This document shows positions 1 to 64,000 of a stretch of DNA of 64,000 nt, in pieces. Origin of the DNA: Aurantiochytrium sp. KH105 (lineage: Eukaryota; Sar; Bigyra; Thraustochytrida; Thraustochytriidae); contig BGKB01000046.1 of the NCBI GenBank assembly GCA_003116975.1, positions 62,001-126,000 of the forward strand, in the 5' to 3' direction. The notes beneath the pieces are model-generated. The model was not told where the DNA came from and did not search any database. It saw nothing but the letters and a program-made list of their open reading frames with translations. Every line of letters begins with the position of its first letter. Position 1 is the first letter of the stretch. The position numbers and the translations under genes are program-made.

Positions 1-248
1 GCGCAGGTCTTGCCAGCGCGCCACATCCGTTCCCTCGTCACGGGGAGAGGCCCTGGGCGGTGCACGTGCGGCCCGCGCTTCTCGGGCGCCAGTGCCAGCG
101 ACCAATGTCGAAACTCACTTCTAAAATTATACATACTACAGAGAATGAGAGAGAGAGAGAGAGAGTCCAGGAAGTGAGAACTCACACATTTTCCACGCGC
201 CTTGGACCGCCGCACCACGGAAACTGAGAAGCCATCCCGCTCACAGCC

Positions 249-283
<35 letters not shown>

Positions 284-603
284 GGCAAGCCTGCGCGCCT
301 GCTTGCGGGCGAGGGAAAGGCCAGCAAACACGCAGCTCCGCGTCAGGCAGACGACTGGCGAGCGCGCGGACGTGGCGTGGCGTAGCGCGGAGGGAAGGGG
401 CGCAGCGCGGCGCGGCGCGGCCCGGCGCGGCGCAGCGCTCTCAGGTCATTCATTCACGGTCTCGGTCTCGTCCCGGGGTCCGGCTGCGAGGCGCGTCTCC
501 GTATCGGCACTCGCGGCTTTGCGTGGCTTTTCGCGCAAGCGCATCGTAGCGAGGCGTAAGCGCCGTACCTGCCAAACTCGTGCGTTGTACGGCGGCGACA
601 GCG
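1..603. other. Upstream region of the first gene, GC-rich with simple repeats
   Basis: No coding region is credible here. The stretch holds a GA run (about 147-165), a tetranucleotide GCGT run (about 249-282) and a CGGCG-rich block (about 400-437), followed by the start codon of the gene at 604. A short AT-rich island (about 121-140) is the only place that looks like a core-promoter candidate. In-frame extension of the downstream gene upstream of its ATG is possible only through a GTG at 580 and is not believed. Reading frames on both strands are arginine/alanine-rich and typical of random GC-rich DNA. Confidence 0.6.
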
Positions 604-2874
604 ATGGGGGCGACGGCCAGCAGCAACAGCGGCAGGAAGGGGAGAAAAGGAAGACGCAATGACGCCCCGAACGGGTTCTATTGCGAGCAAAGGCCGCTAA
701 AAGGAGAAGACTATGCGCAAACAGCGCGCTTGTCGCGCGGATCTGGATTCTCGTTGTGGAACGTTTCGATTCCTCCGCCGCCGTCCGAGTCTGGCGATAT
801 GGATGCGGACGACGAAGACTTTTTCGGGCTCCCCCCCGACCCGGACAGCTTCGCTCACATGCAGCCTCCTTCGGAGCAGCAGTCCATCGCGCATGAAATG
901 GCTTTTGAGTTCCTGCGCCGTAACCAGGACGGAGATGCTATCCTGCGTCGACGGCCTGAGGAGGCCACGCTCGTGAGGCCTTCCCGACAGCAACAAAAGA
1001 CCTGGGATCGAGCCCGGGGAGCAGCCGCCGCATCACGGCGCCCTCGTCGCAGCTTTTTTAGCCGCAAGCAAGCCGCCGAAGATGAACGACTACGAGAGCT
1101 TCTCTCTGATAACGAAGATGATCTGAGCGAAGTGGGTAGTGACGACGACGAGGATGACGAGCTTCCCGAATATTTTTTGCTGTATGGGAAGCTGTACGAG
1201 TATTTCAAAACGATCGATGAGGATGGCGCTGCCAAAGTAGATATCGACAGCATTGTACGCTGGACCTTGGAGGATGACAAGGGCTCGATCGAGTTCCTGA
1301 ATCATCGACTTATGACACGTTTCGGCGTCGATCTGAACGGACGCAAGCGCGAGGATCGCCAGCGCCCGCCCTCGCTTCCTGCCCGGCGGCCCAAGGCGGG
1401 CCAGGCGAAGACGCAAACTCCCGCTCGCGTTCCACCTCAAGCCCCGCCTCGAGCTCGTCGACCACAGCCGTGGTCTCTCACCCAGAGAGCAGACTATGGA
1501 AGCGAAGACGACGACGAGGAGGAGGAGGAGGGCGGGATGGATGGCGGTGAACGGGTTGTGTGGAGCGACAGTGAAAGCGAGGCCGGGGACAATGGAGATG
1601 GCGACGACGAGAGCGTCTCTTCCGTGGTGCGACATGCTGTTCCTCCTCCTCCCCCTCCCCCTCCATACCAACCGCACACAGCAGCCAAGACGAGAAGCCG
1701 CGTTGCTCGGCGCAAGTCACGACTCTCGATTGGCGTGCCTTCGTTCATGCGTCCCTCTGGATTGACCGCCGCGAAGAAAAAGGCATCCGCAAGCCCCGAG
1801 AACGGGCCCATTGCAGAAGAACTCCGCGAGCTCGAGAGCAAATTGCGTCAGTTCTTCTCCGAGGTGGATGCTGTCAACACGGACCGCGGCGTAGAAGTCT
1901 TGCTGTCCAAATTCGTGGAACATGGCTTGTTGGCGGTCAATATTGCGCTTTACAAGCAGTACGGCTGCAATTTGAACACCATGCTCTGGAAGGCAAAGCA
2001 TCGAAGCGTTTCTCGCGAGCGTAAGGCTCGGGGCCCGCGTGGCAAAGGTGCAGGCACGGAGCAGCCACCCGCCCAGGAGCGCAAGAGCAAACTCGCGCAA
2101 CGGGATCAAACAGGGCATGCCAGGTCGGTCTTGACTGGCATGCAGAGCGGCGGTGCACAAGGGGCCACGCCAGCGAGTCGTGGGACCTTCACCGAGTACG
2201 TTGACGACAGTTTGCGGAAGCATCGCGACCGCTTGGGGCCCAGGCCCCAAAAAACATTCGCGAGCGCAGGCTCGAGCACAGTTAGCAGTGCGAGCACGAG
2301 CACAGCCAGCAGCGCTGGTTACTCTGATGTGCGCACGTCGCCGAATCCGCGCACTGCAAGCCCGCCTTCTCGATTTGACGAGCTGAGGTCGAAACCAACA
2401 GTCCCGCGGCCCAAACCTGGATTCTTGCCCCGGCCAGGTTTCACGCTCGGGAGAAAGCGACCCGACCTGGGCGCCGCGGCAGCTTCAGCTGCAGCCAGAG
2501 CACCGGCGCTGCGTAAGCCACAGCCCCCCGTTTCGCCCTTTTCCACCTCGACTTCTTCCGCCACATCGTCGCCGATTCCAAAGAGTCCGTCGGTAGCTGC
2601 GGCCGCTGCGGCAGCGGCCAAAGGATCTCGGCCGCAGCCGACGAAGCGTGATCGCACGAAAACGGGGCCGGGAGTGGTCTTGTCAAAGGAGGCTGGCCAG
2701 CCTTGTCGTCGCTTTGCGATTGATTTGGCGGGTCATCAATTCAACGCGTGCAAGAATTGCGGCATGCAGCGCGCGGACCATCTTGCTTCGATGGAGCGTC
2801 AGGAGACGCGCGGCGCCGCTGCTACGCTCCACCGCAAGTGGATGCGCATGAATGTCGGTGCGCCGTCCTCGTGA
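604..2874 (+). CDS. Acidic low-complexity protein with two helical repeats and a C-terminal Cys/His motif
   Basis: A 756-residue protein of unknown function. The ATG at 604 has purine at -3 and G at +4. It gives an N-terminus MGATASS that fits the N-myristoylation pattern (Gly2, Ser6) and is followed by basic residues, so membrane attachment is likely. Two related helical segments are visible at about residues 189-245 and 405-458. Both follow the pattern L..KL..FF...D...V...L..F...L..N..L...YG..LN. This resembles the degenerate 'FY...KYG' repeat seen in many stramenopile and kinetoplastid proteins (family knowledge). Between them lie Asp/Glu-rich and proline-rich linkers. A C-terminal motif at about 700-726 (C...F..D......C..CG......H) could bind one zinc ion. 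No enzyme motif is seen. The single open frame shows no intron. The next gene on the same strand begins 3.9 kb downstream. Confidence 0.8.
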   Translation: MGATASSNSGRKGRKGRRNDAPNGFYCEQRPLKGEDYAQTARLSRGSGFSLWNVSIPPPPSESGDMDADDEDFFGLPPDPDSFAHMQPPSEQQSIAHEMAFEFLRRNQDGDAILRRRPEEATLVRPSRQQQKTWDRARGAAAASRRPRRSFFSRKQAAEDERLRELLSDNEDDLSEVGSDDDEDDELPEYFLLYGKLYEYFKTIDEDGAAKVDIDSIVRWTLEDDKGSIEFLNHRLMTRFGVDLNGRKREDRQRPPSLPARRPKAGQAKTQTPARVPPQAPPRARRPQPWSLTQRADYGSEDDDEEEEEGGMDGGERVVWSDSESEAGDNGDGDDESVSSVVRHAVPPPPPPPPYQPHTAAKTRSRVARRKSRLSIGVPSFMRPSGLTAAKKKASASPENGPIAEELRELESKLRQFFSEVDAVNTDRGVEVLLSKFVEHGLLAVNIALYKQYGCNLNTMLWKAKHRSVSRERKARGPRGKGAGTEQPPAQERKSKLAQRDQTGHARSVLTGMQSGGAQGATPASRGTFTEYVDDSLRKHRDRLGPRPQKTFASAGSSTVSSASTSTASSAGYSDVRTSPNPRTASPPSRFDELRSKPTVPRPKPGFLPRPGFTLGRKRPDLGAAAASAAARAPALRKPQPPVSPFSTSTSSATSSPIPKSPSVAAAAAAAAKGSRPQPTKRDRTKTGPGVVLSKEAGQPCRRFAIDLAGHQFNACKNCGMQRADHLASMERQETRGAAATLHRKWMRMNVGAPSS

Positions 2875-3965
2875 GTATCACGATGATGGGAGTAGGTGGG
2901 ACCTTTTCGTTTTTCTTCAAGGTCTTGTTGAGAAACCCAGTTTTGTCTTTTGTTTGTTTCACGTTTGTTTGTTTGTTTATTTGTTTGTTGCCTGCCTATC
3001 TATCTCCGTTGTTTACGGTCGATCGATCGATCGATCGACTATTATCTTACTTTTCATTGCGGCCAGCACGAGATGTAAGTATAGCGACATGTTTTTTTCG
3101 CAAGATTCGAGTTCGCCACCTTTTAGTATGTAAAGTACTACGATGATGAGGGAGACGTGTTTGTGTTTTCCTCAGCATGACTTGACCCATCGGGACAAGA
3201 CGACAGTGCCCAATTACAGTCTCGAGACGTATCGTCTTATTTCTTTCTCGGGCGCGGGCCATCCATTAACGATCTTGCTGGCTGTGGCATGGCTGGTGCA
3301 CGGCGCCTTCCCTCCTCGCTTTCTCCTGTCTTTCAATCTTTCCCACTTACGTTTTCATTTGCTACTTATTCATTCTCCTCCCCGCCCTTCGCTTGGCTAT
3401 CTCGTAAGCCTAGTCCCTCTAGCTCTCTCGACCTTTCCCCCCTGCGAGCCCACACCCATCCTCCTCGTTCCTCACCCCCCCCCCACACTCGCCGCCCTAT
3501 CTTCGCCCCCACAGACTCGGGAATCCGGGAGAACGCCCGCACCTCGCCCACAGCATCCGGAGGAGAGAGGGCACGGAAACCGAAGGCATCCCCCACTGTC
3601 CGGCCACAGCCGCCGCCGCCGCGGAGGGGTCCCACAGCCCCCGCACACTCCACAGCGACCCCGCTGAAAACCCGGACCGATTTCGCGCTTTTCTTCCCTT
3701 TCTTCTCCTTCTTTCTGCCAGCGCTGCGCCTCTCCGCGACAGGCCACCACGGTCTCGAGCCTCCCTCGCGCGTGCATCTATCCATTCGTCTTTCCGCGCA
3801 CGCGGCCATCCAGCGCCTACCCAGACATCCTGGCCTTTCCGCGCACGCGCTGCCACCACCGCCGGCCGGCCTGGCCCGCCCAAGCTCCCCTCCCTGTCTT
3901 GTCTGTCTTCGCTGGGTTCGCCTGCTCGACGGTCGCAGCCGCGGTCGGTCGGTCGATCGCCAGAC

Positions 3966-4007
3966 CTCGCCCTCGACTCCTCGCCCTCGACTCCTCGCCC
4001 TCGAGTC
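3966..4007. repeat. 14-bp tandem repeat, three copies plus degenerate tail
   Basis: The unit CTCGCCCTCGACTC occurs three times in a row, the third copy with one substitution. Partial copies continue to about 4040. It lies in non-coding DNA. Confidence 0.9.
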
Positions 4008-4655
4008 CTCGAGGCCTCGCGCTCGAGTCCTCGCGAGGCCGCCTGCCTCGAGCGCTTCGGAGCGAGGCGGGCTCGGCTTTGGCGCGCGACGATCGGCGGC
4101 GGGGAGAACTAGCGAGCTCGCCACGAGCCCGGCGAGCCCCACGGAAGAGAAGCGAGGGACCGGCCAGATCGCGCGCCGCAGCCAGAGCTCGCGCTTCCGT
4201 GGGGCGAGGCGAGGCGAGGCGAGGCCGCGTGCGAGGAGAGCGCGAGGGGGCGGAGAGCGAACGAGGGCGAGCGCCCCGCGCAGCAGGCCCGGAGAAAGCA
4301 GGCGGCGGCGAGAGCAAAGAATAGGAAAGGAAAGGAAACCAACGGCGCCTTGCCTGCCTGCTCACTGTGCTTGCTTGCTTCCTGGGCAACAGACCGCCCG
4401 AGTGAGCACGGCAAGCAAGCAGCAGACAGGAGACGAGACGAAGACTGGAGACGCACGGAGAGACTGACGCCGCGGCGCGCGCAGCTCGCTTCGCGCCTCC
4501 GCTCGTCCCGCCCGCCCGCACGCCCGCCCGCTCGCCCGCGCCAGTCAGGCAGGCAGGTAGGCAGGCAGGCCAGCCTCGTTTCGGGTCGTGGGTCGCGGCG
4601 TGGCGTGCACGCGCTCCAGCCCTCGCGGGACGCGGACCTGGCACCTTTCTTTCAC

Positions 4656-4693
4656 CTCATCCATCCATCCATCCATCGATCCATCCATCCATC
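4656..4693. repeat. CATC tetranucleotide run
   Basis: A run of CATC units interrupted once by CGAT, in non-coding upstream DNA. Confidence 0.9.
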
Positions 4694-4799
4694 TGGCGAG
4701 CTCTTCAGGTTTCCTGCCTCTGACCTTCGCGCGCGTAGCGTCGCGCAGCGCGGGGCAGCGCAGAGCAGCGTCGCGTCGCGCAGCGCAGCGCAGGGCAGC

Positions 4800-4842
4800 G
4801 CAGAGCAGAGCAGAGCAGAGCAGAGCAGAGCAGAGCAGAGCA
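4800..4842. repeat. CAGAG pentanucleotide run (first of two)
   Basis: About eight to nine uninterrupted GCAGA units. A second run of the same pentamer lies 300 bp downstream at 5144-5177, both in the leader region of the TAZ/RING gene. Confidence 0.9.
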
Positions 4843-5143
4843 GCGCAGTGGCGCCTGCGAGGAGCGGGACCCGGGTCCCTCCATCCCGCATCTCGCTTCC
4901 CGCCGCATTCCTTGCCTCGCTCCGGCCTCGCTCCGGCGGCGGGCTCGCGGCCTCTCGCGCGCGGGCACGCGGGCGCGGCCTCTCGCGCGCGGCGCGCAGC
5001 GGCGGGCGGAGGCTCGCGCGCGCAGACGAGCGGGGAAGCGCGCGGCCAGGCGCGATCGTGACGGCGCGCCACGGCGGGGCCTCGGAAAGCGGCGGAGAAA
5101 AGGAGACCCTCCTTCCCTTCCTCCCTGCCAGACGCACGCGACG

Positions 5144-5177
5144 CAGCAGAGCAGAGCAGAGCAGAGCAGAGCAGAGC
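5144..5177. repeat. CAGAG pentanucleotide run (second of two)
   Basis: About six to seven GCAGA units followed by degenerate GGAGT/GGAGC units. Same unit as the run at 4800-4842. Confidence 0.9.
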
Positions 5178-5332
5178 GGAGTGGAGCGGCGCCGCGGAGA
5201 CCGTTCCCGCGGGCGGAGAGCGGCCGCGACCGTGCGCGCGGAAGTGACGGCGGCGCGGCCGGATTTGAATTTTTTTTCAAATCAAACCCGTTCGCCGCGG
5301 AGGCGCGTGGGTTGACGCGGGCGGCAGACCCA

Positions 5333-5359
5333 GCGAGCGAGCGAGCGAGCGAGCGAGCC
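5333..5359. repeat. GAGC tetranucleotide run
   Basis: About six CGAG units in non-coding DNA. Similar GCTC runs occur upstream of the P5A gene (about 17577-17604) and at about 30811-30840. Confidence 0.9.
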
Positions 5360-5743
5360 GGCGACGGTTGCGGGCGCGACCGCCTGCCTTCCTGCGCTGC
5401 GAAGACCCCGCCGCGTGGAGGGAGACCCGGCCTTCCCTCTGCTTGCCTGCCTTCTTTCTTTCTTTCGCCGGGCTCGCTTGCTTTTGCTTTTCTCCCCAGC
5501 CAGCTTTTTTCCCCTCGCACCGCACCGCCCCGCACTGGCCGCGGCTCGGGCGAGCGGCCGCGCGGCAAGTCGCTCCGCTCTGCGCTGCGGCGCCGCGCCC
5601 GTCGCGCTCGCCGCGCTGCGCCGTCGCGCTGCGCCGTCGCGCCCGTCGCGCGGCGCTCGTGATCACCGGCCGGCCGCGCGGTGGGTCGATCCTGCGCGCG
5701 TCGGCAGAGGGAGACGGGCAGAGAGAGGGCGCCGGGAAGCCGC

Positions 5744-5790
5744 GAAGTGAAGTATCGGCGCGCGCAAGTCGGGTATCGGCGCGCGCAAGT
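5744..5790 (+). promoter_or_regulatory. Tandem copies of the GCAAGTSGG-TAT promoter motif
   Basis: An 18-bp string (GTATCGGCGCGCGCAAGT) is repeated exactly at 5752-5769 and 5773-5790, a 21-bp period close to two helical turns. Read as overlapping sites, 5764-5779 is GCAAGTCGGGTATCGG and 5744-5760 is a looser copy. The same motif recurs upstream of unrelated genes at 6105, 41663 and 59575-59747. A protein-binding element is an inference from recurrence. Confidence 0.5.
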
Positions 5791-6104
5791 GCAGGCCGCG
5801 GGCGGGGCAAGTCGGGCAGGCAGGCAGGCAGTCAGTCGAAGTCGACGCGGAGAGGCACCGCTCGCACCGCCTCGCGTCTCGCCCTCCCTCCCTCCCGCCC
5901 CTCGCCGAGCAGCTCGCTCCTGCACCGCGCCGCGCGCGCGGGCGATCGAGCGAGCTCAGCGCGGCGCAGGGGCGCGCAGACCGACGCGCGGTCGCGTCAA
6001 CGCTGCGCGCGGAAAGCTCGAGGGCGCGGCGCCAGGCCAAAGGGAAGAAGGGAAGAAAGGAGGCAGGGAAAAAGAAAGAGGGGAGAAAGAAAGGCCCACG
6101 GGAG

Positions 6105-6120
6105 GCGATAGCCCACTTGC
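6105..6120 (-). promoter_or_regulatory. GCAAGTGGGCTATCGC motif copy
   Basis: On the minus strand this reads GCAAGTGGGCTATCGC, 635 bp upstream of the ATG at 6755. Extended with its GC flank it shares 19 bp with the copy at 41666-41684. A further GTGCAAGTGC lies just downstream in the opposite orientation (about 6131-6140). Confidence 0.5.
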
Positions 6121-6754
6121 GCGCGCGCTGTGCAAGTGCAGCAAAGGCGGCGGCAAGCGCGACAAGGCGGAGCGAGAGGGCCGGAGAAGAAAAGCGTCTC
6201 GGCAGACAGACACACAGAGACAGAGACAGAGGGAGGGAGAGACAGACACAGAGAACAGGAAAGAAGAAGGAAAGAAAGAAGGGAAGAAGAAGGAAAGAAG
6301 GAAAGAAAGAAAAAGGAGAAACAGCAGACGCGAGAGAGCTGCGCGAGCCCGGCAGGCGCGGGCTTGGAGCGGCGGCGCCAGGCAGGCGCGGGCAGCGCGG
6401 GGCGACGCGACGCGCACCACCCCGTCCCCCCTCCCCGTCACCTCCGGCCTCTCCGCCGCGGCGGCAGCGCCCAGCGGCCTTTCGTTCGCTCGTTCGTTCG
6501 GTTGCCCGCGCGGGGCCGGCCGCGCGGAGCGCTGTAGCTAAGTAAGCAAGCAGGCAGGCAGGCGAAAAGCAGGAGCCTGCTTCGCTCGACGACTCCTTGC
6601 CTAGCGCGCGCGCGGGAGAGAGCGCGCGCAGAGTCGCAGGGACGCCGCGCGGAAGCACGCGGCGCGCGCGCTCGCTCGCCGCGGAAGCGGCGGCGGCGGC
6701 GGCAGGCGCCCGAGACGGTCGCGCGCGCGCGAGCGAGCGACGGAGGCAGCAAGC

Positions 6755-8116
6755 ATGGACAACTTCTCCGCGGACCTCTTCAACGACGACGACGAGTTTC
6801 TGCTCCCGTCCACAGAGGCAAAACCGCCGCCTGGCAATCTGCGCAGGGCGCGCAGCAGCGAGTCGATGAACGTCCTCTTGGAGCAGCTCAAGTCCGAGGA
6901 TGATCCGCTCATTCGCCAGGTGCTACGGTACATGCTTGACGAGTCGCTATCATTAGCAGCAGCTGCAGACAAGATGGACGTCCCCAAAAGCTCCTTCTCC
7001 GGATGGGTCAAGCGGCGGACTTCGAACACCGCAAAGTGGGCCCACCGCAAAAAGGTCGAATCCTATCTTAAAATTCACGCATCTCCGGGGGCCCTCGCCG
7101 CCGGCGCATCCAGTAGCTCCTCCTCCAGCTCCTCCTCGTCATCATCCAGCAGCTCCAGCGCCAACAGCAACAAGCCCGGAACCAATACAGCTGCAAGTCT
7201 GGGACCCAATGACCTCGACCTCAACTCGAGACCTTTCGGAGCCGGGCCCGACGCGACAAACTTCCTCGACGACGACGACTTCTTTGCCGACATCCCTGAA
7301 GACTACGAGCTCTTCGGCAACTTGCTCCCGTCCCTCGAGCCAGAAACCAAGCTCGACGGCCCAACGCCCCCAAAGTCGACCAACAAAACATCCGGATCAA
7401 CACGCAAGTCGTCACCGGTCAACGGCCGCAGCATCGAGCGCACCGCAAGCCAACGAAGCGCCACCTCGAATAAGTCGTCCATTTCCATGTCCAAGGGTAC
7501 CTTTTCATCCTTCTCCTCCTTCTCTTCTCTCGATCCCGCCGAGCTCTCCGACTCACGCCAGAATTCACCCGTGAAAACGGAAGGCGCAGCCGGGACCTCG
7601 ACGGCAAAACCCACGAAAAAGAGGAAAACAAAGGCGAAGTCCACAAACAAGTCCGAGGATACCAAACCGCCCAAAGCAAAGTCTACAAAAGCAAAAGCAA
7701 AGTCGACCGCCCGTAACTCGTCCCGCCCGACATCTAGAGCCCCGTCCCCGACTCCGCCCACGGCGGCATCGGCGACAGCGGGCCCTACAGCTGCAACGGC
7801 CGCTTCGATGAACGGCTCCAATCCGACCGCCGCGACGCATGCGGCCAGTGCGAAGGCTGCGCCTTCCGCTGCAAAAACTTCGGCCAAAGCCAACGCCTCG
7901 GGATCGAGGCCACCCAAATCGCGTGCCTCAGCGACGGCTTCCTCTGCGCACCCGTCGCGACCCCAGCAGCCTGTGAAACAAGAACACATGAAACAAGAGC
8001 CCAACACCGCCGCCAATCTACACAGGATACCGTCACAAAAGGATAGCTCACCTCGTCACGAGCTACTTGCTCAACACAAGAATGCGCATCCTTCGTATCC
8101 TGCTCAACAACACCCT

Positions 8117-8149
<33 letters not shown>

Positions 8150-10483
8150 GTAGGGCGTGTGAAACAGGAGCAAGTCAAACAGGAGCAAGTCAAACAGGAG
8201 CAAGTCAAACAGGAAGTGAACAACCAACCCTCGAACGCGCAGACCCCGGCTTCGTCTCATCAGTATCTAGGAGGGCCACCCCAAGGCACCAATGGGAGCG
8301 CGGCGCATCCCTCTACATACACACAATATTCCAGAGGCGCGCCCCCTCCATCTACGGCACGTCCTCATGTCTCGCAAGCCCAAATGCCACAGTATCAGCA
8401 CGATCACCCACATGCCTATCAGCATCCGCAGCAGCAGCAACAACAAATGCCGTCGCAACAACAGCGAACATCCTCTATGCCGGCGCGTCTTCAACACCCT
8501 GGTGCTAATCCTGCGGGGCCGCCCTACGCCGCCAATGCTGGCTCTGCATCCCTTGGCAACCCCGGTCCACGGGGGACGCCTTATCCTTCCACAGGACCTC
8601 CGCACGCCGGGCCGTCCTCAGCAGCCTCGGCGGGACCGCCGCGGCCGAACTCGTCCGCGTCAACGGGAGCCAGGCCACCTTACGCGCCTCCCTCTGCGGC
8701 TCATCGGAATATGGCTCCGGGCTACACGCAGCCGCATCCTACACACGCAGCTTCTGCCGCATCTGCGCACCCTGCGCGCGGGCCTCCGCCCTCCCATGCA
8801 GGCGGCTATCCGCCCAATAGTCCCAAGTATGCGAGGCCGCACCCTGGTTCGAATGCAGCTGCATACGGTGGCGGCCAATATGGATCATACAATGCGGCCG
8901 GATCAGGTGCCGGCCCGGGTTACTATGGTGAACCGTATCCTTATGCGCCGCCACCTGCTCAAGGTGGGCCGGGACCTGGTCCTGGGGGCTCCGTCAGCCG
9001 TCATCCTTCCTCCGCATACGCTGATTCCTACAATACGCAAGGACATCAGGGTCGCCCCGTGCCCTCGCAACACCCGCAGGCGCACCCGCGCCCCACAAGT
9101 GCGCACCCCTCGGCATCGGGACCTGCGCGTGGGCCTTCCGGTTATCCGCCGCATGGAGGCCCTGGAGTTCAACAACAGCCTCCTCAACAGCAGCAGCAGC
9201 AGCAGCAACAACAACAACAACAACAACAACGAAGCCAAGGAGGTGGAAGTGGTGGCAGTGGTGGCGGATCAGGCCATTCGTCAATTCGCCACCCACCTGG
9301 CAACGCTTACAATGGCAATACGGGCGTGGCGCCCACCGGACGTGGCGCCCAAACGGGCCCGGGCGGGAACGCCTCTGCAGGTAGCGGTGCCTCTGCTCCA
9401 AGCGTAAAATCAGCTGCACGTGTGCCCTCTTCAGCCGCGGGTGGCAATAACGCAAGCAGCGGAAACGCCGGGAACGCTGGGTACCCCCCAAACAACGGCC
9501 CGCAGCAGTCATCCACGAGCTATCCGTCTCCACCTGGAGGGCCCCAGGCGACCCCGGGAGCCAACAATGAGGGTCGCAGGGACAACATTGAATTCCTTCG
9601 TCGTAATCTTCTCGAGGTAACTCCTCAAACCCACCATCAGGAGATTTACGACATCACGCAGGAACATGAGCGCCGTCAACAGCAGTTGCAGCGGGTCGAC
9701 GTATCCATGGATGAGCGCCAAAGGATATCGCGAGAGCAATCGCGCCAGCTAATCCATCAGCTTCAGGCCCTTTGCGGATCGGAGCATGTGAAATTTGCTT
9801 TGAACAAGCTTCGCGATCGCCGTCACATGCCTCCACCTTCAGCGACGACCTCTACCGGCCCCACTTCGCGCTCGGGCCTTCATCCTCCTCGCGGAGGCGC
9901 AGGCCCTGTGCGCTCGGCCTATCCTCAAGGCTCCTCGGGCAACACGCCCTCATCGAGTGGTAACACGGGTCGTAGCCACCAACAACAGTACTCCTCGTCG
10001 GGCCAAGCGCCTTCAGCCTCAGGATATCGCCCAAGCAATGCAAATGGTTCCAGCAGTGTGACTGCGAGCCCAAGTCTCGGTCCCGTTTCGGCTAGACAAG
10101 CTGCGAGGCATCCTGGTCCGCCGATGAATTCGAGCGGGCAACCACCATCCTCGGCTCCGCCTCAACAGCACCAGCACCAGCAACAACAACAACAACAACG
10201 TGCAGGGAACCGTCCAAAGCTTGACCTAGCTCATTCGATCGATGTTTGGAACCACGCCTGCAAGTGCAAGGAAGCAAATTGTTCGTGGCCGCACTGCAAC
10301 TCCGTCAAGCCCTCTGTGATTCACCAGCGCGAGTTGCAGGCGAGTAACCAAAAGGGTCCGTGTTCTCGCGACTGTAGGCATTGCATGATTTACCAGCGCT
10401 TGACAAATTACAGCCGTCAAAGACGCAGAAATCAACAAGCGCAGCCCGATCAGCGACAGTCACAATACAACCAGCAGCAGCAG

Positions 10484-10519
<36 letters not shown>

Positions 10520-12022
10520 AAAGGGCAACAGGGCCAAGGACAGTACCCGAACCAGCACCTACAGTCGCGTCCACCGTACGGGCACCATCAAAGCGCGCGC
10601 GGTCCATCCGGACCAGGTCCTTCGGGAAACCCTCCCGGTGGGCATTCTTACCCAGATGCCATGCGCTCGACTCATCCGTACGCCAACGCGCATACGAGTG
10701 CGCGTCCTCCGGCTCCATCCTCCGCCAATGCATCCGGATATTCTGGCACCAATAGCGGACCAGTGGATCCTTCGCGTGACCATTATGCGCCTGCGCCCTA
10801 TGGCTCAAATCCCAATGGTTCTGCCGGTGGTAGCAACTCTTACCGTGGACCCAGTCAGAGGGGCAGTGGACCTCCACATGGAAACGCCGGCTCCAGTGGT
10901 GGCAACGGAGGCGCCTATGGTGCCAGTCGGCACGCGTATGCAAACGCAGATGCGAGGCCTCCACGAAGCAGCGATCCGAGATACAGCGCAGAAAACCCCT
11001 CTGCTGCGGGAGGATGGAACAGTCAGCATGGTCAGCCGACCTCGCAAGCCGGAAGACCTCCCCCATCGAATCATCGCCCCGGCGGCGCGCCGTCCGAGTA
11101 CGGCGCTCACGGGAGTCAATTGTCACGGACACCTTCGTATCCAAGTAGTGCTCAGTCCGGACCCTCTCCAGGATCATCGTACGGCCACCCTGGTGATGGG
11201 ATGATGCAACCGCACGACTTGCGCCGTCATTCGAGCGGTGCAGCCTCGAGCTCGCGACACAGTGCGGTTGACCTCACGGGAGATGAGCTCAATAATGGAC
11301 GGAAAACACCAGCAAGCACTTGCTCTGGTGGTAAGCGGGCCGCCATGGACCCGCAGCAGCCTGCGCCGCCTGGAGAGCTCAAACGGCGAAAAACAATGGA
11401 CGGCATGGACGATCTCTTGAGTGGCCCACCCGGGTCGATGCCGCCAAGCCCGGATAAATCAAAGGGCATGAACCCGGACAAGTCTGGTCTCAACGTTTCC
11501 CCTCACAAGCCGCTGCAGCAGCACCCGAGCACTTCGCCCCAGTATACCTCGACCAAGGTCGTGTACGAAGGGGCCCCAGCTCCCGACCCAAAGGTCACTG
11601 TGAGCTTTGGGCCTGGAAGTGGGTCAGGTCATGGAGGCCCGTTGACCTCGCAGCCCGTTCCTGCCCCCGGTGGACCTCCACGAGCAAGCGGCCGCGGCGC
11701 TACGGCCAACGCTGGTGGTGGTCCTGGACCGCGTTCCGTACCGCCGCTCAGCGCAGGCGTGCGCGGTCCTCCAGGGGGGGCACAACCGGGGCCAACTGCT
11801 GCCGTCGACCACTACAATGCTGGGTACCATCCACAGCAAGTGCCAGTGATTTCTGACGGCAACGGGTCTCTCCTTTGCGTGGTGTGTCATGACCGCGATC
11901 GCAAGATGCTCTTCACGCCATGCCAGCACATCTCATGCTGCGAAACATGCGCGAGTAGTATCGACGTGTGCCCCATTTGCCGCAGTCGCATCGACTCCAA
12001 GTCTCACGTTTACCTGTCATAA
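6755..12022 (+). CDS. Large low-complexity nuclear regulator with HTH-like, TAZ-like and RING zinc-finger domains
   Basis: A 1755-residue protein in one open frame with ATG in good context (A at -3, G at +4). Near the N-terminus (about residues 48-108) is a helix-turn-helix-like segment (L...M..S.FS.WVKRR). Most of the chain is Ser/Pro/Gly/Gln-rich, with several polyglutamine runs. A small folded segment lies at about 941-1030. A TAZ-like zinc finger lies at about 1156-1222: HACKC, then CSWPHC, then CSRDCRHC, close in order to the CBP/p300 TAZ finger but with shorter spacing. The C-terminus (about 1707-1750) is a C3HC4 RING finger (CVVC...C.H..CC..C......CPIC). Four tandem VKQE motifs (469-487) and others near 271 and 407-413 fit the sumoylation consensus. 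A KRRK basic motif suggests nuclear import. The likely role is a transcriptional co-regulator and/or E3 ubiquitin ligase; no substrate can be named. Confidence 0.85.
8159..8215 (+). repeat. 15-bp coding repeat specifying four VKQE sumoylation-type motifs
   Basis: Within the TAZ/RING gene, the 15-bp unit encoding VKQEQ is repeated four times (V469, V474, V479, V484). VKQE fits the psi-K-x-E sumoylation consensus. The codons are nearly identical between units, so the array probably arose by recent tandem duplication. Confidence 0.85.
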
Positions 12023-12390
12023 ATATTGTGTGCAACGTTGACGCCACCGGCCGCTATCATTCGTTTTGCATGCAAAGACACATACATAAATCAGGTGCTG
12101 ACAAAACCAGCCGCTTTTCTCGACAAGGAAAAGGCGTTTTTTGCCTTTTTGTACTTCTGATAGGTTTGATTGATTCATCTGATCTGATGCATTTCCTCAT
12201 TTTACTGGTTTAGATTGCCCTACAACGAAAATTTAAAAAGAGAGAAAAGGGCCAACTTGCTTGTCCTGTCGGTGGTTTGATAAGGCCACGCCACGATTTG
12301 GCAAGCTCCATTGCCCTCTCCCGCCTTCTTCCCCGCAAAAAATCAAATCAAAACAAAGCTAGAGGCAAAGTTCTAACAAGCATCCACGAC
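12023..12390. other. Convergent intergenic region between the TAZ/RING and P5A genes
   Basis: This is T-rich DNA between two tail-to-tail genes, presumably both 3' untranslated regions. It contains a 7-bp stem with T-rich loop (AAAAGGC at about 12129-12135, GCCTTTT at about 12143-12149). No coding region is seen. Confidence 0.6.
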
Positions 12391-15300
12391 TCACTTTGCG
12401 GCAGTCTTCGACGACGCCGCCTTGCCCTGCAAAGCCTTTGCCTTCTTCTTTTGCACGCGCTTCGCCTCGAGATCAGCTGCTTCTTGCTGTTCAAGAAACG
12501 CCTTGTACTTGCCCCAGGCCCAGTAGGCACCTGCCCAAATGAGCGGGTTACCTGTCGAAAGCAACACAAAGCCCGTCAGCACCTTGACGAAAGTGCGCAG
12601 CATGGGCACAAAGTCCGCAAGCGTCGTTTCGCGGGCCTGCTGCACCATGGCCCCAAAAACCCGAGGCGCGAAAATTGCCGTCACGAGTCGATCCCAGGCA
12701 AATGTGCCAAAGAGAGTCGTCAGGACCAGACCAAAAATCTTGTAGCGGAACTCGTCGTCGGGAAACGGATGCAAATGGATCAGTCGGTTTACCGTGGGGC
12801 TCACCTCCCACGCTGCAAAGATGAGACATCCGATGCACAAGAACAAGGAAAGCGAGAGCGCGGTATTCTCGAGCAGACCGAGCATCCAAGGGCGGCCCTT
12901 GTACCCTACGAAAAGAACGGCCATCATCTGAGAAGTCTCGACCAGAAAGATGACCGTGTTCATCAGATTCGGCATGAACGGCGTCTGCCACATGAGCATG
13001 ATATCCGCCATCGCGTCAAGGGTGCCCTCCGACTCCTCCATTTGCTTCTCCAGCCCGCGACTGACCCTGCGGTTGAAGCGAATGACTTCTTGCAACTTTT
13101 CCTCGCCCATGGCCTCCTTGGCCAGCGTCACCGCGGTCGAAAGGCAAAAGAGGTGAATGGCAGCCTGACCGAGAACGCTGATCGCAATTGAGGGGTGAAA
13201 GAGCGAGCGTACAGGGCGCACAGGGTGCATCTTCTCAACCGGCGTCGAGTACGAAAAGGCCAGCGATGCGGACATGAGCAGCCAGCTTGAGGCCATCATC
13301 TGGCGCTCCGAAGAGCGGGCGCCCTCGAGAGAGAGCGCAGCAAGGCAGTAGGCGCTGATGACGCATTCGAGACACATGATCTGCTGCTGCTGAAGTGCGC
13401 TGAGCAGCGTGCATCGACCCTGGCGAATGAGCTGGATCGCGCTCCGAATCGAGGGCACGCGTGCAGTAAAAGGCGCAGCAACGGAAGCGTCACCGGGCCG
13501 CACCACGGGAAGAGCATTCGGGTCATCGAGCGCCTCCAGCGCCATTTCAGTAGGGTCCTTGTCGTCATCCTCGTCGGGGTTCCTGTTCAGGATCGCTGCG
13601 TACTTGCGATTGATGAGCTCGTTCTCTTTCATCAGCTCCGCGCGCAGCCTCATGGTCACCTTCTTGACAATGTTAAATTGCACCATGACACCGGTCTCGC
13701 CACGCTCTTCCGCGAGCCGCATTTCCTCTGCCATCAACTCCTGCTGCTTGCCCATGACTTCCTTCTTCTTGGCCGCGAGCTCCTCCTTGCGCTCCTTGTT
13801 GGCAAGCTTGGCGCGAACCTTCATCTCCGCGGTGCGCTCGTTGAGCTGTTCCTCGGAGCTCGCGCCGTTCTCGTCGTCCTCGCCATCTCCACCAGCACCA
13901 GAAGCAACACCGCCGTCAGTGTTGGCGTTTCCGTAGCCTGAGAGAAGCGCGAGACCGACGTCGGCTTGCTTGAGTGCGCCAACGTCGTTGCCACCATCGC
14001 CGCACATGAGCACAAACTTGGTCTGGTTCGAAGGCACAAACGATTCGGTCTCGATGTTCTTGTCCGTGTCCTGGAACTGCTGGATCATGCGAATCACCTT
14101 GGCCTTACCCTGGGGCGACATGCGTGCAAAAACCTGGATACGATCCACGTAGCGCCACAGCTGGCCCTGACTCTGCCGCACAGCTGTGAGCATTGCGTCT
14201 TCCGTCGTCAGCAAGTCGTGCTTTTCGGCGAGAGTAGGGACCGTGCTTGCCTCAAAGGCAATGTGCGTGGCCTCCTTTTCGTCGCCCACGGCGCCAACCC
14301 ACTCCACTTTGCCGTCGGCGAGCTCGGTGAGCAAAAGAGGCGGGTTGTCGCGTCGTTGAGGGTCGCCGCAAATGTTCGTAATGCGTGCCACGTGGAGCGC
14401 CGTGAGGGGGGCATCGCCAGTGAGCATGGCCACGCGGTGGTCAGCTTCCCGTAGCGAGCGAATGACCATGGCCGAGTCTCCGCGAGTGCGGCATTCAAAA
14501 GCGATAAAGCCTGCAAACTCAAGATCGCGCTCAGCCTCATCGCGGGCAAGGGTCGCAACGTCCGTGTTCTCGGCACATCGCTTGTACGCAAGCGCAAGCA
14601 CGCGCATACCCGCTTCTGCTAGCGTACGGTACGTCGTGCGATACCATTCGGGCCTCGCACCTTCGCGCAGGAGCTTGCTCACGGCCTCTGGCGATCCCTT
14701 GACCAGGCAGTACGGGGTGCTGCCCATCTCACTCGAGCCGCTCGTCTGCAGTTTGCAAACCACGCTCATGCGCTGCAGCTTGGAGGAAAAGTGAAAGCGC
14801 TCGAGAATCTTGATGCTCTGAAGCGGGCTCTTGCTTGCACGCTCCTTCGACTTCTTGATGCTTTCCTTGAGCTTCTCCACCTTGGTCTTGTGAGACGCAA
14901 TCTGTTCCTCGATCGCTTTCTTCGCCGCGCCGCTCGGCGCAGCACCTTGGCCAGACGCCGGCGCCGAAAGCGAGTCTTCCTGTTCCTTTAGCTTGGCTTG
15001 CACCTTGGAGAGCGCCTGCTCTAGAATGTGCCAATCTCCTGGTTTGGCGCGCTGCGTCTTGGGGTCGAATCCCCACTCCACGCCGCGCATGGCTGCAAGT
15101 TCGATGGGGTCGCCAAGGAGCTCAGGAACGGCATCCTTGCCGGCAGCAGCAGCTTTGTCACCGCTGCTTCCGTCCTCAGGCATCGCAACGAGCGAGTGGC
15201 AGGCGGCCAACACCATGGTCGCATCCTTGCTTGCATCGCGCACCGCCGAAAGAAGGGACTTGACCTCAACGCCCGGACCAAACTTGGCTGCGTTCTTGTC

Positions 15301-17475
15301 CGTAGCGTTCACAACGCCCACGGGCACAAGCTCATCCGTGGTGAGCGTTCCCGTCTTGTCAAATAGACAGTGCGTGATCTTGCCCGAGTAAGGGACGCGG
15401 AAGGGCTCGGTGCAGAAGACACCCTCGCGCATGAGGGTAATGAGGGCATGGTTCACCGCGAGCGCCATTTGCACGGGCAATTGACGCGGCACGACGCTCG
15501 TCAAGATGATAACGCACTTGAGCAAAAGTTCGTGGGTTGTCCTATCGCCTCGCTCCATACCCTGCTTGAACACGTAGCCGGCGCTGACGAGCGCGAACAT
15601 GAGCAGCACAAAAAGCGCAATTCCAGTCTCTTTGGAATCCGCAGAGACAGACTCGGTGGAAAATTCAATCATCTGCATCAGTTCGCCTTGCGAAGAACCA
15701 AAGCCAGTACGCAGCACGTAGCAAAGGCAGCCGCCATCCGGCGGCGGCGGAAACGACTTGTCCGACTCCTCGCCAGGTGTCGACGAGATGATCGTCGTGC
15801 CTGAAAAGAGCACGTGGACGCGGTCGCGGCCCTGGAGATCCAGGTTCGAGTTCATGTCAGCATTACTTGTAGACTTGAGAGCATCCTTCATCTGCGGCAC
15901 AGATTCGCCCGTGAGCGTCGCCTCGTTGACCACAGCACTACCGTGGAGGATGACGCAGTCGCACGGCACCGCATCAGTGCCACGACGCCGCGCCTTGGCG
16001 GCCTCGGCGGCCTGCTTCTTGGCGGCCGCCTCGGCCTCGGAGTCATCCTCGTCGCCCTGCTTCTTCACTTTGGAATCGAGCGCCACCGAATGCGAAGAGG
16101 AGCTCAGAGAAATGAGGTCTCCCGGCAAAAGATCCGTCGTCTTGACCTGGATCCAGCGGCCTGCGCGAAAAGCGGGAAGCTCGTATGGCTTGGGGGCCAG
16201 ACCCTTGAGCGTTTTCAGGGTACGATGGCGCTGAAAGGCAGTCATGCCCTCCATCATGAAAATAGTAATGAGGTTGAAAATGGTGTACTGCCAGTACTCG
16301 TCCATGAGCCAGAGGGCCGCGGAGAAGAACTGAAAGATGGCCAAAGGCGCAAGCAGCTGCTCTTTGATGAGCGCAGGAATTGTCTTGGGCTCCATCTCGA
16401 GAACATTCACGCCGTAGCGCGCACGCTGGTTCGCAACTTCAGCTTGGCTGCTCAAGCCGCGAGACTTGACGTAGCTCTCAAGAGGCGCGTCCACGCGCGC
16501 GATGATTGGGGCAAAGGCTCCATGGCGCTCGAGTGCTGCATTTGTCTTGGATTCGCACGACTTGCGCTCCTCCTCGCTCAGCTTTTGCAACAAGAGGTCT
16601 TCGTCTTCGGTGTCCACTTGCTCGCTCACTTCCGAAAGGCCGAGGAGTTTCACGGTACTGGTCGTGACACCTTCTTTCAGAAGCTCAAAACGTTGACGCT
16701 GGAACTCGATGGTCAAGCGCTTGCTGCTTGCGTCCCGTTTCACTGGCACAAGCTCGGGCTTGCCGCGATGCGCATAGGGAACCACATGAATGACGGAACC
16801 CTCCGAGATGGTATCGCTCGGCACAAAGTACATGAGCGCATGAAACCAAACAAGCCAATGGCAAAGCAAATGAAAAAGGGCAGTGCTGCTCAGCAGAACG
16901 AAAAGAGCGGCCGAGGCACCAGCATCTGGCAAGTAAGCGGGCGGGAGAGGGCGTTCTTCTTCCTCTTCGTCTTCGTCGTCGTCGCCGCCGCCGCTTTTAT
17001 TGGAGCCATCCTCCAACACCTCCTCGCCGAGCTCGTTCGTCGTTTTCTTATCCACCTTGCCGTTTACCTTTCCATCGGCTTGGGCAGACGTTGCACCAAC
17101 TTGTTCCTCGTCGTCTTCTTCGCCAAAGGATACCGAACCCGACGAAGAAGTCGAGGCTGCATTGGATCTGACCTCGCCGTCATCGTCGTCATCATCGTCA
17201 TCATCGCCGAAAGAAACTACGACCTCGCCGTCACTGGCCTCAATCAGCTCTGCTTCCTCCACCAGCTTTTGCGACTCGATCGACTCGGCCTCGACGATCG
17301 CACGGCGACGCGGTTCGCCCATGGTGTTCCACGCATAAGGAAGCACAATGGCGTAGAGCATCACCGCGACGGCGATGATGCTCGTGCGTTTCCACGACGC
17401 CGCTTGGTACACCGCGGCATGTTCAATGTTTCTGCACGTTTTCGCCACGGGGACCTCCGCTGCTCCGCCCGCCAT
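12391..17475 (-). CDS. P5A-type ATPase (Spf1/ATP13A1 family), ER transmembrane-helix dislocase
   Basis: A 1694-residue P-type ATPase. Diagnostic features are TGES near residue 520, the phosphorylation motif DKTGTLT at about 706, and GDGGNDVGALKQADVGLAL at about 1157. Downstream P5A-specific blocks are PGDASVAAPFT and IRQGRCTLL...CVISAYCLA. In yeast and human, P5A pumps reside in the ER and remove mis-inserted tail-anchored or signal helices (family knowledge). The chain is longer than yeast Spf1 (about 1215 residues). The extra length is an Asp/Glu-rich insertion between the first two membrane segments (DDDDDDDDD run) and a charged coiled linker after the GDGGND hinge, placed where Spf1 also has an insertion. 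The ATG at 17475 has A at -3 and G at +4; an in-frame extension to 17979 runs through simple repeats and is rejected. No intron is seen. It is convergent with the TAZ/RING gene. Confidence 0.95.
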   Translation of the reverse strand: MAGGAAEVPVAKTCRNIEHAAVYQAASWKRTSIIAVAVMLYAIVLPYAWNTMGEPRRRAIVEAESIESQKLVEEAELIEASDGEVVVSFGDDDDDDDDDGEVRSNAASTSSSGSVSFGEEDDEEQVGATSAQADGKVNGKVDKKTTNELGEEVLEDGSNKSGGGDDDEDEEEEERPLPPAYLPDAGASAALFVLLSSTALFHLLCHWLVWFHALMYFVPSDTISEGSVIHVVPYAHRGKPELVPVKRDASSKRLTIEFQRQRFELLKEGVTTSTVKLLGLSEVSEQVDTEDEDLLLQKLSEEERKSCESKTNAALERHGAFAPIIARVDAPLESYVKSRGLSSQAEVANQRARYGVNVLEMEPKTIPALIKEQLLAPLAIFQFFSAALWLMDEYWQYTIFNLITIFMMEGMTAFQRHRTLKTLKGLAPKPYELPAFRAGRWIQVKTTDLLPGDLISLSSSSHSVALDSKVKKQGDEDDSEAEAAAKKQAAEAAKARRRGTDAVPCDCVILHGSAVVNEATLTGESVPQMKDALKSTSNADMNSNLDLQGRDRVHVLFSGTTIISSTPGEESDKSFPPPPDGGCLCYVLRTGFGSSQGELMQMIEFSTESVSADSKETGIALFVLLMFALVSAGYVFKQGMERGDRTTHELLLKCVIILTSVVPRQLPVQMALAVNHALITLMREGVFCTEPFRVPYSGKITHCLFDKTGTLTTDELVPVGVVNATDKNAAKFGPGVEVKSLLSAVRDASKDATMVLAACHSLVAMPEDGSSGDKAAAAGKDAVPELLGDPIELAAMRGVEWGFDPKTQRAKPGDWHILEQALSKVQAKLKEQEDSLSAPASGQGAAPSGAAKKAIEEQIASHKTKVEKLKESIKKSKERASKSPLQSIKILERFHFSSKLQRMSVVCKLQTSGSSEMGSTPYCLVKGSPEAVSKLLREGARPEWYRTTYRTLAEAGMRVLALAYKRCAENTDVATLARDEAERDLEFAGFIAFECRTRGDSAMVIRSLREADHRVAMLTGDAPLTALHVARITNICGDPQRRDNPPLLLTELADGKVEWVGAVGDEKEATHIAFEASTVPTLAEKHDLLTTEDAMLTAVRQSQGQLWRYVDRIQVFARMSPQGKAKVIRMIQQFQDTDKNIETESFVPSNQTKFVLMCGDGGNDVGALKQADVGLALLSGYGNANTDGGVASGAGGDGEDDENGASSEEQLNERTAEMKVRAKLANKERKEELAAKKKEVMGKQQELMAEEMRLAEERGETGVMVQFNIVKKVTMRLRAELMKENELINRKYAAILNRNPDEDDDKDPTEMALEALDDPNALPVVRPGDASVAAPFTARVPSIRSAIQLIRQGRCTLLSALQQQQIMCLECVISAYCLAALSLEGARSSERQMMASSWLLMSASLAFSYSTPVEKMHPVRPVRSLFHPSIAISVLGQAAIHLFCLSTAVTLAKEAMGEEKLQEVIRFNRRVSRGLEKQMEESEGTLDAMADIMLMWQTPFMPNLMNTVIFLVETSQMMAVLFVGYKGRPWMLGLLENTALSLSLFLCIGCLIFAAWEVSPTVNRLIHLHPFPDDEFRYKIFGLVLTTLFGTFAWDRLVTAIFAPRVFGAMVQQARETTLADFVPMLRTFVKVLTGFVLLSTGNPLIWAGAYWAWGKYKAFLEQQEAADLEAKRVQKKKAKALQGKAASSKTAAK

Positions 17476-17900
17476 CTTGCTCGACGGCCCTCTGCTGCTG
17501 CTGCTGCCGCTGCTGCTGCTGCTGCTGCTTGGCGCCAAGAACCTCCTCCAGCGTGGCCTTCCGTGCCGCCGCCGCTCGTCGCTCGCTCGCTCGCTCGCTC
17601 GCTCGCCTGGCCTGGCCTGGCCTGGCGTCCTGCGAGCTGCTCGAAGCACGCCGGGAGGTCCTCGCGCTCGCGCCGGCGGCCAGGACGACCGACTGCTCCG
17701 CGATGGATGGGTGGGTTGGTTGATCGATCGATCGATCGATCGATCGATGGGAGTCTGTCTTGTCTTGTTGTCTTGTCTTGTCTTGTCTTGTGTCTTGTCT
17801 TGTGCCTGGCGTCGAAAGTCGGCTGGGACCCTGCGCGGCCAGAATTCGGGACCCACGGGTGACGCAGCTAGCCGCTCGTCGCCTTCCGGAAAGGCGACAT

Positions 17901-17934
<34 letters not shown>

Positions 17935-18283
17935 CAGCGCTCGGTGTTCCACCACGTCAGCAGCTTGAAAGCGCAGCAAGACACAGCAAAGCTCGGCCGG
18001 CGAGAGAGTTGGAATGCGGACGGATAGACAACATGGGAAGCACGGTAGATGGGTTTGTAGGCAAATCGTTTTTTCTACTTTAAAATTTTACGGATCAGTA
18101 GGTAGGCAGGCAGGCTGGCAGCAAATTGAAGCCGAAGGTCCGCCAAGGTCACGGCATTGTTAGCGAAGCAGAACAAAAGGACGTGGTTCGATGGTTATAG
18201 TTTTTATGGTCAATAGAAATGATGAAAAAAAGACGAAAGTGAAGGAAGAAAGTTGAACAAAAGGGAGCAAGCAAGGCAAGAGG
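17476..18283. other. Upstream region of the P5A gene with dense microsatellites
   Basis: This region holds CTG (about 17490-17530), GCTC (about 17577-17604), ATCG (about 17720-17748), TCTTG (about 17757-17806) and CAG (about 17898-17933) runs. Some keep an open frame in line with the P5A gene, which explains the spurious N-terminal extension. It also contains the 3' flank of the TRIC-like gene. Confidence 0.7.
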
Positions 18284-19669
18284 TCAATCGATCTTCTTGA
18301 TGGAGGCGTCGATAGCTTTTTCCTCGAGCAGCGGGCTTTCATCTTTAATCGCGGCATCCTTTGAAAGCTTGGCGTCCCCCAAGAGTGGCTTTCTCTCCGT
18401 CGGCGATTGCTGATGCGGACGGTTTCTTTTCGTCAGAGCTATTCGAGGAGACGTGGAGTCGTGCTGCTGGCGCTGTTGGATTTTCGCCCCAGAGCCTTGC
18501 TGCAGGCGCTGTTTAATTGCCGCCCCAGAGCCTTGCTCCTTGCGTTGTTGGATTGTTGCCCGAGCCTCTTGCTCCCGGCGCTCTTGAATTGTTGCCCTAG
18601 AGTCTTGGCCCTGGCGTTGTTGGATTGTCGCCAGAGCATTCTCCACGGGACGCGTGTTGGCCACGGGGCTCCGTCCGGCATTGTGGAAGAGCGAAGCGCG
18701 ATGAATGTGCGCAAGTATGCCAAAGGTGTTCTGGCGCCAGGCAAAGTAGACCAAGAGACCAATGCGAAGCTCCACAAAGTCGGCTTCGAGGACACTTCCA
18801 AACGAGTAGATGAGAAAAGCCACACAAAAGTCCGGTACCATGTACTCGACAATAATTTGGCGCAATCCGCGATAGGAGGACTCGACGGCGTCTAGCAGTA
18901 CAAAGCTTACACTGAGACGCTGGCCTGTTTCCCGGATTCCAAGCATCTTTTCAAACCAGAGAAAGCCCTTGCGCAACACAGAGTTCCCGTCGAGCGCGAG
19001 AAGCACGAGGGTAAAGGCAAAGGCAAAGCTGTCGCCCTCCTCTTTGCTGCACTCAACGGCAAAGAGTGCCTTTCGTAGCTTGTAAAGTCCGCAGCACATG
19101 CAAACCATGAGCTTGACGGCGTCAGATTTTGTGATGTAGCGATAGACAACGTCCCCCGGTGAGTGCCACACCAGGAGAAACCCTATAAAGAAAGAACCCA
19201 TGTGCCGAGGGCCCTTGAGAATCACAGGTGTCGCGCCGAGAAGCACGGAAATAACTGATCCGGCCGCGAACTTGACGACAAAGGACACGAAGAGGACCCA
19301 CATGAATCGCACCATGCCTGCTCTGCGTCGCTTCGGGAGTCCCTTGCGAAAGCACGACACGCTATTGACGGTGTCCACAATGGAAATGAAGCGGCCGTTG
19401 GCAGACCCAAGCGCGTTAAACTTGGCGTCGTGAACGAATAGTAGCGCGAACAGCACGAAGAAGGCTGCCTGCACCTCATCCGTGTGGCGCAGCACCCACG
19501 AGGGCCATTGCGGGTTATAGAAGCGCTCCGAGTACACCTTTTCCAGTCGCGAGGCCGTCTTCGTCCCATGCAGTTCTCTCCGCGTCGTGCTCGCCGCGCA
19601 CGTCAGCGGCTCTTCGCGCTCCTCCTCCTTCTCGACGTTCTCCTTCGCTCGGGACCCGGACCCCGTCAT
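18284..19669 (-). CDS. TRIC-like (TMEM38 family) multi-pass membrane protein with C-terminal 12-residue repeats
   Basis: A 461-residue protein with about seven hydrophobic segments between residues 60 and 320. The block LLGATPVILKG...VWHSPGDVVYRY...LRKALFAV, followed by DGNSVLRKGFLWFEKMLG, lines up in order with animal TRIC channels (FYCPLD-FYK, KEVVRVRKI, GSGVALMSNFEQLLRG). TRIC proteins are homotrimeric monovalent-cation channels of ER/SR membranes that balance charge during calcium release (family knowledge). Identity is low, so this is a fold-level call. The cytosolic tail carries five copies of a 12-residue ATIQQR-type repeat (DNA 18452-18631), not a TRIC feature. The ATG at 19669 is used; its context is weaker (A at +4). 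Confidence 0.6.
   Translation of the reverse strand: MTGSGSRAKENVEKEEEREEPLTCAASTTRRELHGTKTASRLEKVYSERFYNPQWPSWVLRHTDEVQAAFFVLFALLFVHDAKFNALGSANGRFISIVDTVNSVSCFRKGLPKRRRAGMVRFMWVLFVSFVVKFAAGSVISVLLGATPVILKGPRHMGSFFIGFLLVWHSPGDVVYRYITKSDAVKLMVCMCCGLYKLRKALFAVECSKEEGDSFAFAFTLVLLALDGNSVLRKGFLWFEKMLGIRETGQRLSVSFVLLDAVESSYRGLRQIIVEYMVPDFCVAFLIYSFGSVLEADFVELRIGLLVYFAWRQNTFGILAHIHRASLFHNAGRSPVANTRPVENALATIQQRQGQDSRATIQERREQEARATIQQRKEQGSGAAIKQRLQQGSGAKIQQRQQHDSTSPRIALTKRNRPHQQSPTERKPLLGDAKLSKDAAIKDESPLLEEKAIDASIKKID
18452..18631 (-). repeat. Five 36-bp coding repeats (ATIQQR-type, 12 residues)
   Basis: In the tail of the TRIC-like gene, five consecutive 36-bp units encode variants of ATIQQRxxQxSR. 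All begin A-x-I-x-x-R, giving an amphipathic, Gln/Arg-rich helix pattern. Confidence 0.9.
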
Positions 19670-20953
19670 ATCGCCTCTCGCGCGCTCGCCAGCAAGCCAA
19701 GACCTATGTCTGCAGCCGCTCCAAGCGCGGCCCCAGGACCGTCCTGGCCCTCTCGCCCGCCGCCCGCGGGGCCTCCCGGCGCGAGTGAATACCGCCTCTG
19801 CCAGCGGGCCGCAGCTGCCGCTCGGCGGCGGTACGTATCGTCGCCAACTCGGCCTCGACTCGGGTCTCTTGTCGCAACGTTTGTTTTCCTCCCCTTGCGC
19901 GAGCCAGTTATGGGTTGAGATGGGATGAGATGAGATGAGACGCGGTGTGCACGGCCCCGCTCGCAGCGACGCGAGGCGACGCGACGCGACGCGACGCGAG
20001 GCGAGGCGCCTGCTCTCCGCCCCGCGCGGAGTTCTCGGACTGGCTGGGACCGGCCGAGCGAGGCTTGGCGACTTGAGAGCAGCACGGAATGGAATGGCGA
20101 TGCCACCGTGGAAAGAGAGCGTCTGTCCCGGTTCGTTTGGCCTGCGTTTTTACCTTCCTTCATTTCCGGTCCTGTCGATCGCCGGCGGCCCCGCCTCGCG
20201 CGCGTCGTGGAAGGGGGGGAGGGGAAAGCTGCGAGGCTCGCGATGGTCTCGCCGCGAGCTCGCGAGAGAGAAGAGGGAATGAAGGTCGAGGGAGATTTGG
20301 GTGCGCAAATCTGCTTCTGGACGGTCAGGCAGGCAGGCAGGTGGGCCGAGACGGTTCTGGTGAGAACGGTCTTTGCTGCGTGTGATGAGTGCAGAAGAAG
20401 CATGGGGTTGGTCGGGGCGACAGCATTGACATCATCGGCGGATAGTCAGCTCTTGCAAGTGCCAATTGAGGAGCTTAGATTCCTGCTTCGACGGGCTTTA
20501 TGCAAGCATGAATGACTTTCTTCAGAGTAATGCAAGTCGCTCAACTCCCCGCGCGTCGCGACACGACATGCATCCCCAAATCCTTGGTCTCACGAGCTCG
20601 GCGCGTAGTTGACTTTACGTCTCGAGGTACGCTACGAGCGAGAGCTCCGCGCATCGACACCACGCGCTCCACGCAAAGCGGCGGAGCTCCGCGCGCACCA
20701 TCTCCGGCCGAGCGCGAGTTTCTCTCTTTCTGCGCCGTGGTCGCGCAAGACTAAAATAATACAAACAGAAGAAGGAGGACGGCGGCAACAGCAGACTCGG
20801 ATAGGATAGGCCCGCGCAGCCGCGACGCGGACGCGCGCTCGTCCGAGCCCGGCCGACCGACGACCGACCGACCGGCCGGCCGGCCGACCGGCCGTCCAGC
20901 CGCGCGCCCGCGCGCCCTCGTGCCCGTGCGCGTGCGCGAGAGCAGGTCGCGCC
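19670..20953. other. Divergent promoter region between the TRIC-like and UPF3 genes
   Basis: About 1.3 kb between two genes transcribed away from each other. It has GATGA and GACGC short-unit runs (about 19918-20007) and an AT-rich spot (CTAAAATAATAC, about 20751-20762) about 190 bp upstream of the UPF3 ATG. Open frames here lack any domain and are discounted. Confidence 0.6.
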
Positions 20954-21078
20954 ATGGGCGAGCCCGCGGCGGCGAAGCCTGCGCCCCGAGGAGGCCGCAG
21001 CGATGCCAGCGAGCGCGGCGGTAAAGGCGCCAAGAAGCACGCGGCAGGCGGGAAGGGAGGAGCACCCGCCCCCGCGCG

Positions 21079-21126
<48 letters not shown>

Positions 21127-22942
21127 GAACAATGGAGGCGCCAACAGCGGCGCTAGCAGCAAGAAGAGGCGCAAGAGGAAGCCCTCCGCTGCCAAGGCAT
21201 CTGTGAAGGCCTCGGCGACCTCAGACGCGGCGACAACGTCGACGAATAACAAGAAAAAGGACACCAAGAAGACGCAGCAAAAGTCCGCAGAAAATCCTCT
21301 TCAGGCAGCGCCCAAAGGACAGAGCAAACGACGCCGTGGAGCTCAAAATCCTACGTCAAAGCAGCCTAACACGAACGCATCGACACGGAGCGCCAAAAGC
21401 CGCACCAAATTAAGCAGTAAGAAGCGGCGCGCACGAAACAACAAGTCGAAAAGCGAAAAAGCAGCCAAGGGTATTGGGACCAAAAATTCGAGGCGCCAAG
21501 GCGGTGTCTCAGGAATCTTTATTCGACCAAAGGTAGCTGTGCGCAGGCTCCCGCCCTGTTTCCAGATTGCTGAGCAATTCATCGAGCAGCTTGATGATCG
21601 TATTGGTAATCTCAAAGAGTCCGCAGCACGTTCAAAGTACGAGCTTGTGGGCTTCATCCCGGGCAAAGTTTCAGACGCGCGCCACGCTGCCGCATTTCTG
21701 GGCTTTGAAGACGAAGCTGCAGCGGTTTCTTTCTGCATTGATCTAGACGGTGCCTGTTTCAGTGCAAAGCCGCTCGCCAAGTCTTCTGGCGCATCGAGTC
21801 AAGAAAGCGGAAACAAGGATGATCCAACGGCAGAGGACACGGGCGCAAATAAAGATGCAGATTCAGGTGCAGGTACAGGTGCAGGGGCAGGTGCAGATGT
21901 CAATGCAGATGCAGACGCAGATGCTAATGTAGATGCAGAGAGATCTCAGAACAGTGAAGATTTGGTTGACCTCTTCCAGGATGCCATGGCAAGCGCTGGC
22001 ACCAGTACTGCAGTAGGCCGTGACAAGGAGGAGTTCCCTCTGGTTCCCTGCATTTGCAATTTGGCAATCAACCGTCGTCGTCTCGCCGGCAAGCGAAAAC
22101 CACCAACGCCCGTAAGCGGGACACTCGCTGAAGATCCTGAATTCAAGGCATTTCTCGAACTTGGAGGAAAGCCTCTCCACGCGCCTGCCGCACCTCCTGT
22201 TCCAGCGGCACCGTCTTCTTCCGGAACCGGGGCCACCGCGACAAAGTTTACAGAGCCTGTTGCCTCGGGCACAGTGCCGGACGATGCCGCGGATGCGCCC
22301 AAAGAGGAAGAGTCTGCCCTGCTTCGATTTTTGCTCAACGAACAAGCAAAGAAAAAGAAGAAGCGGGAAGAACGAGAGCAGCAAAAGCTCGGAAAGGCGA
22401 AGAAGCTGTCGAAAAAGACCAAGGTCAAACCGACCTCGAAACACGTAAAGATCACCAAAATCCAAACACCCCCTCAGCCTTCGTCGGGTGAACAGGCGGC
22501 TCCGAAGATGTCCAAGTCTCAGCTGAAAAAGGCCAAAGCCAAGACCAAGGCCAAGTCTTCGTCATCGACAACGACGACAACATCAACACCGCCAACAACA
22601 ACAACAACAAAATCAACAACAACGACGGCGAAACTAACGACGAAACCAACGGCAGCATCTTCGCAAAAGCAGTCGACGCAGAAACAGCAAGGCAAACCGC
22701 AAGCCAAGCAACCTCCCAAAGCACCAATGGCGCCAGGGGCGGCGAAAGCTGGCCCTGCTGGTGCTGGAGCGAACGCTGATGGTGCTTCGACAAACGGGAG
22801 CTCCAAGTCTTCCTCGTCGCGGAATCGACGACGTGGCGCACAAAAGAAAAAAGGCGGACCAGCCGGTGCGAACGGACCAGCTGGCGGCTCAGCGGGGAAA
22901 ACCTCCCCAAGCCCATCGAAAGCATCGTCAAAGGTTGCGTGA
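20954..22942 (+). CDS. UPF3: UPF3 homologue, nonsense-mediated mRNA decay factor
   Basis: A 662-residue protein. The UPF3 domain begins at residue 193 (KVAVRRLPP), continues through a conserved phenylalanine-rich core (AAFLGFEDEAAAVSFCIDLDG), and ends with GTLAEDPEFKAFLE at 389-402. These match the start and the end (GTIEEDPEYxxFLE) of the UPF3 RNP-type domain, which binds UPF2 and activates UPF1 on mRNAs with premature stops (family knowledge). Unusually, an acidic Ala/Asp/Gly insertion of roughly 75-90 residues (about 280-355) splits the domain. The N-terminus has a 16-residue polyglutamine run and Lys/Arg-rich tracts; the C-terminus is Lys/Thr/Ser-rich. No clear exon-junction-binding motif is seen. 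The ATG lies in GCCATGG. The stop is 8 bp from that of the convergent kinesin gene. Confidence 0.85.
21850..21945 (+). repeat. Hexanucleotide-like coding repeat inside the UPF3 domain
   Basis: Repeated GGTGCA, GATGCA and GACGCA units encode alternating Gly-Ala and Asp-Ala. They form the core of the acidic insertion that splits the UPF3 domain, so its length probably varies between strains. Confidence 0.8.
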
Positions 22943-22950
22943 ATATTCAT

Positions 22951-25900
22951 TTACTTTTTCATAAATGGCGAGAAGAGCATCGACGCAAAGGAAGAGCTCG
23001 CGGGTTGCACAGGAGCTCCCCCCGTGTTGGAGGACGCATTACTGCTTGCCGAGCCCGTGCTCGTCGCAGAAGGCTTGCGCTTATGCTTTCCAGAGCGCTT
23101 CTTCTTCTTTGAGCTTGATACCAGGCTTCCGGACGAAGACGTTGAAGATGCGGAGACAATCTTGCTACCAAGACGAGCGGGGCGCGGCGGGGCCGGTCCA
23201 TTAACGCATTCGTTTTCGCCCGACTTTGTCTCCTCCGCAGGGGCTGAGCGCTTGGGAGGCACGGGTGGGCGCGCATTATCCTCGGGGCCAGCCCCAACCT
23301 CCTCATCTGCGGGGTGCTCGATTTTGCAGGTAATCTCAGTCGCATCTGCAAAGTTCTCTGTGTCTGCCTCATCGTCATCGAGCTTGCTCTCCTCTTCATT
23401 GCCGAGGTGGCGCTCGGAAAGCTCGGGAGATTGTGTATCCTCCTTCGACTCGGACGCCTCTTCGCCGGTGTCCTTCTGTGCGGTGACGTCTTTCTCATCT
23501 GTGAGCGTCGTCTCCTCAGCAGCCAAGGGCAAAACCGCAGTTCCACGATCACACTCTTCACCACTCTCTTCTTTTTCCTCTTGCGTGTCGCCATTTTCTT
23601 CTTCGGCTCCATCCTGTGCTGAGGAATTGACATCGCCCAGGGGGGGATCATTGTCGTCCTCCTTGCTCACGTCCTGTTCGTTGCGCTTCTTCATGGGTGT
23701 CAGCTCGTCTGCACAGGATTCGCAGTCAGTAGGGATCTCGTCGGCCGCCAACTCCGCCGGGGGAGGCAGTGCTTCGACAACGTCAAAGCTTCCACTTGCG
23801 CCATCCGTATTGGCAAGCATCATTTGAAAGCCTCGCACCAATTTGTCGCGTTGCGCACGATCTGCACACTGAAGATCGTAGGCGTGTGTTGCAGTCGCAA
23901 TGGAGAAGCAGCAATCAGCATCAACCGCAAAGCACGAGCTCCGGAAGCCGTCCGTGAGGCACCCCACGAGAATGCTTTGCACAGGAGAAGCCTCGCTGCG
24001 CTTCTCCTTCATGCTCGTGCCAGCCGACGCAAAAATGACGAGCTCATAGTTAAAAACACCGGCCTGGTTGCCGTCAGCAGACTCTGTAAGCAAAAATGAA
24101 CGCGACTGAGGCTTTTCATCCATGTCAGAAAACTTGAGCAACGTCACGCCCTGTGTCGTGAGCCATTCCTTGAAGGCCGCGAGCTCTTCGCAACGCAGGC
24201 GGTGCTCGCGCTCTTGCAAGGTCTCCTCAGCTTGGCGCAAATTATCTTGGCTCAACTCGCGCTCGGCACGTGCGCTGTCAAGCCTCGTATGGAGACGCTT
24301 GACCTGCGCTTGAGCCTGCGCGATCTGTCGCTCGATTTCCTGCTCCTCGCTATGGAAAAGGGAGGCGTAGCGCTCGGCCTCGCGTTGCCGCAACTCCTTC
24401 TCCTCGACAAGCATGCGCCGAAGATCGAGCTTGGCCTCCAGCAAATTCTGCTTTTGGATTGCAAATTCCATACGCTGGGCCTCGAGCGCGTCGGCATGCG
24501 CCCGACGCAAACCCTCCACCTCCTTGAGGTGCTCCGCCGCGGCTTGTCCCATCGATTCCCTGTGTTCGTCTTGGAGCCTGCTCATTGCGTTGGCGTGCTT
24601 CGCCTCTGCCGCTGCGAGAGAAGCCGCGCTCTCCTCTCGCACCTGAGCCATTAAGGTGTCGTGCTCCAGCTGCTTGTTCTCGAGCGCGGTTGCGTGTGCG
24701 CTCTCAAGTTCTTCGACACGAGCAGCATGCTCAGCAGAAAGTGTCTCGATCGAATCTGCATGTTCCCCGCTGGCGCGATCCATCGCCAAGGCGTGATCTG
24801 CCCTCGTCTGCTCCATGGTCTCATCGTGTTCACGCTGCATGCGGTCAACCTCGGCGGCATGGTCGTCGGTCATTTTGGCGATCTTGTCCTTGGTGCTCTT
24901 GCGGAAAAGCATTTCCTCCATGGCATGCTGCTTGGCCTTTCGCTGGTTGCCCTCAATTCGTGCCGCCATCGCTTCTTCGCGGGAACGAGTCTCGGAAGCG
25001 AGACCCTCCAATTCTTCTTCTTTGGCACGTTGACGTTCCGTCTCTTCGTCACAGCGCTGCTTGATGTCGTCGGCTTCGGACTTGAGAGCTTGCGCCTTGG
25101 CTTCACGTGACTCTGCTTCGACAATACGCTCTTGGGAGGTCCTCGATAGCTCTTGGGCGGCGGCCTCAGCCTCGCCGAGCTCGTTGGCACGCGCCGCCAT
25201 GGCATCCCGCTCCGCAGCGACATTTTCCTGCAGTTGAGCCATTTCGCTCTCGACAACCGCGCGGGCCTCGCAAGCCGCCATCTTGGCCTGCTCGAGCTCT
25301 TCATTACTCATTTCTAGGCTTTCGCGCGTTTGCTCCAGGCTCGCCACGCGGTCTTCCAAATTCTCCTTGGTCGACAGGAGGTCCGCCTTGTCGCGCTCGA
25401 GATTTGCCTTGGCCTGCTCGACGCTGGCCTTGGTCTGCATGAGCTCTTCATTTGCCATTTCAAGCCCGTTTCGTGTCTCTTCAAGATTGGCGACGCGTTC
25501 TTCGAGCTCCTTCTTGTTGGATTCAAGATTAGCCTTCGCGCTCTCGAGATTGGCTTTCGCTTCCTCAACCTCGGTTTTAGCCTGCTCGAGCTCCTTGTTG
25601 GCTGTCTCGAGACCATCGCGGACGTCTTCGAGGTGCGCAACGCGGTCCTCGAGCATCGTCTTGTTTGCCTCGAGATTCGACTTGTCACTCTCGAGACTGG
25701 CGTTTGCCTCCTCGACCTCGGTCTTTGCCTGCTCGAGTTCATTGTTGGCGGCCTCGAGGCTATCGCGCTTCTCCTCAAGGCTCGCGACGCGGTCTTCGAG
25801 TTCCCTTTTCGCGGCATCAAGGCTGGACTTGTCGTCTTCGAGGATGCTTTTGGCCTCTTCAACGTCAGCTTTGGCAAGCTCGAGTTCTTTATTGGCCGTC

Positions 25901-28900
25901 TCGAGACCGTCGCGAGCCTCCTCCAGACTTGCCACGCGGCTCTCGAGCTCTTTCTGGGTTGCCTCGAGCGTCGCTTTGTCATTTTCAAGACTGGCTTTGG
26001 CCTCCTCGACTTCAGACCTGGACTTTTCCAGGCTCTGGTTTGCAGCCTCGAGACTCTCACAAGTCTCTTCAAGACTTGCGACGCGGTCCTCAAGGTCCTT
26101 CCTTGCGGCCTCCAAGGCGGTCTTTTCGTTTTCCAAATTTTCCTTGGCCTCCTCGATTTGAGCTTTTGCGGCCTCAAGGCATTCGATGCGTCCCGTAAGA
26201 TCCTTATTCTCCTCGAGAGACTGCTCATGAGCCTGGCGAAGCTCGAGAAGCTCGACGTCAAGCTTCTCGTGCTGCGCAGAGAGCTCTTCGTACTTGGTCG
26301 TAACATCGAAAAGCTTGCAGGTTTCCTCGGCCTTGGCTTTCTCAAGTGCCTCAATCTCGTCCTTGCAGGCCTCGATCTCCGCCGCTAGCGCTGTCTTTTC
26401 TTCCGTAAGTGCTTCCTCCTTGGCCATAGCTTCTTCGCGCGCCTTGACAAGATCTCCTTCAAGGCTCTCCTTGGTACTTGCAAGGGTCTGCTCGAGCTCG
26501 CAAATGGTTGCGTCTCGCAGCGAGATGGTGTTTTGCTTGTCGCTTGACTCAGCTTCGAGATCCGCCTTGCTCGTCTCAAGGGCAGCGATGGTGCTCTCGT
26601 GCGACTGAATGGTCTCCAGGTTAGTGGCTAGCTGAGCAACTTGCTCATCGACAGTGCACTGGAGCGCATTACGCGCAGACTCAAGCTCCGACTTGGCTGT
26701 CTCAAGCTCGACGATATGCTCCGACTTGGTCGATGATTCTGCCTTGAGAGCTTCAATGCGCTGAGAGCTCGACAATTCGAGGGCGGCAAGCTCCGCTGAA
26801 ACCGCCTCACTCTCTTTGGTTTTAGCTTCGAGATCTGAGGTCAGTTTCTTTGTGGTACTGCGAAGCTCCTCGACCTCGGCTTCGGAAGCTTCCAATTTGC
26901 CGGAAACTTGGGCAAGCTCTGCAGCGAGATCTTCGCGCACTTGCTCGAGACTTTCAAGATTCGCCTCAAGGGTCGCGATCGTCTCCTTAAGAGCATTACG
27001 CTCGGACTCGAGCGTCGACTTTTGCTCCTGCAGGTCAGCAATCTCCTTTTCTTTGGTTCCAATGTCCTCACGCGCGGCACCAAGGTCTGCACGAACTGTT
27101 TCAACCGTGCTTTCCAGATTTGCCTTCTCAGACTGCAGATCCACCCTTACTGCCTCGATCTGAGCGAGATCTTGTTTGCAGTCACCAAGAGCTTGCGTCA
27201 GTTCACTGATCGAGGCATCTCGCGCAGTGATAGTCCCATTTGCTGTCTCGAGTGCCTCGGACTCGGCGGCGAGTTCGGCCTCGAGCCCCGCAATTTTCTC
27301 CTCAAGCGCCTGACCGCTTGTCTCCAGACAAGCAATGGCGCTCTTCTTTTCAGCAATGGCGCTTTCGAGATGCTCGATCTCTTTCACACGCGCCGCGCAG
27401 CTCTCGCGTGCCTCGTTGAGCTGAGCGGTCTCTTGCAGAAGCGCGTCTTTAAGATTCGCTGCCTCATCGGCATGTGCATCTCGCTGCGCTGTGGTCTGAT
27501 CGAGTTCCCTTTGCAAAGCGCTACGCTCTTGAGCAGACTGTTCGCGAACCTGTGCAAGCTCCGCATTTACCTGATCAAGGTTCGTTGTGAGCTTGGACAT
27601 CTCGGACTCCGTTGCAAGCACCTTTTCGGTAGTTGTCGCGAGGTCTGCCTCGAGCGCGGCCTTTTTCTCCGAGAGGGCGGTCATACCAGCATCGAGCGAG
27701 GCGATCTTTTCATCTGTACTTTGTTGAAGTTCCTCGAGCTCCTGGATGACGGAAGCCTTGGCGGCCTGCTCTTCTTGAATTGAGGTCTTGGCCATGTCAT
27801 GCAAGTGCTTTTCCTGCTGCAAATCATCATTAAGCTTGGATCGAGCCTCGTTGGCCTCACCAAGATCGCTTTCGAGAGTCTGAATCTGCGCGCTCAAGGC
27901 CTGAACTTTGGCGTGCGTGTCAGCCTGCATTTGGTTGAACTTTTCGGTAAGGTCGGCAAGCTGGCGCTCCGTCTTTTGCAAGGAGGCCGTCTCCGCCTCA
28001 AGGGCTGCTTGCAGGTCATCGCGCTCCTTCTCCAGCGCATCGATACGTTCTTGCGAAGCTTGGAGAGATTCGTTTAGCGTGTTGACTTCCCGTGAACGCT
28101 CCGCGGCCTCTGTGCGCGTCTGCACGAGATCCTGCTCGAGTTGGGCCTTCGCCGTGCTCGTTTCCTCGAGGCTCTTGGAAAGTCTGGACTTTTCCTTTGC
28201 AGCGGCGTCACGCAAGAGATCAATGTCGGTCTTGAGATTTTCTTGCGCCTCAATTCCGGCCTTGACGTCGGCCTCGAGCGCGGCCTTTTCGTGAGCGGCC
28301 TCGCGTCGCGCAATTTCGAGTTCGGTGCGAACCGCCTCGAGATCTTTATCCCGAGCTGCGATTGTCTCGGCGCGCGCTTCGAGCTGTTTCTCGTTCCACT
28401 TGATGGCCTCTGTGTGCTTGACGGCAGTCTCGACATGGCCACGCACAGCGGTCTCCAAGTCGGCCTTGGCGGTTTCAAGGTCGGCCTTGAGGGCGCGAGT
28501 GGTATCGAGGTCAGCCTCTACGACACGAAGTTGTTCTGAGAGCGCGTCGATCCGTTCTGATTTCTCGCGGCATTCAATCTCGAAGTTCTTTCGATCCGTG
28601 TCCCACTTTGCCTCCTTGTCCTTGAGCTCGGTCAAATAGCGCTGACCGACTTTCTCGATGAGCTTCTTGGACTCGATATTTTCAATTTCCACGGCGCGCT
28701 TGTGCTGCTGAAGCTCCTCGTTCAAGTTGGCCATTGCCGCGCTGGTTTCGGTCTGCTTGGCGAGACGTTGGCGTAGGAGATCAATTTCCATGCGAAGTTC
28801 GGCAATAACCTCGTTGTTGGAGTCGCGGTTGATAATGGCGCGATTGACGACACGGGAGCACTCCTGCGCATAGCGCAGGGTTGTTACGCTCTCATCGTGA

Positions 28901-30204
28901 TTAAAGTTCGCAGGACTGATGGTGGCGAGCATGGTCGTGCGCGAGTTACCGCCCAGAGACGGCTTGAGCAGCCAGGTGAGGGTGGAGTCACGATACGGGA
29001 TGACCTCGCGACACCCCGGAACGGCGGGGGAGCCTCCCTGGGCATTCGGCGTCCCAGGGTTGCTCTGCGTGCCGGATCCAGCGCCGGGCGTTCCGAGGAA
29101 GCGCGAGGACCCGCTGTTGACGCTGCTGGTTGTACGAGAAAGAGCGTTAATAACGCGACCCAGGGTGTGCAGGGAGCGATTAATGTTGGCGGCCTCCTTG
29201 AGGTGTTTACCTTGGACTCCACTCTGACCGACGCGCTCGGACCCGGCAAGATCGACGAGATTGATCTTGGAGCTTGTGTCGGTTGCGCTGCAAAAATCAC
29301 TGGCCACGTTGGTCTGCGTAAAGACGAGCGTGAAGATGGCGTGACTGCGGCTGGACTTGCTGTTCATGTTGGTTGCAGCGGTGGTGCGGGCCTTTTCGCC
29401 AATCGCCATCATAGCTTTAATGTCCTCCATGCGGCGAACAGGCAACACGGTGAGGTCCTCGACGTACGGACCCTTCTTTGGGTGCTCACGGATTCGCAAG
29501 TTGTTAGGCTCGTCGACAATGGACTGTTTGCGTTTCTCTTTGTCGCTGGTTGCGAGAAGATCAATGCACTTTTCATTGTAGATCTCAAGGTAAGATGCCT
29601 CCAAGGCGTACCTGGTTGATGCTGCGCGAGCCAGCGCAGTGTCGTCTGCGTGCTCCTCTTGATTGCCAAGTTTTTCCACAAGAGAAGAGCAGATGCGAGG
29701 AATGAGACCTGCATCATCGCCAAAGTCGCTTGCGCCGAGCATGGTGTGGGTCTTTCCGGACCCAGTTTGGCCGTACGCAAAGACACTTGCGTTGTAGCCT
29801 GCAAAGGCATTATCGAGAACACCTTTACCAATGTCATCAAAGACATTTTCTTGAGCACTGTTTTCGCCATAGGCAAAGTCGAAGCTGAAGACGCGCTTGC
29901 CCCGTTTGCGGCCGCTGCCACGCGTGGGCGTACCGTAAGGACTCCCCGTGGGCGTTCCGAGAAGGCTGTTGCGTCCATTGGGGGTTCCGATGTGACTCGA
30001 GCGTCCCGTCGGCGTGCCAAGATTGCTGTTGTTCTTGTTCTCCCCGTTGGTCGCACTACCCTCGAGGTGCTGAAGGCCCGCGAAGATGGTAATCTGGTTT
30101 TCTTCAATCTCCACGCATTGCACGGCCCCGCGCTCTTTTTCGCGCTCACTTAGAGGTCGGCATCGCACGGCCACTTTGACGGAGCTTTCGATTTCATCAG
30201 CCAT
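22951..30204 (-). CDS. Kinesin-3-like motor with giant coiled coil and C-terminal PH-like domain
   Basis: A 2417-residue microtubule motor. The N-terminal motor has the P-loop AYGQTGSGKTHTM (about 143-155), switch I with SKSSRSH, and switch II LVDLAGSERVGQSG (about 318). IPYRDSTLTWLLKPSLGG and INRDSNNEVIAELR follow, as in kinesin-3 (KIF1/Unc104), which carries vesicles or ciliary cargo towards plus ends (family knowledge). A GTP-x-G repeat insertion (about 61-96) and another Gly/Pro-rich insertion (about 361-395) interrupt motor loops; both are rich in Ser/Thr-Pro sites. From about 475 to 2000 the chain is coiled coil, including an exact 49-residue repeat array. A PH-like domain lies at about 2025-2130, then a Glu-rich and finally Lys-rich tail. 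No FHA domain is seen. The ATG has A at -3 and G at +4. No intron in 7.25 kb. Confidence 0.9.
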   Translation of the reverse strand: MADEIESSVKVAVRCRPLSEREKERGAVQCVEIEENQITIFAGLQHLEGSATNGENKNNSNLGTPTGRSSHIGTPNGRNSLLGTPTGSPYGTPTRGSGRKRGKRVFSFDFAYGENSAQENVFDDIGKGVLDNAFAGYNASVFAYGQTGSGKTHTMLGASDFGDDAGLIPRICSSLVEKLGNQEEHADDTALARAASTRYALEASYLEIYNEKCIDLLATSDKEKRKQSIVDEPNNLRIREHPKKGPYVEDLTVLPVRRMEDIKAMMAIGEKARTTAATNMNSKSSRSHAIFTLVFTQTNVASDFCSATDTSSKINLVDLAGSERVGQSGVQGKHLKEAANINRSLHTLGRVINALSRTTSSVNSGSSRFLGTPGAGSGTQSNPGTPNAQGGSPAVPGCREVIPYRDSTLTWLLKPSLGGNSRTTMLATISPANFNHDESVTTLRYAQECSRVVNRAIINRDSNNEVIAELRMEIDLLRQRLAKQTETSAAMANLNEELQQHKRAVEIENIESKKLIEKVGQRYLTELKDKEAKWDTDRKNFEIECREKSERIDALSEQLRVVEADLDTTRALKADLETAKADLETAVRGHVETAVKHTEAIKWNEKQLEARAETIAARDKDLEAVRTELEIARREAAHEKAALEADVKAGIEAQENLKTDIDLLRDAAAKEKSRLSKSLEETSTAKAQLEQDLVQTRTEAAERSREVNTLNESLQASQERIDALEKERDDLQAALEAETASLQKTERQLADLTEKFNQMQADTHAKVQALSAQIQTLESDLGEANEARSKLNDDLQQEKHLHDMAKTSIQEEQAAKASVIQELEELQQSTDEKIASLDAGMTALSEKKAALEADLATTTEKVLATESEMSKLTTNLDQVNAELAQVREQSAQERSALQRELDQTTAQRDAHADEAANLKDALLQETAQLNEARESCAARVKEIEHLESAIAEKKSAIACLETSGQALEEKIAGLEAELAAESEALETANGTITARDASISELTQALGDCKQDLAQIEAVRVDLQSEKANLESTVETVRADLGAAREDIGTKEKEIADLQEQKSTLESERNALKETIATLEANLESLEQVREDLAAELAQVSGKLEASEAEVEELRSTTKKLTSDLEAKTKESEAVSAELAALELSSSQRIEALKAESSTKSEHIVELETAKSELESARNALQCTVDEQVAQLATNLETIQSHESTIAALETSKADLEAESSDKQNTISLRDATICELEQTLASTKESLEGDLVKAREEAMAKEEALTEEKTALAAEIEACKDEIEALEKAKAEETCKLFDVTTKYEELSAQHEKLDVELLELRQAHEQSLEENKDLTGRIECLEAAKAQIEEAKENLENEKTALEAARKDLEDRVASLEETCESLEAANQSLEKSRSEVEEAKASLENDKATLEATQKELESRVASLEEARDGLETANKELELAKADVEEAKSILEDDKSSLDAAKRELEDRVASLEEKRDSLEAANNELEQAKTEVEEANASLESDKSNLEANKTMLEDRVAHLEDVRDGLETANKELEQAKTEVEEAKANLESAKANLESNKKELEERVANLEETRNGLEMANEELMQTKASVEQAKANLERDKADLLSTKENLEDRVASLEQTRESLEMSNEELEQAKMAACEARAVVESEMAQLQENVAAERDAMAARANELGEAEAAAQELSRTSQERIVEAESREAKAQALKSEADDIKQRCDEETERQRAKEEELEGLASETRSREEAMAARIEGNQRKAKQHAMEEMLFRKSTKDKIAKMTDDHAAEVDRMQREHDETMEQTRADHALAMDRASGEHADSIETLSAEHAARVEELESAHATALENKQLEHDTLMAQVREESAASLAAAEAKHANAMSRLQDEHRESMGQAAAEHLKEVEGLRRAHADALEAQRMEFAIQKQNLLEAKLDLRRMLVEEKELRQREAERYASLFHSEEQEIERQIAQAQAQVKRLHTRLDSARAERELSQDNLRQAEETLQEREHRLRCEELAAFKEWLTTQGVTLLKFSDMDEKPQSRSFLLTESADGNQAGVFNYELVIFASAGTSMKEKRSEASPVQSILVGCLTDGFRSSCFAVDADCCFSIATATHAYDLQCADRAQRDKLVRGFQMMLANTDGASGSFDVVEALPPPAELAADEIPTDCESCADELTPMKKRNEQDVSKEDDNDPPLGDVNSSAQDGAEEENGDTQEEKEESGEECDRGTAVLPLAAEETTLTDEKDVTAQKDTGEEASESKEDTQSPELSERHLGNEEESKLDDDEADTENFADATEITCKIEHPADEEVGAGPEDNARPPVPPKRSAPAEETKSGENECVNGPAPPRPARLGSKIVSASSTSSSGSLVSSSKKKKRSGKHKRKPSATSTGSASSNASSNTGGAPVQPASSSFASMLFSPFMKK
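25270..26109 (-). repeat. 147-bp (49-residue, seven-heptad) coding repeats in the kinesin coiled coil
   Basis: About 5.7 tandem units, each beginning LEDRVASLEE or a close variant and running 49 residues, exactly seven heptads. Register is perfectly kept across units, so the array extends one continuous coiled coil. Confidence 0.9.
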
Positions 30205-31937
30205 CTTACTCTCTACACGTAGCGATTCTGTACTTCGTAATTACCACGGACTCGCTCAGCGCTGAGCTGCGCCGTAATGTAAAAGTGTATTGATCGGGCC
30301 TTGGCTGGACTTGAACGTGGGTGGGTCCCGTGGCGACGTAGATGTCGGCCACCGCCCCGTCAACAACGCAAGCGCACGGACGCGTACGCACGCTCCCGCG
30401 CACGCACGCACGCACACTCGCACGCTCGCACGCTCGCACGCTCGCACACGCGACGGTCCGTCCGTGACGAGATGCGTCAAGTGACGGAGTTTGAGAATTT
30501 GCTGCTGTCACCCCCGCTCGCTTCGGACCGACTCGGACGGCCAGGCAGCGTTGCCTCTTCAGCAGATAAGTTGTTTTTTCTTTTTCCTGATAGTCGAAAG
30601 AAACAAAGAAGCGGCGCGATGGTTTCGTGAAGCGCCGGCGGCCCGTGGTCCGATAAGTTAGTTTGTTCGGATGCCTAGCGAAGTCACTGTTCTCGTTTCC
30701 GCCTTGCGACTTTAAAGCCGGCCGCAAAGCAATGGAGAGCCTCGAACGGAGGAGCTCTCGCACCGCTCCGGCTGACACTCTTTCGCTTCCCTTTGCGCAC
30801 GCGTCCGGAAGCTCGCTCGCTCGCTCGCTCGCTCGCTCGCCGCGCTCGGCAAGAGCGCTCTCGCCGTCGCCGCCGTTTCATGCCCCAGGAGGCCACTGTT
30901 ACAAGGTGTGCGCGCACACACCCCCCACACCTCTCCCTATTGCCTCATTATGGGACGAGAAGACAGCGCGAGGCCGCTTCGGCCACCGCCGTCGTTACGC
31001 CGCCGCCCCGTTCGCGCGGTCGGCGGCGCGCAGTTACCCGGGCGGCAGGCTGAACATCTTATCTCCTTTTCAAGGCGCATGAATTCACGACGATGCAGAC
31101 TGGGTGGACTTTGTCAGCCTGGTCTTCTTGGGTGGCTTATTTTGGCTGGCTTGGGTGGAGCATCGAAGTCCTTGTGTCTGCGCAGGAGAAAACCAAAAGA
31201 GAAGCGACTTGGGCAGAGTAGAGGAGCTGAGAGAGCACAAAAGCGAAGAGCGTGCACGCGTCCATCGTCGGAACCTTGCCGGTGCTCGGCTTGGAACTGT
31301 CACTCTATGGAAGATGTCCCAGTCATGCGAGAGCGAATGGACTTGCTCAGAGCCTAGCTGTAAGTGAGGCGAAGCTTGGCCAAATGGGCTCGCCCCGCCT
31401 TGACTCGAGTGAAGTGATTGGGATGCACGCGTCGCAAACTCCAAAGACAGCCTTCACTGTGCAATTGCAATGGAAAGACCAGCCAAGAAAATGAGAGAGA
31501 GAAAACGGGAATGCATTTTTTTTTAAATTTTAAACAGCTTGGCCGCTCTCGAGTTGGGGCCTAGCCCTAGAGGCCTTGGGCCCCGAACTGGGCTTGCCCC
31601 GCCTTGATTTGAGCATAGCAAACCCCAGAGACAACCTAACTGGAAAGACTTTTAAGAGAGCCAGGACAAAGCAGAATGCGAGATGGTAATACTAGACTAG
31701 TCACGGGACAAGAGAGCGAGAGAGAGAGAGAGAGAGAAAGGGGGAGCGCGCATTCAGGTTGCTCTTTTTTTTTTTCTGTTTCCGAGACTAGGCCCAGCAC
31801 AATGTGAGTTCTCCCCATTCGTTATGGTTGTTTTCGTCGTTATTCTCCAGCGTATACAGGCAAGCTTCGCGCGAGATTCCTCAACCAAATGTTTCAACAG
31901 CGAGGCAAGCAAAGATCAAAAGAAAAGATTGAGATAA
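30205..31937. other. Non-coding region between the kinesin and SDR genes
   Basis: This region contains the kinesin promoter side (about 30205-31080), with CACG/CTCGCA runs (about 30390-30452) and a GCTC run (about 30811-30840). Towards the SDR gene it has T-rich DNA and a GA run (about 31710-31738). A degenerate direct repeat lies at 31386-31490 and 31590-31670. No protein-like reading frame was found. Confidence 0.6.
31386..31670. repeat. Degenerate direct repeat, about 80-100 bp units 204 bp apart
   Basis: Shared blocks in order are GGGCTYGCCCCGCCTTGA, then GCAAACYCCARAGACARCCT, then TGGAAAGAC, starting at 31386 and again at 31590. Spacing between blocks differs. The origin is unclear: old local duplication or copies of an unrecognised short element. 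Confidence 0.6.
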
Positions 31938-32863
31938 TCAGAGTTTGGGGCTGCTCGTGATGCCGCCATCGATGACAAGGTTGCTGCCCGTGCAATAAGA
32001 GCCGCTGGGGCTCGCGAAGTACAGGGCGGCGGCGGCAATGTCGCATGGGCGTCCCGCACGCTTCATGGGGATGGCATGCGTGACCGCGTCGCCAGCGCCC
32101 TTGAGAACCTGATCACCCATTTTGCTAGGAAAGAGACCAGGGCTAATGCTGTTCACGGTAATGTTCTTGGGCGCCAGACTGCTGGCCATGAGGCGGGTCA
32201 TGTGGATGACACCGGCCTTGGTGGCGCCGTAGGCGTATTCCTCAAAGACGGGTGTGTGGAGGCCGTCGATGCTGGCAATGTTAATGATCCGCGCAGGATC
32301 TTCGACCGAGCCAGCCGCCTCAAGCATGGGGCCAAAGGCCTGGGAGACAAAGAAGAGTCCCGTGAGGTTGACGTTAACCAGCTTCTCAAAAGAGGCGAGC
32401 GTCACGTCGTAGAAGGAGGCGCCCCAGGTCGCACCACTGTTGTTGACGAGGCAGTGAATACCCGCATCGCCGACCTTGGCCTGGACCTCCTTCGCGACAG
32501 TCTCGATGGCCTGAGCGTCGGCAACGTCGCAGACCATCGAGTAGCATTTGCCAGGTCCCTTTTGGGTCAGGGCATCAGCGGCTTCGTGATCGGGTTTGCG
32601 ACTAAAGATGAAAACATTGCAGCCCTGCTGCACGAAGCAGGACGCGATCATGTAGCCAATGCCCCTGGACCCGCCTAACACGTCGCGTGCGTAGAAGACC
32701 AAGCACCGTCAGTATTTCGAGTCAATCCGACTCCATCTCTCTCTCTCTCTCTCTCTCTTGAACCAAGCAAGAGACAACTCAACTCGCGCCTGACCCACGT
32801 ACCAGTGACGACCACGTTCTTGCCTTTGACGCCAAACATCGTGTCGAGCGAAAGGTCGTCCAT
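31938..32863 (-). CDS. RhlG-like short-chain dehydrogenase/reductase, two exons
   Basis: Exon 1 is 32803-32863 and exon 2 is 31938-32674, joined across a 128-bp intron (32675-32802) with GTACGT donor and TTAG acceptor. Splicing gives a 265-residue protein and rebuilds the cofactor motif VVVTGGSRGIGY, which neither exon holds alone. Other SDR hallmarks are the NNSG motif and the catalytic tyrosine/lysine in YGATK. The strings NNSGATWGAS, IINIASIDG and SPGLFPSKM point to the RhlG-type NADPH-dependent 3-oxoacyl reductase branch (family knowledge). A role in fatty-acid or polyketide-type reduction is likely but not certain. No organelle-targeting sequence is obvious. The intron contains a GA run. 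This is the only clear intron seen in the window. Confidence 0.9.
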
Positions 32864-32919
32864 GGTGTCCTTTTCCTCTGCTGCTTTCTTCTTCTTCTCC
32901 CTGTTGTTCTTGCTCTTGT

Positions 32920-32966
<47 letters not shown>

Positions 32967-33381
32967 CTCCCTGCTGGTGGTACTGCTGCTGGTGTAGTCC
33001 TCTGTTGCAGTTCTGCTGCGGCGAGCCGCGCGAGACTTGGATTCCCTCTTCCTGACTCTAATTCACAGTCATCTCTCCCTTCAAAGGTAGGTTTGGGTCA
33101 TTCCGCTCAAGCCCAAGTTTGGTGATCGACGGTGAACCTGTAGAACCCTAATCGACGACGAACCCTTGGAACGCAAGTCGAAAGAGTTTGAGCTTCCCTT
33201 GGAACGCTAGTATAAAGACTTTGAGCTTCCCTTGGAACGCTAGTATAAAAAGTTTGCGCTCGATAGATTTTACACTTTGCCTTGACGGTGGTTCGTCTGT
33301 TCGACCGGGCCAGTGTATGACGCGAGGAATCAGTCCATATATTTTTTAAAGCACCCTCGGGCTACTTACTACTGGAAATGT
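32864..33381. other. Upstream region of the SDR gene
   Basis: About 500 bp between two minus-strand genes. It contains a CTG run of about 11 units (about 32926-32960) and a 33-bp tandem repeat (about 33160-33255). No coding region is seen. Confidence 0.6.
33160..33255. repeat. 33-bp tandem repeat containing TATAAA
   Basis: A unit TTTGAGCTTCCCTTGGAACG followed by CTAGTATAAAGAC occurs at 33187 and 33220. Partial copies lie upstream (CCCTTGGAACGCAAGTCG) and downstream. On the plus strand each full copy presents a TATA-box-like string, although no plus-strand gene follows. Confidence 0.85.
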
Positions 33382-35241
33382 CTAGATTGACCCGCATTTC
33401 CGAATGCATTCCTGGACGGACGTTGTGTAACCATGATCAGGTCCGAGTATCTTGGAAAAATACAAGTCTGCATCCTTAAAGTACGGTAAGGCAGCACTTT
33501 TGTCTCCGCGGTCAAAGTAAGCGTTGCCAATGTTGAAAAGGGTGCCTGCGTGGTCAAGATGCAGGCCTCCAAGTGCCTCTTTGTATATTGACAATGTGTC
33601 TTTGTAGTACTTTAAAGCATCGTCGAAGAAGCCTTGTGCACAGAACACCGAGCCGATATTATTGAGCGTATCCGCAATCGCAGGGTGCCGGTCGCCAAAT
33701 GCTGCCTTCTTGATGGCGAGCGCCTCCCGGTACGACTTCAAGGCATCCTCATAGCAACCTTGATTGTGATACACGCGCGCGATACTATTCAGTGTGGCTG
33801 CCACATCAGGATGTCGGTCACCAAGGGCCTCCTTTCTAATCGAGAGGGCCTCTCTGTAGAACGTTAAGGCCTCCTTTTCGTGGCCTTGTTTTCTGTACAC
33901 GATGGCAATGTTATGGAGCGTCTCAGCCACATCAGGATGCCGATCGTTTAATGACTTTTTGCGAATCAGCAGTGCCTCCTCGTATTCTCGCAAGGCCTTT
34001 TCGTAGTGGCCTTGTATTCTGTACACGGATCCAATATTTGCTATTGAAAGATTGTGACCCCCGCTTTCGTGCTTGTAGATATGTAGCGCCTCTTTATAGT
34101 GCTGCATTGCATCCTCGTACAGTCCTTGAGCGTAAACAAGCGAGCCGGCACCAAAGATCACTCGTGCTAGACCGATATTGTCGCCTTTCTGTACTCGTGC
34201 TTCGTTGACTGCTACGCGGGCCATTTGCCGATGCCATTCCCGCACACGACCATTAACCACTGTGTTTAGCGTCGCAAAGCCTCCGTCAATGTCTTCAACA
34301 GCTTGCTGAATCATCGTCAAATCCTCGCGTTTGTAGCACTCGGCTTTTCGCATATCGTAGTTGTTGGCTACAATTCTTGCGATTTCGTCCGAGGCGGCAA
34401 GAAGTTGTTCCATAAATCTATCCTCCTCGCCTGGTGTGATGGCAATCTGCAAAGATCGTTCGCTCTTTACGGCTCCCAAGACCTCCCACACACACCATGC
34501 GCGCTGCAAGGGTGCAGGCTTGTCCCAGTGATCAAAGAAGACCACCAGCTTATCGAACTTGGAGATCGCACGATGCAGGCCATGTGTCATGAATTCCTCC
34601 CGCGCCTTGATGGTCTCGAGCGGAGTGTCGACATCGGGACGAGTAAGAACCGGCTGATTGGCGCTAAAAATGTCAAGCCACACAAAAGCGGACCCTGCCT
34701 CATCCCCGAAGTGGCTCTCCAGAGCAGCGACAAGGTCACCGAAGCGGGTCTTCCGGGCTTGACTCACGAACGCGCCCTGGAATTCGCCGCCAACATCGAC
34801 GTCATCGAGATGATGTAGGTAGATCTGTCTGTCGTCCGTAATAATTTGGGGAACTACGTACTGCGCGATGTCCTCGGTGGCCCAGTCCCTGCGTAGCTTT
34901 CTCACGGCGTCTTTTCCAGGGACAAAGTTGACCTTTCTGTCGGCATAATAAGCTCCGCCCTCGATCGATCCATCCTCATTCACCTTGAAGGCCTGGATCG
35001 TCGCGCCCTCTTTGATCTTCTCCGAGAGTTCCCTGGCAGCGACAAAGAGCTCGGTCTTTGCGGCGAGCTCGCCGCTGAGCACGCCTTTGTAGACGGCCTT
35101 GACGGCGCGAAAGGAGATGCTGCGAGGATCGATGATGCCTCGTGCCTCCTCGGAGAAGACATCCTCGTTTCGTTCTTGGTTTGACGGCCGACTCCCTCGT
35201 TCGCTCTCGCGCAGCTTGCGCTCAGCTTCGCTTGCGTCCAT
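33382..35241 (-). CDS. TIR-like domain protein with kinesin-light-chain-type TPR array
   Basis: A 619-residue protein from the ATG at 35241 (G at -3, G at +4); the longer frame starts only with GTG and is not used. About residues 150-270 carry the pattern FVSQA....F.DLVAAL, FVWLDIFSANQ, FFDHWDKPAPLQRAWCVWE. This matches a domain common in algal and protist proteins that resembles TIR domains (family knowledge from memory, moderate certainty). From about 345 to 610 there are five to six 42-residue TPRs of kinesin-light-chain type (ALxFYREALSIRKEALGDRHPDVAATLNxIAxVY). TPRs mediate protein binding. TIR-TPR fusions in other organisms act in signalling or immunity; that role here is inference. No NACHT or NB-ARC ATPase lies between the two parts. 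Confidence 0.75.
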   Translation of the reverse strand: MDASEAERKLRESERGSRPSNQERNEDVFSEEARGIIDPRSISFRAVKAVYKGVLSGELAAKTELFVAARELSEKIKEGATIQAFKVNEDGSIEGGAYYADRKVNFVPGKDAVRKLRRDWATEDIAQYVVPQIITDDRQIYLHHLDDVDVGGEFQGAFVSQARKTRFGDLVAALESHFGDEAGSAFVWLDIFSANQPVLTRPDVDTPLETIKAREEFMTHGLHRAISKFDKLVVFFDHWDKPAPLQRAWCVWEVLGAVKSERSLQIAITPGEEDRFMEQLLAASDEIARIVANNYDMRKAECYKREDLTMIQQAVEDIDGGFATLNTVVNGRVREWHRQMARVAVNEARVQKGDNIGLARVIFGAGSLVYAQGLYEDAMQHYKEALHIYKHESGGHNLSIANIGSVYRIQGHYEKALREYEEALLIRKKSLNDRHPDVAETLHNIAIVYRKQGHEKEALTFYREALSIRKEALGDRHPDVAATLNSIARVYHNQGCYEDALKSYREALAIKKAAFGDRHPAIADTLNNIGSVFCAQGFFDDALKYYKDTLSIYKEALGGLHLDHAGTLFNIGNAYFDRGDKSAALPYFKDADLYFSKILGPDHGYTTSVQECIRKCGSI

Positions 35242-37323
35242 GGCGCGATCCGTTGTCTGGTCTGGTTTGCATGCGCGGATTGTATTCTCGTCGTCCTTTC
35301 TTCGAACTTTGCAACTACTAGGCCTACTGAGCACATCTTGATGATCTCGATCTGCCACTGATGAAAAGCAGCAAGTTCAGGTTGCGACAGATGATGATGT
35401 ATAGGTAGGTCCCACCCAGTACGCGGGATATCGCGTTCTCGCACGAGAGTAGCCGACCGCGCGACTCCTTTGCGTCGTCTTGCCAGATAGACGACTTGGT
35501 TGACAACAGCGCATCGTCAATAACGCTGCAGCTGGCGCGCGAGCAAGCACACATCCATTCCTATCACTCGCTCATTCAGTCATTCATTCACCACCGGACG
35601 CCATCCACCACCCGCCGGCGTGCCTTCCGGATCCGTCCGTTCGTCCATTCGCCATCGATCGATCGTTCGCCCGTGCTCCGTTCGTCCGTTTGCTCGGCCC
35701 GTTCGTCCGCTTGCTCGGCGGCCAGGCTCGTGTGCAGAAAGTGCGAAGCGCCCGGACGTTCTGCACCAACCAACAAAAGCGATTACCGAGTTGAAGCCGG
35801 CTGCAGCCTGCACTGGCCGAGACGAAGCAGTCAGCAATGCAACAAAAGCTGCGAGTTCAGCCAACCAAGTTGTGGTTGAAGCCGGCCTGGCTGAGACGAA
35901 CCAATCAGCAGCAGCTCTGCCAGCGGCACTGATGTCGATCCACTCGTCCATCCTTGCGCATCTCGGTCTCTTCCTTTTTTGTCTCTTCTAACTAACAGTA
36001 ACAATAACAACGAGAAAAAGGCTCCTCGTCGCGTCACCTCCGCCTCGAGGACCCCGGGTCCGCCAACCTCGTCCAGCGAGACGAAGCAGCGTCTGCGGAC
36101 GCGGACGCGCGCGCACAGGTCCTTGCGCTCCCCCTCCTCGCCCGCCAGGCTGCCGCGCACGTGGACCCGCCAGCTTGAGCATCTTGGTTGTGAGTTCAAC
36201 TTGGTCGTGCGTCTGATCTCAGTTCATCTCATGTCGCCTCGCCTCGCGTCCAGCGGGGACGGCGGAGAACGGCCGCGCTGCGGTCCGTGCTGCGGTCCCC
36301 TTCTCGTCTGCGCGCTGCTCCCGCTGCCCCTCCCCGGCCGGCCAGCCAGCCAGGCGCGCGCGTCGCCTATGCCAAGTCTCCGGCAGCCTGCAGCTGGCTG
36401 CTCGCGCCAGCTCCTCTGCACGCGCTGCGCCCGGCCGCCGCGGCATGCGCGCATGGCAGCAGCTGCTGCTGCTGCTGCACCTGCGCTGCGCCTGAGGCCG
36501 CCAGCCAGCTCGGCCTCCCGGGCTCGCTGCGTCTCGGCCTCCGTCTCGGCCTCCGTCTCGGCCTCGGCCGGGAGCGAGTTACCCTGCACAGGGAGGCGCG
36601 AGCTGGCCTCGAAAGAAGAGCTCGCGCGCACACGCCGCGCACATAGAGACCCCGGCAGACGTCTAACGCAGCGCAGACTTCAGCCGCTCGACACCTTCGA
36701 GACAGACGCCGCGTCCACGAGCGAGGAAAGAAAACTGTGCAGGACAGTGCACTGCGCGGTGTCCATCCTCTCGTCCTGCCTGCGCTGGCGAGGGAGCGGG
36801 GAACCGGACGGCGCGGTCCCAGGACCCCGGAGTCGGGCTCGCGAGCGAGGACACCGGATCGACCGATTCGAGCGATTGGGTTTCCCAGCGAGAGAGGGAG
36901 AGAGAGAGAGCGCGGAGAGCGCGGAGGCAGACCGCCAACGCGAGCGACCGGGCCTGGCTGGGCCGCGCCGCGCTCCTTGCTCTGCGCTCCTCTGCGCTCT
37001 GCGCGCGGCGCGCGCGAGAGAGGGGGCGAGAGACCTGCGTCTGTCTGTCTGTCTGTCTGTCTGTTGCGTGCGTGCCGGGGGCGCGCGCGATCAGCGGCTG
37101 AGCGCGCGATCATCGAGGCTGAAAACGCGCGCGCTCGCTCCCTTTAGCAGCCTCGCGCAAGAGAACTTACCTGCAGCACGAGGCAGACGCCCTCGCGCAC
37201 GAAGGACCGCGGAGCGGGACGACCGGAGGGCCGGCGGCCTGGCCGCGCCGCAGATCCCCCCCTTCCCCCCCTCCCCCGCCCGCGCGGCGAGACGGAAGCA
37301 GATTAGATTAGACGACCAGGACC
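35242..37323. other. Divergent upstream region of the TIR-like/TPR and choline-transporter-like genes
   Basis: Two kilobases without a credible gene. It contains an imperfect duplication (35766-35910), a CTCGGCCTCCGT 12-bp tandem (about 36533-36570), CTG and CTGT runs (about 36467-36480 and 37036-37066), and a C/G-rich block just before the ATG at 37324. A long plus-strand frame (about 35979-37367) has only low-complexity Arg/Ala/Ser content and is rejected. Confidence 0.6.
35766..35910. repeat. Imperfect tandem duplication of about 73 bp
   Basis: Both copies contain CAAC..., then GTTGAAGCCGGCYTG, then GAGACGAASCARTCAGCA. The second copy has lost about 10 bp in the middle. Confidence 0.65.
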
Positions 37324-39261
37324 ATGACCGGAGACAGGACGCAAGGCCTCATGGCCGTGGACCTTGAGAGCGAGGAGGCCAACGAGCACGCGAGGACGTC
37401 CAGAGTGGAGCCCGAGTCGGGGCTGCAGTCGTCAATGCGCGGCCGCCAGGTCGGGTCTTTGCGCGCGATGATGAACAACCAGCTGTCCGTCAAGTCGCTC
37501 ATCTCCCAGATGAGCGCGAACCCGCTCAAAGAGGTCATCACGCCGAAAATCGAGTTCAACGACCGCGCCTGGCGCGTTGCCAAGTTCGACTACCTATTCG
37601 CAATCATTTTTGTCGCAGGCCTCTTCTTACACTTTGGCCTGGGCGCTATGATCATCCACCAAACCAACACCTTTCACAACTCCACCGGGAGCTACCTCAC
37701 CGCCGAGGCAAGAGCGCAGTATGACTCTTGCCAGCTTGCGCTAGCAGAGATCTCGCAGTCGAACGCGACCCAGATTGATGATCGCCGCCGCTTCCGTCGC
37801 CTCGCTGTTGCTGCGTCCGCCACGGGCTCGGACACCATCAACGATTGCACAACGCTGTGGTGTGTCATGGATCTCTCCAACTACTTGACCATTACCACCA
37901 TGACGGTGGCCCCCATCGTCGGAGCACTCTGGACCTTTGCGCTGTACAAGCTGCCGCGCGGAAGCTCCTGGGGCGCCACGCTCTGGTTCCCCGTTCTATA
38001 CATTTCCGTTGCGATTGCACTCTTTGCCAACACGGAAGGCACGACCATTCTTGCGGCGCTCTTTTTCGCCGCAGCGAGCGTTCTCCTCTTGGTCCTCTTC
38101 TTCACGCGAGAACCTGTCCACGCCATGGGGGACCACCTGCGCATCGCCACCACGGTGCTATTCCAGAACTTTTACATTTTCCGCGCCATCTACCTCCTCC
38201 TCATGATTATGTGCCTTTTTCTCGCCTGGCACTGGGCAGTCGTCATGCGGACGGCAAACGTGGTCGAGTTCGCCGTGCATAACTCGTGCGAAGCCACCAC
38301 ACCGCACCACATCAAGGCAGCGACCACGTATTTGTTTTTCTACATGGTCTGGTTCGTCTCAACATGTAAGACCGGGAAGCTCGTCATTATCAGCATGTGC
38401 GTGGGCTCATGGTTCCTTCAACAGGTCCCCGTGCCCCCTCGTCCAGAAATGTCGGCCTTTTGCACAGTCATGACCACCAGTATCGGCACCGTTGCCGGTG
38501 GCTCTGTTGTGACCGAGTTCGTCGACTACCTCGTCGAACGCAACGGTTCGCGCTTCTGGTGGCTCGATCCGTTGGGCTTCATCATTCGCCCGCTCAAGTG
38601 CGCTTTCAGCCGCTGCGTAACACCCTTCACTCGCTTCAGTATCATCGCGCACGCCTTTACGGGCGAGGGTTTCGGTCCTTCTGCGTACCGATCCACCAAG
38701 CTGCTGCAGCGAAATTTCACAAATGCATATGTTGCCGACCGCATTCTCATCTCGGCTGTACGCACGGGCAGCAGCGCACTCTCCATCCTCATTGGCCTCA
38801 TCGCCTGGATGCGAATTGATGGTGTGAATGGATGGAATTCGCTTTCCAACGCCTCGGATAGCAGTGGCGTCTTTGGCGGTATTGGCGGTCTGCTTCTTTT
38901 TGTCATTACGGCAGTTTACGTGGTTCGTCGCCCGCTTCTGGGGCTCATGCTTCTCGCGCTCTTTAGCGACACGATGATTGTCTGGCTCAGCGGCTCTGTT
39001 CTTGTCTTTGCGCCTTTTGCCGGTGTTTTTGTCGCATGTGTATCCGCGGTGATCATCAACTTCCAGGGCGACTTTGTGCTCAACACCATTGACACAATAT
39101 TCATGTGCTACGCTGTTCTCAAAGATTCAAATGCGGAGGTCTTGCTCACACCCGAGCGCATTGACGCGCAGGAATATGTCGACTCACTTCCTGCCGTCAA
39201 ACCAGAGCACGATCGATACGAGGACCTATCGTCGTCACAAAGCGTCGACAGCGACGATTAA
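37324..39261 (+). CDS. Choline transporter-like protein (CTL/SLC44/Pns1 family)
   Basis: A 645-residue multi-pass membrane protein. A soluble N-terminus of about 85 residues precedes TM1 (about 88-110). A loop of roughly 75 residues, typical of this family, leads to about nine further hydrophobic segments. Family hallmarks are the block IAHAFTGEGFGPSAYRSTKLL followed by RNF.....DRI, and the late motif DTIFMCYAVLKDSNAEV, equivalent to the conserved D..F.CY..D of CTL proteins. CTL proteins move choline, ethanolamine or related solutes across plasma or organelle membranes (family knowledge); the substrate here is not shown. The cytosolic C-terminus is Asp/Ser-rich. The ATG lies in ACCATGA. No intron is seen. 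Confidence 0.8.
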   Translation: MTGDRTQGLMAVDLESEEANEHARTSRVEPESGLQSSMRGRQVGSLRAMMNNQLSVKSLISQMSANPLKEVITPKIEFNDRAWRVAKFDYLFAIIFVAGLFLHFGLGAMIIHQTNTFHNSTGSYLTAEARAQYDSCQLALAEISQSNATQIDDRRRFRRLAVAASATGSDTINDCTTLWCVMDLSNYLTITTMTVAPIVGALWTFALYKLPRGSSWGATLWFPVLYISVAIALFANTEGTTILAALFFAAASVLLLVLFFTREPVHAMGDHLRIATTVLFQNFYIFRAIYLLLMIMCLFLAWHWAVVMRTANVVEFAVHNSCEATTPHHIKAATTYLFFYMVWFVSTCKTGKLVIISMCVGSWFLQQVPVPPRPEMSAFCTVMTTSIGTVAGGSVVTEFVDYLVERNGSRFWWLDPLGFIIRPLKCAFSRCVTPFTRFSIIAHAFTGEGFGPSAYRSTKLLQRNFTNAYVADRILISAVRTGSSALSILIGLIAWMRIDGVNGWNSLSNASDSSGVFGGIGGLLLFVITAVYVVRRPLLGLMLLALFSDTMIVWLSGSVLVFAPFAGVFVACVSAVIINFQGDFVLNTIDTIFMCYAVLKDSNAEVLLTPERIDAQEYVDSLPAVKPEHDRYEDLSSSQSVDSDD

Positions 39262-40300
39262 GCATGAAAAGTCTTCTCTTGTGACCAGACGGCCTGGTAT
39301 TTGGTCTCTTCTCTCCTTATTCATTCGCACATGCGCTGGAAACGGAATTGTGATAGAGTCTGTCGGTATCGGTCTGAAAAGCTCGATTCTCCCTTTTGTC
39401 GGAGATGTCGAGGACCTACTCGATAAGCCTTTCTCTGGGCGGGCCTCGGCCCTGTTGCTAGCTACGGCTTGTTGACTATCCTCCCTCCGCCTCGTCTCGA
39501 GCATTTCGAGACTGCTCCGATCTCCTGCCCTGAAGAATGGGAGTGTGGTTTCCATCAACGTGATTCTTGTGTCACACCCTTGCATGAATATTTTTGTCTG
39601 TCAAGTGGGTTGTGTCGTACATGGTTAGAAAAAAAAAAAAGAAAAAGAAAAAAAGAAAGGCCCAACGAAATATCTTACTTTGTGTTGCTGCTGCTCACAC
39701 TTCATGATCTTTGATGATTCTCTTTAGGCCTAGACCTACACCCATTGCCAACTTGAAGTGTGGAGCAGCCTCCGTTCTTCTCTTTTTCTCTTTATGATTT
39801 TTTTTTTGGTAAACGCTCCGATAGACCTTCGTGAGAAGAGGACACGCAAGGCCATGCAAGGCCATAAAGTTCTTGATTCGAAAAAGTCAATGCCCAAGTA
39901 TATCTTTAACAACGACTTTGCGAGCACAAGCGCACAAGCCTTGCATCACTTCCACTGTTCGGTGCGACTTGGATGATTGCTTTCGCGGTAAGAGGGTCGC
40001 AACACCCGCACAGACGTTGCATCGATGTCACTTCTTTGTTAGGTCAATGTTTGGTGAGACTTGGACCCTCGCCGGTTCGTTGCGTTGAAAGAATGATTGC
40101 TCGGGTAGTAATAAATAGGTCGCATCAGCGCACAAACGTTGCATCGATTTCAGTTCTCAAGTGATTATTCCGTGGGACTTGGACGCGCGGCAGTTCGTAA
40201 GAAGAAAAAAAATGTATTGATTTCTTTCGTGGAAAAAGGGGGAAAAAAAGAAATGAAACAAAGTGACAAAGAAAAGCGAGATATTCGGCCCTTCAAGTAG
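39262..40300. other. Convergent intergenic region with a degenerate 120-bp repeat
   Basis: About 1 kb between tail-to-tail genes. It holds a purine-rich A/G run (about 39628-39660), pyrimidine-rich DNA (about 39775-39810), and three degenerate repeat units at 39931-40200. No coding sequence is seen. Confidence 0.65.
39931..40200. repeat. Three imperfect tandem repeat units (about 76, 122 and 72 bp)
   Basis: Units start at 39931, 40007 and 40129 with CGCACARACGTTGCATCGAT or variants. A GYGRGACTTGGA block follows, then GATTGCTYGCGGTA (first two units) and GGTCGCA. The first and last units are partial. They lie outside any gene. Confidence 0.8.
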
Positions 40301-41434
40301 TTACATCTCGGGCATCCCCGGCATGGGCTCCGTAGGTCCATGGCTGAAGCCCTGCTGCTGGTTGGCAGTCGTGGTGCCGCGAGCCACAGAGGTGGACACC
40401 ATAAAGGTAAGAATGTACTCGGAGACCGTAGCAGGAAAGAGGATGAGCTTGATGATAAAGGGCAGCTTCGTGTAGAGAAAGAGCTGGCCGTAAATACCGA
40501 GACCAGCAAGCAAAAAGGCAGTGGCATCGTCAAGGTAGCCGTCACTCAAGTAGTGAAGGTTGCGAGCCTCGCACCAGCGCGTAAAGGCGTCGGTGGCGAT
40601 GCGGGCGCCGTTAAGCGCAGTGTGCACGGTCGAGAGCACACGCTGCACGGAAAAGGCGATAGAGATACCGATCATACGGCAAATGTACCGCGTGACGACA
40701 GGAATCCAGGGGTAGTAGTCCTCATCGACAATGTTCTTGATCGTCGGGCCCGTTGCCTTGAGGATTGTCGTGGAAAGCACGTTACCAATGGAGACACCCA
40801 GACTGAGCGCGCGGGCGAACTTGACCTGCAGCGTGGCAATAACCATGGCGAGAATCTGATACAACCGGCCGAATGCCGCAGAGACCTTTTCGGGATCGCA
40901 CGAGCGCAGAAAGAGGCTGACCTTGCGGACCGTGAGCTCGGCCTGCGAGATCTGGTTGACGTCCGCAACGCCGTCGCCATCCTCGTCGAGCTGGTCGTCC
41001 GTACGGTTGGCATCGCGAACAGAGGTGGCCTGTTCGTGGAGCTCTTTGATGGCGTGGACGAGGTCCTTGCGGCCACCCTGGTCGATGGCTTCGAGCGTAG
41101 CAATCGTTGAAATGTAGGATCCGCCAAAGAACATGAGCGCGAGACCGTACAGCATGCCCATGATTTCCTTAGGGCCGTAGGGTTCGAGGGCAACCAAAAA
41201 CTCCTCGTACGCCTCGTTGGCCATCTTGACGTACGGCATGACGAAGAGCACCGCGGCCGCGATACTTTCCTCGATCTTGAGCACAATCGGCACGACCTGG
41301 GTCAGCCTGTCCGTGAACGTGGGCGCGCCCTCGTCCTCGTCGGTCTCGGCGCGCTTCGACCTGCGCTTGCGCGCCTTGGGCGTCGCCGCCTGCATCAGGC
41401 TGTCGAACATGGACTCTTCCGCTTCGTCGCCCAT
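40301..41434 (-). CDS. Uncharacterised membrane protein with a DxDGDG calcium-loop-like motif
   Basis: A 377-residue protein I do not recognise by family name. The ATG at 41434 (A at -3, G at +4) follows an Ala-rich spurious extension. After a basic N-terminus (KARKRRSKR) there are hydrophobic segments near residues 60-75, 100-120, 220-245, 280-300 and 330-365. Between the first two groups lies a soluble helical segment containing DEDGDGVADVNQ (about 145-156), which fits an EF-hand or thrombospondin-type-3 calcium loop without a clear partner hand. The C-terminus is Gln/Pro-rich. A minus-strand copy of the shared GCAAGTGGGCTATGGC motif lies 229 bp upstream. The regular hydrophobic/charged pattern and long helices argue that the protein is real. 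Function unknown. Confidence 0.75.
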   Translation of the reverse strand: MGDEAEESMFDSLMQAATPKARKRRSKRAETDEDEGAPTFTDRLTQVVPIVLKIEESIAAAVLFVMPYVKMANEAYEEFLVALEPYGPKEIMGMLYGLALMFFGGSYISTIATLEAIDQGGRKDLVHAIKELHEQATSVRDANRTDDQLDEDGDGVADVNQISQAELTVRKVSLFLRSCDPEKVSAAFGRLYQILAMVIATLQVKFARALSLGVSIGNVLSTTILKATGPTIKNIVDEDYYPWIPVVTRYICRMIGISIAFSVQRVLSTVHTALNGARIATDAFTRWCEARNLHYLSDGYLDDATAFLLAGLGIYGQLFLYTKLPFIIKLILFPATVSEYILTFMVSTSVARGTTTANQQQGFSHGPTEPMPGMPEM

Positions 41435-41662
41435 CGTGGCGCGCCTGCCTCCTGCTCCTGCCCCTGCTGCTGCTGCCCCCGCTGCTGCTGCTGCTGCTGC
41501 TCCGCGTCCGCCTCCTCGCTCTCGTCCTCGTCCGTCCCGCGCGAGCTCGGCCAGAAGTAGGTCTGCGCTGGAATCCTGCCGCGTCCAGGCTCCCTCCCTC
41601 CCTCCCCGAATCACTCGGGCCCGACTTCAACTGTGGCTGACCGCAGCCTGAGTGCCGCCGCG

Positions 41663-41678
41663 GCCATAGCCCACTTGC
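41663..41678 (-). promoter_or_regulatory. GCAAGTGGGCTATGGC motif copy
   Basis: Reads GCAAGTGGGCTATGGC on the minus strand, 229 bp upstream of the membrane-protein ATG and co-oriented with it. With flanks it is identical over 20 bp to 59611-59630, an unrelated promoter 18 kb away. The 19 bp 41666-41684 are also shared with 6108-6126. Confidence 0.55.
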
Positions 41679-42222
41679 GCGCGCCATTCCGCACTTGTGC
41701 ACACTCTGGCCGGCTCTGTCTGGCCGGCCGGCCCCGGGTTTCTATACTCGGATGACCGCTGCGCTACGTACGCATCCTGCTAGTAGGGCTCGCAGACGTA
41801 CTGCAAAGTGCAGCCAGCAGCCAGAACAGAACCAGCGTTTGTCATGCATGTGTGTTAGTTTGTTTGTGTTTGTTTGTTTGTTTGTCTGTTTGTCTGTCTG
41901 CTGCAGCTGCCTCGCTTGCACGTGCGGCCCGTACCTCCGGCACCCGCTCACTCGCAGCCAGGGCCACGCGCGCCGCCCCGCGTGCGGCCCTCCCGGCCGC
42001 GCGCCCCGCGGAACGGCACAACCCCGCGCGAAGAGGACCGCGAGGGCGGCGCCGTCGCGGTCTACATCGACCCCAAGAAAACGCGCCCTCTCTTTTCCCG
42101 CCTGCTCCTCGCCGCCGCTGCGAATCGAAGCGCGGCTGTGGATGAGACGCAGCAGGAAGTCCAGTGTAGTAGTAGGCCTATGTGGCGCTCGACCCGACTT
42201 GCCGAGTTGAGCTGACTTGGCT

Positions 42223-42286
42223 GCGGCGGTTTTGCGCGACTTGCGGCGGTTTTGCGCGACTTGCGGCCTGCGTTTTTGCGCGACTT
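42223..42286 (+). promoter_or_regulatory. Three tandem GCGGCGGTTTTGCGCGACTT units
   Basis: Two perfect 20-bp copies (42223-42242, 42243-42262) and a third, slightly longer one ending at 42286, about 210-275 bp upstream of the ATG at 42498. Each contains TTTTGCGCG, similar to E2F-type sites, and GCGACTTGC, which overlaps the CAAGTSG core of the shared promoter motif. A regulatory role is inferred. Confidence 0.5.
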
Positions 42287-42497
42287 GAGGGAGAGGGAAA
42301 AGCAGCGCGAGCACGAGCAGCGCAAGCAGCGCAGGCAGCGCGAGCAGACGGCCAGCCGCGAGGAGCGCAGCGACGGCGCCCGCGCGCGCAGGCAGCCTGC
42401 GCGCGGCGAGGGAGGGCGCGGCGAGGGCGGCGGCGGAGCGTCCGCCCCGAGCGGAGACCGCCCGGCGAGGCGCGGCGAGGCCCGGCGCGGCGGCGAG

Positions 42498-45400
42498 ATG
42501 GAGCTGGCGGAGACCAAGGCGCGGCTCAGCGAGGTCGTGGACGAGGTGCTCTTCCTGGAGGGCGAGGTCTCCGCGCGCAGGCGCGAGGTGGAATTCCTCA
42601 AGCATGCGCTTGCGGACAGCACGGCCGCGCACGGAAGCGCGATCCGCGCGCTCACGCAGGAAAACGCGCAGGTGCGCCGCAAGGCGGGCGGCGCCAGGCA
42701 GCAAGCGCCCGTGCGTGCCGCGCTCGACGACCTTCGCAAATTCCAGCAGGGCCTGCAGCGCCTCCTCGTCGAGGCCAGACTCGACCTCCCCGCGGCAACC
42801 TTCACGCCGTCCGCGCCCGCAGCGATCGCGCGAGACGCCGTCGACCTCGGCGACGAGGATGATGACCACGATCACGACCTAGGCCATGGCCTGGGCCATG
42901 ACCACTTCGCAGCCGAAAGGCCCAATGCCAACACCGCAGGACCTCTGGCACTGTCCTCGTCCGCGGCCAACGCTTCCCCGCGAGATGCAGGCGACCTGGC
43001 AAAGGAGCGCGCCCGCGCCCGAAAGCTCGCTGCGCGCGTTCAGGAACTCGAGACGGAGCTCCGCCGCGCCAAGGCGGCGCAAGTTTGGCCCTTCAAAGAT
43101 GACCACCGCAGTGAACTCGGGGCCTTCGGCATGAGCACTAACTCGGATGCAGCGACGGCAGAGGCAGAGGTGACTCGTCTCAGGCGCCGTCTCCAGGAAC
43201 AAGAGGCCGACTTTGAGGAGAAACGCCAGAACATCTTGCGCCAAACCGAGTCCGAACTGCGCGACGCCGAGCGCGAAATTCAACGTCTTCGCCGTGCGGC
43301 CGGCAAAGGACGCGCGGGTGCCGCCGCGGCCGGCTCGTCGCCCACCTCGGAAATCGTTTCCACCGCGTCGCCGCGCCGTCGGGGAAGCGAGGCCGTCAGT
43401 ATTGGGTCGCGCGAGAGCACCCCCACTTATGACCGCAAGCGACTTCGCTTGCGTGGAATGCGCGTAAACGAGGACGGGAGCGTCGACTTGCACAATGCAG
43501 CAGACCCGGCTAATAACGCGCCAGCTGGGCGCTCGCGTCGAGGCTCCGGCGCATCCGGTCTCTCCATGAACTCGTCCTCCACCGCGCGCCGCGCCTCCGC
43601 CGAAGACGGTCCCGAAATCATGGGCCGTCTTCGGGACCTTGAGCGACGCCTCGTCACAGAGCGCAAGGAAAATGAAAAGTTGCGCCGAGCGCTCCGGGAT
43701 GCCCAAGACTCCAGTGACCGGGCCCAAGCGTCCATGGACGATCTTGCACTAGTGCACGGCATTGGGCAGGAAGAGATGGAGACCGAGCGCCACCAACGCC
43801 GTGCGCTTCAATCGCAGCTCGAAAAGGCACAGCGTGATCGCGAGGTGACCATGCGCGAGATCCGCGCCGCCGAGCGTCGCCACAGTGCTCTCATCGACGA
43901 AATGAAGCAGGTCATGGAGGAGCGCGATCGCGCCGTCGCCAACACCGACGACGCCAATCGCAAGTACCTGCAAGGTCTCCACGATCTCGAACGCGCGAAA
44001 ACCGATCTGCAAAGCGCAGAAACGGCGCGTCGCAATGCCGAGGATGACAAGAAGCGTCTTGAAAAGGACGTTCAAAACCACTCGCGTAACCTCGAGGCGG
44101 CCCGCCGCAAGCTCGCCTCCTCGCAGCAGGACGTGGCCATTCTCGAACAGCAAAAGGACACACTTGCCATGGAGCGCGATGCCGCCCTCCGCGAGCAAGA
44201 GAACGCCATGAAGCGTCTCGACCAGGCTCTTGGCGACCGCAAGAATGCCTTGCAGGCACGAGATAAAGCCTTTCAGGGATCGTCATCCTTGGAGAATGAG
44301 AATGCACGTCTCAAGATGCNTGCGCTGGAAGACCAGCCCACGCCCCGGGCGCTCGCGGACCGCGACGCCCCGGACGCTAGCACGCTTTTGGAAGCCGAGC
44401 GCGAAAAGTCGCGCCAGCTCTGGGAACGTATCGACGAGCTCGAGGTCTCTCTCGCAGCACTCGAGGACGAGAAACAGAGCCTCGAAGCCGCGCAGGACGA
44501 TGCGGCGCTTGGGGGCGTGCACATGGTGCGCACCCACAAGACCAAGCTCATCGCCCTGTCCCGACACCTCTCCGAGCTGCACGAGGGCGTCCGCGCGCGT
44601 CTCGTGGCCCTTCGAGACGCCACCTCTGACAACGAGAGCCCCCGTGCGAATGGCGAGGGCAAGGGTGACTTTCACGGCATCAACGAGCCAAGTGTCAGTA
44701 CCGCAAGCGCCTCGCAAAGCTTGCGCGACATCATTCAGATCCTTGTCAAGCAGGCGCAGGCTGCTCTCGCCGATGGCAAAAAGGAAGAAACCGGTATCCG
44801 CGCTCTCTTGGAGCTCTCGGCCCGCTCGACGTCGCGAGCCGCGCGTCTCCGCGCCGAGGCGGACGGTCTCGCCGCCAACGACTTTAGCGATCTTGAGCGA
44901 GAACGCAAGGCTTTGCTGGCGCAACTCGAGGCAGAAAAGGACCGGACGGCCTCTCTCGAAGAAAAAATCACCCGTCTTAGTAAGCGCAATGACGTCGATG
45001 CTGACCACGAAGAGGTGGGCCAGGCCATTGGCGACGAGGACGACCTTGGCCTTGTCGCTCGCGTTCGCGAACTGGAACACACGCTCGAGGGCGAGCGCGA
45101 CCAGCTACGCGAGGCGCTTGCGCGGCTGCAGCAATCTGACGAAAAGGTCGTCGAGCTCAAGCGAAAGCTTCGCACCAATCTGTTCGAGATGGAGCGTTTA
45201 GAGGCCGAGAGAGATCGTCTCGTGGCGCGTGTCGAAAATGCATCGACTGAGCTTCGTGGCGTGGCCAGTCAAAAGACCAATGCTTCGCGGGAGTTGGAAG
45301 AGGTCTACCACTCGCTCACGGACCTGGAAAAGCAGCTTGTAGCCTCGCATGCAGAAAATGCACGACTTAAACGTGTGCTTGCCACCTCGTCATCGTCGGG

Positions 45401-45674
45401 AAAGTCTCGTCTCGGAAATGGTGTCGGTGCGCCAAACGGCTCGAGTGCAAATGCTACGCCCTCTCCGAACCAGCCGTCAACACCAGGGACCACAGGTCCA
45501 CAGCGATTTCCCTCGTCTTCATCCACGCTTTCCGGTCATGCCAATGGCTCCGCGACCCGATCAAGTCAACGAGGGGGTGACGGTCTGGGCAACAATGGTG
45601 GCAGAGATGATGCGCAAAGTGCCTCCGAGCATAATGTTAGAATCAAGCCTTCGGGGAGCATTGTCATTGAGTAA
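42498..45674 (+). CDS. Long coiled-coil protein, family not recognised
   Basis: A 1058-residue protein built almost wholly of charged coiled coil. The ATG at 42498 (MELAETKARLSEVVDEV, G at -3, G at +4) is preferred because upstream sequence in frame has no ATG and consists of promoter repeats. Coiled-coil blocks span roughly residues 1-110, 170-300, 370-770 and 800-970. They are broken by Ser/Gly/Arg-rich linkers, including a His/Asp-rich stretch DDDHDHDLGHGLGHDHF (about 115-135). The C-terminal 85 residues are Ser/Asn/Gly-rich. Such proteins usually scaffold cytoskeletal or membrane structures; nothing more specific is visible. One undetermined base (44320) makes residue 608 unknown, but the frame continues cleanly on both sides. 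Confidence 0.85.
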   Translation: MELAETKARLSEVVDEVLFLEGEVSARRREVEFLKHALADSTAAHGSAIRALTQENAQVRRKAGGARQQAPVRAALDDLRKFQQGLQRLLVEARLDLPAATFTPSAPAAIARDAVDLGDEDDDHDHDLGHGLGHDHFAAERPNANTAGPLALSSSAANASPRDAGDLAKERARARKLAARVQELETELRRAKAAQVWPFKDDHRSELGAFGMSTNSDAATAEAEVTRLRRRLQEQEADFEEKRQNILRQTESELRDAEREIQRLRRAAGKGRAGAAAAGSSPTSEIVSTASPRRRGSEAVSIGSRESTPTYDRKRLRLRGMRVNEDGSVDLHNAADPANNAPAGRSRRGSGASGLSMNSSSTARRASAEDGPEIMGRLRDLERRLVTERKENEKLRRALRDAQDSSDRAQASMDDLALVHGIGQEEMETERHQRRALQSQLEKAQRDREVTMREIRAAERRHSALIDEMKQVMEERDRAVANTDDANRKYLQGLHDLERAKTDLQSAETARRNAEDDKKRLEKDVQNHSRNLEAARRKLASSQQDVAILEQQKDTLAMERDAALREQENAMKRLDQALGDRKNALQARDKAFQGSSSLENENARLKMXALEDQPTPRALADRDAPDASTLLEAEREKSRQLWERIDELEVSLAALEDEKQSLEAAQDDAALGGVHMVRTHKTKLIALSRHLSELHEGVRARLVALRDATSDNESPRANGEGKGDFHGINEPSVSTASASQSLRDIIQILVKQAQAALADGKKEETGIRALLELSARSTSRAARLRAEADGLAANDFSDLERERKALLAQLEAEKDRTASLEEKITRLSKRNDVDADHEEVGQAIGDEDDLGLVARVRELEHTLEGERDQLREALARLQQSDEKVVELKRKLRTNLFEMERLEAERDRLVARVENASTELRGVASQKTNASRELEEVYHSLTDLEKQLVASHAENARLKRVLATSSSSGKSRLGNGVGAPNGSSANATPSPNQPSTPGTTGPQRFPSSSSTLSGHANGSATRSSQRGGDGLGNNGGRDDAQSASEHNVRIKPSGSIVIE
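44320..44320. other. Undetermined base in the assembly
   Basis: A single n inside the coiled-coil gene (codon 608). The heptad pattern continues on both sides, so no frame change is implied, but it shows local assembly uncertainty. Confidence 0.98.
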
Positions 45675-45693
45675 GACCAGTGGCTTCCCCCAT

Positions 45694-47134
45694 TCAGAAA
45701 TGTGTGACAAAAATAAAGAAGATATAACAAGCAGTTTTGTTTATCCAGAACTCGTGATGTGAACATAATTGTGGTCGTGAGTTATCGCTCTTTCCCAACT
45801 TGTCTTCGTCTTGATGATTGCTGTCCAAATGATGAGCCAAGACTGGAACAAAATGTTGGCCACGACCGCGTAGTCTGCAAAGGTTGGATATGAGACCTCG
45901 GGAAGATCAACGCTTGCAGAAAATTTGAGCTTGACTTACGTGAGAAGCATGGCGCAGTTGACATTGAATCGTCTTTCGAAGTTTGCATTCTCTTGATCCA
46001 GTACAGCGGCAGTAGTGAGTGCAGCGGTGGGTAGCGTTAGCATTCGCATGAATGGCAGCCATGAGCTTTTCAGGTTTGAATTGCAAACACAACAAGTCCC
46101 AGACCTGCGAGGACAAAAGTCGGAATAAGCACGTTGAGCGTGATGAGTCCTGGTCTACGGTCTCCCGTGAGGCGAAACACAATCTTGTCAAAGGAATGTT
46201 CAGACTGTTTGCCAGAGAAAGTCACGACTGTGAGATTCTTGAACCACTTGAATTCACTAGAGATCGTAAATTTGGATGGCTTTGCAAAGCTATCACTGTT
46301 TCCATGCTCGTCGTGTTTTGGGTCGACCATGAGTGGCTTTAGAGTCTGCAGGCTCACAACGCTTGATGGGAAGTCGCATCGAAGCTCGATATCGAACGTC
46401 TGCGTCTCGAGAGGGGAGCGCTCTAAATTATATTGCGAGCGAAAGACGGCACCGACGAGCTTCTGCCGGCAAAACACCACCTTTCGGCCCGAGTGCTTTC
46501 CCCTTTCCACCTTGCCAAACTCGATCCAGGTCTGAATTGCCGAAGAAGAGTCGCGAACAAGGTTGGAAAGTTGCACACGCGGGTCGAACGCTTCTTCGAG
46601 CGAGACCTTCACAGGATCATCTCTCAAAAAAATTTCGGGAGCAAACCACATGACTTGCCAGTACATGTTCGCCGTAAGTGTTTGGTTCCTGGTGTCGATC
46701 GAACAGACGTCGTGGATGTTAACACGAATGAACATTTCCATTGGCATCGATGTTGTTGGGTGCCTCTGGCGCCAATCCTTTGCAATCTTGAGGTAGCGTC
46801 TCTGCTCGTCGCTGGAAGGATATGAAGAGAGGCCATCGCAAAGGCGATCATCGATATACATGGATGGCAAATAAGGAGCCGAAGCGTCTGCATTCGTGTT
46901 GTTGCGTGCAGGCTGGGACGCTGTGGCGTCGCAAGGTGCACTCCCAGAGGGCTCCGAATTTTCGGAAGGATTTGGGCTCTCGGGAAGTATAATTTGATCT
47001 TGATGCTGTGCTTCTTCTAGCACTTCGGTGTCTTCCACGTCGCTTTGCAATGCTGGGCCTGAGAATCCAGAAGGCGTCGGTTCTTCGCACGACGACAGAG
47101 TGATTGAAGGGAAGGCGCTCGATGAACAAGACAT
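45694..47134 (-). pseudogene. Pentameric ligand-gated ion channel homologue, apparently decayed
   Basis: An open frame from the ATG at 47134 to a stop at 46070 encodes a Ser/Pro-rich leader and then a ligand-binding domain. Its core fits the Cys-loop superfamily: a VNIHDV...VMWF strand region and NLERSPLETQTFDIEL, equivalent to the FPFD.Q block. It ends in TM1 (RRPGLITLNVLIPTFVLAG) and stops directly after it. TM2 (NFERRFNVNCAMLLT) and the TM2-TM3 segment (LPEVSYPTFADYAVV) continue in a different frame and are separated by a TAA (45936-45938). A TM4-like segment (HHEFWINKTACYIFF) lies in a third frame, ending 19 bp past the stop of the convergent coiled-coil gene. Introns could explain part of this: CTAAC and CAAG signals precede TM2, and GTAAGT overlaps the TAA. 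Decay or sequence error is the simplest reading. The ATG has A at -3 but T at +4, unlike its neighbours, so the true start may differ. Confidence 0.65.
45712..45717 (+). promoter_or_regulatory. AATAAA polyadenylation signal candidate for the coiled-coil gene
   Basis: AATAAA lies 38 bp after the stop codon of the coiled-coil gene. If used, the transcript end would overlap the TM4-like end of the channel homologue on the other strand. Confidence 0.5.
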
Positions 47135-47869
47135 AATCGCATCACTTTGCTGTTGGGGGGGAAGGTTGGGATTCGAATTCTGATTCGGCCACGCTCCAGC
47201 TGGGCAAGGGCCTCTGCCATCTTTCCGCCAAGGTCGTGCTTTCAAGGACGACTCGTACTTCTCGTCGCCAGTCTCTCTTCGTGCGTGTTGCACTGACGTG
47301 ACAATCTATGTCTATGCCTAGAACTCTGCATCCCGCTTCCAGGTTTTCGTTTTGGTATGGTCGTCCGCCGGCCCAAGCGGCTGAGGCCTCTTTGCGCGCC
47401 CTTTTAGATCAGAGCGGGCTCAGCGCAGCATCGTCAGAGCGGGCTCACCGTAGCGTCGTGTACGTCGTCTGTCTTCAAGGACGGCTCTTGGGCGAGTGAG
47501 TACCCCTCGTTGCCTCTCCCACCCATTCCTCGCTACTAACAAATTAACATCCTTGTCGGACAAGTTCTTGAGCCAAGTTCTCGCTCAAGTTCTGACGAAC
47601 TTTGGCGACACACCGTGACGCGCAAGACCGGCAGCAGCTTTCACCATCACCTTGGATCAAAATCGATAATAGTATACCTGGCGAGTCATGCCGCGCGCAT
47701 TGCTGCTGGCCACCAGGGAGCGAGCTCTCGCTGCAGCTGCGAGCGCATCGGCACTGGTAGCGAGGTAGGTCACTTCGTTTGCTGCGTGAACATAAAAAAA
47801 CAGGACCTTCTTTATGTGTTCTGCATTACATTACACTAGGAGACAGATGTATCGGCGACTCGCACATTC
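47135..47869. other. Region between the channel homologue and the WD40 gene
   Basis: About 735 bp without a credible gene. It contains a 25-bp tandem repeat (47409-47458) and three close CAAGTTCT copies (about 47562-47595). Confidence 0.6.
47409..47458. repeat. 25-bp tandem repeat, two copies
   Basis: TCAGAGCGGGCTCA plus a related 11-bp tail (GCGCAGCATCG, then CCGTAGCGTCG), period 25 bp. Confidence 0.8.
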
Positions 47870-50800
47870 TCACCACCCACCCATCTTCTGCATCGTAGCT
47901 ACGGCGGCCTCGCCAAGCTTATCTCGCAAAATCTTTTCGCGACGTTTGCGTCGAATGTGATCTACCGCGCGCTTGTTGGCGCGCCGCTGAGCGACATCAA
48001 GCTCCTTCTCGCTTTTTGCAAATAACTTGGCCAGATTGGGCAGCTCATCTAGATTCGGATGTCGTGGCACGGCAAGATGGGCCACGTCCAAACCGACGCG
48101 CGGACCAACACCTAGTGCAACCGCACTTTTCGACTTGCGGAACAAGAGCCGCTCGTCCTTGGTGCGCATTGATTCGTCGCGCTCTTCCATGCGTTCCCGT
48201 TGGGTCTGAACAACCCGCGCGCCAATTGCCAAGAAAATCTTTTCAAAGCGACAAAAGTCTTTGGCCAGCCCTGGGTCGCCGTCGCCCTCCACCCCAAGAT
48301 CAGCAAGCCACGCTTGTACGCTTTTCGAGCTTGCTTCTTGCTTGCCGTCCTCTAGAATCGCCTTTTGAAGAGATCCATGTAATTTGAAACCGCGAAAAGC
48401 GGCCTTGCATCGCGATGTGGGCTCCAATGCTTGAAGCTGGTTGGAAAGAAGCTGCCGATTCACCTGCACCTGCTCAGCATGGAACTTGCTCAAATCGTAT
48501 GCAACGGGTTTGGGCATGACCAGCAAATGTCGAAGCAGCCTGGTCTTCTTGTGCGGAACAGGCTCAGAAACTAAGCTATCCGCTCCAAACGTCGAAACCG
48601 ACTCTGTGTCGCTGTCAGCGCTTTGTTCCGGCATCAGTAAACACTCTTCATCTTGTTTCCCAAGACCGGCTTGACGGTCGCTAGCGTTGGCATTGTTCGT
48701 GCCGAATAGCGCTTCGTCGTCGGCGGCGTCTCCTAGAAGCGCGCGTCGGACCTCGCGACGACCTGCCTTGACAATCTTGCTCTCGAATTCATCGTCCTTA
48801 CGATTTTCGTACGTCGTAAAGAGATCATCCATGGCGCCTGAACCGGGCTCATCTTGGAGCTTCAAAGATACTCGCGTCTCGCGCTGCGGAAACGTCGCAC
48901 GACGCTCGAGCGTGCGGGACTTTGACTCGCCCGCTTCACCATCGTCTTCCTTTCTATTCTCGTCTCCGAGACTCTCTTCTTTCTCGCAATCCTCGCTCGT
49001 GGCGTCCTCTTTTTCATCCTTTTCGTTGCCGCTGTCATCATCGGCTGAAGCCCTGAGTTCAACTCCTGCACGTTCTTCTGCCTGAGCTGCTTCTTCGCGA
49101 AGCGCTTCTTCCGCAAGGCGCGCATCGACTTGCTCAACGCTCTGCTGGTGAGGGTTCACGGCAATAATGTTGAACTTGCGGGTGAGTGCAGACACATGGT
49201 CGAGCTCTTCGCATCCATAATCCGAATTCTGCACTTCGACAACAAGGGAACATGATGCCGACGTTAGCGAATAAACGCCTGCAATGTACACGCCACTGCG
49301 ATATTTTGCTTCGCCTGGGGCAAGAACAATGCGCTGATTTCCAATCGCCGAGGTTCGCCACGTATAGTCTTTGAGCGTTGGCACCGCTTCATTTGATAAA
49401 AACACATCGGGATCCCCATCTCGAGAGTGAATGCTCACGGTCAGGAAGTTGTCGGCCGAAGGGAGCACAAAACGAAAGTACAGGTACTTGCTCGCCTCCA
49501 TCACAGCCGTCACAGGCTCTCCCAATTCAAGGTCACGAACCTGGATGTTGCCTTGACGCGCATCGTTGAGACGGGCTTTGCGCTGGAAACGAAAAGCACT
49601 GCCGATTTTAACCATGTGCTGGAGCTGCTTCCAGTACTGATGGGCACGTTTCTGAAAATCAGACTGATTCTTGCTGCCGTTCCCGACCACCCCGACGCTG
49701 TCTGCCGAATTGCATGCTTTGCCTGAATCCGCAACGCCTTCCGCGTCGACGATGCGTTTCAATTCACGGAGCTTTCGCTCCTGCCGGTCAAGCTCGGATT
49801 CCTCGACGACTTCTGGAGCAGGCTGCAGCAAGGCTTCCATCTCTTTAAAAAATGTCGTCCAGCGATCGTCTCCGACAACCCCGTGAATTTCGCCAGCGCC
49901 AGACGTGTGCTTTTGCTTATTGTCAGCATCATCATCAGCATACAGAAAGTCGAGGTTGCCCTGTGCAACGTTCTGGTCCCGTCGCATATCAAGACTATCG
50001 ATTGCTTTCCACTCCTCTTCGTCCTCGTCTACATTCTCGGAAGGTTCCCAGTGTGGAACTGACGTAACTTGCTTCATAAGCGTAAGAGGATCGAAGTGAA
50101 TCTCCTCACCAAAGCAATTTGACTTGCTTCGCAACATACTAGAACCATCATCACTAAACATACTGCGCTTGTGATCGCGAGGAACATACTGATTCATCCG
50201 CAAAAGTTCCTTGAGCTCGTCGCTGAGAGCAGGCTCCGGGGGAAGCTGTGGTGTTGGAGGCGATGCTTCGACCGTCTCATCGTCGGCAGCGCCTCCGCCT
50301 AGTTGAATGGCGCTGTTGCCAGCGTGAGCAAGGTTCCGCTGGAGGCCGTCTTCTAGCTCGTGAATTATTTGACCTCCAAGCGGATCCTGGACAACGTCCG
50401 TATCAGCGCCTTCAAACGACTCCATTGCAGAATGGGCTCCGTTGAATGCGTCACTCGCATCTTCGTGCGCAGGTCCTTCCGAGGAGCTGGGATCGGCTGT
50501 TCCAGCAAGCAAAGAACCAGATCCGGGCTGTCGTGGGGCAAGCAGAGCGTTTTTTATGGCCTCAGAAGCGCCCGCGCACGTCGTCGTTGTTGCTTCCGCT
50601 CCAGCTGAAGCCAGTGATGCGGTCGATGCAGGCTTTTTGCCAAACAGAGAGCGACTCGCTCGCCTCGAAAGAGATGCTGATGCTGCGGAGTCGTCCTCTT
50701 CCTCCATGTTGTCATTGGAAAATCGTGCTGGGGACTCTTGTTGGTCCTTGCCACTCGCTCGTGCATTTGGCGAACCAAGTAGGCCGGAGACAAGATCCAT

Positions 50801-53800
50801 GGCGGACGAGTCGCCACGTAGAAGGTGCGGATCATTCTCTGCATGAAAGATGAAATTGTTGACGTCAATGGACGACTTTCCCGATGTGAGGACGCGCACT
50901 GCATCTGGGGAAGGAGGCCTTCTACCCCCTGGAGAGCCATCGCGACTGTGTACACTTCTAACCGGTTCTTCGCGCGAGTAGCCTCTTTCATTTGAAGCGT
51001 CTAGTGCGCCTGGGATCGAAACATGCGTTTCAGTACCGAGAGGTCCATTGCTCGATTGAGCCAAAGACAACGAGTCGAGATAGGATTCGTCAACGGACGG
51101 CCCTGCGAGCGAGGAGACAATTTTGCGAATGAGGTATCCACGAGCATGCGCCTGGATTCTTCTTGCGCTCGCCTCGCGTTTCTTGAGCTGGTACGCGGGC
51201 ATCAGAGCCTCTGCCTTACGAATCTCCTTGAGAATGAGAGCATTGTGCGAAAGCTGCCGCTTCAGCTCGAAAGCCTTTTGCTCTTCCAGAGAAAATGAAG
51301 CTCGAAACGAGCGTCGCGCCATCTCGATCTCTGCCGTAGACAATGTCGCACCACGTGAGATGGGGCGTTCAAGAGAATATCCGCTCCCATCGTGGTCATC
51401 TTCGGCCTCGAGACCGTGCAAGAGGCTTGACCTGCGCTGGCCTCTGAGCGAAAGACGACTCTCGCGACGTAATTGTGATTCTCCGGTACGACCGGGCGTA
51501 TCTGTAGACACGCCTTTGCTTTGCGTTTCACTCTGCTCTTCCGCGCGCTGTGGTGGGAACATAATCTGATCAAAGAGCGAAGTACGACGCTCACCGGGCG
51601 AAGAGCCGCCGCCCGCCTGTCCAGGAGACAAAAGTGCTGCCAGCTCGAGCGACCCGAGACCTGGGTCAGCACCGGGCCCTGATGACGTGGCTGACAAGGT
51701 CGTGGGGTCTACAATCGCCGGCGGTGGATCTCCGGGCTTTGGGACCTCCTGAACAAAAAGAGGTTCGTCGTCCTCACCACCTTGAACCCAGACAGCAGGG
51801 TCGTGGCTTGTGACAGAAACAGAGGACTGGTAGGACTGCAAGTCGTCATCCTCATCCTCCTCGTAATCGTCATCTCCTTCTTCTTCCCCTACATTCGCTC
51901 CGCCATCGTCGTCTTGATCAAGATGACCCTCAGAATTCCGGTCGTATCGGACGTCCGTGTTCTTGTTGGTTTTCGTGGTCGCGATGCTCGCTGGAGAAAT
52001 AGGACTGCGGTCCCTGGGACTCTTTCCTGTCGGAGAGGCGACGCTGCTCCGTCGGCGTTCACTTTGAGGAGATTTTGGCGAAGTGACACCTTTGTCTCGC
52101 TTCGTCCGATTTACAAATATGGAGCGCTTTCCTCGGCGCCCAAAGTCCTTGGTCTGAAAGTGATAAGGGTCAACCTTTTCTGTCGGGCTCGAGCGTTGTG
52201 GCAAGTTTGATGATTCGACTGTTATGTCAGGGGCTGACATGTACCGCGGACGCTCCGTCGCAATCCAATGCATGTCTGGAAGATCATCGAGAGCCTTGGC
52301 GACGGGCACGGCCATGTTCTTGATCGTTTCACGCCGCTCCAATAGTCCTATATGATCGTGGTCGTCGTTGGTGATTCCCGTAAAGCTCGTCAACATTCGA
52401 AGAGGCCGAGGCTTGAGAAGTCGTACGACAATACCGTGAGGAGGCTCGATTTGCACAGTCGTCGGAGTCACAGGTGAGGAGGGAGAAGGGGAAGACGAGG
52501 GCGACACCGGTGATGCGGCACTGACCGGGGACCCTGGCTCGGACAAAGAAGGCGGCGGCGATGAGGGTCTTCGCGGAGAAAAGGTGGCCCATGTCTCGTA
52601 GCAGTTTACCAAGTATTCGAGAATCTCTGCCTGGGGAAACATTGGTCTCAGCGTCACGGCCTCACAAAGGTCATCTGCCAATTGGACTGCATGCTGCAGC
52701 CTGTGCTGCCGAGGAATTACGGCGCGAATAGCGGCAACAAGTACATCAGTGGGTGGAGGGGGGTCTTGCCGAGAAGTGAAGAGATGCGGTACATAATCAA
52801 CGCCTCGGTTGATGAGCTGCTGAATAATGTCGACAAAAAAGTTCGCCGAAGAAGGCTTGCGACGATGTGGCCCAGAGAGCACAAAACAGAGAAGGGTACG
52901 ACACGGCAATACCGAGGCAGCGTATGCGCGAAGTGCGTTGAGGAAGGAGAGGACGCGTTCGGCCACGACCTTGCACATTTTAGCATCCTTGCCGAAGCGA
53001 TGCAAATGCCATTCAATGACGCAGCGTGACATGGACACGCGAGGACGACCTTCGTCATAGGCCAGTGCGTCAAGCATGACTTTTTGGGCGACAACGGAAC
53101 GAATTCCTCGGGTCACAGAGATAAGCGGTAGTGCACGTATCCGGAGCGAGTCTCGGCTGGCCTGAGAGGCGCGTTCTCCGTAGCGCGAAGCAAAAAGTCT
53201 TGCAAAGTGTTGAGGAAGCGCTGCAAGCTCGCGCCCGGGGACTCCGCGATACTTGTGGTTGCCCAACGCCTGCGGAGCGTGCGTGTCAACCTTTACGTGG
53301 GCATCCCAATGCAATCTTCCAGGGGCGGAGATCTTGTCTGCGACATTGACCACTGATGGGAAGCTTTTCTCGCCTAGACTGTTGTACGTGATGATCGTTC
53401 GTGTCGCACACATGTCTGCGTATTTGCGCGGTGCGTTCGAGACACGAGACCGAGCCGCAGCATTCGTTTGGACGCCCTTTTTAGCTGTCTTTTGCGCCAT
53501 TGCATCCCTACGCAAAAGCTGTTCTGCACTACGAGCGCGAATGGGTCCAAGAAGTTCGTCCGCTTCGGGAGAGCCCATAAAGACGTCAGCGATGGCCATG
53601 GTTTCGTGAATACTGAGAAATGGCCCGTCCAACGGCACTTGCGCTCGCGCTGCAACAGGTTGAATATGAGCCCATGTAATTCCGGCCCAGCCAAGCGATG
53701 ACAGTATTTCCGGCAGACTTTCTAGGGGAGCAATCGATATCTTGTCGTCGACGGTGGCTTTGGCGAATGAGGCCCGGAGCACATCAAGCTGCACGGGCAT

Positions 53801-56791
53801 GAGCGCGGGATAAAGTGAGGCGTCAATCTCTTCCATCTGGTCTAAGATCTTACTGATAGACGACATGAACTGGGAAGAGTTAGGCCTGTCAAGCTCTCGT
53901 GATCCAGGTCTCGCGAGCGAGGAATTAATATCACCCACAGAGGGGTCTTCAGACAAAGAGGCGTCCTGCGTTACCTCGTTCCGGACGAGGGCCTTACCTC
54001 CGACTTCAAATGATGGCAAGACAGAAAGGTTTTCTGGGCTCACCGTGACGGCACCGTCCTTGTCCCAGAAGCACACCAGAGACATGGACTTGCCGACAGT
54101 GACAACGATTTCATCACAGATCGGTGTAAAGCAAGCAGCACTTACTGGCGCTGCAAACGTGAGTCTTCGAGCTTGGACGAGAGAAGCATCGGAAGGGGAT
54201 AATTGCCAGACCATGACGCCGTGATCGAGCGACGCGGAAAGGAGAATGCCTGGATCAGAGAGGCTTGCGGAAAGAACCGATACTCTTTTGGTGTGAGCGC
54301 GTTCAGAAAAGGTCGGTGCGTGCGCAAGATTCATTGTCTGATCGTCCGCTTGCGTCGCCGTAACGGGGAGAGGAAAGACCTGCACAAACCCATTGTCGTG
54401 CCCACACACAAAGAGACCGTGTCGAGGGAGAACGAGCATCGCCGAGAGCTGTGTAGGGGCTTGCAACGAGGATGTAGCGGAGGACGATTCCGGGCGACCG
54501 TGCGAAGACGATGTCGCGGCGCTTCCATGCGAAAGTGGTCGCGAAGTAGCGGTGCATGTCTGTACAAAACCAGCAAGTTTCATTTCGGGCAGGGTCCACA
54601 ACTTGACGGACCCGTCCTGACCTGCCGAGTATAGGCATCTCGTGGCGGGAAAGCCCGCGTAAAGACCCTGAATACGCTCATCAATTTGCACTGGGGTGAT
54701 GCAACCCACGTACTGGACTGGGCCCGAATGCGCATGGACAGTCCGGACCATACTGGCCGCTTCCACATTCCACATGTGCAAGTGGCCTTCGGCGTTTCCA
54801 GAGACGAGAATATGCGCAATTCGCGCGCCAAGAGGGTCAAGCAAAGCTTTCTGGTTTTTGGCTCGGCGCATTGCGGCGGAGGCTGTTGCCGGTTTGCCTC
54901 GCGAATGGTTGGGCCTTTTGGCAAATGACTCTAGGAAGGGATCGTTCGACTTGTCAGATGCCTCGAGCTTGCGATGCAAATCAGCCAGTTCGGCATTCTC
55001 GGTGCAGTGGATGAGCAAATTAGCTGGACTCGAGTCTGGCCTCAGCGGCTTGTACCCAAAGGAGGGCGCAATGGCTTCCTCGATGCGCTCTATATTCTCA
55101 GCCTCGGGCCCAGATACTTGCAAGACAACGACGCTTGCGATGCCGGCGAGACTTGACTTATCGAGCAGCTCGTACTTGAGATCGGCATTAGAATCCCGTA
55201 AGTCGAGCTTGCCGTCTGACCAACCGATGCAGTGGAGCGAGAGGGCCGAAGACCATGCATAACATACGGCAGATGCGAGCGTTCCAGAATTGGCACTTTT
55301 GGGCGTGCGGAGGCGCGGCACGTGACGAGGCGAGGGAGCAGCGCTTGCGCGAAGGGCCCTCTCGGCTGCTGTGCGCGCCTCGAGCTCTGCAAACTGGACC
55401 CGCGCGGGAAGCTTGAACGCAAAGGCTACTTTGCCGCTTGCAGCATCAAGGATGGAAATGCTCGCGTCTCGAGAAAATGTAACAATGTGATGGCGATTGG
55501 GCTGAAGGCTCCAGCGCTTGAGCTGTGGGTCAAACGCTACGGGAGGGCTCGGTCCTGGAACAGGGTGGGCAAGTTGAATTTCGCCTGGGGCATCTGCGAA
55601 CGGTAAACAGGGCGTGAGAACCTCAAGCAAGGTAATAAGCTCACCAGCGATGACCATGAGGAGCTGCTTGGAGCACATGGCATCAACCTCGAGACGAAGA
55701 GGAACGAGTCGCGTCGTCGTAATTGCCTCGAGCTTTGTATTCGCAGGGACCTGGGAGGAAGTGGGCGCTGGGCGTCGGACGTGCTGGTAGCGCCCAATCT
55801 CGGCACTGGTAAGAGGCCGCCAATGGCGTACGAGGCTGTCGGCACCACATGAAAGGGCGCCTTCAATACCTTGAATGAGGCAGAGATCCTTGACGGTGCC
55901 CTTGTGACAACTAAAGGAGGTCATGTAGAGTAGCATGTGTCGGGCATTGGGCGCTGATTCGTCGTGATAGAAGCAAAAGAGGTCGACAGTGCCATCGGTG
56001 AAGCCGATAAGGAGGTGTTGCGCATCTGCGTCAAAAACGAGTTTGGAAAGTCTGCATTCGTGCGTGTTGATACGCTCTGGATTTGCCTGTAGGCAATCGT
56101 AATGGTCAATGGCCTTGAAGGTTTCAAGATCAACAACGGCGAGCTTGCCGGAGGGTGCGGCTACAATACAGATGGCAAGCTCGGGGACCACAGTCATTGA
56201 GCAGACTGCTTCATTGGTCCCCAAGTCTGCCTCGAAGGTTCCCCTGTGATAAACGCGGAGTTTGGCTCCCTCTGCGCGGCGAAAACTCCACAATTTGATG
56301 CGAGCTTTGGCATCGCATGTCACGAGCTCTTGCGTTGATTCTGAAAAGAATGAGGCAACAATGGGGGCGTCACTGTGCGCGGCGAACTCGAGAGCTGGTG
56401 TTAGTCCTGCGTGAAAGCCCAGAATGTAGCCAGCATAGCTAGAGGAAGCGTTGTTGGGGTCGCCTCCGCATACAACGAGGTAGAGGTCTTCTCGTGCAAA
56501 GAAGAAGATTTCATCAAAGAGAGCTGGCAGCATGCCTTCGCCTCGACTTGGCATTTGCACTCGCTTGAGTTCTCTCTGAAGCGTCCACAATCGCAGGGTT
56601 TTGGAACAGGCAGTGATGACATGGTGTCGGTTCGAGTTGAATGCGCAGCATCGGATGGGTTCGACATGGCCCGCAAGTTGACGGAGATACAACAGAGATG
56701 ATCGTGTGAGAGATTGTTGTGTCATTTTCACGCGTCGTCTTCGTTTGGTCTTTCCGGCAGGCCGTGTGTCGGCATTCTCGGCCGCGCCCAT
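47870..56791 (-). CDS. Giant WD40-repeat protein with IQ motif and PPC-like domain
   Basis: A 2973-residue protein in one 8.9-kb open frame, ATG in ACATGG. Residues about 35-990 contain many WD40 repeats (patterns such as GH...I.C..F......V.....LRLW and SAGQDGSVKLWTL), probably two or more propellers. A helical segment near 1000-1100 could hold degenerate EF-hands. A Ser/Pro-rich stretch (about 1400-1447) and acidic, Ser-rich linkers follow. An IQ motif (ARRIQAHARGYLIRK, about 1870-1885) suggests calmodulin binding. A beta-rich segment at about 2437-2522 (YFRFVLPSADNFLTVSI, DGDPDVFLSNE, GVYIAGVYSL) resembles bacterial-type PPC domains. The C-terminus is charged and helical. Large WD40/EF-hand/IQ proteins are often ciliary (family knowledge), which would suit a zoospore-forming protist; that role is inference. 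It is too large and divergent to name. Confidence 0.85.
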   Translation of the reverse strand: MGAAENADTRPAGKTKRRRRVKMTQQSLTRSSLLYLRQLAGHVEPIRCCAFNSNRHHVITACSKTLRLWTLQRELKRVQMPSRGEGMLPALFDEIFFFAREDLYLVVCGGDPNNASSSYAGYILGFHAGLTPALEFAAHSDAPIVASFFSESTQELVTCDAKARIKLWSFRRAEGAKLRVYHRGTFEADLGTNEAVCSMTVVPELAICIVAAPSGKLAVVDLETFKAIDHYDCLQANPERINTHECRLSKLVFDADAQHLLIGFTDGTVDLFCFYHDESAPNARHMLLYMTSFSCHKGTVKDLCLIQGIEGALSCGADSLVRHWRPLTSAEIGRYQHVRRPAPTSSQVPANTKLEAITTTRLVPLRLEVDAMCSKQLLMVIAGELITLLEVLTPCLPFADAPGEIQLAHPVPGPSPPVAFDPQLKRWSLQPNRHHIVTFSRDASISILDAASGKVAFAFKLPARVQFAELEARTAAERALRASAAPSPRHVPRLRTPKSANSGTLASAVCYAWSSALSLHCIGWSDGKLDLRDSNADLKYELLDKSSLAGIASVVVLQVSGPEAENIERIEEAIAPSFGYKPLRPDSSPANLLIHCTENAELADLHRKLEASDKSNDPFLESFAKRPNHSRGKPATASAAMRRAKNQKALLDPLGARIAHILVSGNAEGHLHMWNVEAASMVRTVHAHSGPVQYVGCITPVQIDERIQGLYAGFPATRCLYSAGQDGSVKLWTLPEMKLAGFVQTCTATSRPLSHGSAATSSSHGRPESSSATSSLQAPTQLSAMLVLPRHGLFVCGHDNGFVQVFPLPVTATQADDQTMNLAHAPTFSERAHTKRVSVLSASLSDPGILLSASLDHGVMVWQLSPSDASLVQARRLTFAAPVSAACFTPICDEIVVTVGKSMSLVCFWDKDGAVTVSPENLSVLPSFEVGGKALVRNEVTQDASLSEDPSVGDINSSLARPGSRELDRPNSSQFMSSISKILDQMEEIDASLYPALMPVQLDVLRASFAKATVDDKISIAPLESLPEILSSLGWAGITWAHIQPVAARAQVPLDGPFLSIHETMAIADVFMGSPEADELLGPIRARSAEQLLRRDAMAQKTAKKGVQTNAAARSRVSNAPRKYADMCATRTIITYNSLGEKSFPSVVNVADKISAPGRLHWDAHVKVDTHAPQALGNHKYRGVPGRELAALPQHFARLFASRYGERASQASRDSLRIRALPLISVTRGIRSVVAQKVMLDALAYDEGRPRVSMSRCVIEWHLHRFGKDAKMCKVVAERVLSFLNALRAYAASVLPCRTLLCFVLSGPHRRKPSSANFFVDIIQQLINRGVDYVPHLFTSRQDPPPPTDVLVAAIRAVIPRQHRLQHAVQLADDLCEAVTLRPMFPQAEILEYLVNCYETWATFSPRRPSSPPPSLSEPGSPVSAASPVSPSSSPSPSSPVTPTTVQIEPPHGIVVRLLKPRPLRMLTSFTGITNDDHDHIGLLERRETIKNMAVPVAKALDDLPDMHWIATERPRYMSAPDITVESSNLPQRSSPTEKVDPYHFQTKDFGRRGKRSIFVNRTKRDKGVTSPKSPQSERRRSSVASPTGKSPRDRSPISPASIATTKTNKNTDVRYDRNSEGHLDQDDDGGANVGEEEGDDDYEEDEDDDLQSYQSSVSVTSHDPAVWVQGGEDDEPLFVQEVPKPGDPPPAIVDPTTLSATSSGPGADPGLGSLELAALLSPGQAGGGSSPGERRTSLFDQIMFPPQRAEEQSETQSKGVSTDTPGRTGESQLRRESRLSLRGQRRSSLLHGLEAEDDHDGSGYSLERPISRGATLSTAEIEMARRSFRASFSLEEQKAFELKRQLSHNALILKEIRKAEALMPAYQLKKREASARRIQAHARGYLIRKIVSSLAGPSVDESYLDSLSLAQSSNGPLGTETHVSIPGALDASNERGYSREEPVRSVHSRDGSPGGRRPPSPDAVRVLTSGKSSIDVNNFIFHAENDPHLLRGDSSAMDLVSGLLGSPNARASGKDQQESPARFSNDNMEEEDDSAASASLSRRASRSLFGKKPASTASLASAGAEATTTTCAGASEAIKNALLAPRQPGSGSLLAGTADPSSSEGPAHEDASDAFNGAHSAMESFEGADTDVVQDPLGGQIIHELEDGLQRNLAHAGNSAIQLGGGAADDETVEASPPTPQLPPEPALSDELKELLRMNQYVPRDHKRSMFSDDGSSMLRSKSNCFGEEIHFDPLTLMKQVTSVPHWEPSENVDEDEEEWKAIDSLDMRRDQNVAQGNLDFLYADDDADNKQKHTSGAGEIHGVVGDDRWTTFFKEMEALLQPAPEVVEESELDRQERKLRELKRIVDAEGVADSGKACNSADSVGVVGNGSKNQSDFQKRAHQYWKQLQHMVKIGSAFRFQRKARLNDARQGNIQVRDLELGEPVTAVMEASKYLYFRFVLPSADNFLTVSIHSRDGDPDVFLSNEAVPTLKDYTWRTSAIGNQRIVLAPGEAKYRSGVYIAGVYSLTSASCSLVVEVQNSDYGCEELDHVSALTRKFNIIAVNPHQQSVEQVDARLAEEALREEAAQAEERAGVELRASADDDSGNEKDEKEDATSEDCEKEESLGDENRKEDDGEAGESKSRTLERRATFPQRETRVSLKLQDEPGSGAMDDLFTTYENRKDDEFESKIVKAGRREVRRALLGDAADDEALFGTNNANASDRQAGLGKQDEECLLMPEQSADSDTESVSTFGADSLVSEPVPHKKTRLLRHLLVMPKPVAYDLSKFHAEQVQVNRQLLSNQLQALEPTSRCKAAFRGFKLHGSLQKAILEDGKQEASSKSVQAWLADLGVEGDGDPGLAKDFCRFEKIFLAIGARVVQTQRERMEERDESMRTKDERLLFRKSKSAVALGVGPRVGLDVAHLAVPRHPNLDELPNLAKLFAKSEKELDVAQRRANKRAVDHIRRKRREKILRDKLGEAAVATMQKMGGW

Positions 56792-58018
56792 GTTGCGCTT
56801 CCGTGATTATGCGCTGATCGAGTCGAGTGGAGACGAGACGGCTGAAGCCGACGTTTCTTTCCTTTGGCGGCCGACACGCGACGCGTGCGCGCGCGTGCGA
56901 GAGATAGAGAACGGGAGAAACGGAGAAGGAGCACTCTTGTGTTTGTGCTAACTTAGGAGGACCGTGAAGACTGGTCAATGTGTCCTTGCATGTGAGAATG
57001 TGAGCAGCTCGCGGTGCACGTGAAGCAACGATCCCAGCAAGCTCGCGCCCCCTGGCTCGATCACCGCAGCAGCAGCGAGCGAGCGCACTGCCTCGAGGCG
57101 AGCACGCGTTGAATTTGACAATAAAGCCAAAGGTGAAAAAAAGGCCAAGCCGCCGTTTGTAAAAAGCATCAACGGACCCCAATTATTCGGCGCAAAATGG
57201 CGCCGAAGTATGTTTTCTCTCTTTGTCTCTCTGCCTGGGCGCTCGAGCCACCCTGTATGTGTTGCTCTGCGTGCCGTTTACTGCGTCTGCGTGCGACAGA
57301 AGCGATGACGAGGGAGTTGATGGGACTCGTAATTGAAATGGATACCAATTTGTTTTTTGTTTTTGTTTGGCAAGAAACTTCAAACGAAGGAGCTTGTAAC
57401 AGCGAAAAGCAAAGAACGAAGCATTTGCAAGCTCTTTTCTCGTGCGATACTGATTCTCTAGCAGATCGACAAATTGAACAACACATGCGCATGTTGCTTT
57501 TTTTCTTTAAAAAACTAGGTATAGCTGCGCGCTGAAGATGTCTGAGCGACATCAAACAAATGAATAAGAGCTTTGGCCGTTCCAATATTGCAGAGAAGAG
57601 AAGAGAAGAGAAGAGATGAGATGAGAAAAGAAATGAAGAATAGAGTAGAATGGACGGGTGCATTTCGTGTGGCCTGGAGTGATCGTGATAGTGAGAAATA
57701 GGTAATCGATCATGGGCGGGCGCAGTCACGCACGGCTGTGACTGACTGTAAACAAGCGATGGGATCTCCATGCCCAATGATGAAAAGAAAGAAAGTAAGA
57801 GAGAGCTCTCGGGCGGGAAGAGTCAGACAGTCAGCCAGCGTCCTTGACTCAATTTGACTTGACTTGACTTGACGTGATGCAAGTAAGAGTGCCCGAGGTC
57901 CGACAAATGTGAACCAAAAGCTGAAAGGTACCTTTCTGTCTGTCATCTTCGTGCGTCTCTGCCATTCTTTCTTGGGAGGCTGTCCTATTGCCTGGCTTTG
58001 TTGCCTGCCTGAATATGG
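56792..58018. other. Upstream region of the WD40 gene and 3' region of the SH3/LIM gene
   Basis: About 1.2 kb. It contains an inverted repeat (57186-57207), a GAGAA run (about 57595-57625), and a GACTT run (about 57850-57875). Open frames here lack domains. Confidence 0.6.
57186..57207. promoter_or_regulatory. Perfect inverted repeat TTCGGCGC-N6-GCGCCGAA
   Basis: Eight-base arms separated by AAAATG, about 395 bp upstream of the WD40 ATG. Each arm resembles an E2F-type half-site (TTCGGCGC). Function is inferred only from symmetry. Confidence 0.4.
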
Positions 58019-59314
58019 TCAGGTGGAAGATGTCTTGAGGGAATCAAAGAGCGGCTTGTCATCGACTTCGGCCTCGGGAGGACCAGAGCCCGCCGAGACG
58101 GGGACGACGGAGCCACCGAATCCGAAACCCTTGATACCAAAGCCCTGTGCATGGCACTTGTGGCAGTAAGGGAACTCGCCATGACCGCGCCACTCGCCCT
58201 GACGCAGAACGACGGAGCAGGTGGAGCAGCGAAAGCAATTGGTGTGGTACTCTTTGCCAAGTGCCTTGACCTTGTCTGCGAAGCCGACAATCTTGCCGCA
58301 GGTGGCGCAGCGTGAACCACCACCGAGATTGGCAAACTTTGCGTTGTACTTGAACTTCGTTTCCCGAGGCGGAGCCTCGGCCACGACCTCGTCTTCGGCG
58401 TTGGCAGCAGAGTCTGCATCTTCTTCGGCGTCAGCCTCGAAGGTGGCCTTAGAACTGGCCGCAGTGGATCTGCCAGTCTTGCGAGGAGGAACGGGCGGTT
58501 CGTCTGCAGGCTTGCCAAAGAAGTCGTCGTCGTCATCATAAGTTGACGCTTTCGGGGGCGGCGCAGGGCCAGGGGAGAAGCCGTCGAATCGCTTGGCGAC
58601 TGAATCGGCCTTGGCACGGACGCGGGCCTGGCCAGCAGCGACGCGCATGGAGGCGCGCTGGCTACGGCGTGCCTTACGCTCTTCCTCCATGCGTTTGAGG
58701 CGCGCGGTCTCAGCCTTGACGCGCGCGAGTTCCTCCTCGGCGACGCGAGCGCGCTCGGCGGCGGCGCGAGCCTCCTCGAGAAGGCGCTCCTTTTCCTCGG
58801 CCTCGGCCTTTTCCTTGGCGAGTTTCTTCTCGAGAGCCTTCTTCTCCTTTTCAGCATCCTTGAGGGCGCGCTGGGCGTCCTTGCGCATCGAGCTCCACCT
58901 CTTCTTTTCGGCCTTGGCGGCCTCAACGTCCTCGAGCTCGGTGCGCTCGACGTACGCGGATGGAAAGGTGCCCTCCTCTCCGGACTTGAGGCGGCCGACC
59001 CACCAGTCCGCGTTGAGCTCGCGAATGAGGGTGACGAGGTCGCCCTCCTGGAACGTGAGGTCGCCGTCGTTGACGCCCGCGTAGTCGTAGAGCGCCTTGC
59101 ACACGGGGAAGCTCGCGCCGACGCCGTCGCGGAGCTCTACGTAGTTGTACGGGAACTCGCCGACGTGGCCTTCGGCGTCGGACCCCTTCCACCACCCGTT
59201 CTCGTTCATCTCCATCACCAGCAGCACATCTCCGGCCTTGAACCTCAGGTGGTCATCGCGCAGCGGCTCGAAGTCGTAGATGGCCACCGCCAGGGTGCCC
59301 TCCTCGTCCGCCAT
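58019..59314 (-). CDS. Tandem SH3, coiled-coil, CRP-type LIM adaptor protein
   Basis: A 431-residue adaptor. Two SH3 domains sit at about residues 8-60 (AIYDFEPLRDDHLRFKAGD, WWKG, FPYNYVEL) and 67-125 (ALYDYAG..DGDLTFQEGD, WWVGR, FPSAYVE). A Lys/Glu-rich coiled coil (about 128-235) follows, then a proline-rich linker with PPVPPRK, itself a possible SH3 ligand. At about 333-390 is one LIM domain (CATC...H..CFRCSTC...C..C) followed by GFGIKGFGFGG, the glycine-rich tail typical of cysteine-rich-protein (CRP/CSRP) LIM proteins. SH3 and CRP-LIM modules act on actin and membrane-cytoskeleton sites (family knowledge). All eight zinc ligands appear present. ATG in AGCATGG. Its upstream DNA holds three strong copies of the GCAAGTGGG-TAT motif. 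Confidence 0.9.
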   Translation of the reverse strand: MADEEGTLAVAIYDFEPLRDDHLRFKAGDVLLVMEMNENGWWKGSDAEGHVGEFPYNYVELRDGVGASFPVCKALYDYAGVNDGDLTFQEGDLVTLIRELNADWWVGRLKSGEEGTFPSAYVERTELEDVEAAKAEKKRWSSMRKDAQRALKDAEKEKKALEKKLAKEKAEAEEKERLLEEARAAAERARVAEEELARVKAETARLKRMEEERKARRSQRASMRVAAGQARVRAKADSVAKRFDGFSPGPAPPPKASTYDDDDDFFGKPADEPPVPPRKTGRSTAASSKATFEADAEEDADSAANAEDEVVAEAPPRETKFKYNAKFANLGGGSRCATCGKIVGFADKVKALGKEYHTNCFRCSTCSVVLRQGEWRGHGEFPYCHKCHAQGFGIKGFGFGGSVVPVSAGSGPPEAEVDDKPLFDSLKTSST

Positions 59315-59574
59315 GCTTGCCTCGCTCGCTCCTGGCGCTTCACTCAGCTAGCTAGCCCTCGCTCGCTCCACGTCTCGCCGCGCGCCTCCCGCTCGCCCGC
59401 CTTCCCGCTCTGCCTGCGCGCCGCGGTCCTCGCTTCGGAGCGACCTCGCCGGGCCCCGACCTCGACTCGCTTTGCGCGTTCGCGCCCTTCGCGATGTGCT
59501 CCGCGCCCTCGTCCTCGTCCTCCTGCTCGTCCTCCTCCGCGGCACGCGCCGAGTCCAGGTCCACGTGCGCCGCG

Positions 59575-59629
59575 GCAAGTGGGTTATCGCGGCCCGCGGC
59601 CCACTTGGGGGCGGCCATAGCCCACTTGC
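59575..59629. promoter_or_regulatory. Inverted pair of GCAAGTGGG-TAT motif copies
   Basis: Plus-strand copy GCAAGTGGGTTATCGC at 59575-59590 and minus-strand copy GCAAGTGGGCTATGGC at 59614-59629, facing each other. Between them lies another CCCACTTG-like core (about 59600-59606). They lie 261-316 bp upstream of the SH3/LIM ATG. Confidence 0.55.
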
Positions 59630-59731
59630 GGCGCCGCCCCGCAAGTGGCCGCGCCGCGCCGGGAAGTCGGCAAAGCCATGGCATATACATACCTCCACGG
59701 CCGGGCGGGTGAAGTATAGTATGCGCCGGCC

Positions 59732-59747
59732 GCAAGTGGACTATAGA
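59732..59747 (+). promoter_or_regulatory. GCAAGTGGACTATAGA motif copy
   Basis: A variant copy differing mainly at the third G and the last bases, 418 bp upstream of the SH3/LIM ATG and pointing towards the anoctamin gene. Confidence 0.45.
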
Positions 59748-61465
59748 GGTGTGCGCACTGCGCGCACAATGGTGCAGTGGCAGCCAGAAAGAAACTTGGA
59801 AAGGAGAAAGAAAGCGGGGCCAGAAGAAGAAAAGAAGAAGAGCGGGTGTGCACGTGTCTTACTACGACGAGAAGCGCGTGAGTGGCGCCGCTGCCTTGCC
59901 ATTGGCCGACCACGTAAGTTTGACTGTCCTATGGTGTGCGTAAACTTGAAGAAGTGGATGAGCGAATCATGGATGGAGGAATTGACAGGGCGAACGAATG
60001 ATGAACAATGCATGCATGCAATGAATGAATGGGGCCGTGAGAGGGAACAACGTCGATGCGTCGATGCCATTGGGAGCCGGTAGCAGTAGATAGAGGGACC
60101 GGCAGCGGCTCACTCAACGAGCGGGCTCACACAAGGCTAAGGCCTATTCCAATGAACGACAAATGGTGAAATGCATCTTGTCAGCCACGGACTTGTCTGC
60201 GATAATCATATCGTGACCGTCCGTCGACGAGCTGAGCACAGTCCAGGCAGAGACTGGAGCTGCTTTTACTTGCAGCAGACAGCGCCTCGCACAGCAACAG
60301 CTCCTGCTCCAGCTTCAGCTCTAGCGCCGTGACAGGCAGGCTTCAGCGTCTGCGTCAAGCATCGAAAGATCGCGGTCGACGTGGTGGATTATGATGCCGA
60401 AAACCTACTTGGCCCCTCGCCTTAAGCCTCTCTTTTAGGGCCCTTTCGAGCTCTGTGTGCCTTTAAGGTGGTCCTGTGCACACACCTCCTTTACAAAAAA
60501 AATGTTGCTTAGCGGCACGTGCTGCGGCCTCGGCGGCGTCGCGACGGCTGCCGCCGGCCAGGTCGCGGCTGCGGCTGGCGGTGGTGCGGCTGGCTGCCCG
60601 CGTCTGCAGGGCTGCAGCCGGCGGACGAGTGCGGCTGTGGAGGCTCCTCTCCTGGTACCGGGAGCGGCCTCGCGTCTCCTGGCTGCTGCAAGCTCGATCT
60701 CGGCGCGAGGCCGACTGGAGTGCGATGGCCGATGTCCAGCTCCGACTAAGTAGCCTCTAGCGGGTTCTAGCGGGAGAGGGAGCACACTGCACGCGCGTCC
60801 ATTCTCGCGCACGACCAAACCATAAAAATAAAACCAAGCAACAGCAAGCAAGCAAGCAAGCAAGCAAGGCAAGGCAAGTGCGTGGAAGGTATCGCGAAGT
60901 GCAGAATACAGGGCAGACTGACCCGCCCTGGCCGATGCGGGACTGGCGGGGGAAGAGAGGAAAGGAAGGCAAGGAGAATGGAAAGTAAAAAAAAAAAGGA
61001 AAAAAAAAAGGAAAGAGCCCGGGAAAGGAGGTATAAAGTAAAAGTAAAACTTTCAGGAAAACTGGTCTCTGTGCGTGCACGCACTGCACGTGCTGGCCTG
61101 CCTCGCCGCCTTCGCAGCGGTCAACAAAGCGAAGCGAGGAACAGCAAGTCCAGTTGTGTCGCTTCCATTGTTCATTCATTTCGCCCTCGCCCGCGCCAGT
61201 GCGGCACCCGTGTCCAGCGCGGCGGCAGAGCCCAAAAGCCGAAACGCACACGTGCTCGCGCGCGACGCCGCGCGTCGAGGCTCCTCGCCCGCGCGCTCGC
61301 CGACGCGGACGCAGACACGGACGTAGTCACGGAGACAGGCGGACGCGGCCAGCCGGGCACAGCGCAGCGCAAGTCGCCGCAGGGAACGAGGCACGCGCGC
61401 AGACCGACAGCGAGCGAGGGTAAAAGGAGAAAAGCAAGGTGTCTACCTTGAAGGTGGAGACCACC

Positions 61466-64000
61466 ATGGGCGACAAGGATGAGAATCCCCTACTGTCGCA
61501 GGAGGAGGTCGAGGCCGATCGCGCGGATGGCATCTCGTGGCTGTATTGCCTCGTGTTCCCGGTGCCCTCGGGCAAAAAGGCAGAGGAAGTCGAGGCCGCG
61601 CGGGAGGCCATCCTCGGAGACTTGGCCGCAGCAGGGCTGCACACCATCCTTTTTTACAGCAGCACCAAGCTCCAGATCTTCTGCAAGGTCGGCGCCACCG
61701 ACGGACGCCTTCTCAAAGAGGCAGATATTCAAGAGTACAGGCTCAAGTGCGATGAGACGAACCTCAAGATCATTGCCGAGACCGCCGAGGCGCAACGCGC
61801 CCCGCTCTACCTCGACTTCCCGTTCCCGCCCTCGGTCGAGGTACCAGGAGAGTTCAAGTACAAGGGCATCGACAACCAGTGGCACGACATGGACCAGACC
61901 CAGGTTGCCAAGTACATTCACCAGCAGACCTCGCTGAGCCCCTGGAAAGACATTCACGTCCGCTACAACGACGCCTGGGAGCATCGCATCCTCAACGAGC
62001 ATGGCGTCCAGGTCTACAAAACCTACGAAGACGGTACGATTCTCCGTCCGGCCGATCGAATCAAGCTTTTGGGCAAAATCCTCACGCGCACCAAGCTCAA
62101 GGATCCCGAGCATGGCCTTGCCGGCGCCTTCCTTGACGTCAAGAAGCTCACCTACAAAAAGGTCCTTCTGGCGTCATACCCTCTGCAGCTCGGCACTGCT
62201 CGCGCCCTGTCAAAGGAACTCACCCCGGACAAGCTCTTTGAGGAGTGGAACAAGCCCATGCGAATGCCATGGCAGCAGCCCCTCGAGGAAATCCGCAACT
62301 ATGCAGGCGAGAAGATCGCGCTTTACTTTGCCTTTCTTGGCCACTACACGCTCTGGCTCGTACCGCCTGCCATAATTGGCACCGTCATCTTCATTCACCA
62401 GATGATCCAGCTCAATGCAGACACTGGAAGCTTCAACATTGTTGGTTCCGGAACCGCCGAGCTCATCGCGTCGAATGTCACCGTCACGCTGGAGAACGGT
62501 CAGCTCTTTAACAAAACGGTCTACGAGACAGAGCTGTACACCCAGGTCCCCGAGGCGCCCTTCTTTGCCCTCTTCATCTCTCTCTGGGCCTCTGTGCTCA
62601 TCGAGTTCTGGAAGCGCAAGGAAGCTCGCTTCGCTCTCAAATGGGGCACGAGCAACTACGAAAAGGAGACGAGCAACCGCGTACAGTTCAAGGCCACGCA
62701 TATCATTCCGGACCCTACCAACGGCGAGCCGATCGAGTACTACTCCAAGACCAGCCTGTTCTCGAAGCTCTTTATCTCTGCGTCTGTCATTGCCGCGTCC
62801 ATTGTCGTCGTCATTGCCGCCATTACAGGCATTCTTGTGCTCAAGGTTGTCGCATCTTCGACAGAGTTCAGCACCGGCATTATTCCTGCTTCCGTTGCCC
62901 CGCAGCTCGCTCTTGTGGTCAACGCAGTCGTGATTCTCATTCTCGGTAACGTGTACAAGCTCGTTGCGCGCTGGCTCACGAACTGGGAGAACTGGCGCAC
63001 CAACATTCAGTGGGAAGACGCTCTCATCACCAAGACTTTTGTCTTTTCCTTTGTCAACTCTTACGCAACGCTCACGTACTTTGCCTTCATCAAGAGTGGT
63101 AGCGACATTCTCGGCATCACCCAGCTTTGCGTCGCTTCGGCCGAGGAATTGCTCGCCAACGCCGCCACGGATGACGAAAAGGAGCTGATTATTAACGCCG
63201 ACGTTTGCTACGGCTCGCTCGCGTACTCGCTCTTTATTATCTTTGGTACGCAGATCTTCGTCAACAACATTCAGGAGGTCGGTATCCCTATCATCATGGC
63301 CTATGTGAAGAAGATTCTCGACATTCGTGCGCACGCCAAGGCGATTGCCAAGAAGGCCAAGCAGGCCGCCGACGATATGCAGGCCGGCTTCGACGAGATG
63401 GGCAATGCCCTTGGCGTCCACAAGCAGTCAGTCGATGTGGCAGAAGATGACGAGGAGAAACTCGACATTGACTTGGAGAACATGGCCGTGCGCCAGCGCA
63501 TGAAGTCCCCGGTAGAGTACCAGTTCTACCTCAAGTTCTACGAGTCCCCCTTTGATGACTACCTTGAGCTGGCTATCCAGTTTGGCTACGTCTCGCTTTT
63601 CGTTGCTGCCTTTCCCATTGCGCCGCTTCTTGCCCTCATCAACAACTTTATCGAGGTCCGTGTTGACTCCTACAAGGTCTGCATTCTCAGCCGTCGCCCC
63701 GCCCTCGAGGTCGCCGAGGATATCGGCACCTGGCGCAAGATCTTCTCCATCATGGGCTTTGTCGCGGTGCTTTCGAACGCCAGTGTCATCCTCTTCTCGT
63801 CGACGATCCTCAAGTTTGATGAAGACGAGGAAGCCCGTCGCGTCTGGCTCTGGGTCCTCTTTGTCGGTGCCGTGCTTACCCTCAAGGTCATCATTGACTT
63901 TTTGGTGCCCGACGTTCCTATCGAGGTCGCGATCCAGCTCAAGCGCCAGGAGTTTATCACGCGCAAGGTCTTTATGCAGGAGCCCGACGATGAAGCTCTT
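61466..64000 (+). CDS. Anoctamin (TMEM16) family membrane protein, 3'-truncated by the window
   Basis: The frame is open for 845 codons from ATG 61466 (CCACCATGG, ideal context) to the window edge without a stop. The N-terminal cytosolic domain (about 1-275) is followed by the anoctamin entry motif EEIRNYAGEKIALYFAFLGHY and the first membrane segment (about 285-310). FALFISLWASVLIEFWKRKEA, another anoctamin signature, lies near 371-391. Further TM segments follow at about 433-460, 470-495 and 515-540. NNIQEVGIPIIMAYVKK lies near 600, and TM segments continue at about 705-730, 755-775 and 790-815. Anoctamins are calcium-gated chloride channels, lipid scramblases or ER-plasma-membrane tethers (family knowledge). 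Which of these applies cannot be told, because the later calcium-binding helices lie at or beyond the edge. Confidence 0.9.
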   Translation, partial: MGDKDENPLLSQEEVEADRADGISWLYCLVFPVPSGKKAEEVEAAREAILGDLAAAGLHTILFYSSTKLQIFCKVGATDGRLLKEADIQEYRLKCDETNLKIIAETAEAQRAPLYLDFPFPPSVEVPGEFKYKGIDNQWHDMDQTQVAKYIHQQTSLSPWKDIHVRYNDAWEHRILNEHGVQVYKTYEDGTILRPADRIKLLGKILTRTKLKDPEHGLAGAFLDVKKLTYKKVLLASYPLQLGTARALSKELTPDKLFEEWNKPMRMPWQQPLEEIRNYAGEKIALYFAFLGHYTLWLVPPAIIGTVIFIHQMIQLNADTGSFNIVGSGTAELIASNVTVTLENGQLFNKTVYETELYTQVPEAPFFALFISLWASVLIEFWKRKEARFALKWGTSNYEKETSNRVQFKATHIIPDPTNGEPIEYYSKTSLFSKLFISASVIAASIVVVIAAITGILVLKVVASSTEFSTGIIPASVAPQLALVVNAVVILILGNVYKLVARWLTNWENWRTNIQWEDALITKTFVFSFVNSYATLTYFAFIKSGSDILGITQLCVASAEELLANAATDDEKELIINADVCYGSLAYSLFIIFGTQIFVNNIQEVGIPIIMAYVKKILDIRAHAKAIAKKAKQAADDMQAGFDEMGNALGVHKQSVDVAEDDEEKLDIDLENMAVRQRMKSPVEYQFYLKFYESPFDDYLELAIQFGYVSLFVAAFPIAPLLALINNFIEVRVDSYKVCILSRRPALEVAEDIGTWRKIFSIMGFVAVLSNASVILFSSTILKFDEDEEARRVWLWVLFVGAVLTLKVIIDFLVPDVPIEVAIQLKRQEFITRKVFMQEPDDEAL

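Follow-up and report, generated by a model that had tools for sequence, protein, structure and literature searches.

What is the short word that recurs, in nearly identical form, upstream of several genes of the 64,000-nucleotide DNA stretch analysed here (the window), and what could it do there? The initial annotation of the window had proposed a promoter motif of the kind bound by transcription factors. Our analysis supports that proposal, since the motif occurs far above chance, clusters upstream of genes, and has a core that proves to be under constraint when diverged copies of a locus are compared. What had been a loosely defined motif can now be described as a promoter grammar that is precise and open to testing. 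It consists of a unit, a pitch, and an orientation rule, can be followed throughout the genome, and belongs to an organism that probably falls outside the usual models. Long ORFs with few introns, together with the GC content, led to a tentative guess that this organism is a thraustochytrid (labyrinthulomycete).

The unit and its abundance

The near-identical 16-mers that had been listed for the window are real. The pattern GCAAGTSGGNTATNG gave 286 matches in the 76-Mb assembly (76.03 Mb in 367 contigs; GC content 57.6% in 12 sampled stretches), against none for the backwards pattern used as a control, and ~4-5 exact matches per 76 Mb would be expected by chance, as estimated from base composition. 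Within the window, exact matches lie at 5764(+), 6106(-), 41664(-), 59575(+), and 59615(-), and the copy at 59732(+) deviates at one base; the plus-strand positions given earlier are thus accurate, and those on the minus strand were off by one base. When up to two mismatches were allowed, the window held nine matches, far above composition-matched shuffles (mean 1.92, maximum 6, 100 shuffles), a comparison that the initial annotation had itself suggested. The looser copy that it had placed at 5744 corresponds to a weak unit at 5743 (score 6), in register with its neighbours, and both identities that it had pointed out, 20 bp between 41660-41679 and 59611-59630 and 19 bp between 6108-6126 and 41666-41684, were confirmed by eye on the sequence. 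Its consensus, by contrast, was too narrow. GCAAGTSGGNTATNG is one form of a broader unit, approximately GCAAGTG-S-R-S-H-A-T, and among the first 88 in-register pairs of the matches listed, the tails CGGAAT, GAGAAT, and CGCTAT were at least as frequent as GGCTAT.

Pitch and orientation of the arrays

Units are grouped in arrays of two to five, with a centre-to-centre pitch of 21-22 bp, i.e., two helical turns, and this pitch is common to units that point in the same direction, face each other, or stand back to back. Across the genome, core pairs separated by 0-30 bases number 1345 on the same strand (34 in the backwards control), 254 in facing orientation (control, 14), and 238 back to back (control, 1), and there are 323 strict triples (control, 0). 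Among the matches listed, the centre distance was 20-24 bp in 87 of 100 same-strand, 43 of 50 facing, and 37 of 50 back-to-back pairs. The tandem and facing pairing that had been read as a clue to transcription factor sites reflects this pitch. Since same-strand pairs outnumber facing and back-to-back pairs combined, orientation is not wholly free. We also abandoned a reading of the motif as hairpin RNA, as inverted repeats (492) are fewer than direct ones (1345).

The pitch was replicated in 18 independent held-out loci, which remained after two second copies of training loci had been removed from a set of 20. Among units within 36 bp of each other, the spacing was 20-24 bp in all three facing pairs, in all four back-to-back pairs, and in 22 of the 23 same-strand pairs. 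An array model found 40 arrays or strong single sites with a score of at least 20 in 264 kb, and some loci carried two or three arrays. As in a homotypic array of transcription factor sites, several copies of one motif occur per regulatory region, above chance. Twelve random stretches (24 kb) contained 19 cores, which makes them a weak control, since so few cores would yield few pairs anyway. That the arrays lie in GC-rich stretches might suggest an artefact of chance or of composition in GC-rich promoter DNA; however, the low counts of the backwards controls (0 versus 286 for the exact pattern, 34 versus 1345 for same-strand pairs), together with the finding that three dinucleotide-shuffled sets produced no array at score 20, refute this explanation, to which we assign almost no weight.

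Arrays of the window and their position relative to genes

Five arrays and a single unit were found in the window, and most could be compared with a counterpart on C86. Array A (5743..5821, + strand) has four units with a pitch of 21-21-22 bp (score 46.5; unit scores +6, +19, +9, and +14) and lies ~0.93 kb upstream of a gene start at 6755; it is outside the copy comparison because the C86 match starts only at ~5882. Array B (6106..6167; three units in the orientations -,+,+, the third weak; pitch 22-21 bp; score 41.6) lies ~0.59 kb upstream of the same start, and the C86 counterpart has the same two stronger cores and a single core substitution in the weak third unit. The gene at 6755 had been annotated as TAZ/RING; its RING finger stands, and Pfam gave no TAZ domain at an E-value of 0.001. 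Array C (41664..41698, - strand; score 31.1) consists of two units 20 bp apart, both identical in the C86 counterpart, ~0.23 kb upstream of the start of a membrane-protein ORF at 41434(-). Array D (42206..42288, - strand), which was absent from the earlier list, comprises four weak, divergent units with CAAAACC-like tails (pitch 24-20-24 bp; score 26.9) and lies upstream of a presumed ATG at 42498(+). Array E (59575..59676; five units in the orientations +,-,-,+,+, the last two weak; pitch 23-21-22-21 bp; score 63.4) precedes the SH3/LIM gene, whose start is at ~59314(-), by ~0.26 kb, in a promoter that is 90% identical to its C86 counterpart, where the core of one weak unit is altered from GCAAGTG to GCAAGAG. 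The single unit GCAAGTGGACTATAG (59732..59746, + strand) is unchanged in the C86 counterpart.

The upstream position seen in the window is general. With gene starts predicted by a small codon model trained on chosen window ORFs, none of 29 array clusters fell in predicted coding DNA, and 21 of the 29 were 150-1000 bp upstream of a predicted start, compared with a mean of 33% for random placement and 62% for the highest of 1000 random sets; the other eight were not within this distance upstream of any predicted start. The concentration near starts and the avoidance of coding DNA thus bear out the earlier expectation. The related statement that genes contain no copy is true of the exact copies in the window; among the first 20 places retrieved from the genome, one falls in coding DNA.

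No common function is apparent among the neighbouring genes. Of the 20 seed loci, 17 contributed the 20 proteins that were scanned, some of these encoded by genes that are not nearest to the motif or not downstream of it, and 13 had a Pfam match, including NOT3, V-ATPase d, syntaxin, a UFD1-like protein, a DEAD helicase, a kinase, and an exonuclease with HRDC. This list is biased because the seed loci were chosen for the exact motif, and within that motif-seeded sample, many functionally unrelated genes lie downstream, as expected for sites of a general regulatory factor.

Phased arrays of sites are also known from replication iterons and initiator clusters, and replication origins often lie in promoter DNA. 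The arrays might accordingly be replication-initiator or architectural sites (insulator or chromosome-organising) within promoter regions, where phased units would load an initiator or a filament-forming protein, and the resemblance to iterons and the varied neighbouring genes would fit such a role. Nevertheless, the arrays are nearer to predicted starts than intergenic DNA generally is (21 of 29 versus 33% expected), 25 of the 29 clusters have a start, not a 3' end, as the nearer gene boundary, and some loci have two or three arrays. We therefore consider this explanation unlikely.

Constraint between diverged copies

The two diverged genome copies provide a natural test of which bases matter. 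In 17 loci, each with two diverged copies, the core had changed at 10 of 546 positions (1.8%), the linkers at 33 of 537 (6.1%), and matched control words at 56 of 580 (9.7%). The GCAAGTG core is therefore under constraint. The same does not apply to the A/T tail, which had changed at 30 of 495 positions compared with 67 of 1138 for linkers; since it is no more conserved than the linkers, its role is doubtful. Among 56 neighbour pairs compared between copies, the spacing was kept in 47 and changed in three, and a unit was lost in six; flanking 22-bp windows changed length in 92 of 388 cases.

These data also bear on whether the arrays are minisatellites or remains of mobile elements, in which case the pitch would merely be the length of a duplicated unit. 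Near-identical units do occur in some arrays (e.g., C4:147170), and array D has more units in the C86 counterpart than in the window, with look-alikes of 67-74 bp at 85-87% identity on three other contigs (C37, C105, and C44). However, adjacent spacers are 46% identical, which is barely above the 43% seen between unrelated loci, with only 5 of 62 at 80% or above, so that whole units including the spacer are not alike between neighbours and the arrays are not minisatellites. Nor would simple duplication account for the same pitch in facing and back-to-back units, or for a core that is constrained between copies. A longer shared element was likewise absent: beyond the counterpart, three promoter queries gave matches of 36-157 bp, matches of 34-74 bp, and none, respectively, and the first of these, a query of 601 bp, had only partial matches, some to the array and others to different parts of the query. 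Such an origin thus appears very improbable.

A putative general promoter factor

Taken together, the arrays are probably homotypic, helically phased sites for one sequence-specific DNA-binding protein, present at many promoters of varied genes, and our best reading is that they are cooperative sites of a putative general promoter factor. Protein binding, its cooperativity, and activation as the outcome are what we infer. Each protomer would read GCAAGTG, and perhaps also the short A/T step (HAT) that follows roughly one turn after the word begins, and protomers 21-22 bp apart would share one face of the helix and be in contact with their neighbours. Since neighbouring protomers would touch on one face, occupancy would be cooperative whichever way each site points. 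A filled array would probably hold the promoter open and recruit the transcription machinery, a role that general regulatory factors have in other systems. More speculatively, and with doubt prevailing, the arrays may point to a promoter-defining protein of a new class, whose molecules line up next to one another on one face of the DNA every two turns, largely irrespective of site orientation. Such a protein would mark several hundred promoters, and perhaps origins as well, in the eukaryotic lineage concerned, and would be that lineage's own equivalent of general regulatory factors, equipped with an inherent ruler of 21-22 bp. The arrays could serve as bait for finding the candidate binding protein.

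Relatives and known systems

A triple-array pattern was searched for outside this genome and matched 76 stretches in viral contigs and at least 113 places in prokaryote contigs (80 loci among the matches listed). The 156 viral and prokaryote loci among the matches listed held 302 matches. Open frames of 300 nt or more contained 237 of these, and neighbouring spacers were at least 60% alike in 238; the other 64, inspected by eye, included none with a GC-rich spacer plus a HAT tail. We therefore claim no viral or prokaryote relatives among the matches listed. Whole-word literature searches for GCAAGTGGG, CCCACTTGC, GCAAGTGG, and CCACTTGC, from which longer strings containing the core escape, returned only shorter forms, in papers that from their accessible parts we judged unrelated, and further searches at the level of titles and abstracts did not find the motif. 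Genome-wide promoter motifs have been described in a protist, Phytophthora infestans (PMC3597505), and CAAGTG and CACTTG are absent from the main text of that paper.

As far as the available part of one source goes, the yeast factors Reb1, Abf1, and Rap1 resemble the present case in that their short, specific motifs precede many genes without a common function (PMC9481977). In contrast to these general regulatory factors, several sites occur here per promoter, at a pitch of 21-22 bp. The Reb1, Abf1, and Rap1 motifs are themselves not known to resemble the GCAAGTG unit. Helically phased homotypic clusters, in the portion of the HeliCis paper available, likewise show repeated sites whose spacing follows the helix (PMC2200674), whereas the present arrays keep a single narrow pitch genome-wide and in all three orientations. 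They also differ from the 21-bp repeats of SV40 in having another word, in being cellular and genome-wide, and in having spacers that are mostly not repeated. The SV40 repeats, with their GC boxes, likewise form an array in a promoter, rich in GC and with a pitch close to 21 bp. At the level of the word, CAAGTG is the site of NK-2 homeodomains and CANNTG is the E-box; the core fits both, but neither explains the leading G or the pitch. Besides the selected tails and GC-rich spacer words, CACAGTG/CACTGTG was among the words enriched around the arrays.

Unit form and spacing

A promoter motif common to three unlinked upstream regions of the window had been claimed in the initial annotation. A pattern search found GCAAGTSGGNTATNG at the places named for it, and the 20-bp and 19-bp identities reported there agreed with the printed sequence. 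Across the whole assembly (76,034,492 bases, 367 contigs), GCAAGTSGGNTATNG had 286 matches (141 on one strand, 145 on the other) vs. 0 for the same pattern written backwards. The real unit is wider than the motif first given, with GCAAGTGGGNTATNG being one common form of it. Extra copies of the core, [CG]CAAGT[GC], surrounded the motif sites in 20 seed loci of 10 kb each, which were cut out around the 20 distinct places heading the genome match list and so were selected by motif, without regard to spacing. In the 88 in-register pairs listed first, GCAAGTG was followed mostly by S, next by G or A, and next by S, with a tail that most often ended in AAT (23/88), TAT (20/88), or CAA (9/88).

Results from the seed loci and the window showed that distances between same-strand cores peaked at 20-24 bp (mode 22) and that the peak recurred at 42-44 and 64-66 bp; facing cores started 24-27 bp apart and back-to-back cores were mostly 17-18 bp apart. 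Measured from the T of GCAAGT as the centre, these values indicate one common centre-to-centre distance, since 20-24 bp was found for 62/75 same-strand, 12/12 facing, and 16/19 back-to-back pairs (pairs ≤36 bp, 41 sequences). An array model in which units were chained at 20-24 bp gave 40 arrays or strong single sites at the score cut-off of 20 in 264 kb, vs. 0 in three dinucleotide-shuffled sets; 37 of the 40 had at least two units, and these merged into 29 clusters. Because the unit matrix was trained on the same loci that it scored, 20 further, held-out loci matter, in which spacing was counted without the matrix. These showed the same distance peaks and, with L036 and L037 omitted as second copies of seed loci L020 and L019, 20-24 bp separated 22/23 same-strand, 3/3 facing, and 4/4 back-to-back pairs. 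As a weak control, 12 arbitrarily placed 2-kb stretches contained 19 single cores and 0 in-register pairs.

Genome-wide, counting the strict core GCAAGTG with all gaps of 0-30 bases included, there were 1345 same-strand pairs (34 in backwards controls), 254 facing pairs (14), and 238 back-to-back pairs (1), as well as 323 strict triples vs. 0 controls, with longer arrays giving overlapping triples. Starts were 20-24 bp apart in 87 of the first 100 same-strand pairs listed, and centres were at this distance in 43 of the first 50 facing and 37 of the first 50 back-to-back pairs listed. Counted by hand, those first 100 same-strand pairs represented about 57 separate in-register places, which extrapolates, very roughly, to ~750-800 places with an in-register same-strand pair, both genome copies counted. 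The same-strand share of strict pairs, 73% (1345/1837), exceeds the half expected without preference; therefore, unit orientation is not wholly free. Triple-pattern matches examined in viral and prokaryote contigs resembled repeats of other kinds.

Duplication of units could conceivably have produced the arrays. However, the 13 bases after the core were 46% identical in same-strand neighbours vs. 43% in unrelated loci, and spacer identity reached at least 80% in 5/62 neighbouring same-strand unit pairs. Since spacers are little alike between neighbours, spacing has been kept and sequence mostly has not, and duplication was rejected as the general origin. Exceptions are some arrays that look freshly duplicated. 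Array D (window 42206-42288; also L078) is built on a unit that diverges from the others and ends in a CAAAACC-like tail; the array has more units in the window's second copy than in the window, and has look-alikes on contigs C37, C105, and C44.

Position relative to genes

Coding segments were called from codon usage, with window ORFs of our own choice as the training set of the model. By this model, 19/20 seed places were outside coding segments, the exception (L022) being within the gene of a beta-lactamase-fold protein, and 0/29 array clusters were coding. In keeping with the promoter role first claimed, 21/29 clusters preceded a predicted start by 150-1000 bp, vs. a mean of 33% and a maximum of 62% for random noncoding positions (1000 sets, same loci), a contrast that is somewhat flattered because the random positions came from whole loci, whose edges hide some starts. 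Six of the remaining eight clusters were farther from a start and two had no start found; 25/29 were closer to a predicted start than to a 3' end.

Twenty proteins from 17/20 seed loci (none from L010, L020, or L025), were scanned against Pfam, and 13 had a match: sulfotransferase, GOST membrane protein, NOT3, USP9X-like, exonuclease with HRDC, Cys/Met PLP enzyme, kinase, UFD1-like, syntaxin, V-ATPase d subunit, LRR protein, DEAD helicase, and the beta-lactamase-fold protein. These have no evident common function, and several are housekeeping proteins. In the window, the gene at 6755-12016 was initially annotated as TAZ/RING; its C-terminal part carries a RING finger, but Pfam gave no hit for TAZ at E 0.001. 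A choline-transporter-like gene (37312-39258) and an anoctamin gene (61466-63999) are also present. The word CACAGTG/CACTGTG was enriched beside arrays (8 vs. 0.7 expected in ~150 bp around exact sites of L009-L048, many words having been compared) and may represent either a partner site or the unit in shortened form. In L035, a telomere-like run, GGTTAGGGTTGGGTTGGGTTT, is close by an array.

Comparison with the second genome copy

The window has a counterpart on contig C86 of the assembly (G000:C86, about 165880-220500), with 79-93% identity over matched promoter DNA. Other counterparts were paired by position and then checked by BLAST, giving inverted contig pairs (C3/C19, C16/C41, C6/C15, and C5/C21) and one pair in the same orientation (C7/C10). 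Such paired, diverged copies suggest either that haplotypes have been separated or that the genome is an old hybrid or an old duplication.

Among 17 aligned pairs, the core GCAAGTG differed at 18/1159 positions and its surroundings at 1815/25563, both counts being doubled since every pair was read in both directions. When in-register units were read in one direction, differences numbered 10/546 in cores, 33/537 in linkers, and 56/580 in composition-matched nearby 7-mers. Counting against constraint, the tail as a group did not have reduced change (30/495 vs. 67/1138 in linkers), the second copy no longer has the core word in one weak unit of array E (59575-59676), and it also differs in the third unit, a weak one, of array B (6106-6167). 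Array A (5743-5821) was outside the C86 comparison, as the counterpart match does not extend to it. For 56 neighbouring unit pairs, in alignments that were anchored on units and may favour equal spacing, spacing was kept in 47, changed in 3 (one from 24 to 62, with units added), and a unit was lost in 6; length changes occurred in 92/388 flanking 22-bp windows.

Proposed role of the arrays

From these patterns we infer a binding protein, cooperativity, and an effect of the arrays. Each unit would be bound by a putative protein reading GCAAGTG, perhaps plus a short A/T step. Neighbours two turns apart would share a helix face, allowing mutual contact in any site orientation, and a filled array would probably mark and open the promoters of many genes. 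A whole-word search for GCAAGTG gave no relevant match in the set of papers covered, and further literature searches listed nothing like the motif-array system; the nearest known ideas are general regulatory factors and homotypic clusters with phased sites.
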